Below, one piece after another: positions 1 through 64,000 of a DNA stretch of 64,000 nt (its first letter is position 1; every line of letters begins with the position of its first letter). A program made the translations under genes and the position numbers. The notes below the pieces were generated by a model. The model was not told the origin of the DNA, made no database searches, and was given only the letters and a program-made list of their open reading frames with translations. The DNA comes from Dokdonia pacifica (lineage in GTDB: Bacteria > Bacteroidota > Bacteroidia > Flavobacteriales > Flavobacteriaceae), in contig NZ_FZNY01000004.1 of assembly GCF_900188275.1 (NCBI RefSeq), positions 464,263 through 528,262 of the forward strand, read 5' to 3'.

Positions 1-252
1 GCGCTCAAGATTTACTTCATCATGTACATTTAAGGTATGTAAGTTAGTTTTTTCAAGTGTCTCTTTTATAGCTGTAACAGTATATTGGCTGTTGTTTATG
101 GATACCACAGTTAAGCATACCCCATTGTGTGCAACACTCTGATCAATTTTAAGTTCTGGAGTAAGATTACTTTCAACAGTGATGTGAATATTATCTTGTT
201 CTTTTTCGATGGAAATAATCTTGCCTAAATCTTCGATAATGCCTGTAAACAT
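1..252 (-). CDS. ribE: Riboflavin synthase alpha chain, 5' part (partial)
   Basis: Partial gene cut by the window edge; 84 N-terminal codons are visible. Riboflavin synthase dismutates two molecules of 6,7-dimethyl-8-ribityllumazine to riboflavin in the cytoplasm. The translation begins MFTGIIEDLGKI, the family's characteristic start, and reaches the lumazine-binding motif NGVCLTV about 40 residues in. The gene runs divergently from pdxA, with about 60 bp between the two starts. The identification is firm from the N-terminus alone; the second lumazine-binding repeat lies outside the window. Confidence 0.93.
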   Translation of the reverse strand, partial: MFTGIIEDLGKIISIEKEQDNIHITVESNLTPELKIDQSVAHNGVCLTVVSINNSQYTVTAIKETLEKTNLHTLNVHDEVNLER

Positions 253-270
253 GAATGACTATAATTTGGT

Positions 271-278
271 TACTTTTG
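271..278 (+). promoter_or_regulatory. Candidate -7 promoter element for pdxA
   Basis: TACTTTTG fits the Bacteroidota -7 consensus TAnnTTTG and ends 35 bp before the pdxA start. I see no convincing TTG at the usual -33 spacing, so this is a moderate call. Confidence 0.35.
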
Positions 279-313
279 TGGTGTAAAAATACAAAACCCA
301 TAGCTGGTATATA

Positions 314-1393
314 ATGAAGAAAGATCAAAAAATTAAAGTTGGAATATCTATAGGAGATCTTAATGGTATAGGAACTGAAATAGTGTTCAAGACTTTTGCC
401 GATAGTATGATGTTAGATTTTTGTACCCCCATACTGTTTGCTTCTGTTAAAACACTTTCTTATGTGAAAAAAGTTTTGGGAAGTCAGATTGGATTACACG
501 GTATAGATACGGTGTCTAAAGCGCTAGAAGGAAAGATAAATGTTTTGAATGTATGGAAAGAGCCTGTGAAAATAGCATTTGGAGAAGCGACAGAAGAAGC
601 CGGGAAGTATGCACTAAAATCATTTGTTAGAGCAACAAAGGCTCTCAAAGATGGTGAGATAGATGTCTTGGTGACTGCTCCTATAAATAAAGCTACGATT
701 CAAACCGATGATTTTAAATTTCCAGGGCATACAGATTATCTAGCTAAAGAATTAAATGGGGATGCAATGATGCTTATGACTACAGATAGTCTTAAAGTTG
801 GCTTGCTTACAGATCATGTAGCAGTAAAAGACGTTCCGGTTCATATTACACCAGAAGTAATTACTCAAAAAGTAGAAACCTTATATAAAACACTTCAAAG
901 TGATTTTGGAATTCATTTGCCTAAAATAGCCTTGTTAGGTATCAATCCCCATGTAGGAGATAATGGTGTGATTGGTGATGAAGATGATAAGGTGCTCATT
1001 CCTACTTTAGAAAAAATAAGAGATACGGGCAAAATTGTTTATGGTCCTTATGCGGCTGATAGTTTTTTTGGATCGGGTAATTACAAAAACTTTGACGCAA
1101 TATTGGCGGCATACCACGATCAAGGTTTAATTCCTTTTAAGACATTGTCATTTGGGAAAGGGGTGAATTATACAGCAGGCTTAGATCAGGTTAGGACCTC
1201 TCCAGATCATGGAACTGCTTATGAGATTGCAGGTCAGAATAAAGCAGATCATGGTTCTTTTAGAGAAGCTGTTTTTATGGCAATAGAGATATATAAAAAA
1301 AGGGAAGATTATGAAGAGCTTACAAGAGATGTTTTGAAAATTTCACCAAGAAAATCTGTTCATAAAGGACGTCAAGCTCCTAAAGAATCTTAA
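314..1393 (+). CDS. pdxA: 4-hydroxythreonine-4-phosphate dehydrogenase PdxA
   Basis: Oxidises 4-phosphohydroxy-L-threonine with NAD in the DXP-dependent pyridoxal phosphate pathway; a cytosolic, metal-dependent homodimer. The 359-residue product starts with ISIGDLNGIGTE and carries the family motifs GHTDYLAKEL (metal-binding His), GINPHVGDNG and AYHDQGLIPFK (metal-binding His/Asp). It is slightly longer than the usual 330 residues because of a basic C-terminal tail ending in KGRQAPKES. It is followed after about 110 bp by the DUF177-rpmF unit, a common flavobacterial arrangement. The start is the first ATG and leaves the glycine-rich N-terminus intact. Confidence 0.95.
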   Translation: MKKDQKIKVGISIGDLNGIGTEIVFKTFADSMMLDFCTPILFASVKTLSYVKKVLGSQIGLHGIDTVSKALEGKINVLNVWKEPVKIAFGEATEEAGKYALKSFVRATKALKDGEIDVLVTAPINKATIQTDDFKFPGHTDYLAKELNGDAMMLMTTDSLKVGLLTDHVAVKDVPVHITPEVITQKVETLYKTLQSDFGIHLPKIALLGINPHVGDNGVIGDEDDKVLIPTLEKIRDTGKIVYGPYAADSFFGSGNYKNFDAILAAYHDQGLIPFKTLSFGKGVNYTAGLDQVRTSPDHGTAYEIAGQNKADHGSFREAVFMAIEIYKKREDYEELTRDVLKISPRKSVHKGRQAPKES

Positions 1394-1473
1394 ATAAAAT
1401 CTTTTCACTCATAAGTAGGTTGCAACCTATTAATAAAAAAAGAATAAGAAGTTTTTAAATAAAGAAAATTATG

Positions 1474-1481
1474 TATCTTTG
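1474..1481 (+). promoter_or_regulatory. Promoter -7 element of the DUF177-rpmF unit
   Basis: TATCTTTG matches the Bacteroidota -7 consensus TAnnTTTG exactly. It sits 23 bp before ATG 1504, so the in-frame ATG at 1471, which overlaps the promoter, is very unlikely to be the real start. Confidence 0.6.
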
Positions 1482-1503
1482 CACGCTCCTAACGGATGAA
1501 GTG

Positions 1504-2049
1504 ATGAAAGATTTGAAACTATTTACCATACAGTATGTAGGTTTAAAAGAAGGAGAGCATAATTTTGAATATCAAATAGACAAGTCGTTCTTTGATTATT
1601 TTGAATTTGATGACTTTAACAGTGTCGCTATACAAGTAAGTCTTGGTTTTGAAAAAAAAACAACACTTATGCAGTTACACTTTAAAGTAGAAGGAAGCGT
1701 CAATGTAAATTGTGATCTTACTAATGAGCCTTATGATGAACCTATTCAAGGTGAATTTGAGCTTGTTGTAAAGTTCGGTCATGAATATAATGATGAGAAT
1801 GAAGAGATTCTTATTCTACCGTATGGAGAATATGAATTAAATGTGGCACATCATATTTATGAGCTTATCATTCTATCTGTTCCTAATAAAAGGGTTCACC
1901 CTGGCGTTAAGGACGGAACATTAAAATCAGAAATACTAAATAAACTTGAAGAGTTGAGTTTAGGAAGTAAAAAAGAACAAGAAAATAACGATCAGTCGGA
2001 AACAGATCCCAGATGGGATTCATTAAAAAAACTATTAACAGATAAATAA
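1504..2049 (+). CDS. DUF177 (YceD-like) protein upstream of L32
   Basis: A 181-residue acidic cytosolic protein of the DUF177/YceD family, which is almost always encoded just upstream of rpmF; in other bacteria it is linked to 23S rRNA or ribosome maturation. Visible features: N-terminus MKDLKLFTIQYVGLKEG, a middle segment VNVNCDLTNEPYDEPI where YceD proteins carry a cysteine-containing strand, and a charged tail ending PRWDSLKKLLTDK typical of Bacteroidota members. The start at 1504 was chosen because the upstream in-frame ATG lies within a clear promoter element. The stop is 9 bp from the rpmF start, so co-translation is likely. Confidence 0.85.
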   Translation: MKDLKLFTIQYVGLKEGEHNFEYQIDKSFFDYFEFDDFNSVAIQVSLGFEKKTTLMQLHFKVEGSVNVNCDLTNEPYDEPIQGEFELVVKFGHEYNDENEEILILPYGEYELNVAHHIYELIILSVPNKRVHPGVKDGTLKSEILNKLEELSLGSKKEQENNDQSETDPRWDSLKKLLTDK

Positions 2050-2058
2050 GAGTACGTA

Positions 2059-2259
2059 ATGGCACATCCTAAAAGAAAAATCTCCAAAACTAGAAGAGAT
2101 AAAAGAAGAACACATTACAAAGCTGCTGTACCACAAATAGCTGTAGACCCTACAACAGGAGAAGCACACCTTTACCACAGAGCACACTGGCACGAAGGAA
2201 AATTATATTATAGAGGTCAAGTAGTTATTGATAAAACTGGAGAAGAAATAGAAGCGTAA
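2059..2259 (+). CDS. rpmF: Ribosomal protein bL32
   Basis: A 66-residue basic protein of the large ribosomal subunit. It starts [20 protein letters not shown], the conserved L32 N-terminus, and continues with a [18 protein letters not shown] segment. It lacks the four zinc-binding cysteines found in some L32 forms, so it is the zinc-independent type. It follows the DUF177 gene by 9 bp and is followed by a strong terminator, so the two form a short operon. Confidence 0.97.
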
Positions 2260-2283
2260 AACCTCTCTAACTCTACATAACAC

Positions 2284-2313
2284 AAAAACTCTCACGATGT
2301 GAGAGTTTTTTTT
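2284..2313 (+). terminator. Rho-independent terminator after rpmF
   Basis: A perfect 12-bp stem, AAAAACTCTCAC paired with GTGAGAGTTTTT across a 3-nt loop, runs into a T tract. It ends the DUF177-rpmF transcript. Confidence 0.9.
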
Positions 2314-2343
2314 GTAAATGTTTTTTGGTAAAAAAAGTTAATT

Positions 2344-2363
2344 TTTGACTGGTTTTGGTCAAA
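2344..2363 (+). promoter_or_regulatory. Inverted repeat upstream of fabH (possible operator)
   Basis: TTTGAC and GTCAAA flank an 8-nt spacer about 65 bp before the fabH start, in the presumed promoter region. It could be an operator for a fatty-acid regulator. No regulator gene is nearby, so the role is a guess. Confidence 0.3.
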
Positions 2364-2428
2364 TTTTAGTATTTTTCGCTCCATTTTACATCATTTTTGA
2401 GTAAAATGTACAAACCTAACTGAAGCAA

Positions 2429-3424
2429 ATGAATAAAATCTCAGCGGCAATTACAGCTGTAGGGGCATATGTTCCAGACTACGTGCTCACCAATAAAATT
2501 TTGGAGACCATGGTAGACACTAACGACGAGTGGATTACTACCCGAACGGGAATAAAAGAACGTCGTATTCTTAAAGAAGAGGGGAAGGGTACTTCTTTTC
2601 TCGCTATTCAAGCCGCAAACGATTTACTTAAGAAAGCAAACCTCGATCCTTTAGAGATTGATATGGTCATTGTTGCTACTGCTACTCCAGATATGCCAGT
2701 GGCATCTACAGCAGTGTATACAGCATCTCAAATAGGTGCTACCAATGCATTTGCGTATGATCTTACGGCAGCTTGTTCAAGCTTCTTATATGGAATGTCT
2801 ACAGCCTCTAGCTATATAGAGTCAGGACGCTATAAAAAAGTACTGTTAATAGGAGCAGATAAAATGTCTTCTATTATTGATTATACAGATAGAGCTACGT
2901 GTATCATTTTTGGTGATGGCGCAGGAGCTGTTCTTTTTGAACCTAATGAAGAAGGATATGGATTGCAAGATGAAATCTTACGATCTGATGGCGTAGGACG
3001 CGAGTTCTTAAAAATAGACGCAGGAGGCTCTATACTTCCAGCTTCTCACGAAACTGTAACTAATAAGCAACATACTGTTTTTCAAGATGGGAAAACGGTA
3101 TTTAAATATGCTGTTTCTAATATGGCTGATGTAAGTGATAAAATCATGGCCCGAAATAACCTAACGGGAGATGATGTAGATTACTTAATTGCACATCAAG
3201 CTAATAAAAGAATAATTGATGCTACCGCAAAACGAATGAAATTAGAAGAAGATAAAGTTCTTATTAATATTCATCGTTACGGTAATACAACATCAGCAAC
3301 ATTACCACTGCTGATGAGTGATTATGAAAGCCAACTTAAAAAAGGAGACAATATCGTGTTTGCTGCCTTTGGAGGCGGATTTACATGGGGGTCTATTTAT
3401 TTAAAGTGGGCCTATAACTCCTAA
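2429..3424 (+). CDS. fabH: 3-oxoacyl-ACP synthase III (FabH)
   Basis: Condenses acetyl-CoA (or branched primers) with malonyl-ACP to start fatty acid synthesis. The 331-residue protein shows the KAS III triad: Cys116 in TAACSSF, His in LIAHQANKRI and Asn in YGNTTSATLP. It also has the N-terminal DEWITTRTGIKERR block and the C-terminal GGGFTWG motif. Membership in the pdxA-rpmF-fabH-accB-accC neighbourhood fits lipid synthesis. Flavobacteria make iso-branched lipids, so a preference for branched primers is plausible but cannot be read from the sequence. Confidence 0.96.
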   Translation: MNKISAAITAVGAYVPDYVLTNKILETMVDTNDEWITTRTGIKERRILKEEGKGTSFLAIQAANDLLKKANLDPLEIDMVIVATATPDMPVASTAVYTASQIGATNAFAYDLTAACSSFLYGMSTASSYIESGRYKKVLLIGADKMSSIIDYTDRATCIIFGDGAGAVLFEPNEEGYGLQDEILRSDGVGREFLKIDAGGSILPASHETVTNKQHTVFQDGKTVFKYAVSNMADVSDKIMARNNLTGDDVDYLIAHQANKRIIDATAKRMKLEEDKVLINIHRYGNTTSATLPLLMSDYESQLKKGDNIVFAAFGGGFTWGSIYLKWAYNS

Positions 3425-3456
3425 AACAAAAAACCTAAAAGACTAACAAACGCACT

Positions 3457-3948
3457 ATGGATTTAAAAGAAATTCAAAACCTTATCAGATTTGTTGCAAA
3501 ATCGGGCGCTAGTGAAGTGAAACTTGAAATGGATGATGTAAAAATCACCATAAAAACGGGTGCCGATGAAGATAAAGGTGCTACGACAATAGTACAGCAA
3601 ATGCCAGCAATGGCTCCAGTTCAAGCTCAAGCACAACCTGTAGCAGCAGCACCAGTTGAAGCAGCAGCTCCTGCTCCAGCAGCTCCTGCAGAAGACGATA
3701 ACTCAAAATACATTACAATAAAATCACCAATCATTGGAACATTTTATCGTAAACCATCTCCAGATAAACCTACGTTTGTAGAAGTAGGAAAATCAATCGC
3801 AGAAGGAGACGTTCTTTGTGTAATTGAGGCAATGAAACTTTTCAATGAAATTGAAAGTGAAGTTTCAGGAACCATCGTAAAAGTTCTTGTAGACGACTCA
3901 TCACCAGTTGAGTTTGATCAACCATTATTTTTAGTAGACCCATCATAA
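3457..3948 (+). CDS. accB: Biotin carboxyl carrier protein of acetyl-CoA carboxylase
   Basis: Carries the biotin that AccC carboxylates and that the carboxyltransferase then uses to make malonyl-CoA. The 163-residue protein has an N-terminal helix region, an Ala/Pro/Gln-rich flexible linker (about residues 45-80) and a C-terminal biotinyl domain with the EAMKLF motif, biotinyl-Lys127. It starts 32 bp after fabH and precedes accC by about 105 bp, so the three genes probably form one transcription unit, although a palindromic repeat sits between accB and accC. Confidence 0.96.
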
Positions 3949-3984
3949 CCCCTTACGGGTATTTTTAATGTATTAAGGAATAAG

Positions 3985-4004
3985 TACGCTTTCGCGAAAG
4001 CGTA
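3985..4004. repeat. Dispersed palindrome, copy 1 (accB-accC intergenic)
   Basis: A perfect 20-bp palindrome, TACGCTTTCGCGAAAGCGTA. It is one of eight copies of a shared core (GCTTTCGCGAAAGC) in the first 32.3 kb. It lies between two genes of one likely operon. Confidence 0.9.
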
Positions 4005-4053
4005 TAATGAATTTTTTAGAATTCTATAATTTCTTAAAAATAAATTGAACACT

Positions 4054-5394
4054 ATGTTTAAGAAAATACTTATTGCAAATAGAGGCGAGATCGCATTACG
4101 CGTTATAAGAACGTGTAAAGAGATGGGTATAAAAACCGTAGCTGTATATTCAAAAGCAGATGAAGAAAGTCTTCATGTGAAATTTGCAGACGAAGCAGTG
4201 TGTATAGGACCCGCTCCAAGTAACGAGTCTTACCTTAAAATGGCAAATATTATTGCTGCTGCAGAAATCACAAATGCCGATGCAATACATCCAGGATATG
4301 GATTCCTGTCTGAAAATGCTAAATTTTCAAAAATCTGTGAAGAGCACGATATTAAATTTATTGGGGCAAGTGCAGATATGATTAGTAAGATGGGAGATAA
4401 GGCAACTGCAAAAGCTACAATGAAAGCGGCAGGAGTGCCTTGTGTACCAGGCTCTGATGGAATTATTGCAGATTTTGAAGAGTGTACAAAATTAGCACTT
4501 GAAGTTGGATATCCAGTGATGCTTAAAGCAACTGCCGGAGGTGGAGGAAAAGGAATGCGTGCTGTTTGGAAAGAAGAAGATCTTTTAAAAGCATGGGAAT
4601 CTGCTCGTCAAGAATCTAAAGCTGCTTTTGGAAATGATGGAATGTATATGGAGAAGCTTATTGAAGAGCCTCGTCATATTGAAATCCAAGTGGTGGGCGA
4701 TAGTAATGGTAAAGCATGTCACTTGTCTGAAAGAGATTGCTCCGTACAACGTCGTCACCAAAAATTAACAGAAGAGACACCATCTCCGTTTATGACAGAT
4801 AAACTTCGAGATGCTATGGGAGAAGCTGCAGTACGCGCAGCAGAATTTATCAAATATGAAGGCGCAGGAACGGTAGAGTTTTTAGTAGACAAGCACCGTA
4901 ACTTCTACTTTATGGAGATGAATACACGTATTCAAGTAGAGCACCCTATTACAGAGCAAGTAGTAGATTACGATTTAATTCGTGAGCAAATTCTTGTTGC
5001 TGCTGGTGTGCCTATTTCTGGAAAGAATTACTACCCTCAATTACATTCTATAGAGTGTCGTATCAATGCAGAAGACCCTTATAACGATTTTAGACCTTCT
5101 CCAGGACGTATTACTAATTTACATGCGCCAGGAGGACACGGGGTTCGTATTGATACCCATGTGTATAGCGGGTATATGATACCACCTAATTATGACTCTA
5201 TGATCGCTAAGTTAATTACTACAGCGCAGACTCGTGAAGAGGCTATCAATAAAATGAAACGTGCATTAGATGAGTTTGTGATTGAAGGAATTAAAACAAC
5301 AATTCCTTTCCATAGACAATTAATGGATCATCCTGATTATATTGCTGGAAATTACACAACAAAGTTTATGGAAGACTTTGAAATGAAAGCATAA
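4054..5394 (+). CDS. accC: Acetyl-CoA carboxylase biotin carboxylase subunit
   Basis: ATP-dependent carboxylation of biotin on AccB, the first half of the acetyl-CoA carboxylase reaction. The 446-residue ATP-grasp protein has the N-terminus [17 protein letters not shown], the glycine-rich loop [10 protein letters not shown], the [13 protein letters not shown] block and the active-site stretch [13 protein letters not shown]. The family's usual length is about 450. The start is the ATG at 4054; an in-frame TTG nine bases upstream adds only MNT and is less likely. A strong terminator follows. Confidence 0.96.
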
Positions 5395-5420
5395 GTATAA
5401 TTGAAAGAATATATTTTTAA

Positions 5421-5450
5421 AAGCCAACCTAGTTTTAGGTTGGTTTTTCT
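5421..5450 (+). terminator. Rho-independent terminator after accC
   Basis: The stem CCAACCTA/TAGGTTGG with a 4-nt loop is followed by a long T-rich tract. It ends the fabH-accB-accC unit. Confidence 0.88.
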
Positions 5451-5511
5451 TTTTTAAAATACTATTAAGATTATTTTATAGATATGGTTTTATCTTTAGT
5501 GCTCCATTGAA

Positions 5512-6225
5512 ATGAAGAACGTGAAGAAAAGAAAAATTTTAATTCTAGATTATTCAGTAGATCGGTTAGAAACCCCTACCATTAAAAATTGTTTGACCGA
5601 ACCTAACTGGGAGGTGTCTTCCTTGTTTATAGATACCGCTGCATCATTTCCAGATGATCTGATCACAAAGGAGTATACGCATATCATTCACACAGGATCT
5701 GCATTGTCTATAAATGATACGGCTCCTTTTACAGAGAAGGCTATTCAATATATTCAGGATGCTTGTGATAAAGGAATATGGCAAATGGGGATTTGTTATG
5801 GGCATCAGTTAGTTTGTAAGGCCTTGGTAGGTGATCACGCGATTAGATCTTCTCCTCATGGATTTGAAGTAGGATGGGGACGCGTAAAATTTATAAATAG
5901 TGCAGCAAGTATATTACAGGTAGAACATCAAGAAGATGTATGGCAACACCATTTTGATGAAGTAGTAGCATTACCCGAAGGATCAGAGGTGTTAGCAACA
6001 AATGCGCATTCTTCAATACAAGCCTATATTAATTATGATCTCCATTTATTAGGAACTCAATTTCATCCTGAATTTTCTAAAGAAGCAGGAGATGCCTATT
6101 TTCAAAAGGATCGAGCGTTTATAGAAAAAAATAATGTAAGTGTAGATGATCTAGTATTGGGATGTCCCTCTTTTGATACCGCAAAAGTGTTCTTTACCTA
6201 TTTCTTATCACAAGAGTCATCCTAA
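5512..6225 (+). CDS. Class I glutamine amidotransferase-like protein
   Basis: A 237-residue stand-alone class I glutamine amidotransferase domain. The nucleophile is visible as Cys95 in GICYGHQLV, and the His-Glu pair as QFHPEFSKEAG near residue 190. Such single-domain proteins release ammonia from glutamine or hydrolyse gamma-glutamyl compounds, but the substrate cannot be assigned here. It sits alone between accC's terminator and a convergent minus-strand gene 2 bp past its stop. GMP-synthase amidotransferase subunits are a distant alternative, but no synthetase domain is adjacent. Confidence 0.82.
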   Translation: MKNVKKRKILILDYSVDRLETPTIKNCLTEPNWEVSSLFIDTAASFPDDLITKEYTHIIHTGSALSINDTAPFTEKAIQYIQDACDKGIWQMGICYGHQLVCKALVGDHAIRSSPHGFEVGWGRVKFINSAASILQVEHQEDVWQHHFDEVVALPEGSEVLATNAHSSIQAYINYDLHLLGTQFHPEFSKEAGDAYFQKDRAFIEKNNVSVDDLVLGCPSFDTAKVFFTYFLSQESS

Positions 6226-6227
6226 TG

Positions 6228-7112
6228 TTATCCATATAGGGGAGGACTATTTAAAATATCACGATGAATTTCCCCTGGATAAATTACATGTACAGGAACT
6301 TTGATATGATAGTATTTGCAGAGTTTAATAACATTGGTGTTTATCTCTTCTTTGGAATATCGAGATGAAAAGTGGTGTAAAATGAGCCTGTCTATAGTAA
6401 TATTAGAAACCATTTCTAATACTTCATTTAGTTTACTGTGTTTATTTCTTTCTTTAGGACTCTTTATAATAGCATTTGCTTGATCCTGAAGAAATGTAGA
6501 TTCATGGATGAGTATTTTTGAGTGATCCCATTTGTTATAGTCATCTACGGGTGTATCTCCTGCATAAGAGAGTATATTGGTATGTATAGTTTCCATCAAG
6601 TGATCTCTACCGTGTAATCCGATCATTTCTTTGATACTATTACCATTAAGATGAGAAAATTCTTTTTTTAATTTTTGTTTGGTTTGATAGAGTTTAAAGC
6701 TCAAGCTTTTTGAAACGTTTTGAGGAACAGCCACATGTTCATTACGAATAGCTTCTACATATAAATCATTACGAATTTCGATAGTATCTAAATGTTTTAT
6801 AGGGTGCCATTCAGTTCCTTGTATGTGTGTGTCAAATTTGTGCAAAAAATCCTTTATTGCGGGAAAAGAGCCACTATCTTTTGGATAATATACTTTTGGG
6901 AGTCCTTTTCTTGCATTAAGTTGATGAAGCTGAAAAAGCCCTGTGATATGATCTCTATCTGGGTGCGTAATAAAAACATATTTAATCTTTCCAGATTTTT
7001 GTAATAATCCAGCTGTAACTCCATCACCAGCATCGAATAAAAGATGTAATTCTTCTATATTAATCCATGTAGAAAATAAGGCTGTAGAATAGGCAGTGAT
7101 GTTTAAGTTCAT
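6228..7112 (-). CDS. RNase Z-like metallo-beta-lactamase fold protein
   Basis: A 294-residue MBL-fold protein related to RNase Z/ElaC. It shows LLFDAGDG, the metal motif THPDRDHITG (an aspartate where the second His of HxHxDH is expected), SYAGDTPVDDY, LIHESTF like the HEATF motif of RNase Z, and LILHHFSSRY near the C-terminus. The GHST-like exosite segment is replaced by KHSKL. A real tRNA 3'-processing enzyme normally keeps the full motif, so this may be a divergent paralogue with another phosphodiesterase role. The stop is 2 bp from the convergent amidotransferase gene, and the RelE-like gene lies 10 bp upstream. Confidence 0.75.
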   Translation of the reverse strand: MNLNITAYSTALFSTWINIEELHLLFDAGDGVTAGLLQKSGKIKYVFITHPDRDHITGLFQLHQLNARKGLPKVYYPKDSGSFPAIKDFLHKFDTHIQGTEWHPIKHLDTIEIRNDLYVEAIRNEHVAVPQNVSKSLSFKLYQTKQKLKKEFSHLNGNSIKEMIGLHGRDHLMETIHTNILSYAGDTPVDDYNKWDHSKILIHESTFLQDQANAIIKSPKERNKHSKLNEVLEMVSNITIDRLILHHFSSRYSKEEINTNVIKLCKYYHIKVPVHVIYPGEIHRDILNSPPLYG

Positions 7113-7121
7113 TATTGAGTT

Positions 7122-7433
7122 TTAATTTTTTGCTGAAGTTTCAGTAATTAAACTACTTATGGTTTTAGATAAAAGATCTTTTTCTTTCTTTTTAAAAATA
7201 GTAATAATAAATAATGGGGTATTCTTTCCTTGGTAGTAATAAACTAATTGATATTCATGTTTTTTATCTTTAGTATATCCTATATCTAGTACATAGATAT
7301 TATTAACTGCTTGTATTTTTTTTCCAATTTTTGGATTGTGAGAAATGTCTTCTATAAGATTTTCTATATAATCGGCATCATATTTTTTCTTACTCTTTTT
7401 TTGAAATTCTAATCCAATAATAACTGTATGCAT
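7122..7433 (-). CDS. Small RelE/ParE-like protein, no antitoxin seen
   Basis: A 103-residue basic protein. The C-terminal half, HEYQLVYYYQGKNTPLFIIT followed by IFKKKEKDLLSKTI, resembles the last strands and terminal Lys-rich helix of RelE/HigB-type mRNA interferases. There is no small DNA-binding antitoxin gene next to it: the neighbours are the RNase Z-like gene (10 bp downstream) and a terminator. It may be an orphan toxin, a solitary regulator of the same fold, or unrelated. The similarity is by eye only. Confidence 0.45.
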   Translation of the reverse strand: MHTVIIGLEFQKKSKKKYDADYIENLIEDISHNPKIGKKIQAVNNIYVLDIGYTKDKKHEYQLVYYYQGKNTPLFIITIFKKKEKDLLSKTISSLITETSAKN

Positions 7434-7490
7434 ATGAAATATAGTGTTCCTTTGATTGATTGTAAAAAAATGAGTTCTAAATGTATAATA

Positions 7491-7518
7491 AAAAACCGCC
7501 TCAATAGAAGCGGTTTTT
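7491..7518. terminator. Bidirectional-type terminator
   Basis: The stem AAAAACCGC/GCGGTTTTT encloses an 8-10 nt loop with A and T tracts on either side. It separates the minus-strand polyferredoxin gene from the RelE-like gene and could end the former's transcript. Confidence 0.75.
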
Positions 7519-7577
7519 GTTTTTTTATACGCTTTATCGCTTCGCTCTTCCGGTGGTCGTGAATCTCACAAGTTCGA

Positions 7578-7592
7578 TTTCGCGAAAGCGTA
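7578..7592. repeat. Dispersed palindrome, copy 2 (partial)
   Basis: TTTCGCGAAAGCGTA: the centre and right arm of the dispersed palindrome are intact, while the left arm is degenerate (TTCGA). It lies just past the stop of the polyferredoxin gene. Confidence 0.75.
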
Positions 7593-7614
7593 CATATAAA
7601 GAATCTTATAGTAA

Positions 7615-9261
7615 TTAACTTGCGTTTTTATTATTTACATAGTCCATTAGGTCTACATCATTTCCTAATAATACTTCAGTAGGATTGATACGACCTTCTA
7701 AAGAATCGTTTTCTAATTTAAGAACGCCACGAGGACATACCGCAGAACATACACCGCATCCTACACAACTAGAGCGTACAATGTTTTCTCCTTTTTGTGC
7801 ATAACTACGTACGTCAATTCCCATTTCACAATGTGTAGAACAATTACCACAAGAGATACATTGTCCTCCGTTAGTGGTAATTCTAAATTTAGAGAAAAGA
7901 CGTTGTTGTATTCCTAAAATACCCGCCATTGGACATCCCATACGACACCATACACGATTTCCAAGAATAGGATAGAATCCTGTCCCAATAACTCCTGAAA
8001 AGATAGAACCTATTCCAAATCCGTAAAAAGTTCGCATAGCCCCATCAAGACCATACGTATTTGTATTTAGCCCAAAAGAGAAATAAGCAGCATTTATTTG
8101 AATCTCATGAAAACGTAAGTATGACATTGCTACAAATGAAGCTAAAGTGATGACTAATGCAATTACGGCACCTTTAAAAGCATCATTCTTAAGTTGGTCT
8201 CTCTTAAAATATGCTACAATGGCAAACATAATGACTAGAAATGCTCCAGCACTTATAAGAAAAGTATTTTTTGTAAACCAGTATTTTGTACTGTCATAAC
8301 CTAGATATGTAGAAATAACCGCAGTAGTCATTACTACAGAAAATACAAGTACAGCATTGATCATCCAACGCTCTAATTTCCAAGCAGACATTTTTTTGGA
8401 AGATAAGTGTCTATATGGGTCTCCTGCAGTTTCTGCAAGACCACCACAACCACAAACCCAACTGCAATACCAACGTTTTCCGTATTTATACGTAAGAAAT
8501 GGAGAGATAACAAAGATGGTTACGATCCCTAATATCAAAAAGAATAATCCAATATTTTGAGCATTTATAAATTGATCTACACGCCATTGATCAAAAGCAT
8601 AGTAGTTTAGAGGCCACATGAGCTTAATATCATTGTATGGTAAAGAGAATGTATCTGAATTTAAACGAGCCATAAGTTCTGGAATGACAAAAGCAAATGC
8701 TGTTTGGAAAAACATGACACTTATGGTACGTAATTGCTCATAACGGTTGTGCTTATATTTCCACATAAACTTGACACCAAAAGCTAAGATAGCTATGGTG
8801 TATAAGGTTCCATATACAAACCATTCACTTGCGGCGCTTCCTTTTAATAAATAACTTAATGGGTCAAAAAGGCCAATAAGACCTGTGTTTGCACCATCTA
8901 CTCCTTGGCCAAGCCCTAGTACTCCTGCGTAGAAATAAAGGATAATGTAGAAGCCTGTGAGCACAATACCAGCGATCCAACCCAATACTCCACGCGATGA
9001 CATTGATTTAAACCAAACGCCATCATTTTTAATACCAGGAAGCTTATGAGCATATGCTCCTTTTGCAAAAATAATGACACCAGCAGTGATCGCTGTAAGT
9101 GAGATAGTAAGCCATAATGCAGCACTTCCTAAATCTACTCCTAATGCTGCTAGTAGCAGTATAAAAAGGCCAGCCATTCCTATGAGAACACCTATTTTTT
9201 GAGTTGTATTAATACTTACAGGTGGCTGTCCCGTAAGTGACATATTTCTTTCTATTGCCAT
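7615..9261 (-). CDS. NosR/CcoG-like membrane polyferredoxin
   Basis: A 548-residue integral membrane electron-transfer protein with about ten hydrophobic helices. Two membrane-side cysteine motifs, YCSWVCGCGG and CRMGCPMAG, are followed by two classical 4Fe-4S motifs near the C-terminus, CISCGNCSTHC and CVGCGVCSAVCP. The architecture matches the NosR/NapH/CcoG-type 4Fe-4S family. No nos, nap or cco genes are nearby. The next gene upstream on the same strand (68 bp) is an FAD pyridine-nucleotide oxidoreductase, so the pair may carry electrons from NAD(P)H or a ferredoxin to a membrane acceptor; that pathway is inference. Confidence 0.82.
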   Translation of the reverse strand: MAIERNMSLTGQPPVSINTTQKIGVLIGMAGLFILLLAALGVDLGSAALWLTISLTAITAGVIIFAKGAYAHKLPGIKNDGVWFKSMSSRGVLGWIAGIVLTGFYIILYFYAGVLGLGQGVDGANTGLIGLFDPLSYLLKGSAASEWFVYGTLYTIAILAFGVKFMWKYKHNRYEQLRTISVMFFQTAFAFVIPELMARLNSDTFSLPYNDIKLMWPLNYYAFDQWRVDQFINAQNIGLFFLILGIVTIFVISPFLTYKYGKRWYCSWVCGCGGLAETAGDPYRHLSSKKMSAWKLERWMINAVLVFSVVMTTAVISTYLGYDSTKYWFTKNTFLISAGAFLVIMFAIVAYFKRDQLKNDAFKGAVIALVITLASFVAMSYLRFHEIQINAAYFSFGLNTNTYGLDGAMRTFYGFGIGSIFSGVIGTGFYPILGNRVWCRMGCPMAGILGIQQRLFSKFRITTNGGQCISCGNCSTHCEMGIDVRSYAQKGENIVRSSCVGCGVCSAVCPRGVLKLENDSLEGRINPTEVLLGNDVDLMDYVNNKNAS

Positions 9262-9329
9262 ATCTTATAATTTAAACTCCTATTTTGTGAAATAAGAACT
9301 TTGTTGATTTATGATTTGATTTTGTTGTT

Positions 9330-10631
9330 TTACGCAGTTACTGCTTGCGATTTATATGTACTTATAATATCTTTTTCAAAGTGTTTGAAAAATTCAGGGT
9401 CAAAGTTTGCTTCAGCAAGATGTTCAACAACATAATCTGTACTGCGTTCTTCTGTAAGCCAACGATCAAAAACCTCATGTCTCATGCGGATCCCAAAATT
9501 GTTGATTCCTATAAATTTTCCAGTTGCAGCTTCCGTATTGATAGTGATACACTTTGTGTCATCTGTATGTTTCCAATGGAAATGTGTTTCTCCTTCGCGA
9601 GGTTTAGAAAATACCCATCCATAAGTTTGATATTCTATATCTAAAAACTTAGCGCTATTAAACCAGTGACCAGGATTGTATTGTCTAGGATTTCCACATA
9701 TGGTTTGTGCTACGGTTTCTCCCATCATTCTTCCTGTATACCATACTGCTTCTATAGGACGTCTTCCATTAATCCCTTCATGTTGCTCTGCGCAATCGCC
9801 TACAGCATAAATATCTGGAATATTGGTTTCTAGCATCCTATTTACTTTAATGCCTCTACCTAGTTCAATACCACTGTCTCTTAAGAAGTCAATGTTTGGA
9901 GATACACCAGCCGTAAGGCCTACGACATTACATGGAATTTCTTCTCCAGTTTCACCTATAACAATAGCACGAGCACGTCCATTTTCATCAGAGATAATTT
10001 CTCTAAGATTGGTGCCAAGTCGTAAATCAATATGATGATTTTTAATATGACGATTTATCATACCACTTTCACCATCTGGTAACACCCCATTCCAAAAACT
10101 CTTTTCTCTTACTAGAAAGGTAACAGGAATATCTCTAGATCGTAACATTTCTGCCATTTCAATTCCGATAAGACCTCCACCTACAATAACAGCTCTATTA
10201 CAGGCACTTTTATTAGGTGCATTTTTTTCAAGTTTTTCTAAATCTTGATAGGAGTATAAGCCTTGGACACCTTCTAAATCTTGACCGGGCCATCCAAATT
10301 TGTTCGGTTTAGAACCTACAGCAAGAACTAACTTATCATATGACATCGTTGTATCGTCTGCAAATTGTAACTGCTTATTGGCATGATCTACATTCTTTAC
10401 AAATGCACGTTTTAACTCAATTCTGTTTTTCTTCCAAAAATAATTTTCATACGGTTTTGTATGTTCATATTTCATATGCCCCATGTATATGTACATAAGT
10501 GCAGTACGTGAAAAGAAGTGATCAGTTTCTGCCGAGATAATAGTGATTTTCTTGTCAGATAACTTTCGGATGTGTCTTGCAGTCGTTACACCAGAAATTC
10601 CGTTACCTATTATAACAATGTGTTCTTCCAT
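9330..10631 (-). CDS. FAD-dependent NAD(P) oxidoreductase
   Basis: A 433-residue two-dinucleotide-fold flavoprotein. Seen: IVIIGNGISGVTTARHIR (FAD-binding GxGxxG), VIVGGGLIGIEMAE (NAD(P)-binding) and IYAVGDCAEQ (FAD-binding ATG/GD motif), the layout of ferredoxin/rubredoxin reductase-like and nitrite reductase NirB-like enzymes. The ATG at 10631 was chosen because an in-frame start 16 codons upstream would place the palindromic repeat and a poly-His tract in the protein. It is co-directional with the polyferredoxin gene and probably its partner. The substrate is unknown. Confidence 0.85.
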   Translation of the reverse strand: MEEHIVIIGNGISGVTTARHIRKLSDKKITIISAETDHFFSRTALMYIYMGHMKYEHTKPYENYFWKKNRIELKRAFVKNVDHANKQLQFADDTTMSYDKLVLAVGSKPNKFGWPGQDLEGVQGLYSYQDLEKLEKNAPNKSACNRAVIVGGGLIGIEMAEMLRSRDIPVTFLVREKSFWNGVLPDGESGMINRHIKNHHIDLRLGTNLREIISDENGRARAIVIGETGEEIPCNVVGLTAGVSPNIDFLRDSGIELGRGIKVNRMLETNIPDIYAVGDCAEQHEGINGRRPIEAVWYTGRMMGETVAQTICGNPRQYNPGHWFNSAKFLDIEYQTYGWVFSKPREGETHFHWKHTDDTKCITINTEAATGKFIGINNFGIRMRHEVFDRWLTEERSTDYVVEHLAEANFDPEFFKHFEKDIISTYKSQAVTA

Positions 10632-10650
10632 ATGATGGTGGTTGTTTTTT

Positions 10651-10668
10651 TGCTTTCGCGAAAGCGTA
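10651..10668. repeat. Dispersed palindrome, copy 3
   Basis: TGCTTTCGCGAAAGCGTA: the core with an intact right arm, 20 bp upstream of the FAD oxidoreductase start, so it lies in that gene's leader. Confidence 0.85.
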
Positions 10669-10891
10669 TAAAACAGCAATCACGATAGATTCCTAAATAA
10701 GGTCGTCTTAAAGATAATGAACTTAACAAATACAAATCATTTAGAATTATTTTAAATAAGCTTACAGTTTGTAAGGTTTTTGTGTTTTTTACTACACGGA
10801 TTTTTTTTGCAGAAAAGGAAAATATGACAACTTTTTTTGTAAGCGTAAAGAAATACTCACGACAGAAGCCAACATAAAATCGAAAATAAAA

Positions 10892-11602
10892 ATGAAACAA
10901 ATAACCACTCTTATCGCATTATTATTTGTAGCCGTAAGCTACTCACAAAGTGTAGATACTTTTGTAAATAAAGCAGATGCTTTTTTCAAAACGCATATAA
11001 AAAATGGTCGTGTAGATTATAAAGCAATTAAAAATAATCCAGCTACACTAAATGAACTTACATCGCTTGCAAAAGAAGTGAGAGTTTCAAAAAGTGATGC
11101 AAAATCATACCAAGCATTTTGGATTAATGCATACAATATCACTGTTATAAATGGTATTGTAGCTAATTATCCAGTAAAACAACCTTTAGATATCAAAGGG
11201 TTTTTTGATAAAACAACACATGAGGTGGGAGGTGTCAAAACAACTTTAAATGATATTGAAAATAAGTTATTAAGAGCAGTATTTCCAAAAGAAGCACGTT
11301 TTCACTTTGTGTTAGTATGTGCAGGCTTAGGATGTCCTCCTATAATTAATGAAGCATATACACCTGGAAAGTTAGAAGCACAGTTACAAAGACAAACGGT
11401 GAAGGCGTTAAACAATCCTAATTTTATTAGAGTAAAAGGGAATAAAGTGCAAATCTCTCAAATCTTTGAATGGTATAAAGGAGATTTTACACAAGGAGGA
11501 TCGGAAGTCGATTTTATCAATAAGTACAGAAAAGAATCACTTCCTGCAAAAGCAAAAGTTTCCTACTATCCTTATAATTGGACATTAAATCAAGTAAAAT
11601 AA
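10892..11602 (+). CDS. DUF547 secreted protein
   Basis: A 236-residue exported protein with a signal peptide (MKQITTLIALLFVAVSYSQ) and a DUF547 domain: YQAFWINAYNITVINGIVANYP, then VLVCAGLGCPPI with paired cysteines and IFEWYKGDF. DUF547 proteins have no settled function; the Cys motif is conserved in the family. It is divergent from the FAD oxidoreductase and followed after about 90 bp by a predicted outer membrane protein on the same strand. A second DUF547 protein occurs at 23,762, as a lipoprotein. Confidence 0.83.
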   Translation: MKQITTLIALLFVAVSYSQSVDTFVNKADAFFKTHIKNGRVDYKAIKNNPATLNELTSLAKEVRVSKSDAKSYQAFWINAYNITVINGIVANYPVKQPLDIKGFFDKTTHEVGGVKTTLNDIENKLLRAVFPKEARFHFVLVCAGLGCPPIINEAYTPGKLEAQLQRQTVKALNNPNFIRVKGNKVQISQIFEWYKGDFTQGGSEVDFINKYRKESLPAKAKVSYYPYNWTLNQVK

Positions 11603-11693
11603 TAACAGATTACATTTTTTATATAAAAGTCTTCCTGCCTGATTTACTGCTATGAATAAGTCAGGTACGGGAAGCACAAATCAAAAAAACAAA

Positions 11694-12617
11694 ATGAAAA
11701 AGATTTATACACTAGCATTAGCCACATTATTTACTATAGGAGCTTTTGCTCAAGACAACTCAGATGATGATCAAGATCAAGGAGGGTCGGTAATACAAAA
11801 CTTAACGCCTTCAAAATTGATTGGAAAAGGGCAAGTAGATGTTAAATGGTTTAATAATTTATTTACACAAACTAGAGTTGCAGATGCTAATGGAGATGTC
11901 TCAACTGCGCCTCGTGGAAACTTTTTTACTTCTACCTTAGATTTCTTTTATGGAGTATCTGAAAATCGTCGCGTAAGTATAGGTGCAATTCTTGAGTTTC
12001 GATCTAACACAATAGGAGGTCGTGGAGCTTTTGATGTATTTAGCTTTGATGGAGAGAGAGGTTCTGCTCGTAGTGGTTTAACAAGTATAGCCCCTAGTAT
12101 CAAATATGTACCTTTTGCAAGTTTGAGTAATTTCTCTATTCAGAGTAGTATAGTGATTCCACTTATAGATAGCGAATTTGAAAATGGCGTGTTTTTAGAT
12201 GAAGATGCTTTTGTTCTTCAAAATAGATTCTTTTATGATCTTCCATTAGGAACTTCAAAAGAATGGCAGTTATTTTTTGATGTAAATACAGAGTATAACT
12301 TTGGTGACGATTTAGTTTTTACTGATGACGGTCGATCTGAAGGAAGTTTTGCTAGTAATAGTTTAAGACTAACTCCGGGAGCTTTCTTAAGTTATTTCCC
12401 AACATCTAAATTTACAGCACAGGTATTTGCACAACATTTCCAACTTATCTCTTTTGATGATGATGGTTTTGAGCAAGATTTAACGGCCGTAGGTGCAGGA
12501 GCAAAATATCAACTTACAGAATCATTAAACCTAGAAGTACTTTGGAGTTATTTTGCTAGAGGGAATGATACTGGATTAGGAGAATCATATAATTTCGGAC
12601 TTCGTTATGTCCTTTAA
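11694..12617 (+). CDS. Predicted outer membrane beta-barrel protein
   Basis: A 307-residue protein with a signal peptide (MKKIYTLALATLFTIGAFAQ) followed by an acidic stretch and repeated amphipathic strands. It ends in an aromatic-rich strand, ESYNFGLRYVL, as expected for a small barrel. The start is the ATG at 11694; the ATG 42 bp upstream would put a polar, non-signal-like segment before the signal peptide. No specific family is recognised. It follows the DUF547 gene and may share its transcript. Confidence 0.7.
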   Translation: MKKIYTLALATLFTIGAFAQDNSDDDQDQGGSVIQNLTPSKLIGKGQVDVKWFNNLFTQTRVADANGDVSTAPRGNFFTSTLDFFYGVSENRRVSIGAILEFRSNTIGGRGAFDVFSFDGERGSARSGLTSIAPSIKYVPFASLSNFSIQSSIVIPLIDSEFENGVFLDEDAFVLQNRFFYDLPLGTSKEWQLFFDVNTEYNFGDDLVFTDDGRSEGSFASNSLRLTPGAFLSYFPTSKFTAQVFAQHFQLISFDDDGFEQDLTAVGAGAKYQLTESLNLEVLWSYFARGNDTGLGESYNFGLRYVL

Positions 12618-12687
12618 GAAATAACGTACATCGCCTAGTCAGTGTTCCCCCTATATTTATACTCTCTAGGCTATCGTATTCCAAGTG

Positions 12688-12773
12688 CCTCGCAAAGTTT
12701 TGAAACCGGTTAAACAAGCTTTGCGGGCCTTATTTTTCAACAAAGGAAATAACCCTAATTGTATTAGGGTTTT
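12688..12773 (+). terminator. Two tandem terminator-like hairpins
   Basis: The first is an imperfect stem CGCAAAG/CTTTGCG (12691-12725) followed by TTATTTTTC. The second is AACCCTAAT/ATTAGGGTT (12751-12771) followed by TTTACCTTTTT. Both lie between the outer membrane protein gene and the glycosidase gene. Confidence 0.7.
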
Positions 12774-12869
12774 ACCTTTTTATAGTACTGATAGGAATTG
12801 TCTTGAAGTTATGACGATTTTAACACTAGCATATCTATATAATACAGTAATTTGATATAAAAAATAACT

Positions 12870-13874
12870 ATGTACTCTAAGATTCGTTTTTTTATTGCAT
12901 TCATTTTTGTTTTTCAAATAAACTGCCTACATGCTCAGAAAATTAATGGGATTAGCTTTGTCGCTTCAAGAGATAAGGCTACCAATGAACATGTAAAACC
13001 TGTTGTGGAAGTAGGAGCTAATTATGCTGCAGTCATGCCATTTGGGTTTATACGTGCTTTAGATAACCCAACTATAGTGTACAATACAGATCGGCAATGG
13101 TATGGTGAACGTCGAGAAGGGGCTAAAGACTATATAAAATTATTGCAGTCTAATGGGATTAAGGTGATGTTAAAGCCTCAATTATGGATCTGGAGAGGCG
13201 AGTATACTGGATACCTCAAAATGGAAACAGAAGAAAATTGGAAGGCATTAGAAACTTCTTATGAGGCGTTTATTTTAGATTATGCAAAACTGGCACAAGA
13301 AACGGGAACATCTATTTTTTCTATAGGAACAGAGTTAGAACAATTTGTTGCAAATCGGCCAGCATTTTGGGAATCCCTTATCAAAAAAATAAAAGCAGTT
13401 TATAAAGGGAAACTTACCTATGCTTCCAATTGGGATGAGTACAAACGTGTTCCTTTTTGGGATCAAATGGATTATGTAGGTGTAGATGCCTATTTTCCTC
13501 TTTCAGAAATGCAAACTCCTTCTGTAAAAAGTGTGATAGATGGATGGCGATGGTGGAAAGGAGAGCTATCTGCTTTTTCAAAATTGCATGGTAAAAAAAT
13601 CTTATTTACAGAATGGGGATATCGTAGTGTAGATTTTACAGCTAAAGAACCATGGACTTCAGATCATTCTGTAACTACTGTAAATCTAGAGGCACAAGCA
13701 AATACAACCAAGGCTACTTTTGATGCTTTATGGGGAGAAGATTGGTTTGCAGGCGGATTTATATGGAAGTGGTTTATTCATCATTCAAGATCTGGGGGAA
13801 GTGATAATAATAGATTTACACCTCAAAATAAACCTGCTGAAGCAGTAATAAAAGAATATTATGATAAAAACTGA
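12870..13874 (+). CDS. GH113-like glycoside hydrolase, secreted
   Basis: A 334-residue TIM-barrel protein with a signal peptide (FFIAFIFVFQINCLHAQ). It resembles the GH113/GTA-TIM group: an acid/base candidate Glu in SIGTELEQF, a strand-8 nucleophile candidate in LFTEWGYRS, and many conserved aromatics (QLWIWRGEYTGY, WRWWKGEL). Characterised GH113 enzymes act on beta-mannan; the substrate here is inference. Its 3' end overlaps the next gene by 14 bp, so a lipoprotein of unknown function is probably co-translated with it. Confidence 0.75.
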   Translation: MYSKIRFFIAFIFVFQINCLHAQKINGISFVASRDKATNEHVKPVVEVGANYAAVMPFGFIRALDNPTIVYNTDRQWYGERREGAKDYIKLLQSNGIKVMLKPQLWIWRGEYTGYLKMETEENWKALETSYEAFILDYAKLAQETGTSIFSIGTELEQFVANRPAFWESLIKKIKAVYKGKLTYASNWDEYKRVPFWDQMDYVGVDAYFPLSEMQTPSVKSVIDGWRWWKGELSAFSKLHGKKILFTEWGYRSVDFTAKEPWTSDHSVTTVNLEAQANTTKATFDALWGEDWFAGGFIWKWFIHHSRSGGSDNNRFTPQNKPAEAVIKEYYDKN

Positions 13875-14610
13875 TTTCTTATGGGTTTGTTTTTTAGTAT
13901 TGCTAATGTCATGTAATAGTGATAATGAGACGATTGCTGGACAAGATGATGATGGCTCATTAGCTACTTTGGTGGCTCAAAATACTATAGAAATAGATAA
14001 TGTGATTGCCTGTGCTTCAGGTTCTGAAAATCCAAATGAAATTATTGCGTATGTATATCCTAGGCCGGGCGCTTCAGATATACGTTATTTTGAAACGGAA
14101 ACCGTTACAGTAGATAAAAATGATTATCAAAATTACACTCAAGTACTTCTTCCTGAGGGTGATTTTTTTAATGGATATCTCAAAACTTTTACACAACAAA
14201 CGGCTGTTGAGAAATGGGTGATTATAAGCTTTCGCGAAAGCGGAATACTGCACCTTTCCAATCCTATACGATTAAAACATCAAACGCAGAATACTCATTT
14301 TACCGATATGGTATCTATTGATCAATCCCAGACAGGAATGCCTCTTTTTAATTGGGAACCTTTAGTACAGCCTCAAGATGCTATTTATTTTCAAGTAGTA
14401 TCTGATGCTTCTAATGAATTACTTTCTGGAACATACACCTTTGAACCTCAATTTAGATATTACCAATTAGAGAATGTGGTGCTTAATATCACAGAAGAAA
14501 CACCGCCAGAATTAATAAGTCAAACTCCATATGGTTATACCGTGATGGGCGTAAGTGAAGATAATTGGGTTAATACATTGTTACAGGCAGAATTTGTTTT
14601 GGAGGATTAA
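13861..14610 (+). CDS. Lipoprotein of unknown function
   Basis: A 249-residue protein with a lipoprotein signal (FLWVCFLVLLMSCNSDNE, lipobox LMSC). The rest is mostly beta-strand-like with no family I recognise. It overlaps the upstream glycosidase by 14 bp, which suggests the two act together at the cell surface. One copy of the dispersed palindrome lies in the coding sequence and is read through in frame as SFRES (about residues 123-127), inside the segment KWVIISFRESGILHL. Confidence 0.65.
   Translation: MIKTDFLWVCFLVLLMSCNSDNETIAGQDDDGSLATLVAQNTIEIDNVIACASGSENPNEIIAYVYPRPGASDIRYFETETVTVDKNDYQNYTQVLLPEGDFFNGYLKTFTQQTAVEKWVIISFRESGILHLSNPIRLKHQTQNTHFTDMVSIDQSQTGMPLFNWEPLVQPQDAIYFQVVSDASNELLSGTYTFEPQFRYYQLENVVLNITEETPPELISQTPYGYTVMGVSEDNWVNTLLQAEFVLED
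14228..14241. repeat. Dispersed palindrome, copy 4 (in a gene)
   Basis: GCTTTCGCGAAAGC within the lipoprotein gene, read in frame as Ser-Phe-Arg-Glu-Ser. The outer arm bases are lost. Confidence 0.85.
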
Positions 14611-14710
14611 TAATTAGGGAATAAAATAAAAGTAGATTTTGTTTTAATATTCTGTAATTATCCTAAACATATCCCGTCTAAATTTCCTGAACCTCGAAAA
14701 AAAAATTGCT

Positions 14711-15985
14711 ATGAAAAAAACCATCATTTTGTTGGTTTTAATGGTGACTTCTTTTGCCTTTTCGCAAGAAGTGATTGTTACAAAAATTGAGATAGAAGGA
14801 CTTAAAAGAACGAAAGAATCTTTTTTAAGAAGATTAGTTAAAGTCAAACCTGGAAGTGTATATGATTCCTTAAAAGTTGCTACCGATGTAGAACGCCTTA
14901 ATAGGCTTGCGGGTATTGCAAATGCTACTTCAAAAATCACCGAAAATTCTGATACAGATTACACCATTACGTATACGATTGTAGAGAATTTTACAATTAT
15001 TCCTGGGATACGTGTATCACAAGCTAATAATGATGAAGATGTTGCTTTTAGGATTTCGGCATTTGAGTTTAATCTCTTTGGCCGAGGACAAATTTTAGGA
15101 GGTTTTTACTCTAGAGATGTTTTTGATTCTTATGGAGTGTTTTGGGAAGCACCTTTTTTGTTTACTAATAAGCTAGGTGTAGGAATTAACTATCAGGATA
15201 ATGTAACTTTTGAGCCTATTTTTACTGATTCTAAAGATACTTCGGAAGATTTTAGATTTCAAAATAGAGCTTTTCAAGCTAGCTTGATTTATGAATATGA
15301 TTTTCATAATAGATTTGAACTAGGCTTTACCATAGGAAGTCAAGATTATGTAGTGCAACCTGACCAACCTGATCTAGATCTTCCTGATGAGTTGCAAGCA
15401 AATAGTGTAGGAGTGATTAGTGAATATGAGTATAATGACTTAGATATAGAATATCAATATGTATCGGGTTTTAGAAATCAAACAAATGCTCAATATATTT
15501 TTAACTCTGGAAGTGAAGAATTTTTAGAAGATGCTTTTGTAGGGACCAATGATCTGGAGTACTTTCACAGGATAGGTGAACGAGGAAATCTTGCCAATAG
15601 ACTGCGCTTGTCATTTACTTCAAATAGAGATTCGCCTTTTGCACCTTTTGCACTAGATAATCAAGTAAACATTCGAGGCGTAGGAAATACTGTAGATAGG
15701 GGAACAGCTTCTGTTGTTATTAATACAGAATACAGGCATACTTTATTGGAAAAAGGCTGGTTTGTGATTCAGAGTAATGCATTTATAGATGCTGGGACTT
15801 GGCGTACACCTGGAAATGATATTAATCAATTATTTGATGGAAGTACGATTCGTGTAAACCCAGGGTTAGGAGTGCGCTTTATACATAAACGTATTTTTAA
15901 TGCAGTGATCCGATTAGATTATGGATTTGGGTTAGGAGAAAATGAAACCAGTGGTCTTGTTTTTGGAATCGGGCAATTTTTTTGA
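14711..15985 (+). CDS. BamA/D15-like outer membrane protein, copy 1
   Basis: A 424-residue protein with a signal peptide (MKKTIILLVLMVTSFAFSQ), one POTRA-like domain (EVIVTKIEIEGLKRTKESFL...VTYDS-type pattern, about residues 20-95) and a 16-strand-type surface antigen barrel. The barrel contains NVNIRGVGNTVDRGT and VRFIHKRIFNAVIRLDYGFG and ends in a terminal Phe pair. True BamA has five POTRA domains, so this is a short family member, perhaps a transporter or envelope assembly helper. The next gene is a close paralogue. Confidence 0.8.
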   Translation: MKKTIILLVLMVTSFAFSQEVIVTKIEIEGLKRTKESFLRRLVKVKPGSVYDSLKVATDVERLNRLAGIANATSKITENSDTDYTITYTIVENFTIIPGIRVSQANNDEDVAFRISAFEFNLFGRGQILGGFYSRDVFDSYGVFWEAPFLFTNKLGVGINYQDNVTFEPIFTDSKDTSEDFRFQNRAFQASLIYEYDFHNRFELGFTIGSQDYVVQPDQPDLDLPDELQANSVGVISEYEYNDLDIEYQYVSGFRNQTNAQYIFNSGSEEFLEDAFVGTNDLEYFHRIGERGNLANRLRLSFTSNRDSPFAPFALDNQVNIRGVGNTVDRGTASVVINTEYRHTLLEKGWFVIQSNAFIDAGTWRTPGNDINQLFDGSTIRVNPGLGVRFIHKRIFNAVIRLDYGFGLGENETSGLVFGIGQFF

Positions 15986-16051
15986 TAGAAACTATATAAT
16001 AATACTAACTTTAAGGTTTATATTACTGATTCTACTTTACGCTAAAAAATA

Positions 16052-17317
16052 ATGTACAAAAAAGCACTACTATTTTTCTTTCTGATAGCTTTGTTTACAA
16101 AAGGCTATGGACAAGAATCTTATATAGCAGATGTAAAAGTGCAAGGTAATAAGCGCCTTAAAAGTTCTTTCGTACGTTTAATAAGCGATGCAAAGACGGG
16201 ACGTAAATTAGACTCTACAGTATTAGATCATGATATTATTAGATTAAAACGTCTTCCAGCAGTTTCACATGCCTATTATCAGGTTTTTTATTCGCAGGAT
16301 AATCATTACAATGTTTTTTATAATATAGAAGAAAACTTTACCATTAATCCTCAGCTTAATGTGTATACAACAAACGATGATGAGTTTGCATATAGAGCTG
16401 GTCTTTACGAGTTTAATACCTTAGGTAGAAATATTGCTTTTGGAGGGTTTTATCAAAGAGATATTTTTGACTCTTTTGGAATCAATTTAAGGGCTCCATT
16501 TGTGTTTAATAATAAAATTGGAATCGCTTTAAATTTTCAAAGTCTAACAACGCAAGAACCTGTGTTTTTAGAAGAAGGAACTGCAGAGTATAAGTATAAT
16601 AATACCTCTTTTGAAGTTTTAGGATTGTATGCTTTTAATTTCAGACACCGTATAGAATCTGGTGTTACTTTTTTTACTGAAGATTATGAGTATTTATTTG
16701 GCGCAACAAGTGAAGCGGTTCCGCAAGAGCTTGTTGTAGATAAATTACTTTTTAAAGGGGTGTATGAGTTTGATAATTTAGATTATTATTATCAATATAC
16801 GGGTGGTTTTAAGAGTACGTTTAATATTCAGTATGTTATTGCAAGTAATGAGACCTTACCTGATTTTTTAATATGGTGGAATGATTTTCAATATTTCATG
16901 AGAGTAGGGGATAAAGGTAATTGGGCAAATAGGTTACGTATTGGTTTGGCTACCAATGCAGATTCTCCTTTTGCTCCCTTTTCAGTAGATAATAATTTGA
17001 ATGTGCGAGGCGTAGGAAATACTATTGATCGTGGTACTGGAGTTATTGTTTTAAATACAGAATACCGATACACCTTTGTAGATAAGTCTTGGTTTGTAGT
17101 GCAAGGAAATGCATTTGTAGATGCAGGAAGCTGGCGTAATCCAGGAGGTGATTTAAGTGATTTTGGGGATGATCAAAATTTACGTGTGTATCCAGGAATT
17201 GGGATGCGATTTATACATAAGAAGATATTTAATGCTACCTTTAGAGTGGATTATGGGTATGGTATAACTCCTAGTGCAACTAGTGGTTTTGTGTTTGGAA
17301 TCGGTCAATACTTTTAA
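16052..17317 (+). CDS. BamA/D15-like outer membrane protein, copy 2
   Basis: A 421-residue paralogue of the preceding protein with the same layout: signal peptide (KALLFFFLIALFTKGYGQ), a single POTRA-like domain, and a barrel with NLNVRGVGNTIDRGTGV and MRFIHKKIFNATFRVDYGYG. It ends in GIGQYF, matching GIGQFF of copy 1. The two genes are 66 bp apart, co-directional, and clearly a tandem duplication that has since diverged. The VOC gene follows 10 bp downstream, so three genes may be co-transcribed. Confidence 0.8.
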   Translation: MYKKALLFFFLIALFTKGYGQESYIADVKVQGNKRLKSSFVRLISDAKTGRKLDSTVLDHDIIRLKRLPAVSHAYYQVFYSQDNHYNVFYNIEENFTINPQLNVYTTNDDEFAYRAGLYEFNTLGRNIAFGGFYQRDIFDSFGINLRAPFVFNNKIGIALNFQSLTTQEPVFLEEGTAEYKYNNTSFEVLGLYAFNFRHRIESGVTFFTEDYEYLFGATSEAVPQELVVDKLLFKGVYEFDNLDYYYQYTGGFKSTFNIQYVIASNETLPDFLIWWNDFQYFMRVGDKGNWANRLRIGLATNADSPFAPFSVDNNLNVRGVGNTIDRGTGVIVLNTEYRYTFVDKSWFVVQGNAFVDAGSWRNPGGDLSDFGDDQNLRVYPGIGMRFIHKKIFNATFRVDYGYGITPSATSGFVFGIGQYF

Positions 17318-17327
17318 CTAAATAACA

Positions 17328-17846
17328 ATGATGAAAAATAGCATTAAAATTGGATTTCTTTTACTAATAATTCAAATAGGGATGGTTGTAAACGCACAAA
17401 CAGCATTTGAACAAAATGCAATCAGTATAGGGGTCGTGGTTTCTGATTTAGAAGCATCTACTACGTTTTATAAAGATGTAGTGGGAATGCTAGAAGTTCC
17501 TGGTTTTAATGTGACAAGTGAAGTCGCAAAGAAAACAGGTCTTACAGGCGGATTGCCTCTACAAGTAACTGTATTGAAATTAGAGGACAGTCCTACAGCT
17601 ACAGAATGGAAGTTAATGAGTTTCAAAAAAGAAGCAACACATCCTAAACAACAATATATTCAAGATGATACAGGGATGCAGTATATTACTATCTTCCCTA
17701 AAGATATGAAACAAGCGATGGCACGTATCAAGAAATATAATGTCCCTACTTTGGGTGAAACGCCTACAAAACTCCCTAATGGGAAAACATTTATCTTGAT
17801 ACAAGATCCAGATGGAACATTTATAGAATTGATAGGAGATTTATAA
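17328..17846 (+). CDS. Exported VOC (glyoxalase-fold) protein
   Basis: A 172-residue protein with a signal peptide (IGFLLLIIQIGMVVNAQ), which is unusual for this fold, followed by a vicinal-oxygen-chelate domain: AISIGVVVSDLEASTTFYKDVVGM at the start and KTFILIQDPDGTFIELIGDL at the end, the classic paired beta-alpha-beta-beta-beta pattern with a terminal Glu ligand. The substrate is unknown. It is the last gene of a run with the two D15-like proteins and is followed by a strong terminator. Confidence 0.78.
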   Translation: MMKNSIKIGFLLLIIQIGMVVNAQTAFEQNAISIGVVVSDLEASTTFYKDVVGMLEVPGFNVTSEVAKKTGLTGGLPLQVTVLKLEDSPTATEWKLMSFKKEATHPKQQYIQDDTGMQYITIFPKDMKQAMARIKKYNVPTLGETPTKLPNGKTFILIQDPDGTFIELIGDL

Positions 17847-17868
17847 GCTGTTGTCTATTTTGATATAA

Positions 17869-17902
17869 AAAAGCTCTCGAATGATTATTCGAGAGCTTTT
17901 TT
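17869..17902 (+). terminator. Rho-independent terminator after VOC gene
   Basis: The stem AAAGCTCTCGAAT/ATTCGAGAGCTTT has a 4-nt loop and a T tract. It ends the D15-like/VOC transcript. Confidence 0.92.
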
Positions 17903-18018
17903 ATTGGTGACACCAAAAGGGGTTGATACTCCGAGGCTACCCTCGAAATTAAAATTCAGTTCCATGTAAATGCCTTCCGGACTTTCCCCGTGGTAGTTTG
18001 CTTAGCTGTATATGAAAT

Positions 18019-18783
18019 TTACTTTTGAATAAATACAGAACGATCTACATTTCCAAACTGAATGTTTTCCCAAGTTGTAATTGCGGGAATGGTACCAATA
18101 ATCTCACCATCCCAATTAGATTTTATATAATTTCTTCGCGTAGGAATTTTAATCCCATCTATAGTTTCGTAATCAAATCGCATAAGGTTAGGCTCTGTAA
18201 CTCCAAATGCTGTGATCGTAAACAAGAATTGATCAATCAGTTTTGTTTCTTTATTGATATATAATACATAGGTATCTTGAGCATCTCCTACTTTTTCTCC
18301 AAACGTAATTTTAACGATGTTATACGTCTTACCATTCATTGTTTTAGTACCTGTAAATTCTTGATTCACACCGTCATCTAAAAGTTTAAAAAACATGGTA
18401 AACCAATAGTAATTTGTTTTACGTAAGAAGCGAGCAAAGCCTAGGGCTTCTTCACTAGTTGTTTTTTGACCATCTATGTTTACCCAAAAATTTGTGCCAT
18501 CATAACCTTCGGTAACGGCTCCACCTTTTGGGGCGGTCATGGTGTGTGTTGTAAAATTGGCGCGAGATAATTCTCCGTCAAAATGATACATCTCTTTTCC
18601 TACAAAATGAAGTCCTGAATTTGGATCGTTATACTCATAATCATAGGATACGCTTCCTTTATTATAAAAATTTGTTTTTCCTCCCATAGCTTCCATCGTT
18701 TCTGCTAAGAGTTGTTTTGCATCTTGCGCATACGTAGTGCTTACTATAATGCTTAGTAGTAAAATAAAAAGATTCTTTTTCAT
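18019..18783 (-). CDS. DUF6503-like secreted protein
   Basis: A 254-residue exported protein (signal MKKNLFILLLSIIVSTTYAQ) of the flavobacterial group with AKQLLAETMEAMGGKTNFYNKGSVSYDYEY at the mature N-terminus, similar to LolA-like lipid-binding shells such as DUF6503. The middle and C-terminal strands (DTYVLYINKETKLIDQFLFT) fit an antiparallel half-barrel. Function unknown. The next gene upstream on the same strand is a beta-hydroxyacid dehydrogenase, 22 bp away, so they may be co-transcribed. Confidence 0.6.
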   Translation of the reverse strand: MKKNLFILLLSIIVSTTYAQDAKQLLAETMEAMGGKTNFYNKGSVSYDYEYNDPNSGLHFVGKEMYHFDGELSRANFTTHTMTAPKGGAVTEGYDGTNFWVNIDGQKTTSEEALGFARFLRKTNYYWFTMFFKLLDDGVNQEFTGTKTMNGKTYNIVKITFGEKVGDAQDTYVLYINKETKLIDQFLFTITAFGVTEPNLMRFDYETIDGIKIPTRRNYIKSNWDGEIIGTIPAITTWENIQFGNVDRSVFIQK

Positions 18784-18805
18784 GATGTTGTTTTTATGTT
18801 TGATA

Positions 18806-19666
18806 TTATTTTGATTCTAGATATTTGTAAATAGCGGTAAAGTCTAAATCTCCTAAACCGTTTTGTGTTGCTTTTGCATAGAGCTCTTTTGTTACATTTA
18901 AACTAGGAGTAGCTACACCAACTTCGTACGCAGAAATACTAGAGAGGTGCAAATCTTTATGTAGCCATTTTAGGGGGAAGTTTGCCTCGTAGTTTTGTTG
19001 TTCTAATTTAGGTCTTACGGCCTGTATAACAGGAGCGACTACAGGTGTAGCAGTCAAAACATTCAATAGAAGTTCTTCTTGAAGTCCCATTGCTTTTCCC
19101 ATGGTAAGCGCCTCGGCAACAGCTGCCATTTGCTGTCCTAGTAATTGATTGATCAGCATTTTCATAGCGGCTCCTTTTCCAATAGTACCCAGGTGTATTG
19201 TTTTTTTGCCCATACAATCCAAAAGCGGTTTTGCTTGTGCCAGATCTTGTGAATCTCCTCCTACCAAAAACAGCAATTCTCCAGCTTCAGCAGGACCTTT
19301 AGTTCCAGCTACAGGAGCATCTAAATAACGTATGTTATGCTTTCGCGAAAGCGTACCCATCATTTCTGTAAATGAGGGGTTAATGGTGCTCGTATTGATC
19401 CAAAGCGCATTGTCTTTAAATGATGACAGTATGGGTGTGATAGTATTCTCAACCACTTCTGGAGTAGATAGCATGGTGATTAGAATATCGCTTTTCATGA
19501 CTACATCTTTAGGGCTAGAAGCCCATAATGCACCGTTTTCTATAAGCGCTGTTGCTTTTTCTTTTGTGCGATTATAAATAATGAGATCACAACCTGCTTT
19601 TTGAAGATTGCGAGCCATACGACTTCCCATAATTCCTAATCCGATAAATCCTATTTTTTTATTCAT
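18806..19666 (-). CDS. NAD(P)-dependent beta-hydroxyacid dehydrogenase
   Basis: A 286-residue member of the 3-hydroxyisobutyrate dehydrogenase/GLYR family. The Rossmann motif GFIGLGIMGSRMARNL comes first, then NRTKEKA, the substrate-binding motif YLDAPVAGTKGPAEAGEL and the catalytic Lys in LLGQQMAAVAEAL/KMLINQ. The start at 19666 begins MNKKIGFIG; the longer in-frame start adds 11 non-family residues. The substrate (succinic semialdehyde, 3-hydroxyisobutyrate or similar) is not decidable. One palindrome copy is read in frame as TLSRK. An AraC regulator is encoded upstream on the same strand. Confidence 0.85.
   Translation of the reverse strand: MNKKIGFIGLGIMGSRMARNLQKAGCDLIIYNRTKEKATALIENGALWASSPKDVVMKSDILITMLSTPEVVENTITPILSSFKDNALWINTSTINPSFTEMMGTLSRKHNIRYLDAPVAGTKGPAEAGELLFLVGGDSQDLAQAKPLLDCMGKKTIHLGTIGKGAAMKMLINQLLGQQMAAVAEALTMGKAMGLQEELLLNVLTATPVVAPVIQAVRPKLEQQNYEANFPLKWLHKDLHLSSISAYEVGVATPSLNVTKELYAKATQNGLGDLDFTAIYKYLESK
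19339..19355. repeat. Dispersed palindrome, copy 5 (in a gene)
   Basis: GCTTTCGCGAAAGCGTA inside the dehydrogenase gene, read on the minus strand as Thr-Leu-Ser-Arg-Lys. Confidence 0.88.
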
Positions 19667-19753
19667 GATTTTTGTTTTATGAGAACAAATTTCTATCAAA
19701 ATGGAAGCGTTAAATTTCCAAATACATCAAAAATGGTGATTTCTAGTCAAAAA

Positions 19754-20620
19754 TCATATGAGTGTATTTTTTCTATTCTGAATTTGATATTGTTTGGGAG
19801 AAGTGCCAAATAATTTATGAAAAGCTTTGATAAAATGTGATACATTTTCGTAGCCTACTCGATAGGCAATATCCGTCACAGAATCTGATGTTGTACGTAA
19901 TAATTTGGACGCTTCTTGCATACGTTTTTCAATAAGCCATTTTTTAGGAGACATATGAAATGTAGATTTAAAGTCCCTTTGAAATGTAGAAAGACTTCTT
20001 CCAGTGAGATATGCATAATCAACAATATCTAATGGTTTTTCAAAATTTTGAAGCATGAATTTTTTGATATGTAAACGCTCTCTGTTTTTTAATGCAAAAA
20101 GATGTTGTACAAAAGCATCTCCCTTTTCAGAAATACTAATAAGATGTAATAGCTCTAATAGTTTTGGTTTGGTAAATTGATGCGTGCTTTTGCCTCTGTA
20201 TAAAGCTAGTAGAGTGTCTGTGAATAGACGTAAATTCTCATCGTAATCTATTAAGAATGTACATGTTGTATGCTGTGACTTGCTTATCTCAAAACTGTTT
20301 AAAAACTCATCTGTAATTTCTTGATCAAAGAAAAAGACAATAGCCTCAAAGCATTGATCCACTGGAATAATATCAGTTATGGCATACAATCCTTTTGGTA
20401 ATAACACCATTTGGTTTTTGTGGATTTTGGTGAATTCCCCACTATGTTTTTCTATTTGCAGTCCTCCTTGCAGAACAAGCGTAAGCGCATGAGAAGCTAA
20501 ATAGCGTTGGTTTTGTATATCTGATGCTGTCACTTTTTTATGAATGACAGCAGAATTTCCATCTATTAAAATTTTTTCAATAGCTGGATTCAAATAAAAA
20601 GCGTGTGGTACTACTTTCAT
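19754..20620 (-). CDS. AraC-family transcriptional regulator
   Basis: A 288-residue regulator with an N-terminal cupin-like sensor half (about residues 1-180) and a C-terminal double HTH: PLDIVDYAYLTGRSLSTFQR (first HTH) and SVTDIAYRVGYENVSHFIKA (second HTH), ending FGTSPKQYQ. The start at 20620 (MKVVPHAFYL) was preferred to an ATG 33 bp upstream. It lies between the dehydrogenase and YceI genes, all on the minus strand, and may control them. The ligand is unknown. Confidence 0.85.
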   Translation of the reverse strand: MKVVPHAFYLNPAIEKILIDGNSAVIHKKVTASDIQNQRYLASHALTLVLQGGLQIEKHSGEFTKIHKNQMVLLPKGLYAITDIIPVDQCFEAIVFFFDQEITDEFLNSFEISKSQHTTCTFLIDYDENLRLFTDTLLALYRGKSTHQFTKPKLLELLHLISISEKGDAFVQHLFALKNRERLHIKKFMLQNFEKPLDIVDYAYLTGRSLSTFQRDFKSTFHMSPKKWLIEKRMQEASKLLRTTSDSVTDIAYRVGYENVSHFIKAFHKLFGTSPKQYQIQNRKNTLI

Positions 20621-20723
20621 AGGCAAAAGGTGTTTCTGTATATGGAAACACAAGACAAGATTATAATTTTAAAATCATATAATCTTGTCTCTTTTCTTAA
20701 AAGTAGTGATTTCTGGTCAACAA

Positions 20724-21290
20724 TTACTTTTTTATAAATGTTAAGCTTCCTTTCAATGTAAAATCATCTGCAATAACATTTTCTTTTAAGCTTTTAAATA
20801 TAGATGGAGAATTATAATTTACACCATACGTAGTGCGATCCATTTTATGGTTAAAAGCAATTGAGATCATTCCTTCTCTTATAGTTACTGTGGCTTTTAC
20901 TTGCTCTTTGTTTTGAGTGTCTTTTATGGTCATATAACCATTTAAAATACAAGTGCCAGATGAAATAGCTGCTGGTTCAGAAAGCGTGAATTTTGCTATT
21001 TTGTATTTTTTGACGTGAAAGAAATCCTTATCTCTTAAATGTCCAGACAGTTGTTTATTTTCTTGATATAAACTTGTCATATCTACAATAATTTCAAGAG
21101 CGGTAATGGTATTGCTTTCACAGGTAATTATTGCCTTTTGGATTTGTAAAGTTCCTTCAGGTGCATAACCGCCTACAGCGGCTTTTCCACCCCAAGTAAG
21201 GGTGCTGCTATTGTCTGTGATGGTATAGGTTTCCTGGCTAAATAGTAGCGTAGAGATACTTAAAAATAAAATTGAGATATATGTTTTCAT
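20724..21290 (-). CDS. YceI-family periplasmic protein
   Basis: A 188-residue exported protein (signal ISILFLSISTLLFS) with a YceI lipocalin-like barrel: STLTWGGKAAVGGYAPEGTLQ at the start, SGHLRDKDFFHVKKYKIAKF (the conserved LrsxdFFdvekyP pattern) and MDRTTYGVNYNSPS. The fold usually binds polyisoprenoid or other amphipathic ligands in the periplasm. Its start is 2 bp from the stop of an upstream lipoprotein gene, so the two form an operon. Confidence 0.82.
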   Translation of the reverse strand: MKTYISILFLSISTLLFSQETYTITDNSSTLTWGGKAAVGGYAPEGTLQIQKAIITCESNTITALEIIVDMTSLYQENKQLSGHLRDKDFFHVKKYKIAKFTLSEPAAISSGTCILNGYMTIKDTQNKEQVKATVTIREGMISIAFNHKMDRTTYGVNYNSPSIFKSLKENVIADDFTLKGSLTFIKK

Positions 21291-21292
21291 AA

Positions 21293-21787
21293 TTAATTGT
21301 TTAAAATATTATTTGTTGTGTGAATGGTATTATAACCGCAAACAGTTTCTCCATTTGCTGTTTTGCCTATAAAGTACCACATGGCCCAACCTGCATATGG
21401 ATTTTTATCTGTACGCCAATTATCTGTCCAGGTGTAGGGCTCTCCTTGGAGTAATTGTTGTTTTTTAGTACCGAAAGTTTTATCAAGCTCTTTAAGAGGA
21501 TATGATTTTCGAAGATTCCATTTACCATCATAAAATAAATAAGCGCCGTACTCTATGATCGTAATAGCACTTTCTTTACATAAAATGGAAGTCGCATGCT
21601 TCCAGTAATAACGATCTTTTATTTGTACAGGATCATTTTCTTTAGGGAAGTTGACAACAGTTATCGCTTGTCGAATATCTTTTAGTTTTTCTGGTAATGG
21701 TTCTTTTCCTGTGGGACCTGTCCAATCTCTTTGGCTACATGCCGAGAGCGTTATAAGCATAAAACAGATAGTGAGATATGTTTTCAT
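21293..21787 (-). CDS. Lipoprotein of unknown function
   Basis: A 164-residue protein with a lipobox (ICFMLITLSACSQ). The mature part is rich in Trp and Tyr (YRYYWKHATS-like, YTWTDNWRTDKNPYAGWAMWYFIG). I recognise no family. It is translated 2 bp upstream of the YceI gene and is probably in the same operon. Confidence 0.6.
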   Translation of the reverse strand: MKTYLTICFMLITLSACSQRDWTGPTGKEPLPEKLKDIRQAITVVNFPKENDPVQIKDRYYWKHATSILCKESAITIIEYGAYLFYDGKWNLRKSYPLKELDKTFGTKKQQLLQGEPYTWTDNWRTDKNPYAGWAMWYFIGKTANGETVCGYNTIHTTNNILNN

Positions 21788-21896
21788 CTTTTGTGTTTTT
21801 TATTGGTTGACACAAAGATGCTATATGAAAGGATGCTAGTCGTCTCAATTCTGGGAATGACACTTTTAAAAGGTGTCAATTTGAAAATTGAGCCTT

Positions 21897-23012
21897 TTAA
21901 GTGTTTGCCTTTAAGTGCGTTGGAGATTTTCCGGTAATTTTCTTAACCGCTCTATTAAAAGATGCTTTTGAATTAAAACCAGCATCATAGGCAATAGAAA
22001 GTAAGGTGTATTTATTGCTTTTAGGGTCTTGGAGTACTCGTTTTACTTCTTCTATTCGAAGCTCATTGATGTAATCGGTAAACTTTTTTTGTAGAATGTT
22101 GTTTAAAGATTTGGTCACGAGGTATGGTTTCTGGTTTAGCTTTCGCGAAAGCGTACTCAACGTTAATTCTGGATCTTTATATAAAGATTCTTCTTCCATG
22201 AGTTTCTGTATGGATGCTGCAATGTCTTCTAGTTGTCTTTGCTCTTTGGTAGATAGCTTCTGGATGGGTTTTACTGCGGCATCTTTACGTCTGGAAAATC
22301 CTTCTATTCCTAACCAATAGGTGATGATTGCCATTCCTATAAAAACAGGGTGTCCATAAAATAAATTACTAGCAAAATTGAAGAAAAAGTAATCTATAAG
22401 AATCCCTATGATGTATACAATAGCAAATATTTTGATCACGATTACAACGCGCTTAATCCATTGTAGCTTTCCTGCTATACGTTCATAATTTGTAAGTTCA
22501 GAAAGGTGAGAAAGTATTTTTTGAGATTTGCTTGTATAATAGATGAGAAGCGCACTTGAAATAACGTACATGGTTGGATAAAGCATCCAAGCCATATATC
22601 CATAATAACCAAGCCAAGAAAGACTTTCTCTGGTTCCATCCCAATAGAAGTTTTGAGATTTTATAAAGAAACTCCAAATGATTTCAATAACAACGGGAAG
22701 GAAATGAATGTAATCTTTTCGCTTTAAGCGAAAATCAGGATTGACATAACTCTTCACAAAGAAAAAGAGGAGTGTACCGTATATCCAATTATACTCTAAG
22801 AGTACTTGATACCAAAAATCATATCGGCCATATCCAAATATCTTACTTGTTTCTACTAATAATCGATAAGAAAAAAAGAAAAGAATAGCTGCGAGAAATC
22901 TATTGGCATAAAAATGCATGCCTTTTTTTTGAGATAGAATACTTCCATATACAATCCCTTGAAAAGCACCTACAGATAATAAGACAATGAGGATATACTC
23001 TATAGATTTCAC
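21897..23012 (-). CDS. Membrane-bound AraC-type regulator
   Basis: A 371-residue protein with seven or eight hydrophobic helices in the first 235 residues (IEYILIVLLSVGAFQGIVYG onward) and a C-terminal AraC HTH domain (LSTLSRKLNQKPYLVTKSL, then LLSIAYDAGFNSKASFNRAVKKITGKSPT). This membrane-anchored AraC architecture is common in Bacteroidota; it presumably senses a membrane or periplasmic signal and acts on nearby genes. It contains one palindrome copy read as TLSRK at the start of the recognition domain. A glycosyltransferase gene ends 23 bp upstream. Confidence 0.83.
   Translation of the reverse strand: MKSIEYILIVLLSVGAFQGIVYGSILSQKKGMHFYANRFLAAILFFFSYRLLVETSKIFGYGRYDFWYQVLLEYNWIYGTLLFFFVKSYVNPDFRLKRKDYIHFLPVVIEIIWSFFIKSQNFYWDGTRESLSWLGYYGYMAWMLYPTMYVISSALLIYYTSKSQKILSHLSELTNYERIAGKLQWIKRVVIVIKIFAIVYIIGILIDYFFFNFASNLFYGHPVFIGMAIITYWLGIEGFSRRKDAAVKPIQKLSTKEQRQLEDIAASIQKLMEEESLYKDPELTLSTLSRKLNQKPYLVTKSLNNILQKKFTDYINELRIEEVKRVLQDPKSNKYTLLSIAYDAGFNSKASFNRAVKKITGKSPTHLKANT
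22139..22155. repeat. Dispersed palindrome, copy 6 (in a gene)
   Basis: GCTTTCGCGAAAGCGTA within the HTH-coding part of the membrane AraC gene, read as Thr-Leu-Ser-Arg-Lys. Confidence 0.88.
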
Positions 23013-23035
23013 TCCTCTAAGATAAAAAAGTGTCG

Positions 23036-23755
23036 TTAAGAAACAATTTTCTTTTTATAGTACTCATGCAATTCTTCGGCAGAAGCGCCTAACCATTTTT
23101 TTACATAAATGGCCCAGAAATGGTATTGTAGTTTCCAAATACCATTGTTTTTATAACGTCTAGAGGAAGTTGTTATTTTTTTATTGATCACCACAAACTC
23201 TTTGCGAGCGTATAGTTTATTAATGAGGTCATTATCTTCATAAATAATAAAACGTTCATCATATCCGCCTAGTTCTTCAAATAAATCTTTAGTGATAAAC
23301 TGACTTTGATCACCTCCTCTACAAGCTCTCCATGAGAATTGGGTGAGCCAGCTAGCGAGACGTAACCACCAGTGATTACTATCAAAGCGCATTCTAAAAC
23401 ATCCTGCGTGATTCCCTTTTGAAACTTCAAGTATGATATTTTGATCGTAGTTTTTTGGAGGGAAACTATCGGCGTGTAAAAAATATAAAATAGGCCCTTT
23501 TGCAATAGCAGCGCCTGCATTCATTTGTTTAGCTCTGCCTTTGGAAGCAGTAGTTACCTGAATGTTATTGATGTTGTTTTGAGTAGCATAATTTTGGATG
23601 ATACTCAGTGTTTTGTCATCACTACCCCCATCTACAATAATAATTTCTACGGGCGTACGAGCATCTTTATTACTTGATAGATGCTCTAAAAGCCGAGAGA
23701 TATTCTCGGCTTCATTGAGTGTGGGTATTATTATTGAAATTTTGGGAGTTCCCAA
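23036..23755 (-). CDS. TIGR04283-type (arsenosugar-associated) glycosyltransferase
   Basis: A 239-residue GT-A family 2 transferase: KISIIIPTLNEAENISRLLE, IIIVDGGSDDKTL, the donor motif YFLHADSFPP (DxD-like HAD) and RACRGGDQSQFITKDLFEELGGYDE. This pattern matches the rSAM/selenodomain-associated 'transferase 2' group now linked to arsenosugar biosynthesis, which fits ArsS and ArsM a few kb away. Assignment to the pathway is from family knowledge. It starts 7 bp from the stop of the DUF547 lipoprotein gene, so they are one operon, separate from the main ars operon. Confidence 0.8.
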   Translation of the reverse strand: MGTPKISIIIPTLNEAENISRLLEHLSSNKDARTPVEIIIVDGGSDDKTLSIIQNYATQNNINNIQVTTASKGRAKQMNAGAAIAKGPILYFLHADSFPPKNYDQNIILEVSKGNHAGCFRMRFDSNHWWLRLASWLTQFSWRACRGGDQSQFITKDLFEELGGYDERFIIYEDNDLINKLYARKEFVVINKKITTSSRRYKNNGIWKLQYHFWAIYVKKWLGASAEELHEYYKKKIVS

Positions 23756-23761
23756 ATATGT

Positions 23762-24703
23762 TTATTTATTAAGCGACCAATTATAATCTTTATATTTCCT
23801 CTTTGCCTTTGCATTAATTGGCGTATCCGAGTACTTATTTAAAAAGTCTATAACCGATCCATCTGTTTTAAAATCTTTTGCAAACCAATTAAAAATTTCT
23901 GAGATTTCAATACTATTAGCCGTAATAGTATTACGTTTTTCATCATTTACAAAACGTCTTGCTAATATGTCTAATTGCTTATCTACTTTTTGAGCAGTAA
24001 ATGCTTCATTTAATAGAGGCGGACACGAGAAGGAAGCACAGTTAATTCCAAAATGAATTCGGGCATCTCCCATTTTACGTAATATCTTATGTTCAATTTC
24101 ATTAAGATTATAGTATTTTTCGCCTAGTTTCCAGAAACGTTGTCCCCAAGGGTCTTTAATATCTTTAATACTAGCCAATGGATAGTTGCGAAGTATAAGA
24201 TCTATAGTCATTGCATTATATGCATTCATCCAAAAGGCAAGCTTATCTTCTTTTGACCATGCATCGGTAGGCATGTTTTCGCTTAATGCTTTTATATAAT
24301 TTCTTAAAGAACTCCAGTTTCTTTTAAAACCATCATAATCTACATTTCCTTGCTCAGATACATATTTTGAAATTAAGTCATCGTAGCTAGTATGATCAAA
24401 AGCTTCTAGGATGTTTTTTACAGGCACTTCAGCTTCTCCCATTTTTTCTTCATTGGGTTGTATATCTGTATTAGGTACAATTAATGTTTCCTCTTTCTTT
24501 GGAGCTTCCATCATGTCTTTTTCTACTTCAGGAGCTTCACGTTCTATAACAGTTTTGGTTTCTGTTTTTACTTCTTCTTTAACTACGTTTTCTTTAACAG
24601 TAACTGTTTGTTTTGTTTGCTCTGTGGCAGCTATTCTTTTACTTCCGCCACAGGCAGTTAGGATGCCAGTGATAAGTGTTAATGCTATTAGGTAATATTT
24701 CAT
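23762..24703 (-). CDS. DUF547 lipoprotein
   Basis: A 313-residue protein with a lipobox (LTLITGILTACGG), a roughly 80-residue low-complexity Glu/Lys/Thr/Val linker (about residues 25-95) and a DUF547 domain: LAFWMNAYNAMTIDLILRNYP, INCASFSCPPLLNEAF (Cys pair), IFNWFAKDF. The linker would let the domain reach away from the membrane. It is co-transcribed with the TIGR04283 transferase. Its DUF547 domain resembles the secreted one at 10,892. Molecular function is not known. Confidence 0.82.
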   Translation of the reverse strand: MKYYLIALTLITGILTACGGSKRIAATEQTKQTVTVKENVVKEEVKTETKTVIEREAPEVEKDMMEAPKKEETLIVPNTDIQPNEEKMGEAEVPVKNILEAFDHTSYDDLISKYVSEQGNVDYDGFKRNWSSLRNYIKALSENMPTDAWSKEDKLAFWMNAYNAMTIDLILRNYPLASIKDIKDPWGQRFWKLGEKYYNLNEIEHKILRKMGDARIHFGINCASFSCPPLLNEAFTAQKVDKQLDILARRFVNDEKRNTITANSIEISEIFNWFAKDFKTDGSVIDFLNKYSDTPINAKAKRKYKDYNWSLNK

Positions 24704-25164
24704 TTGTTTGATTTTATGGGGTATATTATACCAATACTTCCTTTTTGAACTTATTCTATTTTCATTCTAGTAGTCCAAAATTTAAGCCATACTTTACATA
24801 TTGAGTTATTTATTTTTCCATAAGTGTTTTGATAGGAAAGGAAACCAAGCAGTTATTGAACTATTCACGAAACGAATTCAAAGTTTATTTTGAGTTTCGG
24901 TTTTTATAAATACATAATAAACTGCATAGGAATTGTAATGGTATTTAAACACCTATATCTATTTTATTTAGAGCTTGATTTAAATTCATGTGCTGCGATG
25001 CCACAAGTGATGGAATATAAGAGACGAAGGATAGAAAAATTTATTAAAAAACAACTTTAACTGTAGAATATGGAAAATTCAAATTATAAAGGAATTACAC
25101 CAATGGTCCTATTTATGTGCGATTTGCTTCGCTGGCAAATCACACATAAATTAGGATTAGGTTA
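24704..25164. other. AT-rich intergenic stretch, no firm gene
   Basis: No confident gene. A 40-codon plus-strand reading frame at 24938-25060 (MVFKHLYLFYLELDL...) has no recognisable family. An inverted repeat, about 16 bp per arm with one mismatch, lies at 25112-25150 (TTTATGTGCGATTTGC paired with GCAAATCACACATAAA), just past the stop of the first double-glycine peptide gene, where it could act as a weak terminator or attenuator. Confidence 0.5.
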
Positions 25165-25371
25165 TCATCCAGAGCAGATGAAGTTTTCATCCATACAGAT
25201 TATTGAGCATGTAGTGCAACTTCTTACAAAACGACTACTATAAACAGTAGGACCTTTGCAAGTGCAATAAGAATTACCAGAAGAAATGGAATCTTCCCCT
25301 ATACCACCTTGAATAGCTTTTTGTTGGGCTTTATCTAAAACTGAACCCAAGCTTGAAATTTTTTTTAACAT
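25165..25371 (-). CDS. Double-glycine Cys-rich peptide precursor 1
   Basis: A 68-residue peptide with a 23-residue leader, MLKKISSLG...KAIQGG, ending in the double glycine that marks cleavage by C39-type peptidase transporters. The 45-residue core has six cysteines (CTC, SCTTC and IICMDENFIC). The leader resembles that of the second precursor at 26,258 (same MLKK.S.LG...L.K.....I.GG pattern). The ATG at 25371 was chosen because it starts the shared leader; an ATG seven codons upstream adds a non-conserved piece. No dedicated transporter is in the neighbourhood. It may be a bacteriocin-like or signalling peptide. Confidence 0.6.
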   Translation of the reverse strand: MLKKISSLGSVLDKAQQKAIQGGIGEDSISSGNSYCTCKGPTVYSSRFVRSCTTCSIICMDENFICSG

Positions 25372-25451
25372 AATATAAAATTTTATAGTCAATAATAGGA
25401 TTGTTCAAAAAATAACAGAAATGTTACCCTTGTCACCTAAAGAAATAGTAA

Positions 25452-25667
25452 TTAGTAGATAATCTTAAAAAAAATATAAGAAAAAAGATAAATAAAAATT
25501 ATTAGTAAGAGAAGATGCACAAAAACAAAATAAATGACCATAACAACATTTGTCAAGGGTTTATCCTTTTTTAATTTTATTTCTTGGGTGCGTAAAATTT
25601 TTTTCATAATCAATCCTGTAAATACAAATGAAATTATGATACATATAACCCAAAGAATTCCTTTCAT
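25452..25667 (-). CDS. Small membrane protein (possible immunity protein)
   Basis: A 71-residue hydrophobic protein with an N-terminal helix (MKGILWVICIIISFVFTGLIM), a basic loop (KKILRTQEIKLKKDKP) and a second, longer hydrophobic stretch of one or two helices. It lies between the two double-glycine peptide genes on the same strand. Small membrane proteins in this position often give self-immunity, but that is inference only. Confidence 0.45.
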   Translation of the reverse strand: MKGILWVICIIISFVFTGLIMKKILRTQEIKLKKDKPLTNVVMVIYFVFVHLLLLIIFIYLFSYIFFKIIY

Positions 25668-25869
25668 GTTAATAAGACTGAGTAAAATTGAAATAGTTAC
25701 AAATCCATGAATACTGTAAAAAAAAGTGATAAAACCAGATAGCCAACTTAACTCAGACAGAATCCATCTATTAATATCTGCTTAAATAGATGCAGGAAAG
25801 CTGATGTTTAACGTCACAAAAGTGAATCTTATCACTCCGTAAATATAAAAACAACTTTAAATACTGTGG

Positions 25870-26016
25870 TTAATTATTAACAAATACATCTTTAAAAAGT
25901 GAATATTCAGCTGACATATAGCATACATAAATAATTGCAATGGATATTATAATTATGATACCCCATTTTAGGACAAAAAAGAATATGTCTATTAATCGTT
26001 TTGTAAAAGGTTTCAT
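25870..26016 (-). CDS. 48-residue membrane peptide
   Basis: A short frame, MKPFTKRLIDIFFFVLKWGI followed by IIIISIAIIYVCYMSAEYS, with a basic N-terminus, one strong transmembrane helix and a polar tail ending DVFVNN. It shares strand and spacing with the peptide locus. There is no homology I can name, and the support is its composition and context only. Confidence 0.35.
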   Translation of the reverse strand: MKPFTKRLIDIFFFVLKWGIIIIISIAIIYVCYMSAEYSLFKDVFVNN

Positions 26017-26071
26017 AAATGATAAGTCAATAAACCAAGTGTAAATTTACAAATCAATTAATACTATAGTT

Positions 26072-26252
26072 ATGGCATTAAGAAACTTTAATAATTGGTT
26101 TGAAGCATACAGGAAACTTCTAAAAGATAAAGAAAGTTGGAGTCATTCAACCTTTGGACACCTAAGATCAAAAAACATTTAAGGAAACATATTTTGATGA
26201 AGGTTTAACCGTGGAGCAATCTTATCAAGAGGTGCTGTATGCTTCAATTTAA
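26072..26252 (+). pseudogene. Frameshifted small reading frame
   Basis: The frame begins MALRNFNNWFEAYRKLLKDK and meets a stop at 26180. The +1 frame from the A-rich tract at about 26170 continues TFKETYFDEGLTVEQSYQEV and stops at 26252, as if one base had been lost or gained in the run of six A. I do not recognise the family. It is convergent with the second peptide gene. Confidence 0.3.
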
Positions 26253-26257
26253 CAGTA

Positions 26258-26449
26258 CTAATCTGATGTACCACAAATATTAAGACAAATACTTACACTA
26301 GAAGCGCAGAAGCTACCACCATTACAATTACATCGGAACATTCCAGAAGGGCACCAATTAGGACAAAAAGCACCAACACCCCCTCCATTAATAGAGGACT
26401 CCTCATTTTTACTTAGAGTTTGACCGAGATTTGAAAGTTTTTTTAACAT
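26258..26449 (-). CDS. Double-glycine Cys-rich peptide precursor 2
   Basis: A 63-residue precursor with a 23-residue leader (MLKKLSNLGQTLSK...SINGG) matching precursor 1, and a 40-residue core with seven cysteines in FCPNWCPSGMFRCNCNGG and SICLNICG. The cores of the two peptides do not align well, so leader conservation with core divergence is the pattern of a peptide natural-product family. No C39 peptidase/ABC exporter or modification enzyme is seen nearby; export would rely on genes elsewhere. Confidence 0.6.
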   Translation of the reverse strand: MLKKLSNLGQTLSKNEESSINGGGVGAFCPNWCPSGMFRCNCNGGSFCASSVSICLNICGTSD

Positions 26450-26646
26450 AATAAAAAATTTAAAGATTAATAATGATAAAACATAGAAAATATGAAAACA
26501 ATATTCAAGTGCTATTTCAAAAGCGCAAGTGAATAATGTAAAAGTGTAAGTACTATTTTAATTAGCTAAGAATTAACTAATAATGGTAGTTTTCGTATTA
26601 GAAATACAAGTTTCTGTTTTTTATTTCAGGCAAAAAACACCCAATA

Positions 26647-26675
26647 AAAAAGGATAGCTCAACAGCTATCCTTTT
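26647..26675. terminator. Terminator of the arsenosugar operon
   Basis: AAAAAGGATAGCT/AGCTATCCTTTTT with a 4-nt loop, 24 bp past the arsM stop. It is symmetrical and may work in both directions. Confidence 0.9.
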
Positions 26676-26698
26676 TACTATTCTGATTAAAATGCGTA

Positions 26699-27667
26699 TT
26701 AGCAACATCCACCTCCATCATAATGGAATGTAGACTCGCTAATAAAAATATCATTACGTCCTAAATCGGCAATGGCTTGTGCTGTTTTATCACAAATCGC
26801 TAACGGCTGATTCTTTAAAAGCACATGTCCTTTTTTGTCATCAAAGTACTCTTCACTTCCGTAATAAATAGCAGCCTTTCCTGTAAAGATACAAGGACCA
26901 TCTGCTGGCATAGGATCTTTAATCGCTGCAATCTCTATAGACTCTATATAGATTAATTCATCGGTAGGATAATCACCAGGATTTAAGATACGGTATGGTT
27001 TACGAGCTCTTATCTCAATCGTTCCAAAACCTACATCTGTCAATGCTTTTACATATTCGGCTATAGGAAGGCTTCCACTTAAGCAAAGTGCACGTAACCT
27101 GTCATCATTACGCAACTCTTCATTCATAGGTTGCTCACAGGTAGGATCACTCATCACCAAACGACCATGCGGTTTTAAAACGCGGTACATCTCTTCTATA
27201 GCTTTCTTTAAATCTTCTGCTTTAAAGATGTTAAAAAGGCAGTTTTGAGCAGCCACATCAATAGTATTATCTTCCACAGGTAAGTTAAGTGCATCTCCTT
27301 TTTTAAGATCTACAAATTCGCTTTTAAACCAAGGATTTAATTCTTCTGCTTCTTTAAAATTAACACGAGATGCTTCAAGCATTTCATCTACAACATCTAC
27401 ACCTACAACACCTCCTTTGTTTCGGTTAAAATATGCAAACTGTAAAAGTTCCATACCACCACCTACACCAACATATAACATCTTTGGTTCATTGGTGAGA
27501 TCTCTTGCATTTACGGTACTACCACATCCATAGTTCATTTCTTGCATGATTCTAGGTATTTTTAATCCTGGTAGTTCCCAAATAGGATTTGTAGTACAAC
27601 ATAATCCTACATCTGGTGTTAAAGCCGCTTCTTTATATACATCTACTGTGGCATCTAAATAACTCAT
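26699..27667 (-). CDS. arsM: Arsenosugar-type arsenite methyltransferase ArsM
   Basis: A 322-residue SAM-dependent methyltransferase of the arsenosugar-associated ArsM type. Seen: CCTTNPIWELPGLKIPRIMQ near the start (Cys pair), MLYVGVGGGMELLQFAYF (motif I), VVGVDVVDEML, a Cys-containing AAQNCLFNIF segment and a C-terminal GGGCC. Methylation of arsenite to mono- or dimethylarsenite would supply the arsenic for the dimethylarsinoyl-riboside made by ArsS. It is the last gene before the operon terminator. Family assignment rests on these motifs and on ArsS in the same operon. Confidence 0.85.
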   Translation of the reverse strand: MSYLDATVDVYKEAALTPDVGLCCTTNPIWELPGLKIPRIMQEMNYGCGSTVNARDLTNEPKMLYVGVGGGMELLQFAYFNRNKGGVVGVDVVDEMLEASRVNFKEAEELNPWFKSEFVDLKKGDALNLPVEDNTIDVAAQNCLFNIFKAEDLKKAIEEMYRVLKPHGRLVMSDPTCEQPMNEELRNDDRLRALCLSGSLPIAEYVKALTDVGFGTIEIRARKPYRILNPGDYPTDELIYIESIEIAAIKDPMPADGPCIFTGKAAIYYGSEEYFDDKKGHVLLKNQPLAICDKTAQAIADLGRNDIFISESTFHYDGGGCC

Positions 27668-27740
27668 ATTTCTGTCTGTTTTATTATAAAATGGTAAGGG
27701 GTTTTGTATAACTAGACTCCTTAGTCGTATTAATTTCTTT

Positions 27741-28553
27741 TTATATAGTTTTTATTAATTCTGTAAATAAGGTGATCATATTAGGCTCTGCTTTTGCTGC
27801 CATCGCTATAATCTCTGGAATATCTACAGGTGCTAAATTATCAGGATCACACTCATCTGTTAATACAGAAATAGCACTTACAGGAAGCTTTAAATGATTG
27901 GCAACAATAATTTCTGGTACAGTACTCATTCCTACTGCATCAGCGCCAATAAGCTTAATGTATCTGTATTCTGCTCTAGTTTCTAATTGTGGTCCAACTA
28001 CAGAGGCATACACTCCTTTATGTAAATGAATTCCATGCGTAGTAGCTATTTTTTCTAGAGAAGCATTCATCGTTGCATTATAGGGAGCGCTCATATCTGT
28101 AAACCGTTCTCCCAGTTTTTCTACACCTTTAAAAGCAAGAGGAGATCCACCTTGTAAATTGATGTGGTCATCAATAAGCATAAGTTCTCCTTTTTTAAAG
28201 TTGAGGTTTACAGCGCCTGCAGCATTAGAGACTAATAGTTTTTGAATACCTAATGCATGCATAATGCGTACAGGAAATGTCACATCTGTAAGGGAATACC
28301 CTTCATACAAATGAAAACGCCCTTGCATGACAATCACTTTCTTTCCTACTAATGTTCCATAAATTAACTTCCCCGTATGAAACTCAACTGTCGCGGTAGG
28401 AAAATTAGGGATGTGATTATAACTCACTTCTTTGATGATCGTTATTTTATCTAGAAGTTGTCCTAGTCCAGTTCCTAGAATAATTCCAATTTCTGGATTG
28501 TCAAATCCTTTGTTTTTAAGGTAGTCTGTAGTCTCTTGAATGATTTTTATCAT
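27741..28553 (-). CDS. Purine nucleoside phosphorylase
   Basis: A 270-residue trimeric-type purine nucleoside phosphorylase: GIILGTGLGQLLD (phosphate loop), PTATVEFHTGKLIYG, VMQGRFHLYEGYS, VSNAAGAVN, VGPQLETRAEYRYIKLIGADAVGMST. It phosphorolyses purine nucleosides to base and ribose-1-phosphate. Its place in the arsenosugar operon is suggestive: arsenosugar formation starts from SAM-derived 5'-deoxyadenosyl arsenicals, and removal of adenine from such a nucleoside is a reasonable step. That role is inference. It is flanked at 10 bp by the DM13-T9SS gene. Confidence 0.9.
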   Translation of the reverse strand: MIKIIQETTDYLKNKGFDNPEIGIILGTGLGQLLDKITIIKEVSYNHIPNFPTATVEFHTGKLIYGTLVGKKVIVMQGRFHLYEGYSLTDVTFPVRIMHALGIQKLLVSNAAGAVNLNFKKGELMLIDDHINLQGGSPLAFKGVEKLGERFTDMSAPYNATMNASLEKIATTHGIHLHKGVYASVVGPQLETRAEYRYIKLIGADAVGMSTVPEIIVANHLKLPVSAISVLTDECDPDNLAPVDIPEIIAMAAKAEPNMITLFTELIKTI

Positions 28554-28562
28554 AGTTGTTAG

Positions 28563-29270
28563 TTACTGAATGATCAGTTTTTTTGTTGTTTTTTGATCCC
28601 CTGATGAAATGGTCATGATATAGATTCCAGCTTTTAAAGAGGGTACATATATGGTTTGATTGGTAATATTTTGTTGTGTATGAACTTGCTTTCCTAGAAC
28701 ATCATAAATTACCATATCGTTATTTTGTGTGGTAAGTCCTGATATGGAAAATTGATCTTTCATAGGATTTGGAGAAATATCCATGCTATCAAATACATTT
28801 GCATCTACAGCAAGTGTTGAGCAATCTGCACCTTCATTATCCCCTAATGTAGCACGTCCCCATAAAACATCAGCTTGCACGCATTGTATAATGATATATG
28901 TGAAATCTCCAAGGTTTACACTATCTGGAACATCAAAAGTTTTCATTCCGGTAATTGGATCATTCATATCTTGACCTCCATTATCATCTTGTAGAGGTTC
29001 TGTCGTTACTTCTAGTTCGGTTCCTCCTTGATCAAGGCGTTCGGTAGTTGATAGGAATACACGTAATTCTATTCCTTGTACTGTTGCAAAATCATCTGCA
29101 AAGATTACTTGTTTGCTTCCGTCGGTTTCAAATTGTAAAAATGCAGTACCTTCTACTGGATAATCTTGAGGATCATCTACAGCAGCAAGTGCTCCTTCTC
29201 TAAAGCATTGTGCTTGTGTAATAGTTGAGATTAAAATAAATGCAATAAGTACGATTGTTGTTTTTTTCAT
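28563..29270 (-). CDS. DM13-domain protein with T9SS type A tail
   Basis: A 235-residue exported protein: signal MKKTTIVLIAFILISTITQAQ, a DM13-like domain (about residues 40-145; GTAFLQFETDGSKQVIFADD, ELRVFLSTTERLD, FTYIIIQCVQADVLWGRATL with the typical single Cys), then a type A type IX sorting domain, ISPNPMKDQFSISGL to KKLIIQ. DM13 domains are predicted redox or electron-transfer modules. Its last four bases overlap the start of the transferase gene read in the same direction, so it is translationally coupled to the arsenosugar operon, which is odd for a cell-surface protein. Confidence 0.8.
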   Translation of the reverse strand: MKKTTIVLIAFILISTITQAQCFREGALAAVDDPQDYPVEGTAFLQFETDGSKQVIFADDFATVQGIELRVFLSTTERLDQGGTELEVTTEPLQDDNGGQDMNDPITGMKTFDVPDSVNLGDFTYIIIQCVQADVLWGRATLGDNEGADCSTLAVDANVFDSMDISPNPMKDQFSISGLTTQNNDMVIYDVLGKQVHTQQNITNQTIYVPSLKAGIYIMTISSGDQKTTKKLIIQ

Positions 29271-29899
29271 GGCTGTAGTTTTAATTGATTTATATAGTTA
29301 GTAAACTCTGGATAAGGTTGTAAATCTTCCGCAAAGTCTATGTCATTTAATTCTTCTAATGTATGGACTGTATATGATGAAAGGTCTTTTAAAGTGCTTT
29401 CAAGCACCGTGTCGCCTCCCCATTCTTTATGTTTAAAAACGTCGGAAACAAGGGTGCTCATCCCTAATAAATAATAGCCTCCATCTTTTGCAGGACCAAT
29501 AACAGCATCATGTGTAGATAATGCATGAAAAGCCTCTTCTATGTGATGCGGTTGTAAATCATAAAGATCACTTCCTATAATCACTACTTTTTTATAATTA
29601 TCTGAAAATGCATCAGAAAATGCTTCTTCCATACGTTGTCCTAAGTCATCTCCTTGCTGTTGGAATTTCTCAAAAAGAGATTCTTCCCAGATGTCATTTG
29701 TTCGCACTTTTACAGAATAACCCACTCTTTTTGTGCAGTTATTTTGAACAACTACATCATGTGTGTGTTGTAATAGCTGCTTATAAATAGTGAGTGCGTT
29801 TTCTTGTCCAACCCCTTTTGCTAGGCGTGTTTTTACTTTACCCAGCTCAGGATTTCGAGTGAATATAAGAAGAATGTTATCTGTGTTTTGTATGCTCAC
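29267..29899 (-). CDS. TIGR04282-type transferase, intact copy
   Basis: A 210-residue nucleotidyl/glycosyltransferase-fold protein of the rSAM/selenodomain-associated 'transferase 1' group (CofC/MobA-like). It has the N-terminal NPELGKVKTRLAKGVG motif, LGQRMEEAF, VVIIGSDLYDLQPHHIEEAF, AVIGPAKDGGYYLLGM and WGGDTVLESTL. In arsenosugar clusters this family is thought to modify the ribose part; the reaction is not proven. It overlaps the rhodanese stop by 1 bp and the DM13 gene by 4 bp. It retains the KTRL motif that the second copy (30,493) has lost. Confidence 0.82.
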   Translation of the reverse strand: MSIQNTDNILLIFTRNPELGKVKTRLAKGVGQENALTIYKQLLQHTHDVVVQNNCTKRVGYSVKVRTNDIWEESLFEKFQQQGDDLGQRMEEAFSDAFSDNYKKVVIIGSDLYDLQPHHIEEAFHALSTHDAVIGPAKDGGYYLLGMSTLVSDVFKHKEWGGDTVLESTLKDLSSYTVHTLEELNDIDFAEDLQPYPEFTNYINQLKLQP

Positions 29900-30393
29900 T
29901 ATTTATATACTTTAATACCTGTTTGTAAATATTTTCCCCATTCTTTGCTATACACATGTACGCTATCTGTGGGTCTTTTTTGTTGATTCACGATTGTATA
30001 CCCTTTGTCTTTCCAAGAGAAAATACTTCCGTAGAGGTTAAACACATTCGTGTAACCTAGTTTTTGAAGGCTTTCTCCAAAGTTTTCAGAACGCACTCCT
30101 ATAGAACAGTAGACTACAATGGGTTGCGATTTGTCTGGGTACGCTTTCGCGAAAGCGTATACATCTAATTTCTCATTACTCCATATAGCATTTGGGATAT
30201 GACTCACCAAAAACTCTTCTTTTTTACGGGTATCTAAAATCAAATAGGCATCTTTATTTTTGTGTAGTTTTTCTACCGAAATATAGGGCACCGTTTGATC
30301 ATTGTAGTTTTTTAATACAACATCTATATCCATAGGTTCTTGAGCCCATGTAGGTGCTGTAATAAAAAATAAAATGATAACTATTAATTTCAT
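29899..30393 (-). CDS. Exported rhodanese-like protein
   Basis: A 164-residue protein with a signal peptide (MKLIVIILFFITAPTWAQ) and a single rhodanese domain: AYLILDTRKKEEFLVSHIPNA, active loop VVYCSIGVRSENFGESLQ (Cys nucleophile), GSIFSWKDKGY. It probably handles sulfane sulfur or binds oxyanions in the periplasm. The start at 30393 gives a clean signal peptide; an in-frame ATG 63 bp upstream does not. One perfect palindrome copy lies inside the gene and is read as YAFAKAY. It sits within the arsenosugar operon. Confidence 0.82.
   Translation of the reverse strand: MKLIVIILFFITAPTWAQEPMDIDVVLKNYNDQTVPYISVEKLHKNKDAYLILDTRKKEEFLVSHIPNAIWSNEKLDVYAFAKAYPDKSQPIVVYCSIGVRSENFGESLQKLGYTNVFNLYGSIFSWKDKGYTIVNQQKRPTDSVHVYSKEWGKYLQTGIKVYK
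30140..30159. repeat. Dispersed palindrome, copy 7 (in a gene)
   Basis: A perfect 20-bp palindrome inside the rhodanese gene, translated as Tyr-Ala-Phe-Ala-Lys-Ala-Tyr between the substrate loop and the active-site strand. Confidence 0.9.
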
Positions 30394-30492
30394 GTTTGAT
30401 CTAAATACTTCTGAGTGAATTACAACATGTATGTGTACTGTTGCATTGCTATCCATTATGATGGATTGATTTTATGCTAGATGTAGCATAAA

Positions 30493-31206
30493 TTATAGAA
30501 GATGAGGAGAAGGAGAACCTTTATTCAATATGTTATTAAGAATAAAGGAGTGTATGAAATTTTGAATGTCTTTACGTGCATTTGTTGTTGTAGTAACGAT
30601 AGCTTGTAAAGTTTGCTTAAGTACACTGTTTGTTAACTTTGGCTCTTTTTGAAGCATCTTTTCAATATCAAATACAGTATCAATATCGGTTAATGCTTGC
30701 AGTATGATTATATTTTCATTTTCTGATGTTAAACTAAGTAGTTTGTCAGAAAGTGAATTTGTTTGCCAAGGTAATTCTATAAATTGCGCTGGATCAAATT
30801 TTGATTTGTGTAATCCTATAAGATAGAAACCTCCATCTTTTGAAGGGCCTAAAATAAATTTATGTGATTCTAATTTTTGAGCCGCTTCTACAATGTGATG
30901 TACTTGTAAATTGGGAGTGTCATTTCCTATCGTTATGACATTATCATACCCTTTGTCATAAATGGATTGTATGGCATTTGTTAAGCGTTCTCCAAAGGTA
31001 TTCCCTGTTTGTTCTTCTTCAGTAATTCTGAAGTAGGGGAGGTTGCTTTTTTGTACGGTAGCAATGGTATGATTATTTAACTGCGTAAATAAGTGCGCTG
31101 CATTTTTAAACGGTTTATTGGCCGCTTCTTTTTGAGCAGATTGTGCAAATATTAATATGGCAGTTTTTTCTGTTTTCACTATACTTAAGCTACTGTTCCT
31201 TGACAA
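30493..31206 (-). CDS. TIGR04282-type transferase, degenerate copy
   Basis: A 237-residue paralogue of the transferase at 29,267. It keeps TFGERLTNAIQSIYDKGYDNVITIGNDTPNLQVHHIVEAAQ and FILGPSKDGGFYLIGL, but the N-terminal GxVKTRL motif is gone (FAQSAQKEAANKPF instead), and it has a C-terminal extension of about 45 residues. It overlaps the arsS stop region by 22 bp. It may be catalytically altered and act as a partner of the intact copy, or have changed substrate. Confidence 0.78.
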   Translation of the reverse strand: MSRNSSLSIVKTEKTAILIFAQSAQKEAANKPFKNAAHLFTQLNNHTIATVQKSNLPYFRITEEEQTGNTFGERLTNAIQSIYDKGYDNVITIGNDTPNLQVHHIVEAAQKLESHKFILGPSKDGGFYLIGLHKSKFDPAQFIELPWQTNSLSDKLLSLTSENENIIILQALTDIDTVFDIEKMLQKEPKLTNSVLKQTLQAIVTTTTNARKDIQNFIHSFILNNILNKGSPSPHLL

Positions 31207-32243
31207 CTACTACCTGCACCAGCAGTGCATCCATAGCAATGTTGTGAGATGACAATATCGCGATTATTTAGAACTTCTTCGTTATACTCAGAAATATGTT
31301 TGATTTTTGAATTGACTTTAAGGCCAAGCATTTGGTTAAAATCACAGTCGTAAAGCCATCCATCCCAACTTATAGAAATGGTATTGGTACACATCACATT
31401 AGCCACTGCCATTGGATTATAGGCCTCTACCAATTGGTACATATAATCCTCATAGTTTTCTGATGCGATTAGGTAATCTAAGAATCTAGCAATAGGGAGA
31501 TTGGTAATGGCAAAAAGATTATGGAATTGAATACCAAAATCTTCCATTAATGCTTTTTTGAAATCCTTCTCCATACTGGCTTGATCTCCAGGTAAAAATG
31601 CTCCTGATGGGTTGTATACAAGATCCAATCGTAAATCACTATCAGGCATTCCATAACCTACAGCATTTAATTCTTGTAAGGCTTTGATAGATTTGTCAAA
31701 AACACCATCACCACGTTGTTTATCTGTTTTTCCTTTAGTCCAGTGTGGCATAGAAGAGATGACATGTACATTGTGTTTTTTGAAAAACTCAGGTAAGTCA
31801 TAGTACTTTTTATTAGCTCTTATAATGGTAAGATTACTACGTACAATAAAATCTTTAATTCCAGCTTTACTTGCTTCTTCTACAAAGCGTCTAAAATGCG
31901 GATTCATTTCTGGTGCTCCTCCTGTAAGGTCTAATGTATGTGCACCTGTATTGCGTATCACATCTAAACATAACTCCATCGTTTCCCAAGTCATAATTTC
32001 TTTACGATCAGGACCTGCATCTACATGGCAGTGATCGCATACTTGATTACACATATATCCTACATTAATTTGTAGAATTTCTAGTTTTCGAGGACGCAAT
32101 GGAAACTGATTTGTTTCTTTTATTTTTTTTGCAAATGTGGGTAATTCTCCATTTTGGAAAATACCATTAGAGAGTATTTCCAACTGGCGATTTGCATCTG
32201 CCAGTTCGTTTTCGCTCTTTTTAAGTGATTTTGTTGCTCCCAT
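31185..32243 (-). CDS. arsS: Arsenosugar biosynthesis radical SAM protein ArsS
   Basis: A 352-residue radical SAM enzyme that, in characterised relatives, joins the 5'-deoxyadenosyl radical to dimethylarsenite to make the arsenosugar precursor. Seen: CNQVCDHCHVDAGPDRKE (the CxxxCxxC 4Fe-4S site, about residue 70), LDLTGGAPEMNPHFRRFV, and a C-terminal Cys-rich part with SISWDGWLYDCDFNQML and QHCYGCTAGAGSSCQG. It is the second gene of the operon, after the peroxidase-like gene. A palindrome copy sits in the 57-bp gap between them. Confidence 0.9.
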   Translation of the reverse strand: MGATKSLKKSENELADANRQLEILSNGIFQNGELPTFAKKIKETNQFPLRPRKLEILQINVGYMCNQVCDHCHVDAGPDRKEIMTWETMELCLDVIRNTGAHTLDLTGGAPEMNPHFRRFVEEASKAGIKDFIVRSNLTIIRANKKYYDLPEFFKKHNVHVISSMPHWTKGKTDKQRGDGVFDKSIKALQELNAVGYGMPDSDLRLDLVYNPSGAFLPGDQASMEKDFKKALMEDFGIQFHNLFAITNLPIARFLDYLIASENYEDYMYQLVEAYNPMAVANVMCTNTISISWDGWLYDCDFNQMLGLKVNSKIKHISEYNEEVLNNRDIVISQHCYGCTAGAGSSCQGTVA

Positions 32244-32275
32244 ATATATTGCCTGTAAGGCGGGTATCTTTACTG

Positions 32276-32299
32276 TATACGCTTTCGCGAAAGCGTATA
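32276..32299. repeat. Dispersed palindrome, copy 8 (intergenic)
   Basis: The most extended copy: a perfect 24-bp palindrome (the 20-mer plus TA on each side as TA..TA), in the gap between the peroxidase-like gene stop and the arsS start. It is the last copy I saw before the tRNA and island. Confidence 0.92.
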
Positions 32300-32300
32300 T

Positions 32301-32636
32301 TTATCCATCTAATTTGTTAACTTTATTCATCATCATTACACCATGTACTAATGTTGCTCCACTTTTTATAGCAGCGCCTACATGTACAGCTTCCATCATT
32401 TCTTCTTTGGTGATTCCTTTTTGGAGCCCATCTTTTGTATAAGCATCTATACAATAAGGACATTGTTCGGTATGTGCTACAGCAAGGGCTATAAGTGATT
32501 TTTCTCGAGCGGTAAGGGCGCCTTCTTCAAAGACTTTACCGTAATAATCAAAGAATTTTGTTCCTAACTCTTCGCTCCATTCTGTGATCTTTCCAAATTT
32601 TCTAAGATCTTTTGGGTCGTAATATTGATCTGCCAT
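32301..32636 (-). CDS. Arsenosugar-associated peroxidase-like (CMD/AhpD) protein
   Basis: A 111-residue carboxymuconolactone decarboxylase/AhpD-fold protein. The core ALAVAHTEQCPYCIDAYTKDGLQKGITKEEMMEAVHVGAAIKSGATLVHG has the family's CxxC and His (CPYC, then AVHV). In arsenosugar clusters this member is annotated as peroxidase-like; it likely cycles a disulphide for thiol redox. The start at 32636 (MADQYYDPKDLRKF) was chosen because the longer in-frame ATG would sit inside the promoter. It is the first gene of the operon. Confidence 0.85.
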   Translation of the reverse strand: MADQYYDPKDLRKFGKITEWSEELGTKFFDYYGKVFEEGALTAREKSLIALAVAHTEQCPYCIDAYTKDGLQKGITKEEMMEAVHVGAAIKSGATLVHGVMMMNKVNKLDG

Positions 32637-32656
32637 AATATAATTGATTGCGTAGG

Positions 32657-32687
32657 CTAAAGTATAATTAATCGTAATTCTGTCCAA
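32657..32687 (-). promoter_or_regulatory. Candidate promoter of the arsenosugar operon
   Basis: On the minus strand, TTG (32687-32685), a 20-nt spacer and TACTTTAG (32664-32657), one mismatch from TAnnTTTG. It is about 20 bp upstream of the peroxidase-like start. No ArsR gene or obvious operator is close. Confidence 0.45.
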
Positions 32688-32805
32688 TTACTTACGGTAA
32701 ATTTAAATAAATGGTTTTATTTAACAATTTTGAGTTCTAATGTATTGATTTTAGGTGTTTGGAAATTTAAAAATAAAAAGATGTGCAATTTTTCTAAAAA
32801 AGTTG

Positions 32806-32836
32806 TTGTTCATATTTAAATAAGGTTATATATTTG
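32806..32836 (+). promoter_or_regulatory. tRNA-Phe promoter
   Basis: TTG (32806-32808), a 20-nt spacer, then TATATTTG (32829-32836), an exact match to TAnnTTTG, 16 bp before the tRNA gene. Confidence 0.7.
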
Positions 32837-32851
32837 CACCCGCATTAGCGA

Positions 32852-32927
<76 letters not shown>

Positions 32928-32940
32928 CTAATTTTAGAAG

Positions 32941-32976
32941 CCCTTGATTATCAGAATGATAGTTGAGGGTTTTTTC
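32941..32976 (+). terminator. Terminator after tRNA-Phe
   Basis: CCCTTGATTATC pairs with GATAGTTGAGGG (two G-T pairs or mismatches) across a 5-nt loop, followed by TTTTTTCTTTT. Confidence 0.75.
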
Positions 32977-33107
32977 TTTTACATCGGAAAATACATTGAA
33001 AAATATTGCATAGGTAATGCGGATTATATTTCAAAGATTTTTTCTACTCTACAATAAGAAACCTCTGTTTTAGAATTAAAAAGCAGAGGTGTTGAAATAA
33101 TTAATAT

Positions 33108-33312
33108 TTATAAAGAAATAACAGCTTTTTTAAATACTGGATGTGGTTTCCTAGTAGTTGAAACTCCAAGAGAGAAAAAATAAATAACATAAATAACATA
33201 TATAAAAATAAAATAATTCATTTTTTCAATAGGTACTTTTAAAAGATATTTGTCTACTTCCCAGTATTCAGGATTGCAAAAGAATGTCTAATGGTTTGTC
33301 ATGTTCTTTCAT
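33108..33312 (-). pseudogene. Frameshifted small membrane protein remnant
   Basis: Begins MKEHDKPLDI and stops early, but the adjacent frame runs open as FFCNPEYWEVDKYLLKVPIE followed by a hydrophobic segment (MNYFIFIYVIYVIYFFSLGV) and a basic tail to a stop at 33108. The total length is one base more than a multiple of three, which fits a single indel. It lies 4 bp beyond the specificity-subunit stop, in the same direction. The family is not recognised. Confidence 0.35.
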
Positions 33313-33315
33313 ATT

Positions 33316-34794
33316 TTAATTTATGTTATTTATTATTTCCTCCATTTTCTTAATTGCTTCCTGCTCTTTTAAATGAGCTTGGTATCTCAATTCATTTGCT
33401 TTTAAAACCAAGTTATTTATTTCTTTCTGCTTCTTCTCATTCTTTAAAAGCGGAATATGAATTCCGTCAACATTTTTGTCGTCAATCATGTCTACAACAG
33501 AACCATAAATCTCTCTTTTAATTAAAACTTGTCCATAGTCCGAATTAAGGAAACAAAACAAGTATCCTGCAAGATCATTGGAATTTGCTATGACTTTGAT
33601 AATATTCTGACTTACTGCCCAACCATTCCAATGTTTTGGTACAATTTGAACTTTTCCAATTGTTCCTCTATCTGAAATCAGGACGTAATTCTCAAAAACT
33701 TCTAACTCCTTTTTAATTCTTGCTTCGTGAACAGCTTTAGAGAGGAATTTTTCAACTTTTGGATTCAATTGTGTTATATCTCGTCCGCCAAGAAATGGCA
33801 CTCCATTTTCTTTGTCTACATAAGTTCTTTTGAATACACCTGCAAGAATTATTTTTTTTGAAAGTTCTCCAATTGAAGATATTTCTTTTGAGTTTTTATT
33901 AATTTCTTGCTCTACCAATTGAACAATAGGAATGTGGTATGAACAATCAAAACGCAATCTTAAATCATTCAATTTTGTAGTGTAATTCCTTAATTCTACA
34001 GAATTATCGAAATACTCCGCTTTTAGTTCTTCAATCGGTTTTAAATCAAGTTCTTTATATAGGATTTGTTCTGCTTTATCAATGAGGTCGTTAGATTGGT
34101 CTCTCAAATCAAAAGATTCAACAATTAGCTCATGAATTACTTTTTTTAGACTTTCAGGTGCATTTGGAATAATTACTTTTTCCAAATGGTGTGGTTCAAT
34201 TTCTGGAATTACAGCGCCATATATTAAAGATTGGACTTGAGCCTGTGCCTCATTGGTGTTTAAAAATGCATATACATAACCTGAATATTCTTTACAGATT
34301 AAGCGAATGATATGTTGACTGAAAGAATAGTTTTTGAGAGTCTTATTAACAAAAGTTGTTTTCCCAATTGTTCCTGAACACGATATTAAAACCGTTCCTT
34401 TTTCTACGAACAAGTTTTTTTGAACTGCCTGTGTTTTAGGAAGAAACTTGATTGCTTTAGGTTTTATATTTAACATTTCAGCACTTCCTAAAAACCCAAC
34501 TGAATTTGGAACAGTAGATTTTATATAATTCCTTTTAAAGCGTGGTGCATGAAATGCATCTACAACAAAATCAGGATTTGGATATAAATTAGATACGCCA
34601 TTTTTACATCGCTGAAGTTTTTCGATTGCATTTCTTGCTTCGATACTGAATGCACTTGCTTCTAATCTCAATTTATTAGCAAAGACTTCTGTAAGAGAAA
34701 CTGAAGTATATTGAAGTTTATCAGGTAAATAGGTGTAATCAATTTCCTGTTCAACTTCTTGAAATGTATATGCTAAATTACTTTTATCTACCAT
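33316..34794 (-). CDS. Type I-like restriction specificity subunit (HsdS)
   Basis: A 492-residue protein with two half-repeats, each with a target-recognition segment and a following helix region. The first half contains FVEKGTVLISCSGTIGKTTFVN and ends in LDLKPIEELKAEYF; the second contains ENYVLISDRGTIGKVQIVPKHWNGWAVSQNI and ends in a Glu/Lys-rich helix. This is the HsdS pattern with the SGTIGK motif in both halves. Its start overlaps the methylase gene by 7 bp. It sets the DNA target of the nuclease-methylase protein upstream. Confidence 0.85.
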   Translation of the reverse strand: MVDKSNLAYTFQEVEQEIDYTYLPDKLQYTSVSLTEVFANKLRLEASAFSIEARNAIEKLQRCKNGVSNLYPNPDFVVDAFHAPRFKRNYIKSTVPNSVGFLGSAEMLNIKPKAIKFLPKTQAVQKNLFVEKGTVLISCSGTIGKTTFVNKTLKNYSFSQHIIRLICKEYSGYVYAFLNTNEAQAQVQSLIYGAVIPEIEPHHLEKVIIPNAPESLKKVIHELIVESFDLRDQSNDLIDKAEQILYKELDLKPIEELKAEYFDNSVELRNYTTKLNDLRLRFDCSYHIPIVQLVEQEINKNSKEISSIGELSKKIILAGVFKRTYVDKENGVPFLGGRDITQLNPKVEKFLSKAVHEARIKKELEVFENYVLISDRGTIGKVQIVPKHWNGWAVSQNIIKVIANSNDLAGYLFCFLNSDYGQVLIKREIYGSVVDMIDDKNVDGIHIPLLKNEKKQKEINNLVLKANELRYQAHLKEQEAIKKMEEIINNIN

Positions 34795-36812
34795 GCTATC
34801 CCTTGTTTAGTTTTCCAACTGCTGAAAACATCAGCAACATGGATAGTTTGGTCATTTACAATTTTTTCTTGTGTAATTTCTTTACGTGCTATTAAATTTC
34901 CTTCGGCATCTTTTTCTTTTACAAGTTTCTCAACTTCAAGCATCGCGATATTTCCTTTTTCATCACGTTTAAAGATTTTACCACCTCTTTTGTCATGACC
35001 AATATGATCAATCATTGTCATGAAAATATCGTAGTCGATTATTTGTCTGGATTTTTCTTCTTCGGCAATTTCTTCTTTGGTTTTCTTTTGAAGGATTAGG
35101 ATAGAGCATTGTGTTCCATTTCTTGGTTGAAATGCATCTGCATGTAAATCTACACTTGCAATGATTTTAGTGTTCTTAACCAACCAATGACGAATAAACT
35201 CAAGTCCTGGTGCACCTAAAATAGAATCAGGTAAAACAATTGCAGTTCTTCCTCCTTCTTTTAGAAGTTGTATAATTCGTTCAATAAAAAGCTGTTCAGG
35301 TGGAACGCTTGATTGAAGTCGGTCTGTTTTATACCAATTCCCATCTTCGTCTTTGTTCCATATATAAGCAATGTCAAATTGTTCTAAAATTTGTTGGTCT
35401 TTGATTGGAATTTTTGAGCCAAAGGGTGGATTGGTCACAATTACGTCAAAGTGTCCTAAACTCCTATGATTACGAATGTTGCTTGCCGAAATGCCTAATG
35501 CTTTAGCTAATTTCTTTTTCGTTTCTTCCTCCCATTCTGCTGGTGGTAATAATGAATTAAGCTGTAAAATATTTCCGCTTCCGTCATTATTCATCACCAT
35601 GTTCATTTTGGTGGCTTTTACCAAGTCTGGATTAATATCAAAACCATAGTAGTTTTCAGCAGCTATTTCAGAAATTTTATCGTTGAATGCTTTTCTAACA
35701 TCCGCATTCCAACCTTCTTCTTCACCGTATTTACTTTCCATTCTTTCACGTAGTGAATCAATTACAGAAGTCATTGCAGTAACAACAAAGCCTCCTGTTC
35801 CACAACTGCTATCCAAAACACGTTCAGTTTCTATTGGATTTATCATGGCAACTGTCATTTTCATTACATTTCTTGGCGTGAAAAATTCTCCTCTATCTCC
35901 TCTTAAATTTGCCCCTACTATTTCTTCATAAGCTTTTCCTTTAATATCAATGTTGGTTGTTAAGAGAGCATATTTTTGAAGTTCTGCAACTAAATATGTA
36001 ATTGTTCTTGGAAGTAATTTAATCTCGTCATTTTTATCAAAAATTTGTCCATGACGTTTTTTTACTTCTTCAAATATTTTGGAAATACGTTTGTAAACAC
36101 TTGCTTGTCCGTCTTTATAATTTCGTTCTTTTGAGGTTGTAAAAAATTCTATAGGTTCAAGTAAGTTTCTCTCGTCATGTATCTTACAGAAAATGATTTT
36201 TAAGAATTCAAAAAACGCAGGTTGCTTTTGCAATCCCTCGTTTACATATATAATGTTGTGACAGGTTTTAAAAGTAAAAAGTAAATTGTCTTCGTAAGCC
36301 TTAATTAAGGTGTTTCGATTTGGTCTTTCTTGTTCGTCTGTTGTTCCATCAGCAGAGGGAATGTCATTAAACTCTTCGTAAACGTATTTACCTTTCTCAT
36401 TTTTTACTTTTCGCCAAACTTCCTTGTGCATTCCATTTGTCCACATTCCCCATTCGCAGTTTGCACAAGCAGCCATGTAAGACTTCATTTGCTCAACTCC
36501 ATTGTTTTTGTCTGTTGGTTTTATAGCTTCTTTTTTGCATTCAATGACTAACCAAATATTGTCTTGGTCTTTCATTTCTTCCTCTGTAGAACCTTCTGAA
36601 AATATTACAATGTCTGCACGTTTTTTTCCTGAACCCATTTGAACTCCATATTCAATTTTGACTTGGTTTTTTGAATATTTGTGTTCGTTGATTAATCGTT
36701 TTTCGACTGTCTGTCTAACGTATTCTTCTGGAGTGTCTTTACGAATAGTTCCGTCAATATAATCTCTTAATTTCCCTTCGGGAATTGAAATGATAACCTT
36801 GGTTTCACTCAT
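34788..36812 (-). CDS. Nuclease-methylase fusion (HSDR_N + N6-adenine methylase)
   Basis: A 674-residue protein. Residues about 1-165 look like the HsdR N-terminal nuclease fold: ADIVIFSEG (Asp) and IWLVIECKKEAI (ExK) form a PD-(D/E)xK pattern. The rest is an HsdM-type methylase with GRDRGEFFTPRNVMKMTVAM-like region, motif I RVLDSSCGTGGFVVTAM and motif IV FDVIVTNPPFGSKI. It overlaps the HsdS gene by 7 bp. No HsdR helicase gene is present, so the pair may be a two-subunit restriction-modification enzyme like BcgI, or a methylase-guided defence protein. Confidence 0.82.
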   Translation of the reverse strand: MSETKVIISIPEGKLRDYIDGTIRKDTPEEYVRQTVEKRLINEHKYSKNQVKIEYGVQMGSGKKRADIVIFSEGSTEEEMKDQDNIWLVIECKKEAIKPTDKNNGVEQMKSYMAACANCEWGMWTNGMHKEVWRKVKNEKGKYVYEEFNDIPSADGTTDEQERPNRNTLIKAYEDNLLFTFKTCHNIIYVNEGLQKQPAFFEFLKIIFCKIHDERNLLEPIEFFTTSKERNYKDGQASVYKRISKIFEEVKKRHGQIFDKNDEIKLLPRTITYLVAELQKYALLTTNIDIKGKAYEEIVGANLRGDRGEFFTPRNVMKMTVAMINPIETERVLDSSCGTGGFVVTAMTSVIDSLRERMESKYGEEEGWNADVRKAFNDKISEIAAENYYGFDINPDLVKATKMNMVMNNDGSGNILQLNSLLPPAEWEEETKKKLAKALGISASNIRNHRSLGHFDVIVTNPPFGSKIPIKDQQILEQFDIAYIWNKDEDGNWYKTDRLQSSVPPEQLFIERIIQLLKEGGRTAIVLPDSILGAPGLEFIRHWLVKNTKIIASVDLHADAFQPRNGTQCSILILQKKTKEEIAEEEKSRQIIDYDIFMTMIDHIGHDKRGGKIFKRDEKGNIAMLEVEKLVKEKDAEGNLIARKEITQEKIVNDQTIHVADVFSSWKTKQGIAW

Positions 36813-36969
36813 TAATTGGTTTTTAGAAAGATTAAAATTAATTATTCACAAGATAGAAAAACTTCATTATTGAACGATACAATTAATTGTAGTATTTCTT
36901 AAGAAATTGATTGCAAAGGATAAAATAAAAAATATTTAACCTCTGTAGAAGGCGATTGGGAATATAAAA

Positions 36970-37977
36970 GTGAATATTAAGCAAGCAAAAGAAAAATTTA
37001 CATTACAAAGCCTTCTTACTTCACTTGGACATTATCCAAATCAAAAAAAGTCTAAAGGTAATGACTTGTGGTATAAATCACCTTTTCGCCCTAACGAGCA
37101 AGATGCTAGTTTTCATATAGATACGAGTAAAGGGTTTTATAAAGATTTTGGAGATACAGAGAAAGGTGGGGATTTGATTTGGTTCGCACAAATGTATTTG
37201 AAGAGTAGAGGAGGAGGGTATTCTGTATCAGATGCTTTAAAATGGTTTGATGATCTTAGTGGTGGTACTCAAATTCATTCTTTTAATAGCAAAGCTTTTC
37301 GTAAAAAGGTAATTCCTTTAGAAAAACAAGATGTTTATACGATTTTAAGCAATAAAGAAATTTTTAGTTCTTCTCTTATTGAATATCTAAAGCAAAAAAA
37401 TATAGCATTAGATTTAGCCAAGAAATACTTTCGTCAGATTTATTTTCTTAATACTAAAACGAAAAAGAAAATTTATGGTTTAGGTTTTGAGACTAGGGCA
37501 GGGGGCTTCGATATAAGAACAGCTAATGGCTTTAAAACTATGATAGGGAATAAAGATATTACCCTTATTGAAGGTTGTCATAAGAATGGTATTTTAGATG
37601 TGTTTGAGGGTGCAACAGACTTTTTAAGCTTATTGACTTTGGAAGGTCGTGACATTCCAAAGAATGATTGTATTATTCTCAATTCAGGTAATCTTTATAA
37701 AGCGGCCGCAGACCTTGCAAAGCAAAGAGGCTATTATAAAGTTAAGCTTTGGCTTGATAATGATGAAGCTGGTCATAAATTCCAAAATGCAATCTTAAAA
37801 GAATTAAATGATACAGAAAAACCAATGTCAGTATTTTCTATGAATCATATCTATAAAGGATTTAAAGATCTCAATGCATGGCATAAAAATTCTCATTTAA
37901 GTTTATCTAATAAAAAGAATGCGTTACAAGATTTCCCAAAACGTATTTCTAAGAATTTCATTGAAAGAAAATTATGA
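36970..37977 (+). CDS. Toprim/CHC2-type primase-like protein of a mobile element
   Basis: A 335-residue DNA primase-like protein. The N-terminus has a CHC2-type zinc-finger-like region without obvious cysteines (LWYKSPFRPNEQDASFHID, GFYKDFGDTEKGGDLIWFAQ). A toprim domain follows: VFEGATDFLSLL (catalytic Glu) and KLWLDNDEAGHKFQNAIL (DxDxxG-like). Such small toprim proteins are typical cargo of Bacteroidota conjugative and mobilisable elements. The start is a GTG at 36970; no in-frame ATG is close. It is divergent from the restriction locus. Confidence 0.78.
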   Translation: MNIKQAKEKFTLQSLLTSLGHYPNQKKSKGNDLWYKSPFRPNEQDASFHIDTSKGFYKDFGDTEKGGDLIWFAQMYLKSRGGGYSVSDALKWFDDLSGGTQIHSFNSKAFRKKVIPLEKQDVYTILSNKEIFSSSLIEYLKQKNIALDLAKKYFRQIYFLNTKTKKKIYGLGFETRAGGFDIRTANGFKTMIGNKDITLIEGCHKNGILDVFEGATDFLSLLTLEGRDIPKNDCIILNSGNLYKAAADLAKQRGYYKVKLWLDNDEAGHKFQNAILKELNDTEKPMSVFSMNHIYKGFKDLNAWHKNSHLSLSNKKNALQDFPKRISKNFIERKL

Positions 37978-38035
37978 TACAAGAAAACCTACTCTTTTCA
38001 GAGCAGGTTTCTTAAAAGCGAAACGTTCTGTTTTA

Positions 38036-38446
38036 TTAGAGGTTAAAAGCTAATATATCTTTTTCTAGCTGCTCTTTACGTGTTTCTAATGTTTTTTGAA
38101 GTTCTGTAGCTACCAGTTTAATAAGATTTGAATTTGTAGTTTGAAATTCCAAACCACTTGCATCTTTAAGACTAAATGTAGAAGATTCAGCTTGATTATA
38201 ATTAAACCGTGTTAACTCACTCAAAGTGTTGACTAAACGCTCTCTTTGATTTGCTAAACCTCTTAGTTTTTCAAACTGTTTGATACGATCATCAAGGTTA
38301 ATGAATTTAACTTCTTGTTGTTTTTCTTTTGCTGCTGTCTGCACAGGTACTTTTGCTTGACCTGTCGCTTCTTTCGCCAATTGTTTTTTGACGGTCGTGC
38401 TTGGCGTTGTTGTTTCTCTTTTGCTTGTTCCGTTTGTTTTAGCCAT
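38036..38446 (-). CDS. Conserved mobile-element hypothetical protein
   Basis: A 136-residue protein. The first 45 residues are low-complexity Thr/Lys/Ala-rich and probably disordered; the rest is helical (LDDRIKQFEKLRGLANQRER, KLVATELQKTLETRKEQLEK) and coiled-coil-like. The family occurs in flavobacterial mobile elements next to toprim proteins, but no function is known to me. It is convergent with the primase-like gene. Confidence 0.55.
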   Translation of the reverse strand: MAKTNGTSKRETTTPSTTVKKQLAKEATGQAKVPVQTAAKEKQQEVKFINLDDRIKQFEKLRGLANQRERLVNTLSELTRFNYNQAESSTFSLKDASGLEFQTTNSNLIKLVATELQKTLETRKEQLEKDILAFNL

Positions 38447-38760
38447 AATTTAAAATTTTAGATGAATAATTATTTTTGCTTGCATTTGTTGTTTTCAGAT
38501 GCGAAAGCAGGGCTACATTAGCTGGGGCGGTGGCTAAGGCAAGGCATTAGCGGTTATTTTTTCTTTTTCAGAAAAAATGTTCGTAATCCCGAAGGGTTTA
38601 GCCTTGCAAGCGGCAAAGGATAACAGCTATATTTGCGATGATTAAGTATCTGGGTGCAATATCTTTGCAATGCCTTAATCATTCATTTTTTTAAATTCTG
38701 GTTCTTCTGCTTTTGAAAACAAAAAGGAGCAAGTGAAGAAGAAACCATCACTGCTATTCA
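38447..38760. other. GC-rich non-coding stretch with two promoter matches
   Basis: No gene is seen. The part 38500-38620 is much more GC-rich than its surroundings (GGCTAAGGCAAGGCATTAGC, CCGAAGGGTTTAGCCTTGC). Two plus-strand -7 matches follow: TATATTTG at 38628-38635, with TTG at 38604-38606 (21-nt spacing), and TATCTTTG at 38660-38667. They could start a transcript into the structured region at 38798-38940. Confidence 0.45.
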
Positions 38761-38797
38761 AATAGTCTTTTGTTGTGATAGGTTGATATTTGTAGAG

Positions 38798-38940
38798 GTG
38801 TATATCTCTAAAATTAATAGGGCTTCGTAACCCATATATACACAACTTAGTCTTTATGGACTGGGTGACAGCATTATGTACAGGGCTTTCGAGCCTAAAA
38901 CTGCTGTGACTGTATGTGTATGCGGTTTACGAACACCCAG
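38798..38940 (+). ncRNA. Candidate structured RNA or origin-like element
   Basis: Two adjacent structured blocks. Block A: GTGTATAT (38798-38805) pairs with ATATACAC (38836-38843) and encloses GGG/CCC around CTTCGTAA. Block B: ACTGGGTG (38860-38867) pairs with CACCCAGT (38934-38941); inside it, ACAGCA pairs with TGCTGT, which encloses GGCT-TTCG-AGCC. Both blocks carry a GGGCTTNCG-type loop arm. The nested stems and lack of reading frame suggest a functional RNA or a transfer/replication origin. It is upstream of a 52-residue gene and a recombinase. The family is not recognised. Confidence 0.4.
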
Positions 38941-38961
38941 TTCACCAAGAAGGGTTTTGTA

Positions 38962-39120
38962 ATGACTAATATGAGTAATCGAATAATCTCTCAATTAATG
39001 GAAAAAGCATTGAAGTCTGTAGAGGAATATTCAGAAATTGAAGTAATTATAAGTAATGAAAATGAGCGCATCATTATTGATCATGACAATAAATTCATTT
39101 GGAATTATAAAAAGAGGTGA
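38962..39120 (+). CDS. Small hypothetical protein (52 residues)
   Basis: MTNMSNRIISQLMEKALKSV... ending FIWNYKKR. It is acidic in the middle and basic at the end, with no family I know. The ATG at 38962 was chosen because the longer frame overlaps the structured element. Its stop is directly beside the stop of the convergent recombinase gene at 39121. Confidence 0.4.
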   Translation: MTNMSNRIISQLMEKALKSVEEYSEIEVIISNENERIIIDHDNKFIWNYKKR

Positions 39121-39693
39121 TTACCAAATTTTTTTAGCAATTTCCCTCTCTTCTGCTCCTATTACATTGAGATAAATTTCAGTGGTTTCTAAGGTAGCAT
39201 GACCTAACCATTTTTTCACTAGTGTAAGAGGTGCTTTGTTTACTGCATGGACAGCAAAGCCATGCCGAAGACCCCTAGCACAACTCCTTACTCCTGTTAT
39301 TTTAGCATTTAGCATAACACTTTTTAAATATCTTGAAGCAGTCCGTAAAGAGAATGAAAATAATCGAGAACTGTTTTGAGAAGATTTATAACTATCAACA
39401 AATTTGTGTAAATCATTAAGTAAATATGCTGGTAAAGGAATTTCTCTATATATGCCTTTTCTTCTTCTTTTAAGCGTTTCGAGTACGACAGTTTTATTTG
39501 CAAAATCAATATTTTCAGATGTGAGATTATGGATTTCTGCTATACGTGCTCCAGTATAATAAAGTAGTTGGCAAAACAGTTTTATATCTGTTCTACAAGT
39601 CTTAGTTTCTTTTAAAAACCGTAAGCGTTCTACTTGGTTAAGATATTTACGATGCCCCTTGTTATTGTGTAGTGACATTGTTGTTTTGTACAT
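39121..39693 (-). CDS. Short tyrosine recombinase (catalytic domain only)
   Basis: A 190-residue site-specific recombinase. Seen: LLYYTGARIAEIHNLTSENID (catalytic Arg), ETLKRRRKGIYREIPLP (Lys), ARGLRHGFAVH (Arg; the usual first His of HxLRH is replaced), KKWLGHATLETTEIYLNV (His and nucleophile Tyr). It lacks the N-terminal SAM-like arm-binding domain of long integrases, as in XerC/D-like or solo catalytic recombinases. An inverted repeat (39726-39752) lies 33 bp upstream of its start and may be its core site or operator. Confidence 0.82.
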   Translation of the reverse strand: MYKTTMSLHNNKGHRKYLNQVERLRFLKETKTCRTDIKLFCQLLYYTGARIAEIHNLTSENIDFANKTVVLETLKRRRKGIYREIPLPAYLLNDLHKFVDSYKSSQNSSRLFSFSLRTASRYLKSVMLNAKITGVRSCARGLRHGFAVHAVNKAPLTLVKKWLGHATLETTEIYLNVIGAEEREIAKKIW

Positions 39694-39725
39694 GATCGGG
39701 GTATCTTCTTTGTTTATTATATAAC

Positions 39726-39752
39726 TGTCCGATTATTAGATATTTTCGGACA
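39726..39752. repeat. Inverted repeat TGTCCGA-N13-TCGGACA by the recombinase
   Basis: Two 7-bp arms with a 13-nt spacer, the size of a tyrosine-recombinase core site. The right half ATTTTCGGACAAAA (39742-39755) recurs at 44103-44116 in the same orientation, on the far side of the GMC-DegT/phosphatase pair. Confidence 0.5.
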
Positions 39753-39977
39753 AAAATCAAAATAAAAAATACCTTTTTTGATTATTTGGATCTGAAAGAA
39801 ATTAGAGAATCGTATTTTAAATTTGTAGCTTGAATTTTTATGTCGACAGTAGTTGTTTTGTAAGTAAGTTTTTTTAATTCATTCTGAATATTTATGTAGC
39901 ATATCGGTTAGTGTATATGGAATAGCGACTGAATGGAAAGTATGAACATCATATACACTTTTGTAGGCCGTTTTCTC

Positions 39978-42767
39978 TTATTTTTTGAATTCTTTTACAG
40001 CCAAAATCACTCTTTTTATATCATCACTGTCCATTCCTTCGTGGCAAGGTAATGTAAAGAGTTCTTTCATCATTTTCTCCGCATTTGGACAATCCTTGTT
40101 GCTGTTTGAGAATATTGGATAATTATACAAAGGTGTATAGTTATATCTATAAGGATCAGAAATAATACCTTTGTCACTTAAATATTTACCAAACTTATCT
40201 GCATCATAATCTGAATCAACAATTCGAAAGACTAAAGAATAATAATTTTGTCGTGAATGTTTAGGGTATTCGATTTCTTTAAACCAAGTTAGCTTTGTTA
40301 AGCCACTTCGTATTTCTTCAGCTACTTCACGTCTTAAATTAATTTTATCTTCCAATTTTGCTAATTGAGTTACTCCTAAAGCAACAGATGTTGAGTTAAT
40401 CTTGAAGTTTAGTCCTTTATGGTTTCCAATAGCACTTCCGTCTGGTTCTAACCCATACCATTTTATAGTTTTTATTTTATTTGCTAAAGCAATATTCGAG
40501 GTAATGACAAGTCCACCTTCACCTGTAGAAATTAACTTTCTTTGCTGAGTACTTAAACATCCAATTTCACCATAAGTACCTAATAATTTATGATTCCATT
40601 TTGTTCCATGTGATTGAGAAACATCTTCAATGACAGAAATATTTCGTTTCTGACAGAAATTTACAATTGATTCTATATCTATAGGGTATCCCCACATTGG
40701 GACAGCAATTACGGCTTTCGTTTTATTTGTTACGACCTTTTTCAAATGGTCTAAATCAAATCCAAATGATGATTTTTGGGGAGTATCAACAAATACAGCT
40801 TTGGCTCCAATTTGAGCTATAGGTAACCCTGACATTATAACTGACGCAGGATTTAATATCACTTCATCACCTTCACCAATCCCTAATGCAAGTAATGCAC
40901 AATAAATTGATACTGTCCCGCTACAGACGGTAACTGCTTTTTTCACTCCAAAGTACTCTTCGATTTTTTCCTCAAACTCAATCATATTTGAGGGAGCACC
41001 AGAAATTGATTGAGTAGTTAATGATTGAGCGACTTTTAAAATTTCTTGTGAAGTTATATTTACGTAAAGATTTTGAAGAGTTTTCATCTTTTCTAATTTT
41101 TGATTTGTTAAAATATCTGCTAAGTGTTGACTTAAAGCAACCATTGTTAAAGTAGGATTCCAAGATGCACCAGTTGGCCAAAGAGAAGCTCCTGTGACAT
41201 AGATATTCTTAACTCCAGATAATTCATACTTTAGAGAAACAACACTTTGGTCGTCGTTGGTTATACATAGAGTTGATGCATCATGTACAACCAGTGGTGC
41301 TCGATAATCTTTTTTTTCTGGCCTTTTATTTTGCCAACCTTGATTATTATGCCAATATTCAACATTCATTTTTCCATTTGGAGAAAGTATTTTTTCTATA
41401 CAATTAAAAGTTGCAATATCCATTGAGTCCCATACTTTTTCATCATTTTCATTGGTTACGACTTGAAGAGTAGAGTTAAGAGTAAGGTCGCTGTCTTGAT
41501 TTTTTCTAAACCAGTTGTTAGAATTTTTAAAATCAATCTCACCTAATGAAGCACAAACAAATACGATATAATCTTTTGAAGTTTCTAATTGTTCAAGACT
41601 TGCTGTAGCAACGACATCAGGCATATTCATCAAAGCCGTCTTTGAATTCTTTTGAGGATTCCTATCTGCCAAAGCTGTCATCTGGATATGAAATTGACCT
41701 TCTTGTCCTCTATTTTCGTCGACACCAGCAATATAAAAAGCTCCTATTTCTAAATTTGACAGATTTGAAGAAAAGTGAAAATCTTTTCTTGGAATTCTTG
41801 CGTAAATTGAACTTATAAAATGAGAAGTAAATCTTTCCCCTATATTATTTAAAGCTGGGAAGGAATTACGTATCAAAGTAGTAGGAGGTAATGCACCCAT
41901 AGCTAAAACAATTTTAGCTTTATTGACTGAAACATTTCCTTTAGATGTTTGAATAGTTATTGGTAATCCATTCTTTTCGTCTATTTTTTGAACTACACAA
42001 TTGACAACTACACTAATCTTGTCCTTGTAATCTGAAATAATTTCAAGGAATTTTGACTGTGTAGAAAATTTAGAAAAATCAATATCTCCGATTTCAGGTT
42101 CTTTCACCGCAAGTGGTGCAGGTATTATTCTTGTTAAGCCTTTAACTTTATCTATTTCATTTTTTAGTCTGGATTGAATTTCATCTTGAAGAGTACCATA
42201 AATAGGTTTGTTTTTATTGGTTGATTTGATTTGGTCAGCATCTATTACATTCAATAGTTTTTCTGCACTTGAATAGTATTTATTTGCATTTTCTATTAGC
42301 TCTTTTGGCCAATTAATCATTTCATCTTTTGTTGGCCTCGGACACCAACCACTCCAGACAGAAGAACGACCACCGAAAAAAGGGACAGAACCAGCTTGCC
42401 ATTTTATATATTCTCCTTCTGTTGTTTTCTTCGAAATTGTCCATGGAAAGGTTTCGCTTAGACCGCCAAGAGTTCTTTTAAATGATTCTGGAAGATTTTG
42501 GAAATGTTCTGGAAGGAAAAAACTCCCTCTTTCAAGTACCAAAATTTTTGCATTTTTATCATTTTGAAAAACACGTTCGATAAATGCTAAACCACAGAAC
42601 CCAGTTCCAATAACTATATAATCGAATTTTCCAGATGACTTAATTTTATCCCATTCGTCATCAGAAGTAAAGAATACATCATTCATTACCGATTCCGAGG
42701 AAGGATTTTGATTTCCTGGAGCAATTAACTTTTTACTTTTGTTCTGAAATTTATTTGTATTTATCAT
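39978..42767 (-). CDS. GMC oxidoreductase / DegT-type aminotransferase fusion
   Basis: A 929-residue two-enzyme fusion. Residues 1 to about 560 are a GMC-type FAD oxidoreductase: FDYIVIGTGFCGLAFIERVF (GxGxxG), SVPFFGGRSSVWSGW, and the C-terminal YVTGASLWPTGASWNPTLTM. Residues 561-929 are a DegT/DnrJ/EryC1/StrS PLP aminotransferase: AVTVCSGTVSIYCALLALG, VIEDVSQSHG (PLP ring-binding Asp) and RKLISTGEGG with the Schiff-base Lys. Residue 561 is itself a Met, so the join resembles a loss of stop between two genes. Together they could oxidise an alcohol to a ketone and aminate it, as in amino-sugar or aminocyclitol synthesis; the substrate is unknown. Confidence 0.82.
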   Translation of the reverse strand: MINTNKFQNKSKKLIAPGNQNPSSESVMNDVFFTSDDEWDKIKSSGKFDYIVIGTGFCGLAFIERVFQNDKNAKILVLERGSFFLPEHFQNLPESFKRTLGGLSETFPWTISKKTTEGEYIKWQAGSVPFFGGRSSVWSGWCPRPTKDEMINWPKELIENANKYYSSAEKLLNVIDADQIKSTNKNKPIYGTLQDEIQSRLKNEIDKVKGLTRIIPAPLAVKEPEIGDIDFSKFSTQSKFLEIISDYKDKISVVVNCVVQKIDEKNGLPITIQTSKGNVSVNKAKIVLAMGALPPTTLIRNSFPALNNIGERFTSHFISSIYARIPRKDFHFSSNLSNLEIGAFYIAGVDENRGQEGQFHIQMTALADRNPQKNSKTALMNMPDVVATASLEQLETSKDYIVFVCASLGEIDFKNSNNWFRKNQDSDLTLNSTLQVVTNENDEKVWDSMDIATFNCIEKILSPNGKMNVEYWHNNQGWQNKRPEKKDYRAPLVVHDASTLCITNDDQSVVSLKYELSGVKNIYVTGASLWPTGASWNPTLTMVALSQHLADILTNQKLEKMKTLQNLYVNITSQEILKVAQSLTTQSISGAPSNMIEFEEKIEEYFGVKKAVTVCSGTVSIYCALLALGIGEGDEVILNPASVIMSGLPIAQIGAKAVFVDTPQKSSFGFDLDHLKKVVTNKTKAVIAVPMWGYPIDIESIVNFCQKRNISVIEDVSQSHGTKWNHKLLGTYGEIGCLSTQQRKLISTGEGGLVITSNIALANKIKTIKWYGLEPDGSAIGNHKGLNFKINSTSVALGVTQLAKLEDKINLRREVAEEIRSGLTKLTWFKEIEYPKHSRQNYYSLVFRIVDSDYDADKFGKYLSDKGIISDPYRYNYTPLYNYPIFSNSNKDCPNAEKMMKELFTLPCHEGMDSDDIKRVILAVKEFKK

Positions 42768-42939
42768 TTGAAGGTTTTTTGTTTACAATAGTTAGTGTTG
42801 ACGACTCTATTGTAGTAAGATTTAAAACACATTTTTAGTCCATCTTTTTCTAATAATGATTTGGTACAGGTGTTTTATCGGTAATAAAGATTTAATAATA
42901 TTCAGACTTGTATTGTATTTTTGAGTAATATAATTCATG

Positions 42940-43758
42940 TTAGTATGAAATTAATTTAACTCTTCTAATTGAATCTTTCTGAGTTGATGACCAATTATAA
43001 TTTCCTTCATATATTCCTTTAGTTTCCCAATCACCATACATAGGGTTTGGCAATACAATGAACTCTTTTCCAAACTTATTCCTTAAATTATCTACTATTT
43101 TATTTCTTTCACTTGTAGGCTTATTATCAAATAAATCATCAAAGTCGGAGAGGTTATCACCAATGAGCATTATTACAGAATTTTCTTTTAAAACCTCTTG
43201 TCTTCTTTCTTGCTTTCCACTTGTTTTTTCTCTTAATAGAATATGTTTCTGGTCTATAAAAGGGAAACCCAATTTTATAAGATTCTTTTTTGTCTCCTTC
43301 TCTTGAATAAGATATCTATTAGAAATGTAAAATATCTGGACTCCCTTTGATTCAGCATATTTAAAAAATTCCAAAGAACCAGGTATAGGTGTTGCCTTTT
43401 CTAAAAGTCCCCACTTTATCCAATTTTCTTTTGAATAATTTTTATCTGTTTCTATCAATTTAGCATTAAATGGACTATTGTTTAAAAGAGTTTCGTCAAT
43501 ATCTGTAATAATAGCCAATGGCTTTCCTTGTTTATTTTTCTGGAGAAGAATGTTGTCGAGTTGAAGTTGGGCTAAATTAAATGCTTGATGACACAACGCT
43601 TTATATTCTGCTGAATGCTGTTGCCATAAAACAGATTGAATAGAATGTTCTCTAATTGGTATTTTATTGCCAAAATTGTTTTGATTATTATTTTTTAAAT
43701 GAGATGTGCGACACCCGCTCAACAATATAAACAAAAGAATTAAGCATGAATTTTTCAT
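42940..43758 (-). CDS. HAD acid phosphatase lipoprotein, e(P4)-like
   Basis: A 272-residue class C (HAD) acid phosphatase on a lipoprotein signal (SCLILLFILLSGCRTS). Motif 1 is AIITDIDETLLNNSP, motif 3 region RRQEVLKENSVIMLIGDNLSDFDDLF, and QRHILLREKTSG-type segments lie between. In Haemophilus, e(P4) dephosphorylates nucleotides at the outer membrane. It is co-directional with and 172 bp upstream of the GMC-DegT gene. Release of a sugar from a phosphate and then oxidation/amination would be a coherent order, but this is inference. Confidence 0.85.
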   Translation of the reverse strand: MKNSCLILLFILLSGCRTSHLKNNNQNNFGNKIPIREHSIQSVLWQQHSAEYKALCHQAFNLAQLQLDNILLQKNKQGKPLAIITDIDETLLNNSPFNAKLIETDKNYSKENWIKWGLLEKATPIPGSLEFFKYAESKGVQIFYISNRYLIQEKETKKNLIKLGFPFIDQKHILLREKTSGKQERRQEVLKENSVIMLIGDNLSDFDDLFDNKPTSERNKIVDNLRNKFGKEFIVLPNPMYGDWETKGIYEGNYNWSSTQKDSIRRVKLISY

Positions 43759-44180
43759 ATAGATTACCTATTTAGTTTTTTCTTAATCACCTACAACAAT
43801 GATGTGTAGGGCATATGTTCTATTATACCGCCCTCTATATATAACTTTATGAAAATAGCATATTTATTTGATATAGAGAAATTTATATTTTTTTTATTAG
43901 CAGATAACTTTAAAAATACTTGCAAAAGATAAGAGCTATACTATCTAAAAATTATCCTGATAAAGAGTTTCTCAAAAGCATTAATACGATCATACAATTG
44001 TCTAAATCTTACTATTAATACATCAGTCTACTATCAATAAATAATCTAAGGCATAAATTACCAGTGAAAGCTAAAAAAATACAAGATGGCACAATATATC
44101 TAATTTTCGGACAAAATCTTAAAACATAGATAAACAGGCGAGTTAAAGCATTCTTTTGGAAGCTTAAAATCATATTAATA
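43759..44180. other. AT-rich gap with possible gene fragments
   Basis: No firm gene. Short plus-strand open pieces occur (MKIAYLFDIEKFIF..., and KIRAILSKNYPDKEFLKSIN in another frame around 43929-44010) that look like a decayed gene but match no family I know. The 14-bp motif ATTTTCGGACAAAA, shared with the recombinase-side inverted repeat, is at 44103-44116. Confidence 0.4.
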
Positions 44181-44666
44181 ATGAAAAACATACTATTCAC
44201 TGCGCTAGCCCTATGCGTGTCATTGGGTTATGCGCAAGAAACAACGTGGGAAGGACTTGACCTATCTAACTATCCATTCATTGAGGGACATATTTCTGAT
44301 GCAGAAAGATATTCTTATCAAAAGAACAAAATAGCTATTTATATTTCAGGCGGGCAGGGTATTGAAGGGGTGCCAGAACAATATACTGCAAGAGAATATG
44401 CAGAGCTCTTATATAGTGCTTTTAAAGATACTGAGTACACAAACTATCCAACTGAAATAGTAGTTTTTTATGACGAAGAGGGTAAAGACAGGGTAACAAA
44501 AGCTAGTGTTATAATTTGTGGTGATGAATATAAAACTAAAAGCGGTAATCGTAATTTCACACCTACCGCTATTGGAAATAATATCGATATATTTACAAAA
44601 TGCTATTTAGAAGCGGAATGTCTTTCATCCCTAAAGAAGACAACTGGAAAAGGGGCAGGATATTAA
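44181..44666 (+). CDS. Small exported protein of unknown function
   Basis: A 161-residue protein with a signal peptide (MKNILFTALALCVSLGYAQ), an acidic mature part and two cysteines near the end (TKCYLEAECLSS). The family is not recognised. Codon use and the signal peptide look flavobacterial. It is convergent with the coiled-coil gene at 44663, overlapping by 4 bp. Confidence 0.6.
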   Translation: MKNILFTALALCVSLGYAQETTWEGLDLSNYPFIEGHISDAERYSYQKNKIAIYISGGQGIEGVPEQYTAREYAELLYSAFKDTEYTNYPTEIVVFYDEEGKDRVTKASVIICGDEYKTKSGNRNFTPTAIGNNIDIFTKCYLEAECLSSLKKTTGKGAGY

Positions 44667-45451
44667 TTCAGTCCCATTCCTTTATATTCAGGAAATAATA
44701 ATTTAGTTTCTTTTTGCGCGGGATCATTCGCGCGGTCTTCTGCTAACTGTTCACTTAATTCGTCACTGCTGTCGCTTTTGGAATCATAGACTTCATGTTT
44801 ATCTTTATTATTCTCGCTTTTCAAAACTTCAAAACCATCATTGTTTCTAACTCTTAAATATTTTTCTGCATCACTGTAATTCAAATTATTTTGAGCTGAT
44901 ACCTTCTGCAATTCCACGCGCCGGCTATCTAGTTCCGTTTTGTAATTTTGATACTCCTCTGAATTATGATTCAGTCCATCAATGCGATCCTCAAATTGAA
45001 TTAAAACTTGCTCAAGGGCGTTTTGAAGCTCTTGCTGTTCATCAATCGTATCTACAATTAAACTCTGTGTAGCGTTGCGAATTTCATCATCATTAAGCGC
45101 GTGAACACTCTTGTTTTGCCCTGATAGTAAACTGCGCATCCCATCAACATCATTCGTTTTAAGTAGCGCAAACCCGTCACGGATAAAGTCATTATTATCC
45201 GCAATCCTGTCCAAAAGATCATCAATCCGAGAAAGCCGCTCATCCAACTCAGAATGCACATTTTGTAAGTGTAGAAATTCGAGAAGATACCGATACCGCT
45301 TCTCTTTTTCTTGAATGTAATGCGAAGATTTATTTCGAACGAAATTCCCTGTAATCATCCGCCCAATCTCCTTGATGTCACCCTTAATCGAGTAATCAAA
45401 ATCAAGTTGTTTTAGATGCTCTGCCTTGTCATTGAATATGCTTTTAAGCAT
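44663..45451 (-). CDS. Coiled-coil hypothetical protein
   Basis: A 262-residue acidic, mostly helical protein: KRYRYLLEFLHLQNVHSELDERLSRIDDLLDRI and IDEQQELQNALEQVLIQFEDRIDGLN suggest long coiled coils. The C-terminal 50 residues are polar. No signal peptide. Upstream, GAGGAATAAAAAATG offers an AGGA Shine-Dalgarno-like site, rare in Bacteroidota. The family is unknown. It lies back to back with the toxin-antitoxin pair, and its start is 119 bp from the antitoxin start. Confidence 0.5.
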   Translation of the reverse strand: MLKSIFNDKAEHLKQLDFDYSIKGDIKEIGRMITGNFVRNKSSHYIQEKEKRYRYLLEFLHLQNVHSELDERLSRIDDLLDRIADNNDFIRDGFALLKTNDVDGMRSLLSGQNKSVHALNDDEIRNATQSLIVDTIDEQQELQNALEQVLIQFEDRIDGLNHNSEEYQNYKTELDSRRVELQKVSAQNNLNYSDAEKYLRVRNNDGFEVLKSENNKDKHEVYDSKSDSSDELSEQLAEDRANDPAQKETKLLFPEYKGMGLN

Positions 45452-45534
45452 TTTTTATTCCTCACTATCTACAAGGAATATTATGATAGAAATTGGTTAA
45501 GGATTGGTTACTTTTTAGATTGTAGTAATGATCT

Positions 45535-45563
45535 TTGACAAATACGTGCTAGTGTGGTATTCT
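45535..45563 (+). promoter_or_regulatory. Sigma70-like promoter of the mazEF-like pair
   Basis: TTGACA (45535-45540), a 17-nt spacer and TATTCT (45558-45563): near-perfect proteobacterial -35/-10 elements at ideal spacing. Bacteroidota promoters use a different -7 motif, so this points to a foreign origin of the module. The predicted transcript starts at or very near the antitoxin ATG. Confidence 0.6.
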
Positions 45564-45569
45564 ATACGT

Positions 45570-45788
45570 ATGATGAAAAAACTAACTATAACAGTTTCAG
45601 AAGAGGTGTATAATGGCCTTTACGCTAAAATTGGAGCAGGGCGCATTAGTCGTTTTTTAGATGGATTGGCACGCCAGCATGTTATTAATAATGATATAAT
45701 AAAGGGATATGAGCAAATGTCCAAAGATGAAGCTCGTGAAAAGCATGCTGAACAATGGGTGTCGGAGTTAATGAATGAGGCGTGGTGA
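45570..45788 (+). CDS. MazE/ribbon-helix-helix-type antitoxin
   Basis: A 72-residue protein. MMKKLTITVSEEVYNGLYAK is a ribbon-helix-helix-like N-terminus, followed by GRISRFLDGLARQHV and a negatively charged C-terminal toxin-neutralising tail (QMSKDEAREKHAEQWV). The start at 45570 was chosen from the family-like N-terminus and the sigma70-type promoter; a longer in-frame start overlaps that promoter. It overlaps the MazF-like toxin gene by 14 bp, the usual antitoxin-first order, and it likely represses its own promoter. Confidence 0.75.
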   Translation: MMKKLTITVSEEVYNGLYAKIGAGRISRFLDGLARQHVINNDIIKGYEQMSKDEAREKHAEQWVSELMNEAW

Positions 45789-46107
45789 GATATGGTGGGT
45801 TAATTTTGATCCATCTATTGGTTCTGAAATTAAAAAGACAAGACCAGCAATTATAGTAAGTAATGATATTTCCAATTATCATAGCAGTAGAGTCCAAGTT
45901 ATACCTGCTACTAGCGCTACACAAAAACTTTACCCTCCTGAGTGCTATATAAATATAAAGGGCAAGGCTTCTAAAGTAATGGCTGATCAAATTATGACAG
46001 TTTCTAAAGAACGATTATACAATTGTATGGGTACTATAACTCAAGAAGAAATTAAAGATGTTGAAAGGATCATTTCTATTCAGTTAGGACTTATCTCAGC
46101 AAATTAA
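45775..46107 (+). CDS. MazF/PemK-family mRNA interferase toxin
   Basis: A 110-residue MazF-type endoribonuclease: MRRGEIWWVNFDPSIGSEIKKTRPAIIVSND (the conserved N-terminal strand and RPAIIVSN motif), VQVIPATSATQKLYPPE, then a C-terminal SKVMADQIMTVSKERLYNCMG (the QI/V motif). These toxins cleave single-stranded mRNA to stop growth. It probably stabilises the mobile element on which it lies. Its stop overlaps a tiny convergent gene by 4 bp. Confidence 0.88.
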   Translation: MRRGEIWWVNFDPSIGSEIKKTRPAIIVSNDISNYHSSRVQVIPATSATQKLYPPECYINIKGKASKVMADQIMTVSKERLYNCMGTITQEEIKDVERIISIQLGLISAN

Positions 46108-46247
46108 TGTGTTAATCTATTGAGGAAATTCTTTTCTGCTGAAAGTATTTCAGCTTTTAATTCTTTCTGCTCATCTTTTATGGTAGAGATATTATTGCGA
46201 ATAGCCCTTAAATAATCCAAGATCAAATTTTTAAAATTGTCAGTCAC
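46104..46247 (-). CDS. Tiny helical protein (47 residues, GTG start)
   Basis: GTG-initiated frame MTDNFKNLILDYLRAIRNNI continuing with a Lys/Glu-rich helix (STIKDEQKELKAEILSAEKN) and RLTH. It is amphipathic and coiled-coil-like, similar in style to short accessory proteins seen beside oriT or TA loci in proteobacterial elements. It lies between the toxin gene (4-bp overlap) and the nick-site-like sequence. There is no Shine-Dalgarno, so the call is tentative. Confidence 0.4.
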   Translation of the reverse strand: MTDNFKNLILDYLRAIRNNISTIKDEQKELKAEILSAEKNFLNRLTH

Positions 46248-46250
46248 GAT

Positions 46251-46293
46251 TATAGATTAGCACTAGTAGCTGGCTAGTGTCTATAACCTAAAT
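46251..46293 (+). other. Candidate oriT / nic site 1 with proximal hairpin
   Basis: The hairpin CACTAG (46261-46266), 7-nt loop, CTAGTG (46274-46279) runs straight into TCTATAACCTAAAT. From memory, the nic of R388 (MobF) is TGTCT/ATA behind a similar hairpin; TGTCTATA is present here at 46278-46285, so the nick would fall at 46282/46283. A wider inverted repeat (TTATAGA ... TCTATAA) surrounds it. A second copy of TGTCTATAAC(C)TAAAT occurs at 54239-54253 beside the relaxase gene. Confidence 0.5.
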
Positions 46294-46342
46294 AAAATGT
46301 GATAATATATCTTATGAAAAGTTAAATCCAAATCTGAAATTA

Positions 46343-46999
46343 TTAATCACATTTTGGAACATCAACTTTTATACTATAAGCATGATTATTACCTTCGGAA
46401 GCCTTTTGGCAAACTACGGATTCCAGATTTTGTCCTTTTAAGTCTTCTTGGATGTTATCAAGTCTTTTTTCCATCTGCATTAAAACTTGCTGATTATTTT
46501 CAAATTCCTGAATGTTTTTTGAAATGAAATCTCTCGCATCGTTAGGAAGACCATGGTCTGCGAGAAATAAATCTGGTATTTCGTTTATCAAATCATGTTT
46601 TACTAGTATTTTCAAAGATTTACTAACTTGGATAGCATTAGACTCTGTAAGTACTAATTTGACATTGGTTTCATTCTCATAAGCATCAATTGCTTTGTTT
46701 ATACTATGAATAGATGCATCTTTTAATTTTTTCATTTCGTCAATGAATTCATCATAAGTTAACATTTCTGAATATGCATATTCGTTTTCTAATTCATTAT
46801 CAGAGTATTCTTTAATTTCATTTAAATCTTTCCCTCCCCTACCAGAGATTGCTCTTAAAGTCCAAGCAGCTTCAGGAAAAACTTTGGCTAAACCATGATA
46901 TTCGTGAACTATATTATTGCCGTTTTGATCCTTACCTAAATAGATAGGCTCTCTAAGTATATCTCTTGATTTAACTTTAAAAATTGTATGTAGTCCCAT
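46343..46999 (-). CDS. Hypothetical protein, last gene of the VWA-PP2C-kinase operon
   Basis: A 218-residue, mainly helical, acidic protein without signal or membrane segments. The N-terminus is MGLHTIFKVKSRDILREPIY; the helical middle ends in a QMEKRLDNIQEDLKGQ coiled coil. The upstream sequence has AGGAG seven bases before the ATG, a strong Shine-Dalgarno. It is separated from the small membrane protein gene by 66 bp and is the tail gene of the minus-strand cluster. The family is not recognised; an effector or scaffold role is speculative. Confidence 0.55.
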   Translation of the reverse strand: MGLHTIFKVKSRDILREPIYLGKDQNGNNIVHEYHGLAKVFPEAAWTLRAISGRGGKDLNEIKEYSDNELENEYAYSEMLTYDEFIDEMKKLKDASIHSINKAIDAYENETNVKLVLTESNAIQVSKSLKILVKHDLINEIPDLFLADHGLPNDARDFISKNIQEFENNQQVLMQMEKRLDNIQEDLKGQNLESVVCQKASEGNNHAYSIKVDVPKCD

Positions 47000-47064
47000 A
47001 AAAATCTCCTAATTAGGTCAATCATCAATATAATCTTACAATATGATTTTTAAGAAATGATTAA

Positions 47065-47511
47065 TTATGATTCTATTTCTTCATTAAATGAATTAATCAT
47101 CCCAAATATGAAAGCTACAGTGAAAATTAACATTCTCCATCTGAAACCAATAGCATCATTTTCTTTATTTCTAAAGAGCCAAGGGCCATTAGGATCATCT
47201 ATATATGATAATATTAATGATGAATATGGATCAAAAAATGTGTCCCATGTAAAGATTATGAAGAAAAGAACAAAACAAAGAGTGGGAATAGCAATAGCTC
47301 TTTGAACTTTTATATTCTTCACAGGAGCAATCCAGTACCCGACATATGTCCAGGAATAGATAGTTGCATAGCCTGACACTAAATGTAGCCAAATTGAAGT
47401 AATTATCCAATGACCCAGTAGTTTCTCACTAACCCATGAAGTAACAAAGAGTGTTAATATCATTGATATGAAAGTGGATGGAGGAATTAAAAACCAACGT
47501 AATGTTTTCAT
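47065..47511 (-). CDS. Four-helix membrane protein of the TerY-P-like operon
   Basis: A 148-residue integral membrane protein with about four helices (FLIPPSTFISMILTLFVTSWV; IITSIWLHLVSGYATIYSW; IAIPTLCFVLFFIIFTWDTF; LIFTVAFIFGMINSF). The family is not recognised. It follows the kinase gene by 4 bp. A membrane partner for the kinase, whose own C-terminus is also membrane-spanning, is a reasonable idea but unproven. Confidence 0.6.
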   Translation of the reverse strand: MKTLRWFLIPPSTFISMILTLFVTSWVSEKLLGHWIITSIWLHLVSGYATIYSWTYVGYWIAPVKNIKVQRAIAIPTLCFVLFFIIFTWDTFFDPYSSLILSYIDDPNGPWLFRNKENDAIGFRWRMLIFTVAFIFGMINSFNEEIES

Positions 47512-47515
47512 AATT

Positions 47516-48694
47516 TCAGCTATTGCATTGAAGAATTAAAATTATGCATAATACAAACCAAATAAAGTAAGCCAAGAGTGCTTTCCACCAATGAATTTTA
47601 GCCTTTGGTGGAGACGAACTAATATCTGTTCTACTTTTACCAGTTGGTATTGTAAAAGGGTGAATTGGAGGCTTGGTTTGGTATTTTGAAAAGCCATTAC
47701 CTATCCAAGTATCATTTTGAACTGATTCATAGAATGCTCTTCCCCAGTCTTCTGTATCTGGTCGTCCAGTTTCACCAAACTTGAGGTTTTCAAATGCTTT
47801 TTCAAATAAATTTATAAGATATTTAGGTAAAAGTTTATAATGATAGTGTAAATCAGGAATAACAGATATTTTATCTTTATTTTCACCATGTGCAAAAAGT
47901 GAATTTCGTATTCTATATTGAAAACTATTGTTCGTTTCGTTCATATCTTTAAAGGAAACGCTGTATGGGTGTAATCCAAACAATATTTGATAAAATATAA
48001 CTGCTAAAGAAAACAAATCCCATGACTGTTTAATGGGGGTAGATTTGGTATCTATGTTTTTTCCTTCAGGTGGTATGTATTCTTCTGTAGCTACAGAGCC
48101 ATAAAAAAATATCTTATCATTTTCTGATATTTGAATAGAATCACAATCAATTAAGGATATTTTACCATCCAGTGATACTAATATATTTGGTGGTTTCAAA
48201 TCAACAAATACATAATCTGTAATTTTATGTACACTATTTATTGCAATTGAGATGTTTGTACAAAGTTTAAGTCTAGAGAGCACTCCCGTCTTCATTGAGC
48301 GATCATAAGTATTATGCCAATCACTTGAAAGGTTTTGCTTTAATTTTGGTTGACATAAACTATATAGCTGAACGGAATTAGGAAAAGCCAAAGGCATAAT
48401 AAATCCAATAATATGATTATTTTCAAATATTGCATCTATAGGCCAACATATGCGTATTTTATCAGTTTCTATTTGACTAGGCTGATTTAAAATCATGTAT
48501 TTGATTCTATAATCTCTATTTTCTAGTTCTTTTTTTGTTTTCGTTATAACTCTTTTATCAACAAAGATTTTTACACAATGATTCGGGAAATCTGACGAGG
48601 CAATAATTTTATATATTTTACCTTCACCACCTTTGCCAAAATGATTTTCTTCTAGACTTGCTTGTTTACCTTTAAGGGTTTTATATATTGTCAT
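47516..48694 (-). CDS. Ser/Thr protein kinase with C-terminal membrane anchor
   Basis: A 392-residue eukaryotic-like kinase. Seen: a glycine loop FGKGGEGKIYKIIAS, the catalytic Lys HCVKIFVDKR, a catalytic loop DYVFVDLKPPNILVSL (Asp present, no Arg before it), KISLIDCDSIQI (DFG replaced by DCD) and DLFSLAVIFYQILFGLHPY. The C-terminus ends in one transmembrane helix (LLAYFIWFVLCIILILQC), so the kinase domain is cytosolic and tethered. Together with the PP2C and VWA genes directly upstream it forms a TerY-P-like phosphorylation triad. Confidence 0.85.
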   Translation of the reverse strand: MTIYKTLKGKQASLEENHFGKGGEGKIYKIIASSDFPNHCVKIFVDKRVITKTKKELENRDYRIKYMILNQPSQIETDKIRICWPIDAIFENNHIIGFIMPLAFPNSVQLYSLCQPKLKQNLSSDWHNTYDRSMKTGVLSRLKLCTNISIAINSVHKITDYVFVDLKPPNILVSLDGKISLIDCDSIQISENDKIFFYGSVATEEYIPPEGKNIDTKSTPIKQSWDLFSLAVIFYQILFGLHPYSVSFKDMNETNNSFQYRIRNSLFAHGENKDKISVIPDLHYHYKLLPKYLINLFEKAFENLKFGETGRPDTEDWGRAFYESVQNDTWIGNGFSKYQTKPPIHPFTIPTGKSRTDISSSPPKAKIHWWKALLAYFIWFVLCIILILQCNS

Positions 48695-48703
48695 TGATAT
48701 AAA

Positions 48704-49774
48704 CTATATTTTAACTCCTAGAATAAGTGTTTTATCATCAGGTTCATTTTTTAATCTTTCAGTGCCATTTTCCAAAAATTCGTGCCATTTTTCTTGAATT
48801 ATATCAAAATTCTCACCGTCAGAATTTAATTTTAGTATTGTATCTCTTAAGGGGTCAAAAAATTTTGGATAAGGCTGATTTTTTTCTACGAACACTTCGT
48901 TTTCTTCATCAAAATAACCTAATTCAAAAGAGTGGGATTCCAATCCATCTGACATTAGGGTGAATGCTTTTATGGGTTCGGTTATTATACAAGTTTCAGG
49001 CACTAAGATATTTTTCATTTTAAAATTGTCTAAGAGCCATGCATCTGATGTTATAAATATTGTTTGATTGGCTTCATCTCCTTTGTGAGGATTAATTAAA
49101 GGCTTCCAGATGCCTTCTTTGTCTTGGTAAGCGGCTCTTCCATCTCCTATATGTGTAACAAACAAAGCTTCTTTGAAAAAAATCACTACTATAATAGTAC
49201 AGGCATAACTTTTAGAGTCTTTATTCTTTTCCTTTGCAAACTGTTCAAGTTCATGCCTTATTTTTTTTAAGCCTTTTAAGGAAACTGCCTTCCATTCAGC
49301 TTCAGAAGGGATTTTCTGATCTGACCAATTATTATCAGAAATAATTTGAGAAAACGTATCCAAGGCCCTTTTTACTGTAAATTGGGATCCTATATGCGAA
49401 TTCTTAGCAGATCCAGCTCCATCACAAATTACAGCAATACCACTAGCATTATTGATCATTTTCACACCATTAGAATCCTGACATGGAATGGGTTCTTTAG
49501 AACTTAGATGCTGAAGACCAATTTTAGAGCCATGAGGTATTATCCATATAGGTCGGTCGGTTATCGCCTTTGGAGATGTAACATTAAAAAATTCAAATCC
49601 TAATATTTTTTTTTTAATTTTTGACTCTTGTTTTTTAGATTCTTCTATTGCTGAATTATGACAGGATTTCTGATGAATATCATGCTTTCTAATCCATATA
49701 TTTATCTTATAAACTTGGATTATTAAAAATGAAAGAGACAATAAGACTGAAAAAATAATTATTTCAATCATCAC
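48704..49774 (-). CDS. PP2C-type protein phosphatase with N-terminal membrane anchor
   Basis: A 356-residue protein with one N-terminal helix (IEIIIFSVLLSLSFLIIQVY) and a PP2C domain: PCQDSNG, IAVICDGAGSAKNSHIGSQFT, VTHIGDGRAAYQ and FTLMSDGLESHS, the metal-binding Asp motifs. It would remove phosphates placed by the adjacent kinase. It is adjacent (0 bp) to the VWA gene and 9 bp from the kinase gene, so all three are co-translated. Confidence 0.88.
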   Translation of the reverse strand: MMIEIIIFSVLLSLSFLIIQVYKINIWIRKHDIHQKSCHNSAIEESKKQESKIKKKILGFEFFNVTSPKAITDRPIWIIPHGSKIGLQHLSSKEPIPCQDSNGVKMINNASGIAVICDGAGSAKNSHIGSQFTVKRALDTFSQIISDNNWSDQKIPSEAEWKAVSLKGLKKIRHELEQFAKEKNKDSKSYACTIIVVIFFKEALFVTHIGDGRAAYQDKEGIWKPLINPHKGDEANQTIFITSDAWLLDNFKMKNILVPETCIITEPIKAFTLMSDGLESHSFELGYFDEENEVFVEKNQPYPKFFDPLRDTILKLNSDGENFDIIQEKWHEFLENGTERLKNEPDDKTLILGVKI

Positions 49775-50470
49775 TTATATTTTAAAACCTTCCATCCATT
49801 CACTCGGATCAGGTAGATTGATATTATCACCTTCTTTTGAGCTAGCTATTGAAGACATACTAGCACTAACCCATTCAAAAAATTCAAAGAATTTCAATCC
49901 TTGGATTTTCATTGCGGGTATTTTTTTTTCATTAATTGAACCTGAAATTTTATTTAATATAGACATGTCAGCACCTCCTACACCAATAGGAAGAAAAACA
50001 AACTTTTTTTCATTAGATGCCTGCTCAATTTCTAATTGTAGGCTATCTACATCTTGATCAAAATCAGGAAATCCATCTGTTACTAATATAATCCAAGGTC
50101 TTAAATAAGGTTGTCCAGTTTGCTTATACCAATTCTTTCTATCTTCGACTATGCGAATACCTTCTCTAACTCCATCTACTAGTTTTGTACTTCCTTTAGT
50201 AGTCAAGGTCGGCATATTAAAATTGTCAACCAAAGATGGTTCCAGTACAAGATTTACAGTACTATCAAAAGTAATTATTGCTACTTCAAGACGATTTGAT
50301 GAAATAGGATCACTTACTATTTCTGAATGGAATTCTTGAAGACCACGGTTAAGTTCGTCTATTGGTTGACCGTTCATCGAACCTGATACGTCTAATACAA
50401 AGCAACAAATGCTTTTTTGTTCAAAATTTTCAGGAGATTCTACCCCAAATGGATTGTCATTATTAGCCAT
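49775..50470 (-). CDS. VWA-domain protein, TerY-like
   Basis: A 231-residue cytosolic von Willebrand A protein with an intact MIDAS: CCFVLDVSGSMNGQPIDELN (DxSxS), LVTDGFPDFDQDV (Asp) and the Thr in LTTKGSTKLVDGV. It matches the TerY type found in tellurite/stress (Ter) gene sets. It precedes the PP2C and kinase genes, the order of the TerY-P triad. No TerC, TerD or TerZ genes are in the window, so it works outside a classical ter operon here. Confidence 0.86.
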   Translation of the reverse strand: MANNDNPFGVESPENFEQKSICCFVLDVSGSMNGQPIDELNRGLQEFHSEIVSDPISSNRLEVAIITFDSTVNLVLEPSLVDNFNMPTLTTKGSTKLVDGVREGIRIVEDRKNWYKQTGQPYLRPWIILVTDGFPDFDQDVDSLQLEIEQASNEKKFVFLPIGVGGADMSILNKISGSINEKKIPAMKIQGLKFFEFFEWVSASMSSIASSKEGDNINLPDPSEWMEGFKI

Positions 50471-50555
50471 GATTAATGGTTTTAGTGATTACTGTTATAT
50501 AGGGGTGTCTAAATATAATAATATTTATTAACTATCTGAATAAAAGGTGTTTATT

Positions 50556-51293
50556 TTATCTTCGGGTAACGTCATGAAATTTTCTGTCCATTGAAAATGA
50601 ACGCTGCTCTTCAAAAAATAAAGCGGTAGAACTAATAGAAATTAGCCATCCAAAGTTAGTTTCAATATCGAAATAAATTAATCCAATACCAATAAGAAAT
50701 AATATAAGTGGTTCTAAAAATCTAAGGAAAATTGTTTTATCTATCTTATTTGATTTATTAATAATATTTGAAAATAAAAAACTTGTGCCTCTATGTCTCA
50801 CATGTGGTTTTTTTGTTTCTGGTACAAGTTGTTCATACAAGAGATTGAATATTCCCAAGGCTAAAACCACAAATGAAAAATAAAATGATGAAATGGATAT
50901 TACTTCATTATGTTGCCAGTCCCACGAAATACTTTTTATTATCATTTTTAAGTTGTGAAAAATTTGAAAACTAGACCAGTAAATAGAAGCTAGCTGTTCT
51001 GGTAATTCATGAGGATTACTATAACTGGATAATGGCTTAAGTGAGATTTGATTTAGTACAAAATAATTACAGTATAAAAATGATACTCCAAGGACAGATA
51101 TTCCCATTGATGCTCTTCCAAACCCATAGCGCAACATTACTAATGCTGGAAATGCTATGGAGCGTAACAATGTGTTTAAAACCCAAAATATAATACCGCG
51201 TATCAAACCATATTTTCGACTAAATGCCCAAAAATTATTAAGTAATATTTTATACTCTATATCTGGATCAGTAATTCTATTTAATGATTTCAA
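50556..51293 (-). CDS. Multi-helix membrane protein next to the TraD-like ATPase
   Basis: A 245-residue membrane protein with roughly five or six hydrophobic helices (GIIFWVLNTLLRSIAFPALVM; FSFVVLALGIFNLL; RFLEPLILFLIGIGLIYFDI). The ATPase encoded 11 bp upstream lacks the N-terminal membrane helices that VirD4/TraD proteins normally have, so this may be its separate membrane anchor. No named family. Confidence 0.6.
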   Translation of the reverse strand: MKSLNRITDPDIEYKILLNNFWAFSRKYGLIRGIIFWVLNTLLRSIAFPALVMLRYGFGRASMGISVLGVSFLYCNYFVLNQISLKPLSSYSNPHELPEQLASIYWSSFQIFHNLKMIIKSISWDWQHNEVISISSFYFSFVVLALGIFNLLYEQLVPETKKPHVRHRGTSFLFSNIINKSNKIDKTIFLRFLEPLILFLIGIGLIYFDIETNFGWLISISSTALFFEEQRSFSMDRKFHDVTRR

Positions 51294-51304
51294 AACTTTT
51301 TATA

Positions 51305-52846
51305 TTAATCTTGTATGAATTTTGCTCTTATAAAATTTTCCTTTTCAAACAACCTTCCTGTTTGGGTGATAATAGCAGTTACTAATTTTTTAGCCCCACC
51401 AGTTTTGAGTGCTATAAACTCATTTGGAGGAATTTGAAAGTCATAATTGCTAACATTGGATTTGGTTAGATTTCTTTCTCCGAAATTCAAGGTTGTTTTA
51501 ATTTTTTCTTTTTTACTAATAACATTTGCTGCAAATTCGTTTGTGTCGAAATCACTATTTGCGTGAAAAATTTTAGTTGCCAGATTACCAACTAAGCTTT
51601 TGGTTCTTGCAATAGCATTACTTGATCCCATTGAGAAATAATAGTTATTAATATTCTGTGTAAGATAGACAGAACAGACAAATGAGCTTCGGGCTGTGGT
51701 TTGGAAAAGAGAATCATATTGAGGGTTTATAAAATATTGACTTTCATCTGCCCACAAGAATACAGGTCTATTATTTGATTTGATATCTCTTCTTTCCATA
51801 GCCTGTTGCCATATATATTTGTATACTCCTTGAATATATGCACCCGAGAGTAAAAACTCTTTTATAGAAAAATCTAATATTATGATTTTACCATGGAGAT
51901 ATGTTGATTCTGGTCTTAAAGAAGCATCACAACTACCGACAAAGTGTTCTTTTAGAATTCCGCTAAGAAATGGTTCGATTAAGCCAAGATAATACTCAGA
52001 GATCGTACTTTTTGTCTTTTCAGATAACGAATGAAATTCTGTTAGATAGTAGCTACATAGAAAATAAAACTTCTCAGTATTTATTTCTCCGCTTGACTCT
52101 AGGACTTTTCCTCTTTTAATCAGTTTTAAACAATAGTTTGCTTGAGCTAATTCCTTTATTGCCTTTACTAAAAGGTTGTAATCAGTATCGTCTTTGTTTA
52201 CACTTTGAATTGCTTCTATGTACTCTTTAAAATCTTTTATTTGTTGCTCATTACCAGAGTCAATTATGATTTTTCTCAAATTTTCAATGGTTACATCTTC
52301 ACCTACAATTTTTAATAGTTCAATTGATCTTGACACTGTTCTCCTAAGAGCATTCTCCCAATATCTCTCAGTTTCTATAGTGCCAGATGAAGACATAAAA
52401 GTTTGACCTATTTCATATATGCGCATGATGAGATCTACTATGTTGAGTGTTTGACCACCACCTGAAGTAATCCTAGTGCTTTCATAAATTAAAGGGTCAA
52501 AGCGTAAATTATTTTTATTTGAAAAAATAACTAAGTCTTTCTGTCTATTAGTTTTTTTTGCATATTCTTCCCACTCTTTTCGCTCATTTGGTTTTGCGCA
52601 AAGTACAATTCCTCCAAAACCATTTTTAAGAAAAGCTTGGGCAATTGTTTTACCAGATCCACTAGATTTTCCACTGCCAGTTGCACCAAATATCTGTGTA
52701 CCCATGATAGCATGACGAAGTGTCCACGGATGTTTTTTAAGGTTTTCGTCTACAAAATGAAGTAGTGGCTTGTCAATAAAGCTTACTTGTAAATTTTCAG
52801 ATATGGTATTTTTGTTTTTTTTAAGAAGAGATTTTAATAAGTTCAA
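51305..52846 (-). CDS. VirD4/TraD-like coupling ATPase without membrane domain
   Basis: A 513-residue P-loop ATPase: Walker A FGATGSGKSSGSGKT (about residues 53-67), VLCAKPNERKEWEEYAKK, Walker B PVFLWADESQYFINP and a TraG/TraD-like TTARSSFVCSVYLTQNINNYYFSMG segment. This is the type IV coupling protein core, but the usual N-terminal transmembrane pair is missing. It pumps DNA or substrates in conjugation systems, or acts as a HerA/FtsK-like motor in defence systems. It lies in one operon with the kinase/phosphatase/VWA genes and not beside T4SS genes, of which I see none. Confidence 0.8.
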   Translation of the reverse strand: MNLLKSLLKKNKNTISENLQVSFIDKPLLHFVDENLKKHPWTLRHAIMGTQIFGATGSGKSSGSGKTIAQAFLKNGFGGIVLCAKPNERKEWEEYAKKTNRQKDLVIFSNKNNLRFDPLIYESTRITSGGGQTLNIVDLIMRIYEIGQTFMSSSGTIETERYWENALRRTVSRSIELLKIVGEDVTIENLRKIIIDSGNEQQIKDFKEYIEAIQSVNKDDTDYNLLVKAIKELAQANYCLKLIKRGKVLESSGEINTEKFYFLCSYYLTEFHSLSEKTKSTISEYYLGLIEPFLSGILKEHFVGSCDASLRPESTYLHGKIIILDFSIKEFLLSGAYIQGVYKYIWQQAMERRDIKSNNRPVFLWADESQYFINPQYDSLFQTTARSSFVCSVYLTQNINNYYFSMGSSNAIARTKSLVGNLATKIFHANSDFDTNEFAANVISKKEKIKTTLNFGERNLTKSNVSNYDFQIPPNEFIALKTGGAKKLVTAIITQTGRLFEKENFIRAKFIQD

Positions 52847-52914
52847 GCTAAATTATTTTAAAAATAGTACTCTAAAAATAACTAATTTTAATTTAAGTTA
52901 CTGATAATGAATGC

Positions 52915-53679
52915 TTAAATTGAGTTGGGGAGCCCAAATAAAGTTTTTAGTTTAAATTCAATAACATCTGAAAATTTATCTTTATTAAGATTATTACTAT
53001 CCTCTAATAAATGACATATTTCTTTAGATGCGTGATAGATTAAATTGTTCTTTTTGTTAGAACTACTCTTAAAAACGGTTTCTCCTAAGAATAAATCATT
53101 CTTATTTAAGTTATATTTTTTTATAAATGTCAGTACTATATGTCTAGCTTTCGAAGCAGATTCAGGATATTTTTTTTTCAATTCTTCAAAACTCAAATTA
53201 TCCAATACTGTATGTTCGTGTCTGATTAATAACTTAATTATATCGGCATAAGAATTATAAGATTTGAATTTATTATGAATTAGATCGTTTGGAGATAATG
53301 GTTCTCCTTCTCCTTTAGTATTTATTACTAAAGGCGACCACCCTAGTAAAATTCTTATAAATGAATCAAAATTTTGATCAAAATTTCCCATTTCAAATCC
53401 AAGTTTTTTTAATTCTAGAATGTAATCACAGATATGGTAGAGACTATTATTTAATGTCTCACGTCTTGGACATGTCTTTGTGTTAGGAATATTTAATAAT
53501 GGATAGAAATTTGAAAGATTGGCATCACCAGTATATATTCTGTAGAGATTATAATCGTAAAATTCTAAATAACGTTCTAGATGAATTTGTCCCTCAATTG
53601 CAATTTCAATAGGGAATTCTTGAAGTATTTCTTCAAAAAGCATATCAGCATGAGTTTTTTTTAACATATTATTTTTCAA
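52915..53679 (-). CDS. Hypothetical protein, first gene of the TerY-P-like operon
   Basis: A 254-residue cytosolic, mostly helical protein; no signal, no membrane segment. N-terminus MKNNMLKKTHADMLFEEILQ. Motif-like pieces include CPRRETLNNSLYHICDYILE and a FEELKKKYPESASKARHIVL helix. The family is not recognised. It is upstream of the ATPase gene by 68 bp and divergent from a small basic-protein gene, so the operon promoter is probably in the 53,680-53,740 gap. Confidence 0.55.
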   Translation of the reverse strand: MKNNMLKKTHADMLFEEILQEFPIEIAIEGQIHLERYLEFYDYNLYRIYTGDANLSNFYPLLNIPNTKTCPRRETLNNSLYHICDYILELKKLGFEMGNFDQNFDSFIRILLGWSPLVINTKGEGEPLSPNDLIHNKFKSYNSYADIIKLLIRHEHTVLDNLSFEELKKKYPESASKARHIVLTFIKKYNLNKNDLFLGETVFKSSSNKKNNLIYHASKEICHLLEDSNNLNKDKFSDVIEFKLKTLFGLPNSI

Positions 53680-53740
53680 TTAGTTAAATGCTTTAAGGAT
53701 CTTTATTATATCATATTTGTGACTTGTAAACTAAAATTTT

Positions 53741-54148
53741 ATGGAAGAAAATAAAGATAAAGCCAAGAATAGCTTTAATGAAAAACAAAAAAGAGAGTAT
53801 CCAGGAAATCATCCAATAACTGGAAAAGAATATCAAAAGGGTATTAATGAAAAGCCTATCTCAGAAAAAAAAATAGATGCATTAAAAAAAACATCTGAAG
53901 AATATGACAAAAAAAGTCAGAAATTGGATGAGATAAAAAAACGAGTTCGAAGAAAATATGGACAACCAATTCCTAAGTTACAACCCAAAGGTTCTCCTCT
54001 TAAACCCATCCCCAAAGCATCAAGTATTACAAAAAAAGAAGAGCGTTTGGCTAAGGTGACCAAACGGTTAAAAGATAATTCAATCCAAGAAGCGAAAAAA
54101 AATGGTTTAATTGATAAAGCTAAAAATGGTTTTAATAAGGAAAAATAG
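53741..54148 (+). CDS. Small Lys-rich protein
   Basis: A 135-residue very basic protein, almost a third Lys, with no hydrophobic core visible: KRRVRRKYGQPIPKLQPKG-like Pro/Lys segments and helical ends. It could bind DNA or be a disordered accessory of the relaxase. It is divergent from the operon at 53,679 and precedes the oriT-like region and the relaxase gene. Confidence 0.45.
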   Translation: MEENKDKAKNSFNEKQKREYPGNHPITGKEYQKGINEKPISEKKIDALKKTSEEYDKKSQKLDEIKKRVRRKYGQPIPKLQPKGSPLKPIPKASSITKKEERLAKVTKRLKDNSIQEAKKNGLIDKAKNGFNKEK

Positions 54149-54151
54149 AAC

Positions 54152-54253
54152 TGTATAAATTATATTTTATACAATTTATGAGTGTATAATATTTTGATTT
54201 TCAATTATTATAATATGTATTAACTTCATAAGACGAGATGTCTATAACTAAAT
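54152..54253 (+). other. Candidate oriT / nic site 2 upstream of relaxase
   Basis: Inverted repeat TGTATAAA...TTTATACA-like (54152-54173), an AT-rich tract, then TGTCTATAACTAAAT (54239-54253), which matches nic-like site 1 in TGTCTATAAC and TAAAT. The predicted nick is after 54243. The weak AGAC (54231-54234)/GTCT (54240-54243) stem is the only proximal hairpin, less good than at site 1. Confidence 0.4.
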
Positions 54254-54294
54254 TTTTCATATATTTACTTATCTAACAGAACTCCACAATATCC

Positions 54295-57147
54295 ATGTTA
54301 TCTATCATGCCAAGTTCATCTGCTGTTGGCGCATTGCGTTATTTCCGTGAGAATCTAGCTCAGGCTGATTATTATCGCGAGGATCATATCGTCGGTAGAT
54401 GGCATGGTATTGTTGCAAAACAATTAGGCTTAGAAGGTGAGATTAATCCACGTGATTTTGAAGCATTACTCTTTAACGTTAACCCCAATACAGGTGAAAG
54501 ATTAACTGCTAGAAATTCTAAAAATCGCAGAGCAATGTATGATTTCACATACAATGCGCCTAAGTCAGTTTCTCTAATTTATGGCATCACAAAGGATGGT
54601 GATGTTTTAGAATCTCATAGAGAAGCTGTAGCTATGGCGATGCAAGAAGTAGAGCGTGCTATTCAGACCCAAATGGGAAGTAGTAAGGGCAAACATTACG
54701 TGACAACGGCTAATGGAGTATGGGGAGAGTTTGTTCACGACACTTCACGACCGTTACAAAAACAAACGGATCAAGGAAAAATCTTCGTACCCGATGTACA
54801 TCTGCACTCACACTGTACAATGATTAATGCAACGTGGAGTAATGATCAAAATCGATTTAGAGCCATTGAACTTGGTAACGTAAAAGGTCAAGCCCCCTAC
54901 TTCGAGGCTTTGTATCATTCGTATTTAGCAGAAAATCTCAAAGCTAAAGGCTTTGAGATTGAAAGATCAGGAAAAAGATGGGAAGTAGCTGGAATCTCCA
55001 GAGAGCTGATAGAAAAATTCTCAGGACGTACACTTCAAATTGAACAAGTCGCTAAAGAGCGTGGTATTAAATCAGCACAAGCAAAATCACAATTAGGACG
55101 ACTTACACGTAATGATAAAAATAGCAGTGTAGCTGATCACGAATTACAAGAGGTTTGGAAAGAGCGTTTAACCCTCACTGAACTTCATGCCATTATGAAT
55201 GCTAAAGGGAAAAGACCTAATAAATGTGATGACAGTTCTAAAGGAAATACAGATCTTCAAATGAATGCTGAAAAAGCATTGGATTTGTCATTAGAACATT
55301 TTTTAGAACGTAATTCTAGTATTCAAGAAAAGCGTGTTTTAGCATATGCGATTGATTTAGCTTCTGGAGTTGTCCCTGCTCATTTTATTCAAAGAGCATT
55401 AAGCAAAAGAGAGAATATTATACGTGCAGAATATCGTACAGTTCCATTTGTAACGACTAAAGAAATGCTCCAATCTGAGGAGCAGATGATTGAAAAAGCA
55501 ACTACGGGAAAGGCCACAAAACCAGCTATGAACGCTGACTATGAAATACAAAATGCGATTTTAAATAAAGGACAAAGAGCAGCTGTTAATCATGTCTTAA
55601 CGTCTCAAGATCAAATTATGATGGTTTCTGGTGATGCTGGGGTTGGTAAAACCACACTTTTGCAAGAAATCAAACAAGGTATAGAAGCTTCTGGAAAACA
55701 ATTGTTTGCTTTTGCTCCTTCGTCAGACGCATCTCGCGGTGTGTTACGATCAAAGGGCTTTGAAGGTGCTGAGACGATAGCGAAGCTTCTGAACAGCCCG
55801 AATTTGCAAGAACAGTTGAAAAATAACGTTATGCTTATCGATGAATCTGGACTTGTTGGAGTCCCGACTATGAATAACCTGTTCGATATAGCGAACAATC
55901 AAAATGCACGGGTTATTCTTAGTGGGGACTATAAGCAGCATTCTTCTGTGGAAGCTGGAGACGCTCTAAAGCTTCTAGAAATACAATCTGGATTACCTGT
56001 AGCTAGAGTAAATGAAATAGTACGCCAACAAAAAGCTGAAAAGCATAAAGAGGTTATTGAAAAGTTGGCAAGGAGTATCGGTATTAAAAAGAATGCAGAT
56101 AAGCGTCAAAGTGAAGTTGTCAAAGCATATGATCAGTTAGATAACAATGGAAATATTATAGAAGTCAGTGAGCGTGATAAACGCCAACAGCTTATCGCTA
56201 CAGAATATGCTAAGGCTACCTTAGAGAAAGATAATGATACTTTGGTGGTGGCACCTACTCATTTTGAAGGTAAAGAAATTACAAATGCAATCCGTAATGT
56301 TTTAAAACAGCAGGGACGGATTGGATTAGAAGATATGTCGTTTACTCGTCTTCAGAGTAAACACCTTACTAATGCTGAAAAGTCATTACATCAGAATTAT
56401 AAGAAAGATGATGTTATAGAATTTCATCAAAATGTAACGGGTTTCAAAGCAGGACAAAAATATATTGTCAAAGAGATTAGTGATAAAGGGGAGATCCTTG
56501 TTAAAAATGATCTAGACCAGCATATAAGCCCCCTGCCCTCAGATAAAAATGAAGCCTACAGTTTGTATCAAAAAGAACAAATTGAAATAGCTTTAGGTGA
56601 CAAGATCCGAATAACCAAAAATATAAAAAGTCTTGCTGGCGCAGAATTATTTAACGGACAAATGTATGATGTTCGTGGTTTTGATCAGAGTGGTAATGTA
56701 GCGTTATCTAATGGTCAGATATTAGATAAAAATGCAATGCATTTTAAACATGGTTTTGTATCTACCTCGCATCAAAGTCAGGGCAAAGATGCAAAGACAG
56801 TACTCATAGCACAAAGTTCTGATTCCTTTGGAGCAAGTAACGATAAACAATTCTATACTTCAATTTCTAGAGCTAGTGAACATTGTAAGGTGTTTACTGA
56901 TGATAAATTAGCACTTAGACAAGCGATTTCACGATCTGGCGATCGTGTAAGTGCTACACAAATTTCAGAATTATCCAAGACACAAAACCCTAGCGTATCG
57001 GAAGTTGGAAAGCATCAATATATGAACCGTGTGCGCGAATTTTACGAAACAAAAGTAAAACCATCCTTTGAACATTTAAAATCTACCTATGAACAACGAT
57101 CAATTGAGAAAGAAGTGGGGCGTGGAGACTTCGGACTCGAACGATAA
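54295..57147 (+). CDS. MobF (TrwC/TraI-like) conjugative relaxase-helicase
   Basis: A 950-residue relaxase fused to a RecD-like helicase. Seen: N-terminus MLSIMPSSSAVGALRYFREN with tyrosines 16, 26 and 27 as nucleophile candidates, the three-His metal motif PDVHLHSHCTM (His169, 171, 173), then Walker A MMVSGDAGVGKTTLLQEI (about 446-454), LIDESGLVG and a helicase C-terminus with FKHGFVSTSHQSQGKDAKTV. MobF relaxases are usual in proteobacterial plasmids and not typical of Bacteroidota. Two nic-like sites lie in the window; no T4SS genes are visible. Confidence 0.92.
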   Translation: MLSIMPSSSAVGALRYFRENLAQADYYREDHIVGRWHGIVAKQLGLEGEINPRDFEALLFNVNPNTGERLTARNSKNRRAMYDFTYNAPKSVSLIYGITKDGDVLESHREAVAMAMQEVERAIQTQMGSSKGKHYVTTANGVWGEFVHDTSRPLQKQTDQGKIFVPDVHLHSHCTMINATWSNDQNRFRAIELGNVKGQAPYFEALYHSYLAENLKAKGFEIERSGKRWEVAGISRELIEKFSGRTLQIEQVAKERGIKSAQAKSQLGRLTRNDKNSSVADHELQEVWKERLTLTELHAIMNAKGKRPNKCDDSSKGNTDLQMNAEKALDLSLEHFLERNSSIQEKRVLAYAIDLASGVVPAHFIQRALSKRENIIRAEYRTVPFVTTKEMLQSEEQMIEKATTGKATKPAMNADYEIQNAILNKGQRAAVNHVLTSQDQIMMVSGDAGVGKTTLLQEIKQGIEASGKQLFAFAPSSDASRGVLRSKGFEGAETIAKLLNSPNLQEQLKNNVMLIDESGLVGVPTMNNLFDIANNQNARVILSGDYKQHSSVEAGDALKLLEIQSGLPVARVNEIVRQQKAEKHKEVIEKLARSIGIKKNADKRQSEVVKAYDQLDNNGNIIEVSERDKRQQLIATEYAKATLEKDNDTLVVAPTHFEGKEITNAIRNVLKQQGRIGLEDMSFTRLQSKHLTNAEKSLHQNYKKDDVIEFHQNVTGFKAGQKYIVKEISDKGEILVKNDLDQHISPLPSDKNEAYSLYQKEQIEIALGDKIRITKNIKSLAGAELFNGQMYDVRGFDQSGNVALSNGQILDKNAMHFKHGFVSTSHQSQGKDAKTVLIAQSSDSFGASNDKQFYTSISRASEHCKVFTDDKLALRQAISRSGDRVSATQISELSKTQNPSVSEVGKHQYMNRVREFYETKVKPSFEHLKSTYEQRSIEKEVGRGDFGLER

Positions 57148-57511
57148 GAGTGAAGAATCTGCATCAAAATCCCCTGCTAATGAAAATAAAAGCTCGATTG
57201 TTGAAAGTAGTTATTTCAATATCGATACAGAGTCGCCTTTTGTAACGAGTTTAAAAGTGATGTGTCGTGATGGACATATTGTTTATATCCCCTACTCCCT
57301 ACAGCCCATTATTGAGTTTATTCCAAGTAAAGGAATTTATATAAAAACAATGCAAAAAGAGGTTTTTATATCTGGACGTAATTTGGTTCAACTTATAGAC
57401 TTTTTAGGTTCACAGCGTGTCACATGGATTAAAGAAAGTGCAAGCAGTACTGACACTGGAGAAGAAGGTGTTTTTATACAATCTATAGAGATACAAGATG
57501 CAAATCTGTAA
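57089..57511 (+). CDS. Hypothetical protein overlapping the relaxase gene
   Basis: A 140-residue protein with a polar N-terminal third (KSEESASKSPANENKSSIVE) and a beta-rich C-terminal part (VTSLKVMCRDGHIVYIPYSL, GIYIKTMQKEVFISG). The start lies within the relaxase gene in another frame (59-bp overlap), which implies translational coupling. No family known to me; the location suggests a transfer accessory. Confidence 0.55.
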   Translation: MNNDQLRKKWGVETSDSNDKSEESASKSPANENKSSIVESSYFNIDTESPFVTSLKVMCRDGHIVYIPYSLQPIIEFIPSKGIYIKTMQKEVFISGRNLVQLIDFLGSQRVTWIKESASSTDTGEEGVFIQSIEIQDANL

Positions 57512-57593
57512 AATAGGCAGGCTTGCTGTTGAAAACAAAAAATGAAAATTTCTCATTCACGATACTAAAAAGCGTACTTGGGTCATTCAAGGT

Positions 57594-58301
57594 TCAAAAC
57601 AAGATCAATTGCGTTCCTTGCTCTAGGTCATCTTTTTTATTTTTTGGTGGATGAGTCCAGATTCTAGATTGTTCTTTCTCTATGGGAATAATGCCGATAC
57701 CATTTGTATTTATATCCCAACCTCCATACCATTCCATAGAAAGTGTGTTCATCCAAGCAATTTCTCCTCTTAGACCATTAAGAAAGAAGTTTACAGTAGC
57801 CATTTTTGCACATGTATTTGAAACATCTGCGCCATAAAAGTAGTTATTTGGATTACTTTTTGCGAAATTAAGATGCATCCGCCCAGAGCCAATAGCAGGG
57901 TCTAGAATACTTTTATTCTCAATAGTGCCCTTCTCACCTTGAAGGTGCCCCATAAGTTCACAGACAGCGTCAGGTGTGAAATATTGCCCATTATGACCTT
58001 TAGTAATATTTTCTGTAAAATACTCTCCTAAAATATCTGAATATGGATCATCATAGACTTGTAATTGAAGCTCTCCTAGAATTTTTGGAAAGATGGAGAT
58101 TTCATCTTTGCTATACTTTTTAATAGTATCGAGATATAGCGACTCATTATCAGGATCAGTGACTTGCAAACGTGTTTGGATATTGGTTTTGTGATAGCTG
58201 CAAATTGCCAATGTAAGAAAGTCATTAAATACTGTAGATAGGTTACTTCTGCGCCCAAGGGTATCTAAATGTTTTGATAGCTGATTAAAGTGTTTGGTCA
58301 T
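57594..58301 (-). CDS. N6-methylase-like protein without catalytic NPPY motif
   Basis: A 235-residue protein with a methylase motif I, SILDPAIGSGRMHLNFAKSN, an HsdM-like GQYFTPDAVCELMGHL helix and MATVNFFLNGLRGEI. After motif I, where NPPY/NPPF should occur, the sequence reads SMEWYGGWDINTNGIGIIPI; I find no NPPF. It may bind SAM or DNA without methylating, or be a mobile-element regulator. It overlaps the next gene by 1 bp (start/stop). Confidence 0.65.
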   Translation of the reverse strand: MTKHFNQLSKHLDTLGRRSNLSTVFNDFLTLAICSYHKTNIQTRLQVTDPDNESLYLDTIKKYSKDEISIFPKILGELQLQVYDDPYSDILGEYFTENITKGHNGQYFTPDAVCELMGHLQGEKGTIENKSILDPAIGSGRMHLNFAKSNPNNYFYGADVSNTCAKMATVNFFLNGLRGEIAWMNTLSMEWYGGWDINTNGIGIIPIEKEQSRIWTHPPKNKKDDLEQGTQLILF

Positions 58302-58711
58302 TAGTGTTTTTCCTTACTCTGAAAATTGGTGTACGCGGATCTTGCAAGCTCTACAATATGTTGTAATTGGTTACTTTCAGTATCACAGGACGGTGAGTAA
58401 TAACCGCCCTCTTCTTCCCATTCTTGACATTCTTTCGCTAGTTGAATGTCAACATTCTTTGTTTCTCCCCATAATGGAATTTTTGATATGGTTTCAACCA
58501 ATTTGAGAAGTTCTTCTATATGAGTTTTAAGCGTTTCGCAAGCAGGACTATTACCTGCAATGTCAGCTTCTTCATATATGCTTATTTCTATTAATTCTGC
58601 TGTTAGTGGATCAATTAGAGCAATAGCTTTTTTAATATGCTTTTCAATGGTAAGAGGCTGTAGATCTGTATTGCAGTCTAAAGTTATTAAAACATCAATT
58701 TGTTGTCTCAT
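58301..58711 (-). CDS. Hypothetical protein upstream of the methylase-like gene
   Basis: A 136-residue acidic helical protein beginning MRQQIDVLITLDCNTDLQ. The start at 58711 is supported by an AAAGGA site upstream of the ATG and by a sequence with no family-like residues before it. The stop overlaps the methylase-like start by 1 bp, so they are co-translated. Function unknown. Confidence 0.55.
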   Translation of the reverse strand: MRQQIDVLITLDCNTDLQPLTIEKHIKKAIALIDPLTAELIEISIYEEADIAGNSPACETLKTHIEELLKLVETISKIPLWGETKNVDIQLAKECQEWEEEGGYYSPSCDTESNQLQHIVELARSAYTNFQSKEKH

Positions 58712-58890
58712 TCTTTTTTCCTTTGTAATTGGGTTGCGTATGCAATCCTTGGTGTTTCGCCGAGAAAGGGGTAGCAAAGTCAAAGGGAGGGGGATCACCC
58801 TATCTGCACAAGCTAAAAGCGCGGAAGATTGGGGATACCCTTTGACTGCGCGAGGGCAAAGCCCTTAGTTCTTACGTACTATCCAAAAAG

Positions 58891-58920
58891 AAAAAGGAGC
58901 TGAATCTCAGCTCCTTTTAA
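58891..58920. terminator. Bidirectional terminator
   Basis: AAAAAGGAGCTGA pairs with TCAGCTCCTTTT across ATC; A- and T-tracts on the two sides. It is 19 bp past the stop of the minus-strand 58,939 gene. Confidence 0.85.
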
Positions 58921-58938
58921 AAATTTATATAATATACT

Positions 58939-59133
58939 TTATGAGGGTTTAACCGATCTAAGAACAAGTTTTCCATCAAAGTCAAACGGGATGCTATCCA
59001 TTCGAATATTAAGACCTAAACCGTCCTGATTATTCCAGGCAGCGCCTAGTTTTATCCAACGATCACCCTGCTCGTCCTTGGTAACGTGAAATACGTTGAA
59101 GTCTGGTGTCTTTTTTTGTGTTTGATCTGTCAT
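58939..59133 (-). CDS. Small conserved hypothetical protein (64 residues)
   Basis: MTDQTQKKTPDFNVFHVTKD, then DEQGDRWIKLGAAWNNQDGLGLNIRMDSIPFDFDGKLVLR. The small beta-rich pattern with WIKLGAAW and LVLR is seen in proteobacterial mobile elements (DUF736-like). A perfect AAGGAG Shine-Dalgarno lies six bases before the ATG. It lies at the edge of a large inverted repeat whose left arm begins at its start codon. Its function is unknown to me. Confidence 0.6.
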   Translation of the reverse strand: MTDQTQKKTPDFNVFHVTKDEQGDRWIKLGAAWNNQDGLGLNIRMDSIPFDFDGKLVLRSVKPS

Positions 59134-59338
59134 TGTAATCTCCTTCTTTTAATTGTGAAAATGACGAATCCTTGAAAGATCAGATGTAATGAATAAAGGT
59201 CATAGCAGGGATTAGAATTTTTTATCGCAGATCAAAAATTCAATTCAGCTAACCCCGAAGGGGCTGCGTCATTGATCTTTATTCATTACACCTGTTCCCA
59301 TTCGTATACATTTTACTGATTAAAAGAAGGAGATTATA
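59133..59338. repeat. Large imperfect inverted repeat
   Basis: Arms of about 70 bp (59133-59202 and 59271-59338) enclose about 68 bp that include CCCCGAAGGGG. Two stretches are (nearly) exact: TAATCTCCTTCTTTTAAT (59136-59153) against its complement at 59319-59336, and TGTAATGAATAAAGGTCA (59185-59202) against 59273-59290 with one mismatch. The right arm repeats the Shine-Dalgarno of the 58,939 gene with no start codon behind it. Replication or transfer origin, or an inverted duplication of a leader, are options. Confidence 0.65.
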
Positions 59339-59427
59339 AAGCTCATTAGCATTAATAGGAGAAGAAACTTAGTATTTATATTTAAGGGGAATATAGAGGC
59401 ATTGAGTAAAGTGCCCTGCCCCAGTTA

Positions 59428-59979
59428 TTAGGCAAATAGTTTTTGATACCATTTTTTTGAACGTTCTGCTTTTAAGGCTCTTTTGAGTAATAAATTCTGT
59501 CTAAGGATTTTATCTTTTTTCTCTTGCAAATCTTTTGCTGTCTTTTCTTGGTTAGTAATTCTAGCTTCCAATGCTTTTAGTCCTTTTTCAAAGCCCCCTG
59601 CTCCGTCTGATTTATCTTCAAGGAGCAAGGTTGTACGATTATGTCCTTCTTGCGAAAGTTTAAGAGCGTCTCTTAAGTTTTCAGTTTCGTTCTCATGCGT
59701 AGCAATGAGTTTTTTAAGGTATTGGATTTCGACATCTTTACTGTTTTCTATTGCGTCAGAGAGTGTCTTGTTAGATATGTTCTTAACGTTACTTGACGTT
59801 AAGGAAGTATCATTGTCATCTTGTTTCTTATCATAAATTCTATCTAGTTCTGCAATGTTTATTTTTCGCTTTCCTCGATCATCAAGTTTAAAGGAGAGCT
59901 TTCCTTTCTCCATATCTTTATAGAGAGTGGGTTTGCTAATTTTATATTGTTTCAGTGCTTCTGTAGGCGATATAAACAT
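59428..59979 (-). CDS. KfrA/MerR-like DNA-binding coiled-coil protein
   Basis: A 183-residue protein with an N-terminal winged-helix-like domain (MFISPTEALKQYKISKPTLY, KDMEKGKLSFKLDDRGKR) and a long coiled coil (LRDALKLSQEGHNRTTLLLE, ITNQEKTAKDLQEKKDKILR), typical of plasmid KfrA-type partition or copy regulators. The start at 59979 is supported by GGAG seven bases upstream; an ATG seven codons earlier is not. TAACGT repeats directly upstream are candidate binding sites. Confidence 0.7.
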   Translation of the reverse strand: MFISPTEALKQYKISKPTLYKDMEKGKLSFKLDDRGKRKINIAELDRIYDKKQDDNDTSLTSSNVKNISNKTLSDAIENSKDVEIQYLKKLIATHENETENLRDALKLSQEGHNRTTLLLEDKSDGAGGFEKGLKALEARITNQEKTAKDLQEKKDKILRQNLLLKRALKAERSKKWYQKLFA

Positions 59980-60080
59980 GTAGGGTCTCCGTCTTAACAA
60001 TACGTCAGGTTACAAGTGATATCATACGGAGTAATACGTTTGATGTACAGGGAGAGATATATAGAAATTCACGACTTTCT

Positions 60081-60265
60081 TAACGTTAAATAAAGTAAGT
60101 TAGCAAGATTAAAATACGTTTTCTAACGTTCAACTAGGTTAAATAAGTAATGTATGTAAACGTAAAGCAATATTATTTATTCATTAAAATCAATACTTTA
60201 ATGAATTATACGCTAACGTTAGCTTTACGTTAAGTTGTGTAACTCGCTAACTTTTGCTAACGTAA
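60081..60265. repeat. TAACGT iteron-like repeats
   Basis: At least six copies of TAACGT(T/A) or its complement in about 185 bp, including TAACGTTA (60081-60088), TAACGTT (60124-60130), the palindrome GCTAACGTTAGC (60212-60223), ACGTTAAG (60227-60234) and GCTAACGTAAAG (60256-60267). They sit between the KfrA-like gene and the replication-type gene; either operators for the former or origin iterons. Confidence 0.6.
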
Positions 60266-60351
60266 AGCCTCTTCGATTCTCTTATCTGAGGATCAAATTC
60301 ATCAATTCATATCAAAGGGAGAAGCTTTCGAACTTTATATTGAGGAAAAGA

Positions 60352-60378
60352 AAAAACCGCCGTTGGCGCGGCGGTTTT
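60352..60378. terminator. Terminator-like hairpin
   Basis: AAAAACCGCCG pairs with CGGCGGTTTT across a 6-nt loop, with T's following. It lies 138 bp before the plus-strand winged-helix gene. Confidence 0.75.
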
Positions 60379-60515
60379 AAATTCATAGAGATACTTCATC
60401 TAATTCAATAACTGGATGGTATCTGTTTAGCGAATCGAGTGCAAGTCATTTATGACTTTGCAATGTTTTTTTGCGTCTTTTTCCACAAGAAATATAGTTC
60501 GTGGTTCAGAAATCT

Positions 60516-61082
60516 ATGAAGCATATTTCACTTAATAAAACATTACACAACATTTTGGCTATGATGCCATCGGATCATCAGAAAGAAGTAGGGCAGGGGG
60601 CTAATGTTCCAAAAAGATACTTTTATCAAAGACCTGAAGATAAAGGATCATTTATACTGCCTTTAAAGCAAAGCTTTGTAAAAGATGCACGCTTAATGCC
60701 AGGTACTAGATGTATGCTTGCCTTACTTGTAGGTTGGGCGGGCAAGGGTAGGGATCTTAGAACTACACAAGGAGCACTTGGTAGGCATTTAGGTCGATCA
60801 GTTCGGCAGATTTTTAGGTATTTGAAAGATGCTGCTAGGGAAGGGTATCTTACCTATAATTACACAAAGAACAGAATAGGTGCTATTATTGGGATTAAAA
60901 TCTTTTTGAGCTTTGAATTACTACGTCCAAATTTGAAGAAGAAGCCAAAAATTGGCAGAAAACAAGATCGGACTCTTGTGTCTGACACTAATACATTACT
61001 TAAAGATTCTTATATTATAGATGTAGAATTAGAGAAAAGGTTAGATAAGTTTCGAGAAGTAATCATAAATTCAAGCCCTTAA
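60516..61082 (+). CDS. Replication-type winged-helix protein
   Basis: A 188-residue protein. The middle (ARLMPGTRCMLALLVGWAGK, TTQGALGRHLGRSVRQIFRY) is a helix-turn-helix of the kind found in plasmid replication or regulatory proteins. The ATG at 60516 is preferred; a GTG at 60501 would add five residues. Context, with an iteron-rich stretch upstream, makes a replication role possible, but no Rep family is certain. The product is basic and lacks membrane segments. Confidence 0.6.
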   Translation: MKHISLNKTLHNILAMMPSDHQKEVGQGANVPKRYFYQRPEDKGSFILPLKQSFVKDARLMPGTRCMLALLVGWAGKGRDLRTTQGALGRHLGRSVRQIFRYLKDAAREGYLTYNYTKNRIGAIIGIKIFLSFELLRPNLKKKPKIGRKQDRTLVSDTNTLLKDSYIIDVELEKRLDKFREVIINSSP

Positions 61083-61354
61083 AACATTAAAAAATCAGAT
61101 TCTAACCAGAATAAACTCTTTAAAACAAAAGAGATGAAATCCAATGAAAATTTTAATTTCTAAAAATGAAAAGTATTGTTTACAAGAAAGATAGAGGAGT
61201 GATTAATGATTTCTTTGGGAAATGAGTAGGGCAGGGGAGTCTTTTAGAAGTTAAAAGGTGAAATCATAGGGCGAGTATCTAGAGTGTATCAGAGAAGGCT
61301 TATTTGCCCATAAAATCACTTTGCTATTGAAAACAAAAAAATAAGAAGAAAAGA
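61083..61354. other. Intergenic stretch with repeated motifs
   Basis: No gene seen. It holds GGGCAGGGG (61229-61237) and, at 61320-61341, TTGCTATTGAAAACAAAAAA, which recurs almost exactly at about 57523-57542 (TTGCTGTTGAAAACAAAAAA). Confidence 0.5.
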
Positions 61355-61579
61355 TTAACGTTCTCTATCAAAATCTTTGTTCTTGGTAGGAGGTGTTTTT
61401 TCTCTAATGAGTTCTAATTCTTTTTGCTGAATACCGTTTTTTAATCCTGTTTCATAGTCGCGTTGGTCTTCTGGGAATTTTGTTTGGCTAAGACTGAGTG
61501 CTAAATCAGGTTTATATTCTCGAAGTAAATATCCTTTATTAAAACCCTCAATGTAATCCTGAGATGGTTCGTTTTCCAT
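61355..61579 (-). CDS. Small mobile-element protein
   Basis: A 74-residue protein with DYIEGFNKGYLLREYKPDLA and LSLSQTKFPEDQRDYETGLKNGIQQKELEL, a pattern I associate with small proteins beside Bacteroidota excisionases. The C-terminus is charged. Function unknown. It starts 12 bp after the HTH gene stop and probably shares its transcript. Confidence 0.6.
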   Translation of the reverse strand: MENEPSQDYIEGFNKGYLLREYKPDLALSLSQTKFPEDQRDYETGLKNGIQQKELELIREKTPPTKNKDFDRER

Positions 61580-61590
61580 ATCTGTAGTGT

Positions 61591-61863
61591 TTAAAAGGTT
61601 TCTCTGGCATTCTTTTCTAAATAGTCTTCAATAGACTGACGGTCATAAAGAATCATTTTCTTCTGCGGTTGGCTAAACCTGATTTTTCCATTATTTCTGA
61701 GTACACTAAGTGTTGTCTTTGAAGTGATGCGTAATAATTGCATAGCTTCTGTGCCAGAAATCCATTTATCTAGTCTTGCGGTTGGATTTTGTTCTTTTAC
61801 ACGCTCAATGACTTCATCGAGGAGGGTATAAAACGCTTTGTCTTCTAGGCAAATAACTTCCAT
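61591..61863 (-). CDS. Excisionase-like helix-turn-helix protein
   Basis: A 90-residue Bacteroidota HTH protein: WISGTEAMQLLRITSKTTLSVLRNNGKIRFSQPQKKMILYDRQSIEDYL, the MerR/excisionase-like winged helix with its basic wing, after a helical N-terminus (EVIERVKEQNPTARLDKW). Such proteins usually control excision or transfer of mobilisable elements. Downstream is the 74-residue gene. It is the last accessory-type gene before the Rhs-like gene. Confidence 0.8.
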   Translation of the reverse strand: MEVICLEDKAFYTLLDEVIERVKEQNPTARLDKWISGTEAMQLLRITSKTTLSVLRNNGKIRFSQPQKKMILYDRQSIEDYLEKNARETF

Positions 61864-62375
61864 AACATTAAAACTACCACATCAGGAGAGATATTCCAAA
61901 TTTAGGTAAGCAATGTATTGAAATAATTAATTAAAATTAGTTTTATGCTTCTTTGAAATTTATTTATTAAAAATTTAACGTTCTGAAATATTTTAATAAT
62001 CAGTGTGTTAATGAAAATTGACAAGAATAATTACAGTGGTTTCAATGACTATCTGTTAAATCAACATACTAATTTTGTACATTTAAACTTGTAAGATTAG
62101 AATTAAATAGATAATTCAATTTTATCAAAGCACCACACCCCTATTTTATTGAATAAACAGATACGTCTGTAGTTAAAATGTATATTATGCATGTAACATA
62201 CGTATCATAACAACTAACAATATAATACGTATGTGGAATTATAATTCTTTCCTAGCCTATATTAGGCCGTCAATCATTCAAACATTTCAAAGCCTAATTT
62301 ATGTTTTTTAGTTAGGTTATCCATATTTAGATTTGAATACACGCACTCAATTACATTAACCTTTTAACCATTATT
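61864..62375. promoter_or_regulatory. AT-rich leader of the Rhs-like gene with inverted repeats
   Basis: No gene. A 10-bp inverted repeat, ACATACGTAT (62196-62205) and ATACGTATGT (62225-62234), and a smaller ACAGA/TCTGT hairpin at about 62158-62171 lie here. TAGATTTG (62328-62335) fits the -7 consensus 40 bp before the ATG, without a clear TTG at -33. Confidence 0.45.
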
Positions 62376-64000
62376 ATGATTAGAAAAATCTTGTTTTTAA
62401 AACACAAGTCTATTTTGTGTTTGCTTACTCTGCTTTGTTCTCTATTAAGCTTACACGCTCAAGAGACAACTAATGAAAACGCTTTTGATTATGAAGCAGA
62501 GCTTAATCGTTCTGTTCCAATTCCTAATTCTCCTGAGGCGGAAGCCTTTACTCAGTATGGAAATACTCCAGTGAATATGTATGCAGGATCTCCGGAAATT
62601 AGTATTCCTATTTACACTCATCAAGGAAGAGAACTCAATCTTCCAGTAAATCTTAGTTATGATGCTTCTGGAATTAAAGTAGAGCAACTAGCTACAAGTG
62701 CAGGATTAGGTTGGAATCTAGCAGTTGGAGGTCGTATCTCTCGTGTTACTAATGGAAATCCTGATGATTATATTCAATCGGGAATCACCCCATACGTAAG
62801 TTTTTGGAATAATGATGTACGTGATAAAATGCTTAAATATCGAGAGGAGTCAACATCATTTGCTACTAGAGATTCTGTAGTTATGTATTTTGATTTTATG
62901 AATAGTATCAGCATTAATGAAATTGATACCCAGCCTGATTATTATAGTTTAAATGCAATTGGGATTAATGATTACATCGCTTTTGATGTTGAAACCCGTC
63001 AGGCATATGCACTTAACAATCCACATATCAAAGTGGATTTTATCACAACTCCAGCAGCTGCCAACGGTATGCGAAGTATCACCAAATGGACAGTAACGGG
63101 TGCTGATGGAACTAAGTACTATTTTGATGAAGCTGAAATCACAGATTTTGATGGAGATGATATGAATCAACAATTTGCAACCTTTAAAACCTATAATTCT
63201 TCATGGGTACTCACTAAGGTAGAATCAGCAAATAGAAGGGATACTTATATTTTCAATTACACCAAATTAGCACCTTGGGCTCAAAATTTTAGTGTTTCTG
63301 GATATTCGGCTTATACCTATACTATTGATGAAAACACTCCTGCTAATGTTCCGTCACCTCCTTTTGTGACAAGTTCTGTACCTTTTATAAGAATTGAACA
63401 ACAACGACTAGATAACATATTGCATAATGGAAAAGAAATTGTTTCTATCACGTATCAAAATAGATATGACATAGGCGCCTCTGATGCTATCGATGCTATT
63501 ACTATCAAAAACGGTACTACGCAAGATTATAAAACCTATGATTTTCTCACCTCTTATTTTGGAATTAATGATAATCAATCCCCTAGCGGACAACAAGCCT
63601 CAGATATTCGATTAAAACTGAATGGAATTGATATTAGATCAAACACCAATGACTTGTATCAAAAATATCGATTTGAATATTTTTCACCTGCTCAAGTGCC
63701 CTCAGTAGTTAGTAAAGCTCAAGACTACATGGGATATTACAATGGAAAAGGGTCAAATGGAGTGCTTTTTCCTGAAGTAACCGTAGGTCAGCATACATTT
63801 GGAGGTGCAGATCGCTCCATTAATTTTAGCGACGCTATCAAAGGAACACTCTCAAGAATTTATTATCCAACTGGCGGTTATACTGACTTTGAATTTGAAT
63901 CACATACTACACCTGCTGAAATTGCAGACGTTGATGATAATACCCACACTCAGATATATGCAAGTCAACTTTTAACAGGAAATATTGATAATAATGTAGA
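62376..64000 (+). CDS. Rhs/YD-repeat-type secreted protein, 5' part (partial)
   Basis: 541 codons are visible and the frame stays open to the window edge. A signal peptide (SILCLLTLLCSLLSLHAQ) is followed by a region typical of Bacteroidota Rhs-like proteins: YGNTPVNMYAGSPEISIPIY, LPVNLSYDASGIKVEQLATSAGLGWNL and VGGRISRVTNGNPDDY. The repeats and any C-terminal effector domain would lie beyond position 64000. The start is the ATG at 62376, the first to give an intact signal peptide. Confidence 0.75.
   Translation, partial: MIRKILFLKHKSILCLLTLLCSLLSLHAQETTNENAFDYEAELNRSVPIPNSPEAEAFTQYGNTPVNMYAGSPEISIPIYTHQGRELNLPVNLSYDASGIKVEQLATSAGLGWNLAVGGRISRVTNGNPDDYIQSGITPYVSFWNNDVRDKMLKYREESTSFATRDSVVMYFDFMNSISINEIDTQPDYYSLNAIGINDYIAFDVETRQAYALNNPHIKVDFITTPAAANGMRSITKWTVTGADGTKYYFDEAEITDFDGDDMNQQFATFKTYNSSWVLTKVESANRRDTYIFNYTKLAPWAQNFSVSGYSAYTYTIDENTPANVPSPPFVTSSVPFIRIEQQRLDNILHNGKEIVSITYQNRYDIGASDAIDAITIKNGTTQDYKTYDFLTSYFGINDNQSPSGQQASDIRLKLNGIDIRSNTNDLYQKYRFEYFSPAQVPSVVSKAQDYMGYYNGKGSNGVLFPEVTVGQHTFGGADRSINFSDAIKGTLSRIYYPTGGYTDFEFESHTTPAEIADVDDNTHTQIYASQLLTGNIDNNV

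Follow-up and report, generated by a model that had tools for sequence, protein, structure and literature searches.

Palindrome copies at a tRNA-bounded locus

The window, the whole 64-kb stretch of DNA that was analysed, is parted by a tRNA-Phe gene into a half bearing copies of a palindrome and an accessory half free of them (Table 1). The core of the palindrome is the 14-mer GCTTTCGCGAAAGC, present in seven exact copies and one with a single mismatch, GATTTCGCGAAAGC, in which the 10-bp TTTCGCGAAA is intact; TTCGCGAA is confined to these eight sites within the 64 kb. The original prediction, made from the letters of the window, had counted eight copies, of which seven stand as exact, the one placed at 7578 being the mismatched variant, and its 24-bp copy at 32276 can be read directly in the sequence. 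The in-gene readings are all as it gave them, and its statement that no copy lies past 32,299 holds even with up to three mismatches allowed in the 14-mer, no such match occurring past 32,294 in the window. The copy at 10652 is probably intergenic, as it lies upstream of the first ATG (codon 17) of its ORF. Two of the five site-bearing window proteins for which homologues were sought had no usable match, and around the site at 30143, 56 of 63 protein comparisons are gapped within an 18-residue stretch.

Table 1. Palindrome copies and boundary features in the window
Feature	Coordinates	Exact 14-mer start	Strand	Context	In-gene reading
Perfect 20-bp palindrome	3985..4004	3988		Intergenic, biotin/lipoyl-domain gene (3457-3948) / biotin carboxylase gene (4045-5394)	
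Variant copy, one 14-mer mismatch (GATTTCGCGAAAGC at 7576-7589)	7573..7592			Intergenic, ORFs 7122-7433 / 7615-9261	
Exact 14-mer, 10652-10665	10649..10668	10652		5' end of ORF 9330-10679 (-), codons 5-10 of the TTG-started ORF	
Exact 14-mer, 14228-14241	14225..14244	14228		Within ORF 13861-14610 (+)	SFRES
Exact 14-mer, 19339-19352	19336..19355	19339		Within dehydrogenase-like gene (18806-19699, -)	TLSRK
Exact 14-mer, 22139-22152	22136..22155	22139		Within AraC-type regulator gene (21897-23012, -)	TLSRK
Perfect 20-mer	30140..30159	30143		Within rhodanese-like gene (29899-30456, -)	YAFAKAY
24-bp perfect palindrome (20-mer form from 32278)	32276..32299	32281		Between radical-SAM/DUF3641 gene (31185-32243, -) and CMD-family gene (32301-32687, -)	
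tRNA-Phe	32852..32927		+	Boundary of site-bearing half and site-free accessory half	
Accessory half without sites	33316..64000			Type I R-M genes (33316-36812), tyrosine integrase (39121-39693), TrwC relaxase (54295-57147)	

Abundance and distribution among genomes

Chance and base composition are ruled out as the source of the copies by shuffling, by Markov expectation and by a reversed control. The window shuffled 100 times yielded 0 copies of the 14-mer, and its genome (Flavobacteriaceae, 5.52 Mb) holds 903 copies and none of the reversed control. In each of six blocks (200-400 kb, from six genomes) 34-71 copies were counted, where a Markov-5 model predicts 0.1-1.2, falling to 0.01 or less once the sites are masked. 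The comparison with a Markov model and the count across related genomes, both proposed as checks with the original prediction, come out in its favour. All 18 Dokdonia genomes examined carry 369-905 copies and all 23 Nonlabens genomes examined carry 288-857, a lineage-wide over-representation as in the DNA uptake sequences of Neisseria (DUS) and Pasteurellaceae (USS); a third genus, that of genome G190, is also copy-rich, and the other 294 genomes of a 299-genome sample of the family have at most 19 copies each. Copy number is weakly related to genome size (Spearman 0.40, P 0.18, 13 genomes each at least 90% complete), with 903 copies in 5.5 Mb, 899 in 3.3 Mb and 570 in 4.3 Mb, and near-miss copies are scarcer than exact ones (37 with one mismatch vs 335).

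Motif shape, placement and spacing

The logo is dyad-symmetric across about 28 bp, with a consensus of roughly TAC-GCTTTCGCGAAAGC-GTA, a T-rich left flank and an A-rich right flank, and its arms vary almost independently (flank 1, 0.705 vs 0.696), flank 2 being the exception (0.494 vs 0.391). Together with conservation in place, this dyad supports reading the palindrome as a putative binding site with conserved arms, as had been proposed; the repair site offered as an alternative stays hypothetical. The flanking letters at flank positions 2-3 differ between genera, forming dialects. A CCCGATAGCTATCGGG-like palindrome, with four core copies in one Hyunsoonleella aquatilis locus and one in Confluentibacter, is a lead towards a further dialect, from a search of low power over 80 named loci of 4.5-21 kb.

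Sites within genes use all three reading frames, as foreseen from the window. The proposed comparison of genes with intergenic DNA finds 47% of sites to be intergenic in DNA that is about 10% non-coding, an approximately eightfold higher density between genes, though placement is not uniform (5 of 34 sites are intergenic in G190). Sites often closely follow stop codons and lie at widely varying distances from starts; convergent gene pairs show no excess of them (17 of 159 sites vs 13% of intergenic DNA). In G299, sites lie all around the chromosome.

Spacing is evener than random, as it is for DUS and USS. Of 447 gaps, 3 are shorter than 500 bp against 49 expected and 15 are shorter than 1 kb against 93 expected, at a mean density of roughly one site per 4-6 kb, and the outcome is unchanged when G300, homologous to G299, is left out (11 of 378 gaps below 1 kb, 78 expected). 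G000 alone is uneven because of long site-free stretches (CV 1.25) and the CV of G190 is not significantly low (P 0.07), short gaps still falling below expectation in both. Control 8-mers served poorly, 9 of the 23 being sub-words of the palindrome; the remaining 14 were clustered (ratios 2.75-4.48). The original prediction remarked neither on the even spacing nor on conservation between species, genus dialects and the restriction to few genera.

Conservation in place and origin of sites

Aligned sites are identical in 11/11, 14/14, 16/17, 42/56 and 11/17 cases at 95, 92, 90, 80 and 73% DNA identity, respectively, against 54, 44, 33, 11 and 3% of control 14-mers. Among 213 in-gene comparisons within Dokdonia, in which a single site may be counted several times, 150 sites are shared, 49 are replaced gaplessly and 14 with a gap; sites in genes arise mostly through substitution. 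Between genera, few in-gene sites are shared (3 of 15 comparisons, at two distinct positions). As with DUS and USS, the sites are conserved beyond their surroundings and arise in place, with ambiguity in some intergenic cases, since 6 of the 14 non-shared sites of G299 coincide with alignment gaps. The suggestion that the palindrome is an active short palindromic element accordingly fails within genes, where spread by unit insertion, as of REP elements, is not borne out; intergenic insertion is possible.

Accessory DNA and phages

The last 31.7 kb of the window hold 0 sites against 5.2 from the genome mean (Poisson P about 0.006, for a split picked after the data were seen), and Dokdonia stretches are matched by 19 of the 33 first-half ORFs and by 0 of the 25 in the second half, a comparison biased by the partial choice of those stretches for first-half synteny. 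The claim that the absence of sites marks accessory DNA is supported by the integrase, type I R-M and relaxase genes of the site-free half behind tRNA-Phe; its use in dating that DNA as recent needs care, as copies are also present in phage contigs and on 62 kb of a genome of the genus Patiriisocius. The proposed contrast of island with backbone gives 0 sites in the island and, in ORFs of the same genome, a density difference of only about twofold (16 sites in 114 kb with a Dokdonia match vs 17 in 237 kb without), which counts against the uptake reading given below. Two 20-kb bins without Dokdonia matches beyond the window island have 0 sites and a third has 2. The scarcity of sites in acquired DNA is in this way partly shown and, with the bias towards core DNA, to which the weak dependence of copy number on genome size also points, resembles that of DUS and USS, phage contigs and inter-genus stretches being the exceptions. 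A metal-efflux locus common to several genera provides an example in which sites mark the donor lineage.

Flavophage contigs carry conserved copies, and groups about 65% identical keep the sites, which suggests selection on the phage itself, something that uptake explains less directly. Comparably, each of two temperate phages of Haemophilus that are related, HP1 and HP2, has 17 USS 9-mers and three of the reversed form. No sites were found in the related Nonlabens phages P12024S and P12024L, whose records give a Persicivirga host. A gene transfer agent, considered on account of site-bearing phage structural genes, was set aside after a search of 30 genomes, with no positive control, gave no match to the portal protein.

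Interpretation of the palindrome

The best explanation, to which a probability of roughly 0.52 is assigned, is that the palindrome serves as a DNA uptake sequence by which self DNA is recognised. The dyad would be read by a dimeric receptor or DNA-binding protein, site-bearing DNA would preferentially be taken up, or kept, in natural transformation, and the favoured fragments would recombine, so that sites would be created, repaired and conserved by molecular drive. Sites would spread to about one per 4-6 kb, with close pairs unfavoured because one site per fragment suffices, would gather where proteins tolerate them and would be scarce in DNA arriving by other routes. Competence in these bacteria, a bias acting at the uptake step and the existence of such a receptor are inferred.

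PMC2397512 and PMC1939737 describe DUS and USS as evenly spaced, biased towards core DNA, absent from recently acquired genes, conserved beyond their surroundings and found in permissive locations, and as these traits match those of the palindrome they are counted for the uptake reading. DUS and USS also resemble it in their hundreds to thousands of copies, in genus dialects of the flanking letters and in copies in phages (HP1/HP2); the palindrome differs in its 14-bp core within about 28 bp, its sparser occurrence, the rarity of near-miss copies, its Bacteroidota host and the putative nature of its uptake role. Near-miss copies of USS are commoner than one-mismatch copies are here, a point against the uptake reading. 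To our knowledge, uptake sequences have so far come from proteobacterial families only and are asymmetric, so that this would be the first of palindromic form, and no description of one in Bacteroidota was found in the literature searched. All 20 genomes inspected, whether site-rich or site-poor, have ComEC, which is therefore non-discriminating. According to PMC7965970, another member of the Flavobacteriaceae, Riemerella columbina, prefers its own DNA, which favours the uptake reading; the lack of competence of Flavobacterium johnsoniae in that study counts against it.

It is conceivable, if somewhat doubtful, that the palindrome is instead an intracellular, evenly spaced chromosomal address, at about one site per 4 kb in host and phages, with genus dialects and a putative dimeric reader. 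This would imply a system for marking self or organising the nucleoid that differs from parS, Chi, HIP1 and uptake sequences alike, and no evenly spaced dyad at hundreds of sites was found described in the literature searched.

The main rival, itself unlikely, is a site bound by a putative dimeric protein, whether nucleoid-associated or acting in segregation or nucleoid occlusion, which would load every few kilobases and whose site resident phages would adopt. The dyad with little arm covariation, the even spacing, the sites all around the G299 chromosome and the conserved sites of phage contigs agree with it; a site vital to chromosome architecture, however, should hardly be lacking from stretches of 30-60 kb, nor should most genera sampled in the family have next to none. 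Sites of parS and Noc are likewise dyads, with TTTC...GAAA arms. The palindrome differs from them in a half-site spacing 2 bp shorter than that of parS and in its hundreds of copies around the chromosome, and ParB and Noc were rejected as readers since no paralogue is present: a single ParB was found in 14 of the 15 site-rich genomes and in 10 of the 15 that are site-poor, with no extra ParB specific to site-bearing genomes, and the putative HTH region looks similar by eye in both groups. A canonical parS was not found with up to two mismatches in 18-20 kb around parB in 16 site-rich and site-poor genomes, an uninformative result.

A Chi-like self-label for a defence system or nuclease, by which DNA without the site would be degraded and site-bearing DNA spared, is improbable. 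The frequency of the palindrome genome-wide resembles that of Chi and the phage-contig sites are conserved, and the absence of sites from P12024S and P12024L bears on both sides, though their host is recorded as Persicivirga. Chi, however, is a short asymmetric octamer, not a palindromic 14-mer within a logo of roughly 28 bp, and over 250 kb of E. coli its spacing is random (13 of 60 gaps below 1 kb, 13.7 expected). Still less probable is a product of methylation-dependent repair with a conserved orphan methyltransferase, like cyanobacterial HIP1 (PMC4390886), with which it shares a palindromic, highly iterated form and a CpG-rich core. Both occur in and between genes; the palindrome is longer, sparser, evenly spaced and conserved in place, which would be unexpected of a mutational process, and it lacks a conserved methyltransferase in the two families surveyed (of 11 site-rich genomes, 4 have a C5 match, 2 have an N6/N4 match above the cut-off and five match neither). 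Least credible of all is a REP-like mobile element or a transcription terminator or regulator site, for although many sites are intergenic, close behind stop codons or at alignment gaps, half lie within genes and mostly vary there without gaps, starts are at broad distances, T-left/A-right flanks are the opposite of a terminator, and hairpins and terminators are rejected by the little arm covariation at flank 1 and the absence of a convergent-gene excess.

If the palindrome is no uptake tag, it would represent a chromosome feature, an evenly spaced dyad at hundreds of sites. If it is one, as preferred here, sequence-tagged DNA exchange would have evolved independently in marine Flavobacteriaceae, competence would be predicted in these ocean bacteria, and the symmetric tag would open its receptor to biochemical fishing. 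Under either reading, the palindrome directly marks acquired DNA and its donor lineage.

Distribution of the palindrome

Seven exact copies of the 14-mer palindrome GCTTTCGCGAAAGC and one copy with a single mismatch lie in the window, all before position 32,297, so that of the eight copies in the original prediction seven stand as exact, and its statement that none occurs in the later part of the window holds. The shorter form TTCGCGAA is confined to those eight sites within the 64 kb. Genome-wide, the 14-mer occurs 903 times in 5.52 Mb and its reversed control not once, and in six blocks of 200-400 kb, each from a different genome, 34-71 copies were counted against 0.1-1.2 expected under a Markov-5 composition model (masking the sites lowers this to 0.01 or less). 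Near-misses are scarce, with 37 one-mismatch copies to 335 exact ones.

Among 299 Flavobacteriaceae genomes, five from three genera hold 408-903 copies and the remaining 294 at most 19; an overlapping order-level sample of 395 contained only three rich genomes, all in those same genera. All 18 genomes examined of Dokdonia (369-905 copies) and all 23 of Nonlabens (288-857 copies) are rich. A phylogeny built from a single conserved protein of the window groups the second genus with a named Nonlabens record (support 100/100) and, less firmly (93/77), puts Dokdonia next to the third rich genus. Copy number correlates weakly with genome size (Spearman 0.40, P 0.18, 13 genomes), as Dokdonia genomes of 5.5, 3.3 and 4.3 Mb illustrate with 903, 899 and 570 copies. 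Three genomes fall below their congeners, G302 and G307 (369 and 385 copies), which are incomplete assemblies, and G314 (570 copies), whose 4.3-Mb assembly has 99% completeness. Hyunsoonleella aquatilis has, in 21 kb, four copies of another palindrome (CGATAGCTATCG within CCCGATAGCTATCGGG-like sequence), of which Confluentibacter flavum has one; a terminator, a repeat or another tag are candidates for its nature.

Placement, motif and spacing

Simple ORF calls put the coding share of the DNA at about 90%, yet 159 of 335 sites are intergenic, with 174 within ORFs and two at edges, a density roughly eightfold higher between genes; the third genus departs from this pattern, with 5 of 34 sites intergenic. 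The 20 bp immediately upstream of starts are avoided by intergenic sites, which are often found shortly downstream of stops; regions between convergent genes show no excess (17 of the 159). Within genes the three reading phases are used 91, 43 and 40 times, AFAKA being the commonest peptide reading. Over 441 sites the flanks prolong the dyad, with G/C at position 1 (83%), A/T-rich positions beyond and a depletion of G at positions 4-6 (of C on the opposite side). At positions 1, 3 and 4 the state of one arm hardly predicts that of the other (in one instance 0.705 complementary where 0.696 is expected), which makes a selected hairpin unlikely. Arm complementarity is in excess at position 2 (0.494 against 0.391), which may reflect genus dialects; Dokdonia favours T at position 2 and A at position 3, Nonlabens favours either A or G at each, and the third genus shows a weaker preference.

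Short distances between sites are depleted. In a pool of seven genomes, 15 of 447 gaps were below 1 kb (93 expected) and three below 500 bp (49 expected), and with G300 left out 11 of 378 were below 1 kb (78 expected). Chi in E. coli, a yardstick of similar density, is by contrast randomly spaced (13 of 60 gaps below 1 kb, 13.7 expected). Six genomes had many gaps; in five of them the coefficient of variation was 0.44-0.75, and the genome of the window, with its long stretches lacking sites, reached 1.24-1.25. Twenty 20-kb samples around one complete chromosome held 1-8 sites each.

Conservation and origin of the sites

The identical 14-mer is kept in place at 11 of 11 aligned sites at 95% identity (8 more unaligned), 14 of 14 at 92% (3 more unaligned), 16 of 17 at 90% (none unaligned) and 42 of 56 at 80% (15 more unaligned), against 54%, 44%, 33% and 11% of control 14-mers. 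Five comparisons at about 72-73% identity, which left most sites without an alignment (34-51 of 52-61), retained 11/17, 11/18, 8/13, 5/10 and 1/3 of aligned sites against 2-3% of controls. Between Dokdonia and Nonlabens only two sites aligned, one of them common to both.

A mobile palindromic element had also been proposed. Within genes this fares poorly, since non-shared sites fell in gapless alignments 49 times and in gapped ones 14 times, and the sequences point to an origin mostly by substitution. Between genes insertion is possible, because in DNA alignments 6 of 14 non-shared sites of G299 and 4 of 7 of G300, its homologous counterpart in the pool, lie at gaps.

Sites in accessory, apparently transferred and phage DNA

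The idea that absence of the palindrome marks accessory DNA is supported. The site-free island half behind tRNA-Phe carries a type I R-M system, an integrase and a relaxase, and of its 25 ORFs none matched the Dokdonia DNA used for comparison, whereas 19 of the 33 ORFs before it did. This comparison is biased, as some of the Dokdonia DNA had been selected for being syntenic with the first half. Four 20-kb bins in a 400-kb part of the contig lack any Dokdonia-like ORF and hold 0, 0, 2 and 0 sites; matched ORFs contain 16 sites in 114 kb and unmatched ORFs 17 in 237 kb. One gap of 60 kb between sites contains a strawberry-notch-type helicase, an R-M methylase and a transposase. The use of DUS dialects to find integrative elements follows the same logic (PMC7371117).

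Copies in apparently foreign DNA and in phage contigs call for care when the palindrome is used for dating. One 62-kb stretch of G076, a genome from the same genus as Patiriisocius marinus, accounts for 14 of that genome's 16 copies and was apparently transferred from a site-rich lineage. Six site-poor genomes (G076, G078, G087, G101, G160, G215) share a pair of sites separated by exactly 933 bp; in G078 both members of the pair fall within an outer-membrane efflux gene belonging to a metal-efflux locus. Flavophage contigs recovered from metagenomes form two groups, about 65% identical to each other, with palindromes at matching places: one site is exact in both group B members compared (L217, L229), another is exact in L229 but differs by one mismatch in L217, a third is one mismatch away, and the others are unaligned. 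Portal and capsid were recognised in one group A contig and an integrase in another, so group A is probably temperate. The related Nonlabens phages P12024S and P12024L (71 kb together) contain no copy of the 14-mer and no TCGCGA (about 3.5 expected in each from composition), a possible avoidance of the latter. The related temperate Haemophilus phages HP1 and HP2 serve as a yardstick, each carrying 17 copies of the uptake 9-mer and 3 of its reversed form.

Features and loci bearing on the palindrome
Feature	Location	Remarks
Type I R-M genes	33316-36812	island half of window
Short N6-methylase-like ORF	57594-58301	island half of window
62-kb site-bearing stretch	C3:32331-94750 (G076)	loci L285-L288
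Metal-efflux locus	L173 640-13605 (G078)	annotated there only; AcrB-type pump, outer-membrane efflux protein, multicopper oxidase, ArsP-like permease, P-type ATPase
Flavophage group A	L234, L218, L221, L222, L209, L212	
Flavophage group B	L217, L229, L231, L233	
Nonlabens phages P12024S, P12024L	L202, L203	
CGATAGCTATCG palindrome	L057 3419, 7643, 7725, 9866	Hyunsoonleella aquatilis
CGATAGCTATCG palindrome	L088 8214	Confluentibacter flavum

Candidate factors and interpretation

No receptor for the palindrome emerged among ComEC, C5 and N6/N4 methylases and ParB. ComEC was found in 20 of 20 genomes, site-rich and site-poor alike, a C5 methylase in 4 and an N6/N4 methylase over the cut-off in 2 of 11 site-rich genomes, and a single ParB in 14 of 15 site-rich and 10 of 15 site-poor genomes. 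Canonical parS, allowing up to two mismatches, was absent from 18-20 kb around parB in 16 of 16 flavobacterial genomes, site-rich or site-poor (L271-L284, L289, L290). The 14-mer occurs in none of the open-licence PMC papers searched; the listed matches to shorter forms are unrelated by title and the start of the abstract, and none of the papers listed for combined topics describes it there.

The main alternative is an intracellular site, of nucleoid type or protecting against a nuclease. For uptake sequences themselves, significantly even spacing has been reported, though less even than a compaction role would need, and an origin by point mutations argued (PMC1939737); USS spacing averages about 1 kb (PMC7811141). 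Among relatives, Riemerella columbina takes up its own DNA preferentially and Flavobacterium johnsoniae was not competent under the same conditions, in a study that also lists A/T-rich k-mers (PMC7965970). Because the flavobacterial palindrome matches most published traits of uptake sequences, its most likely role, to which we would assign a probability of about one half, would be that of an uptake-type tag of self DNA.
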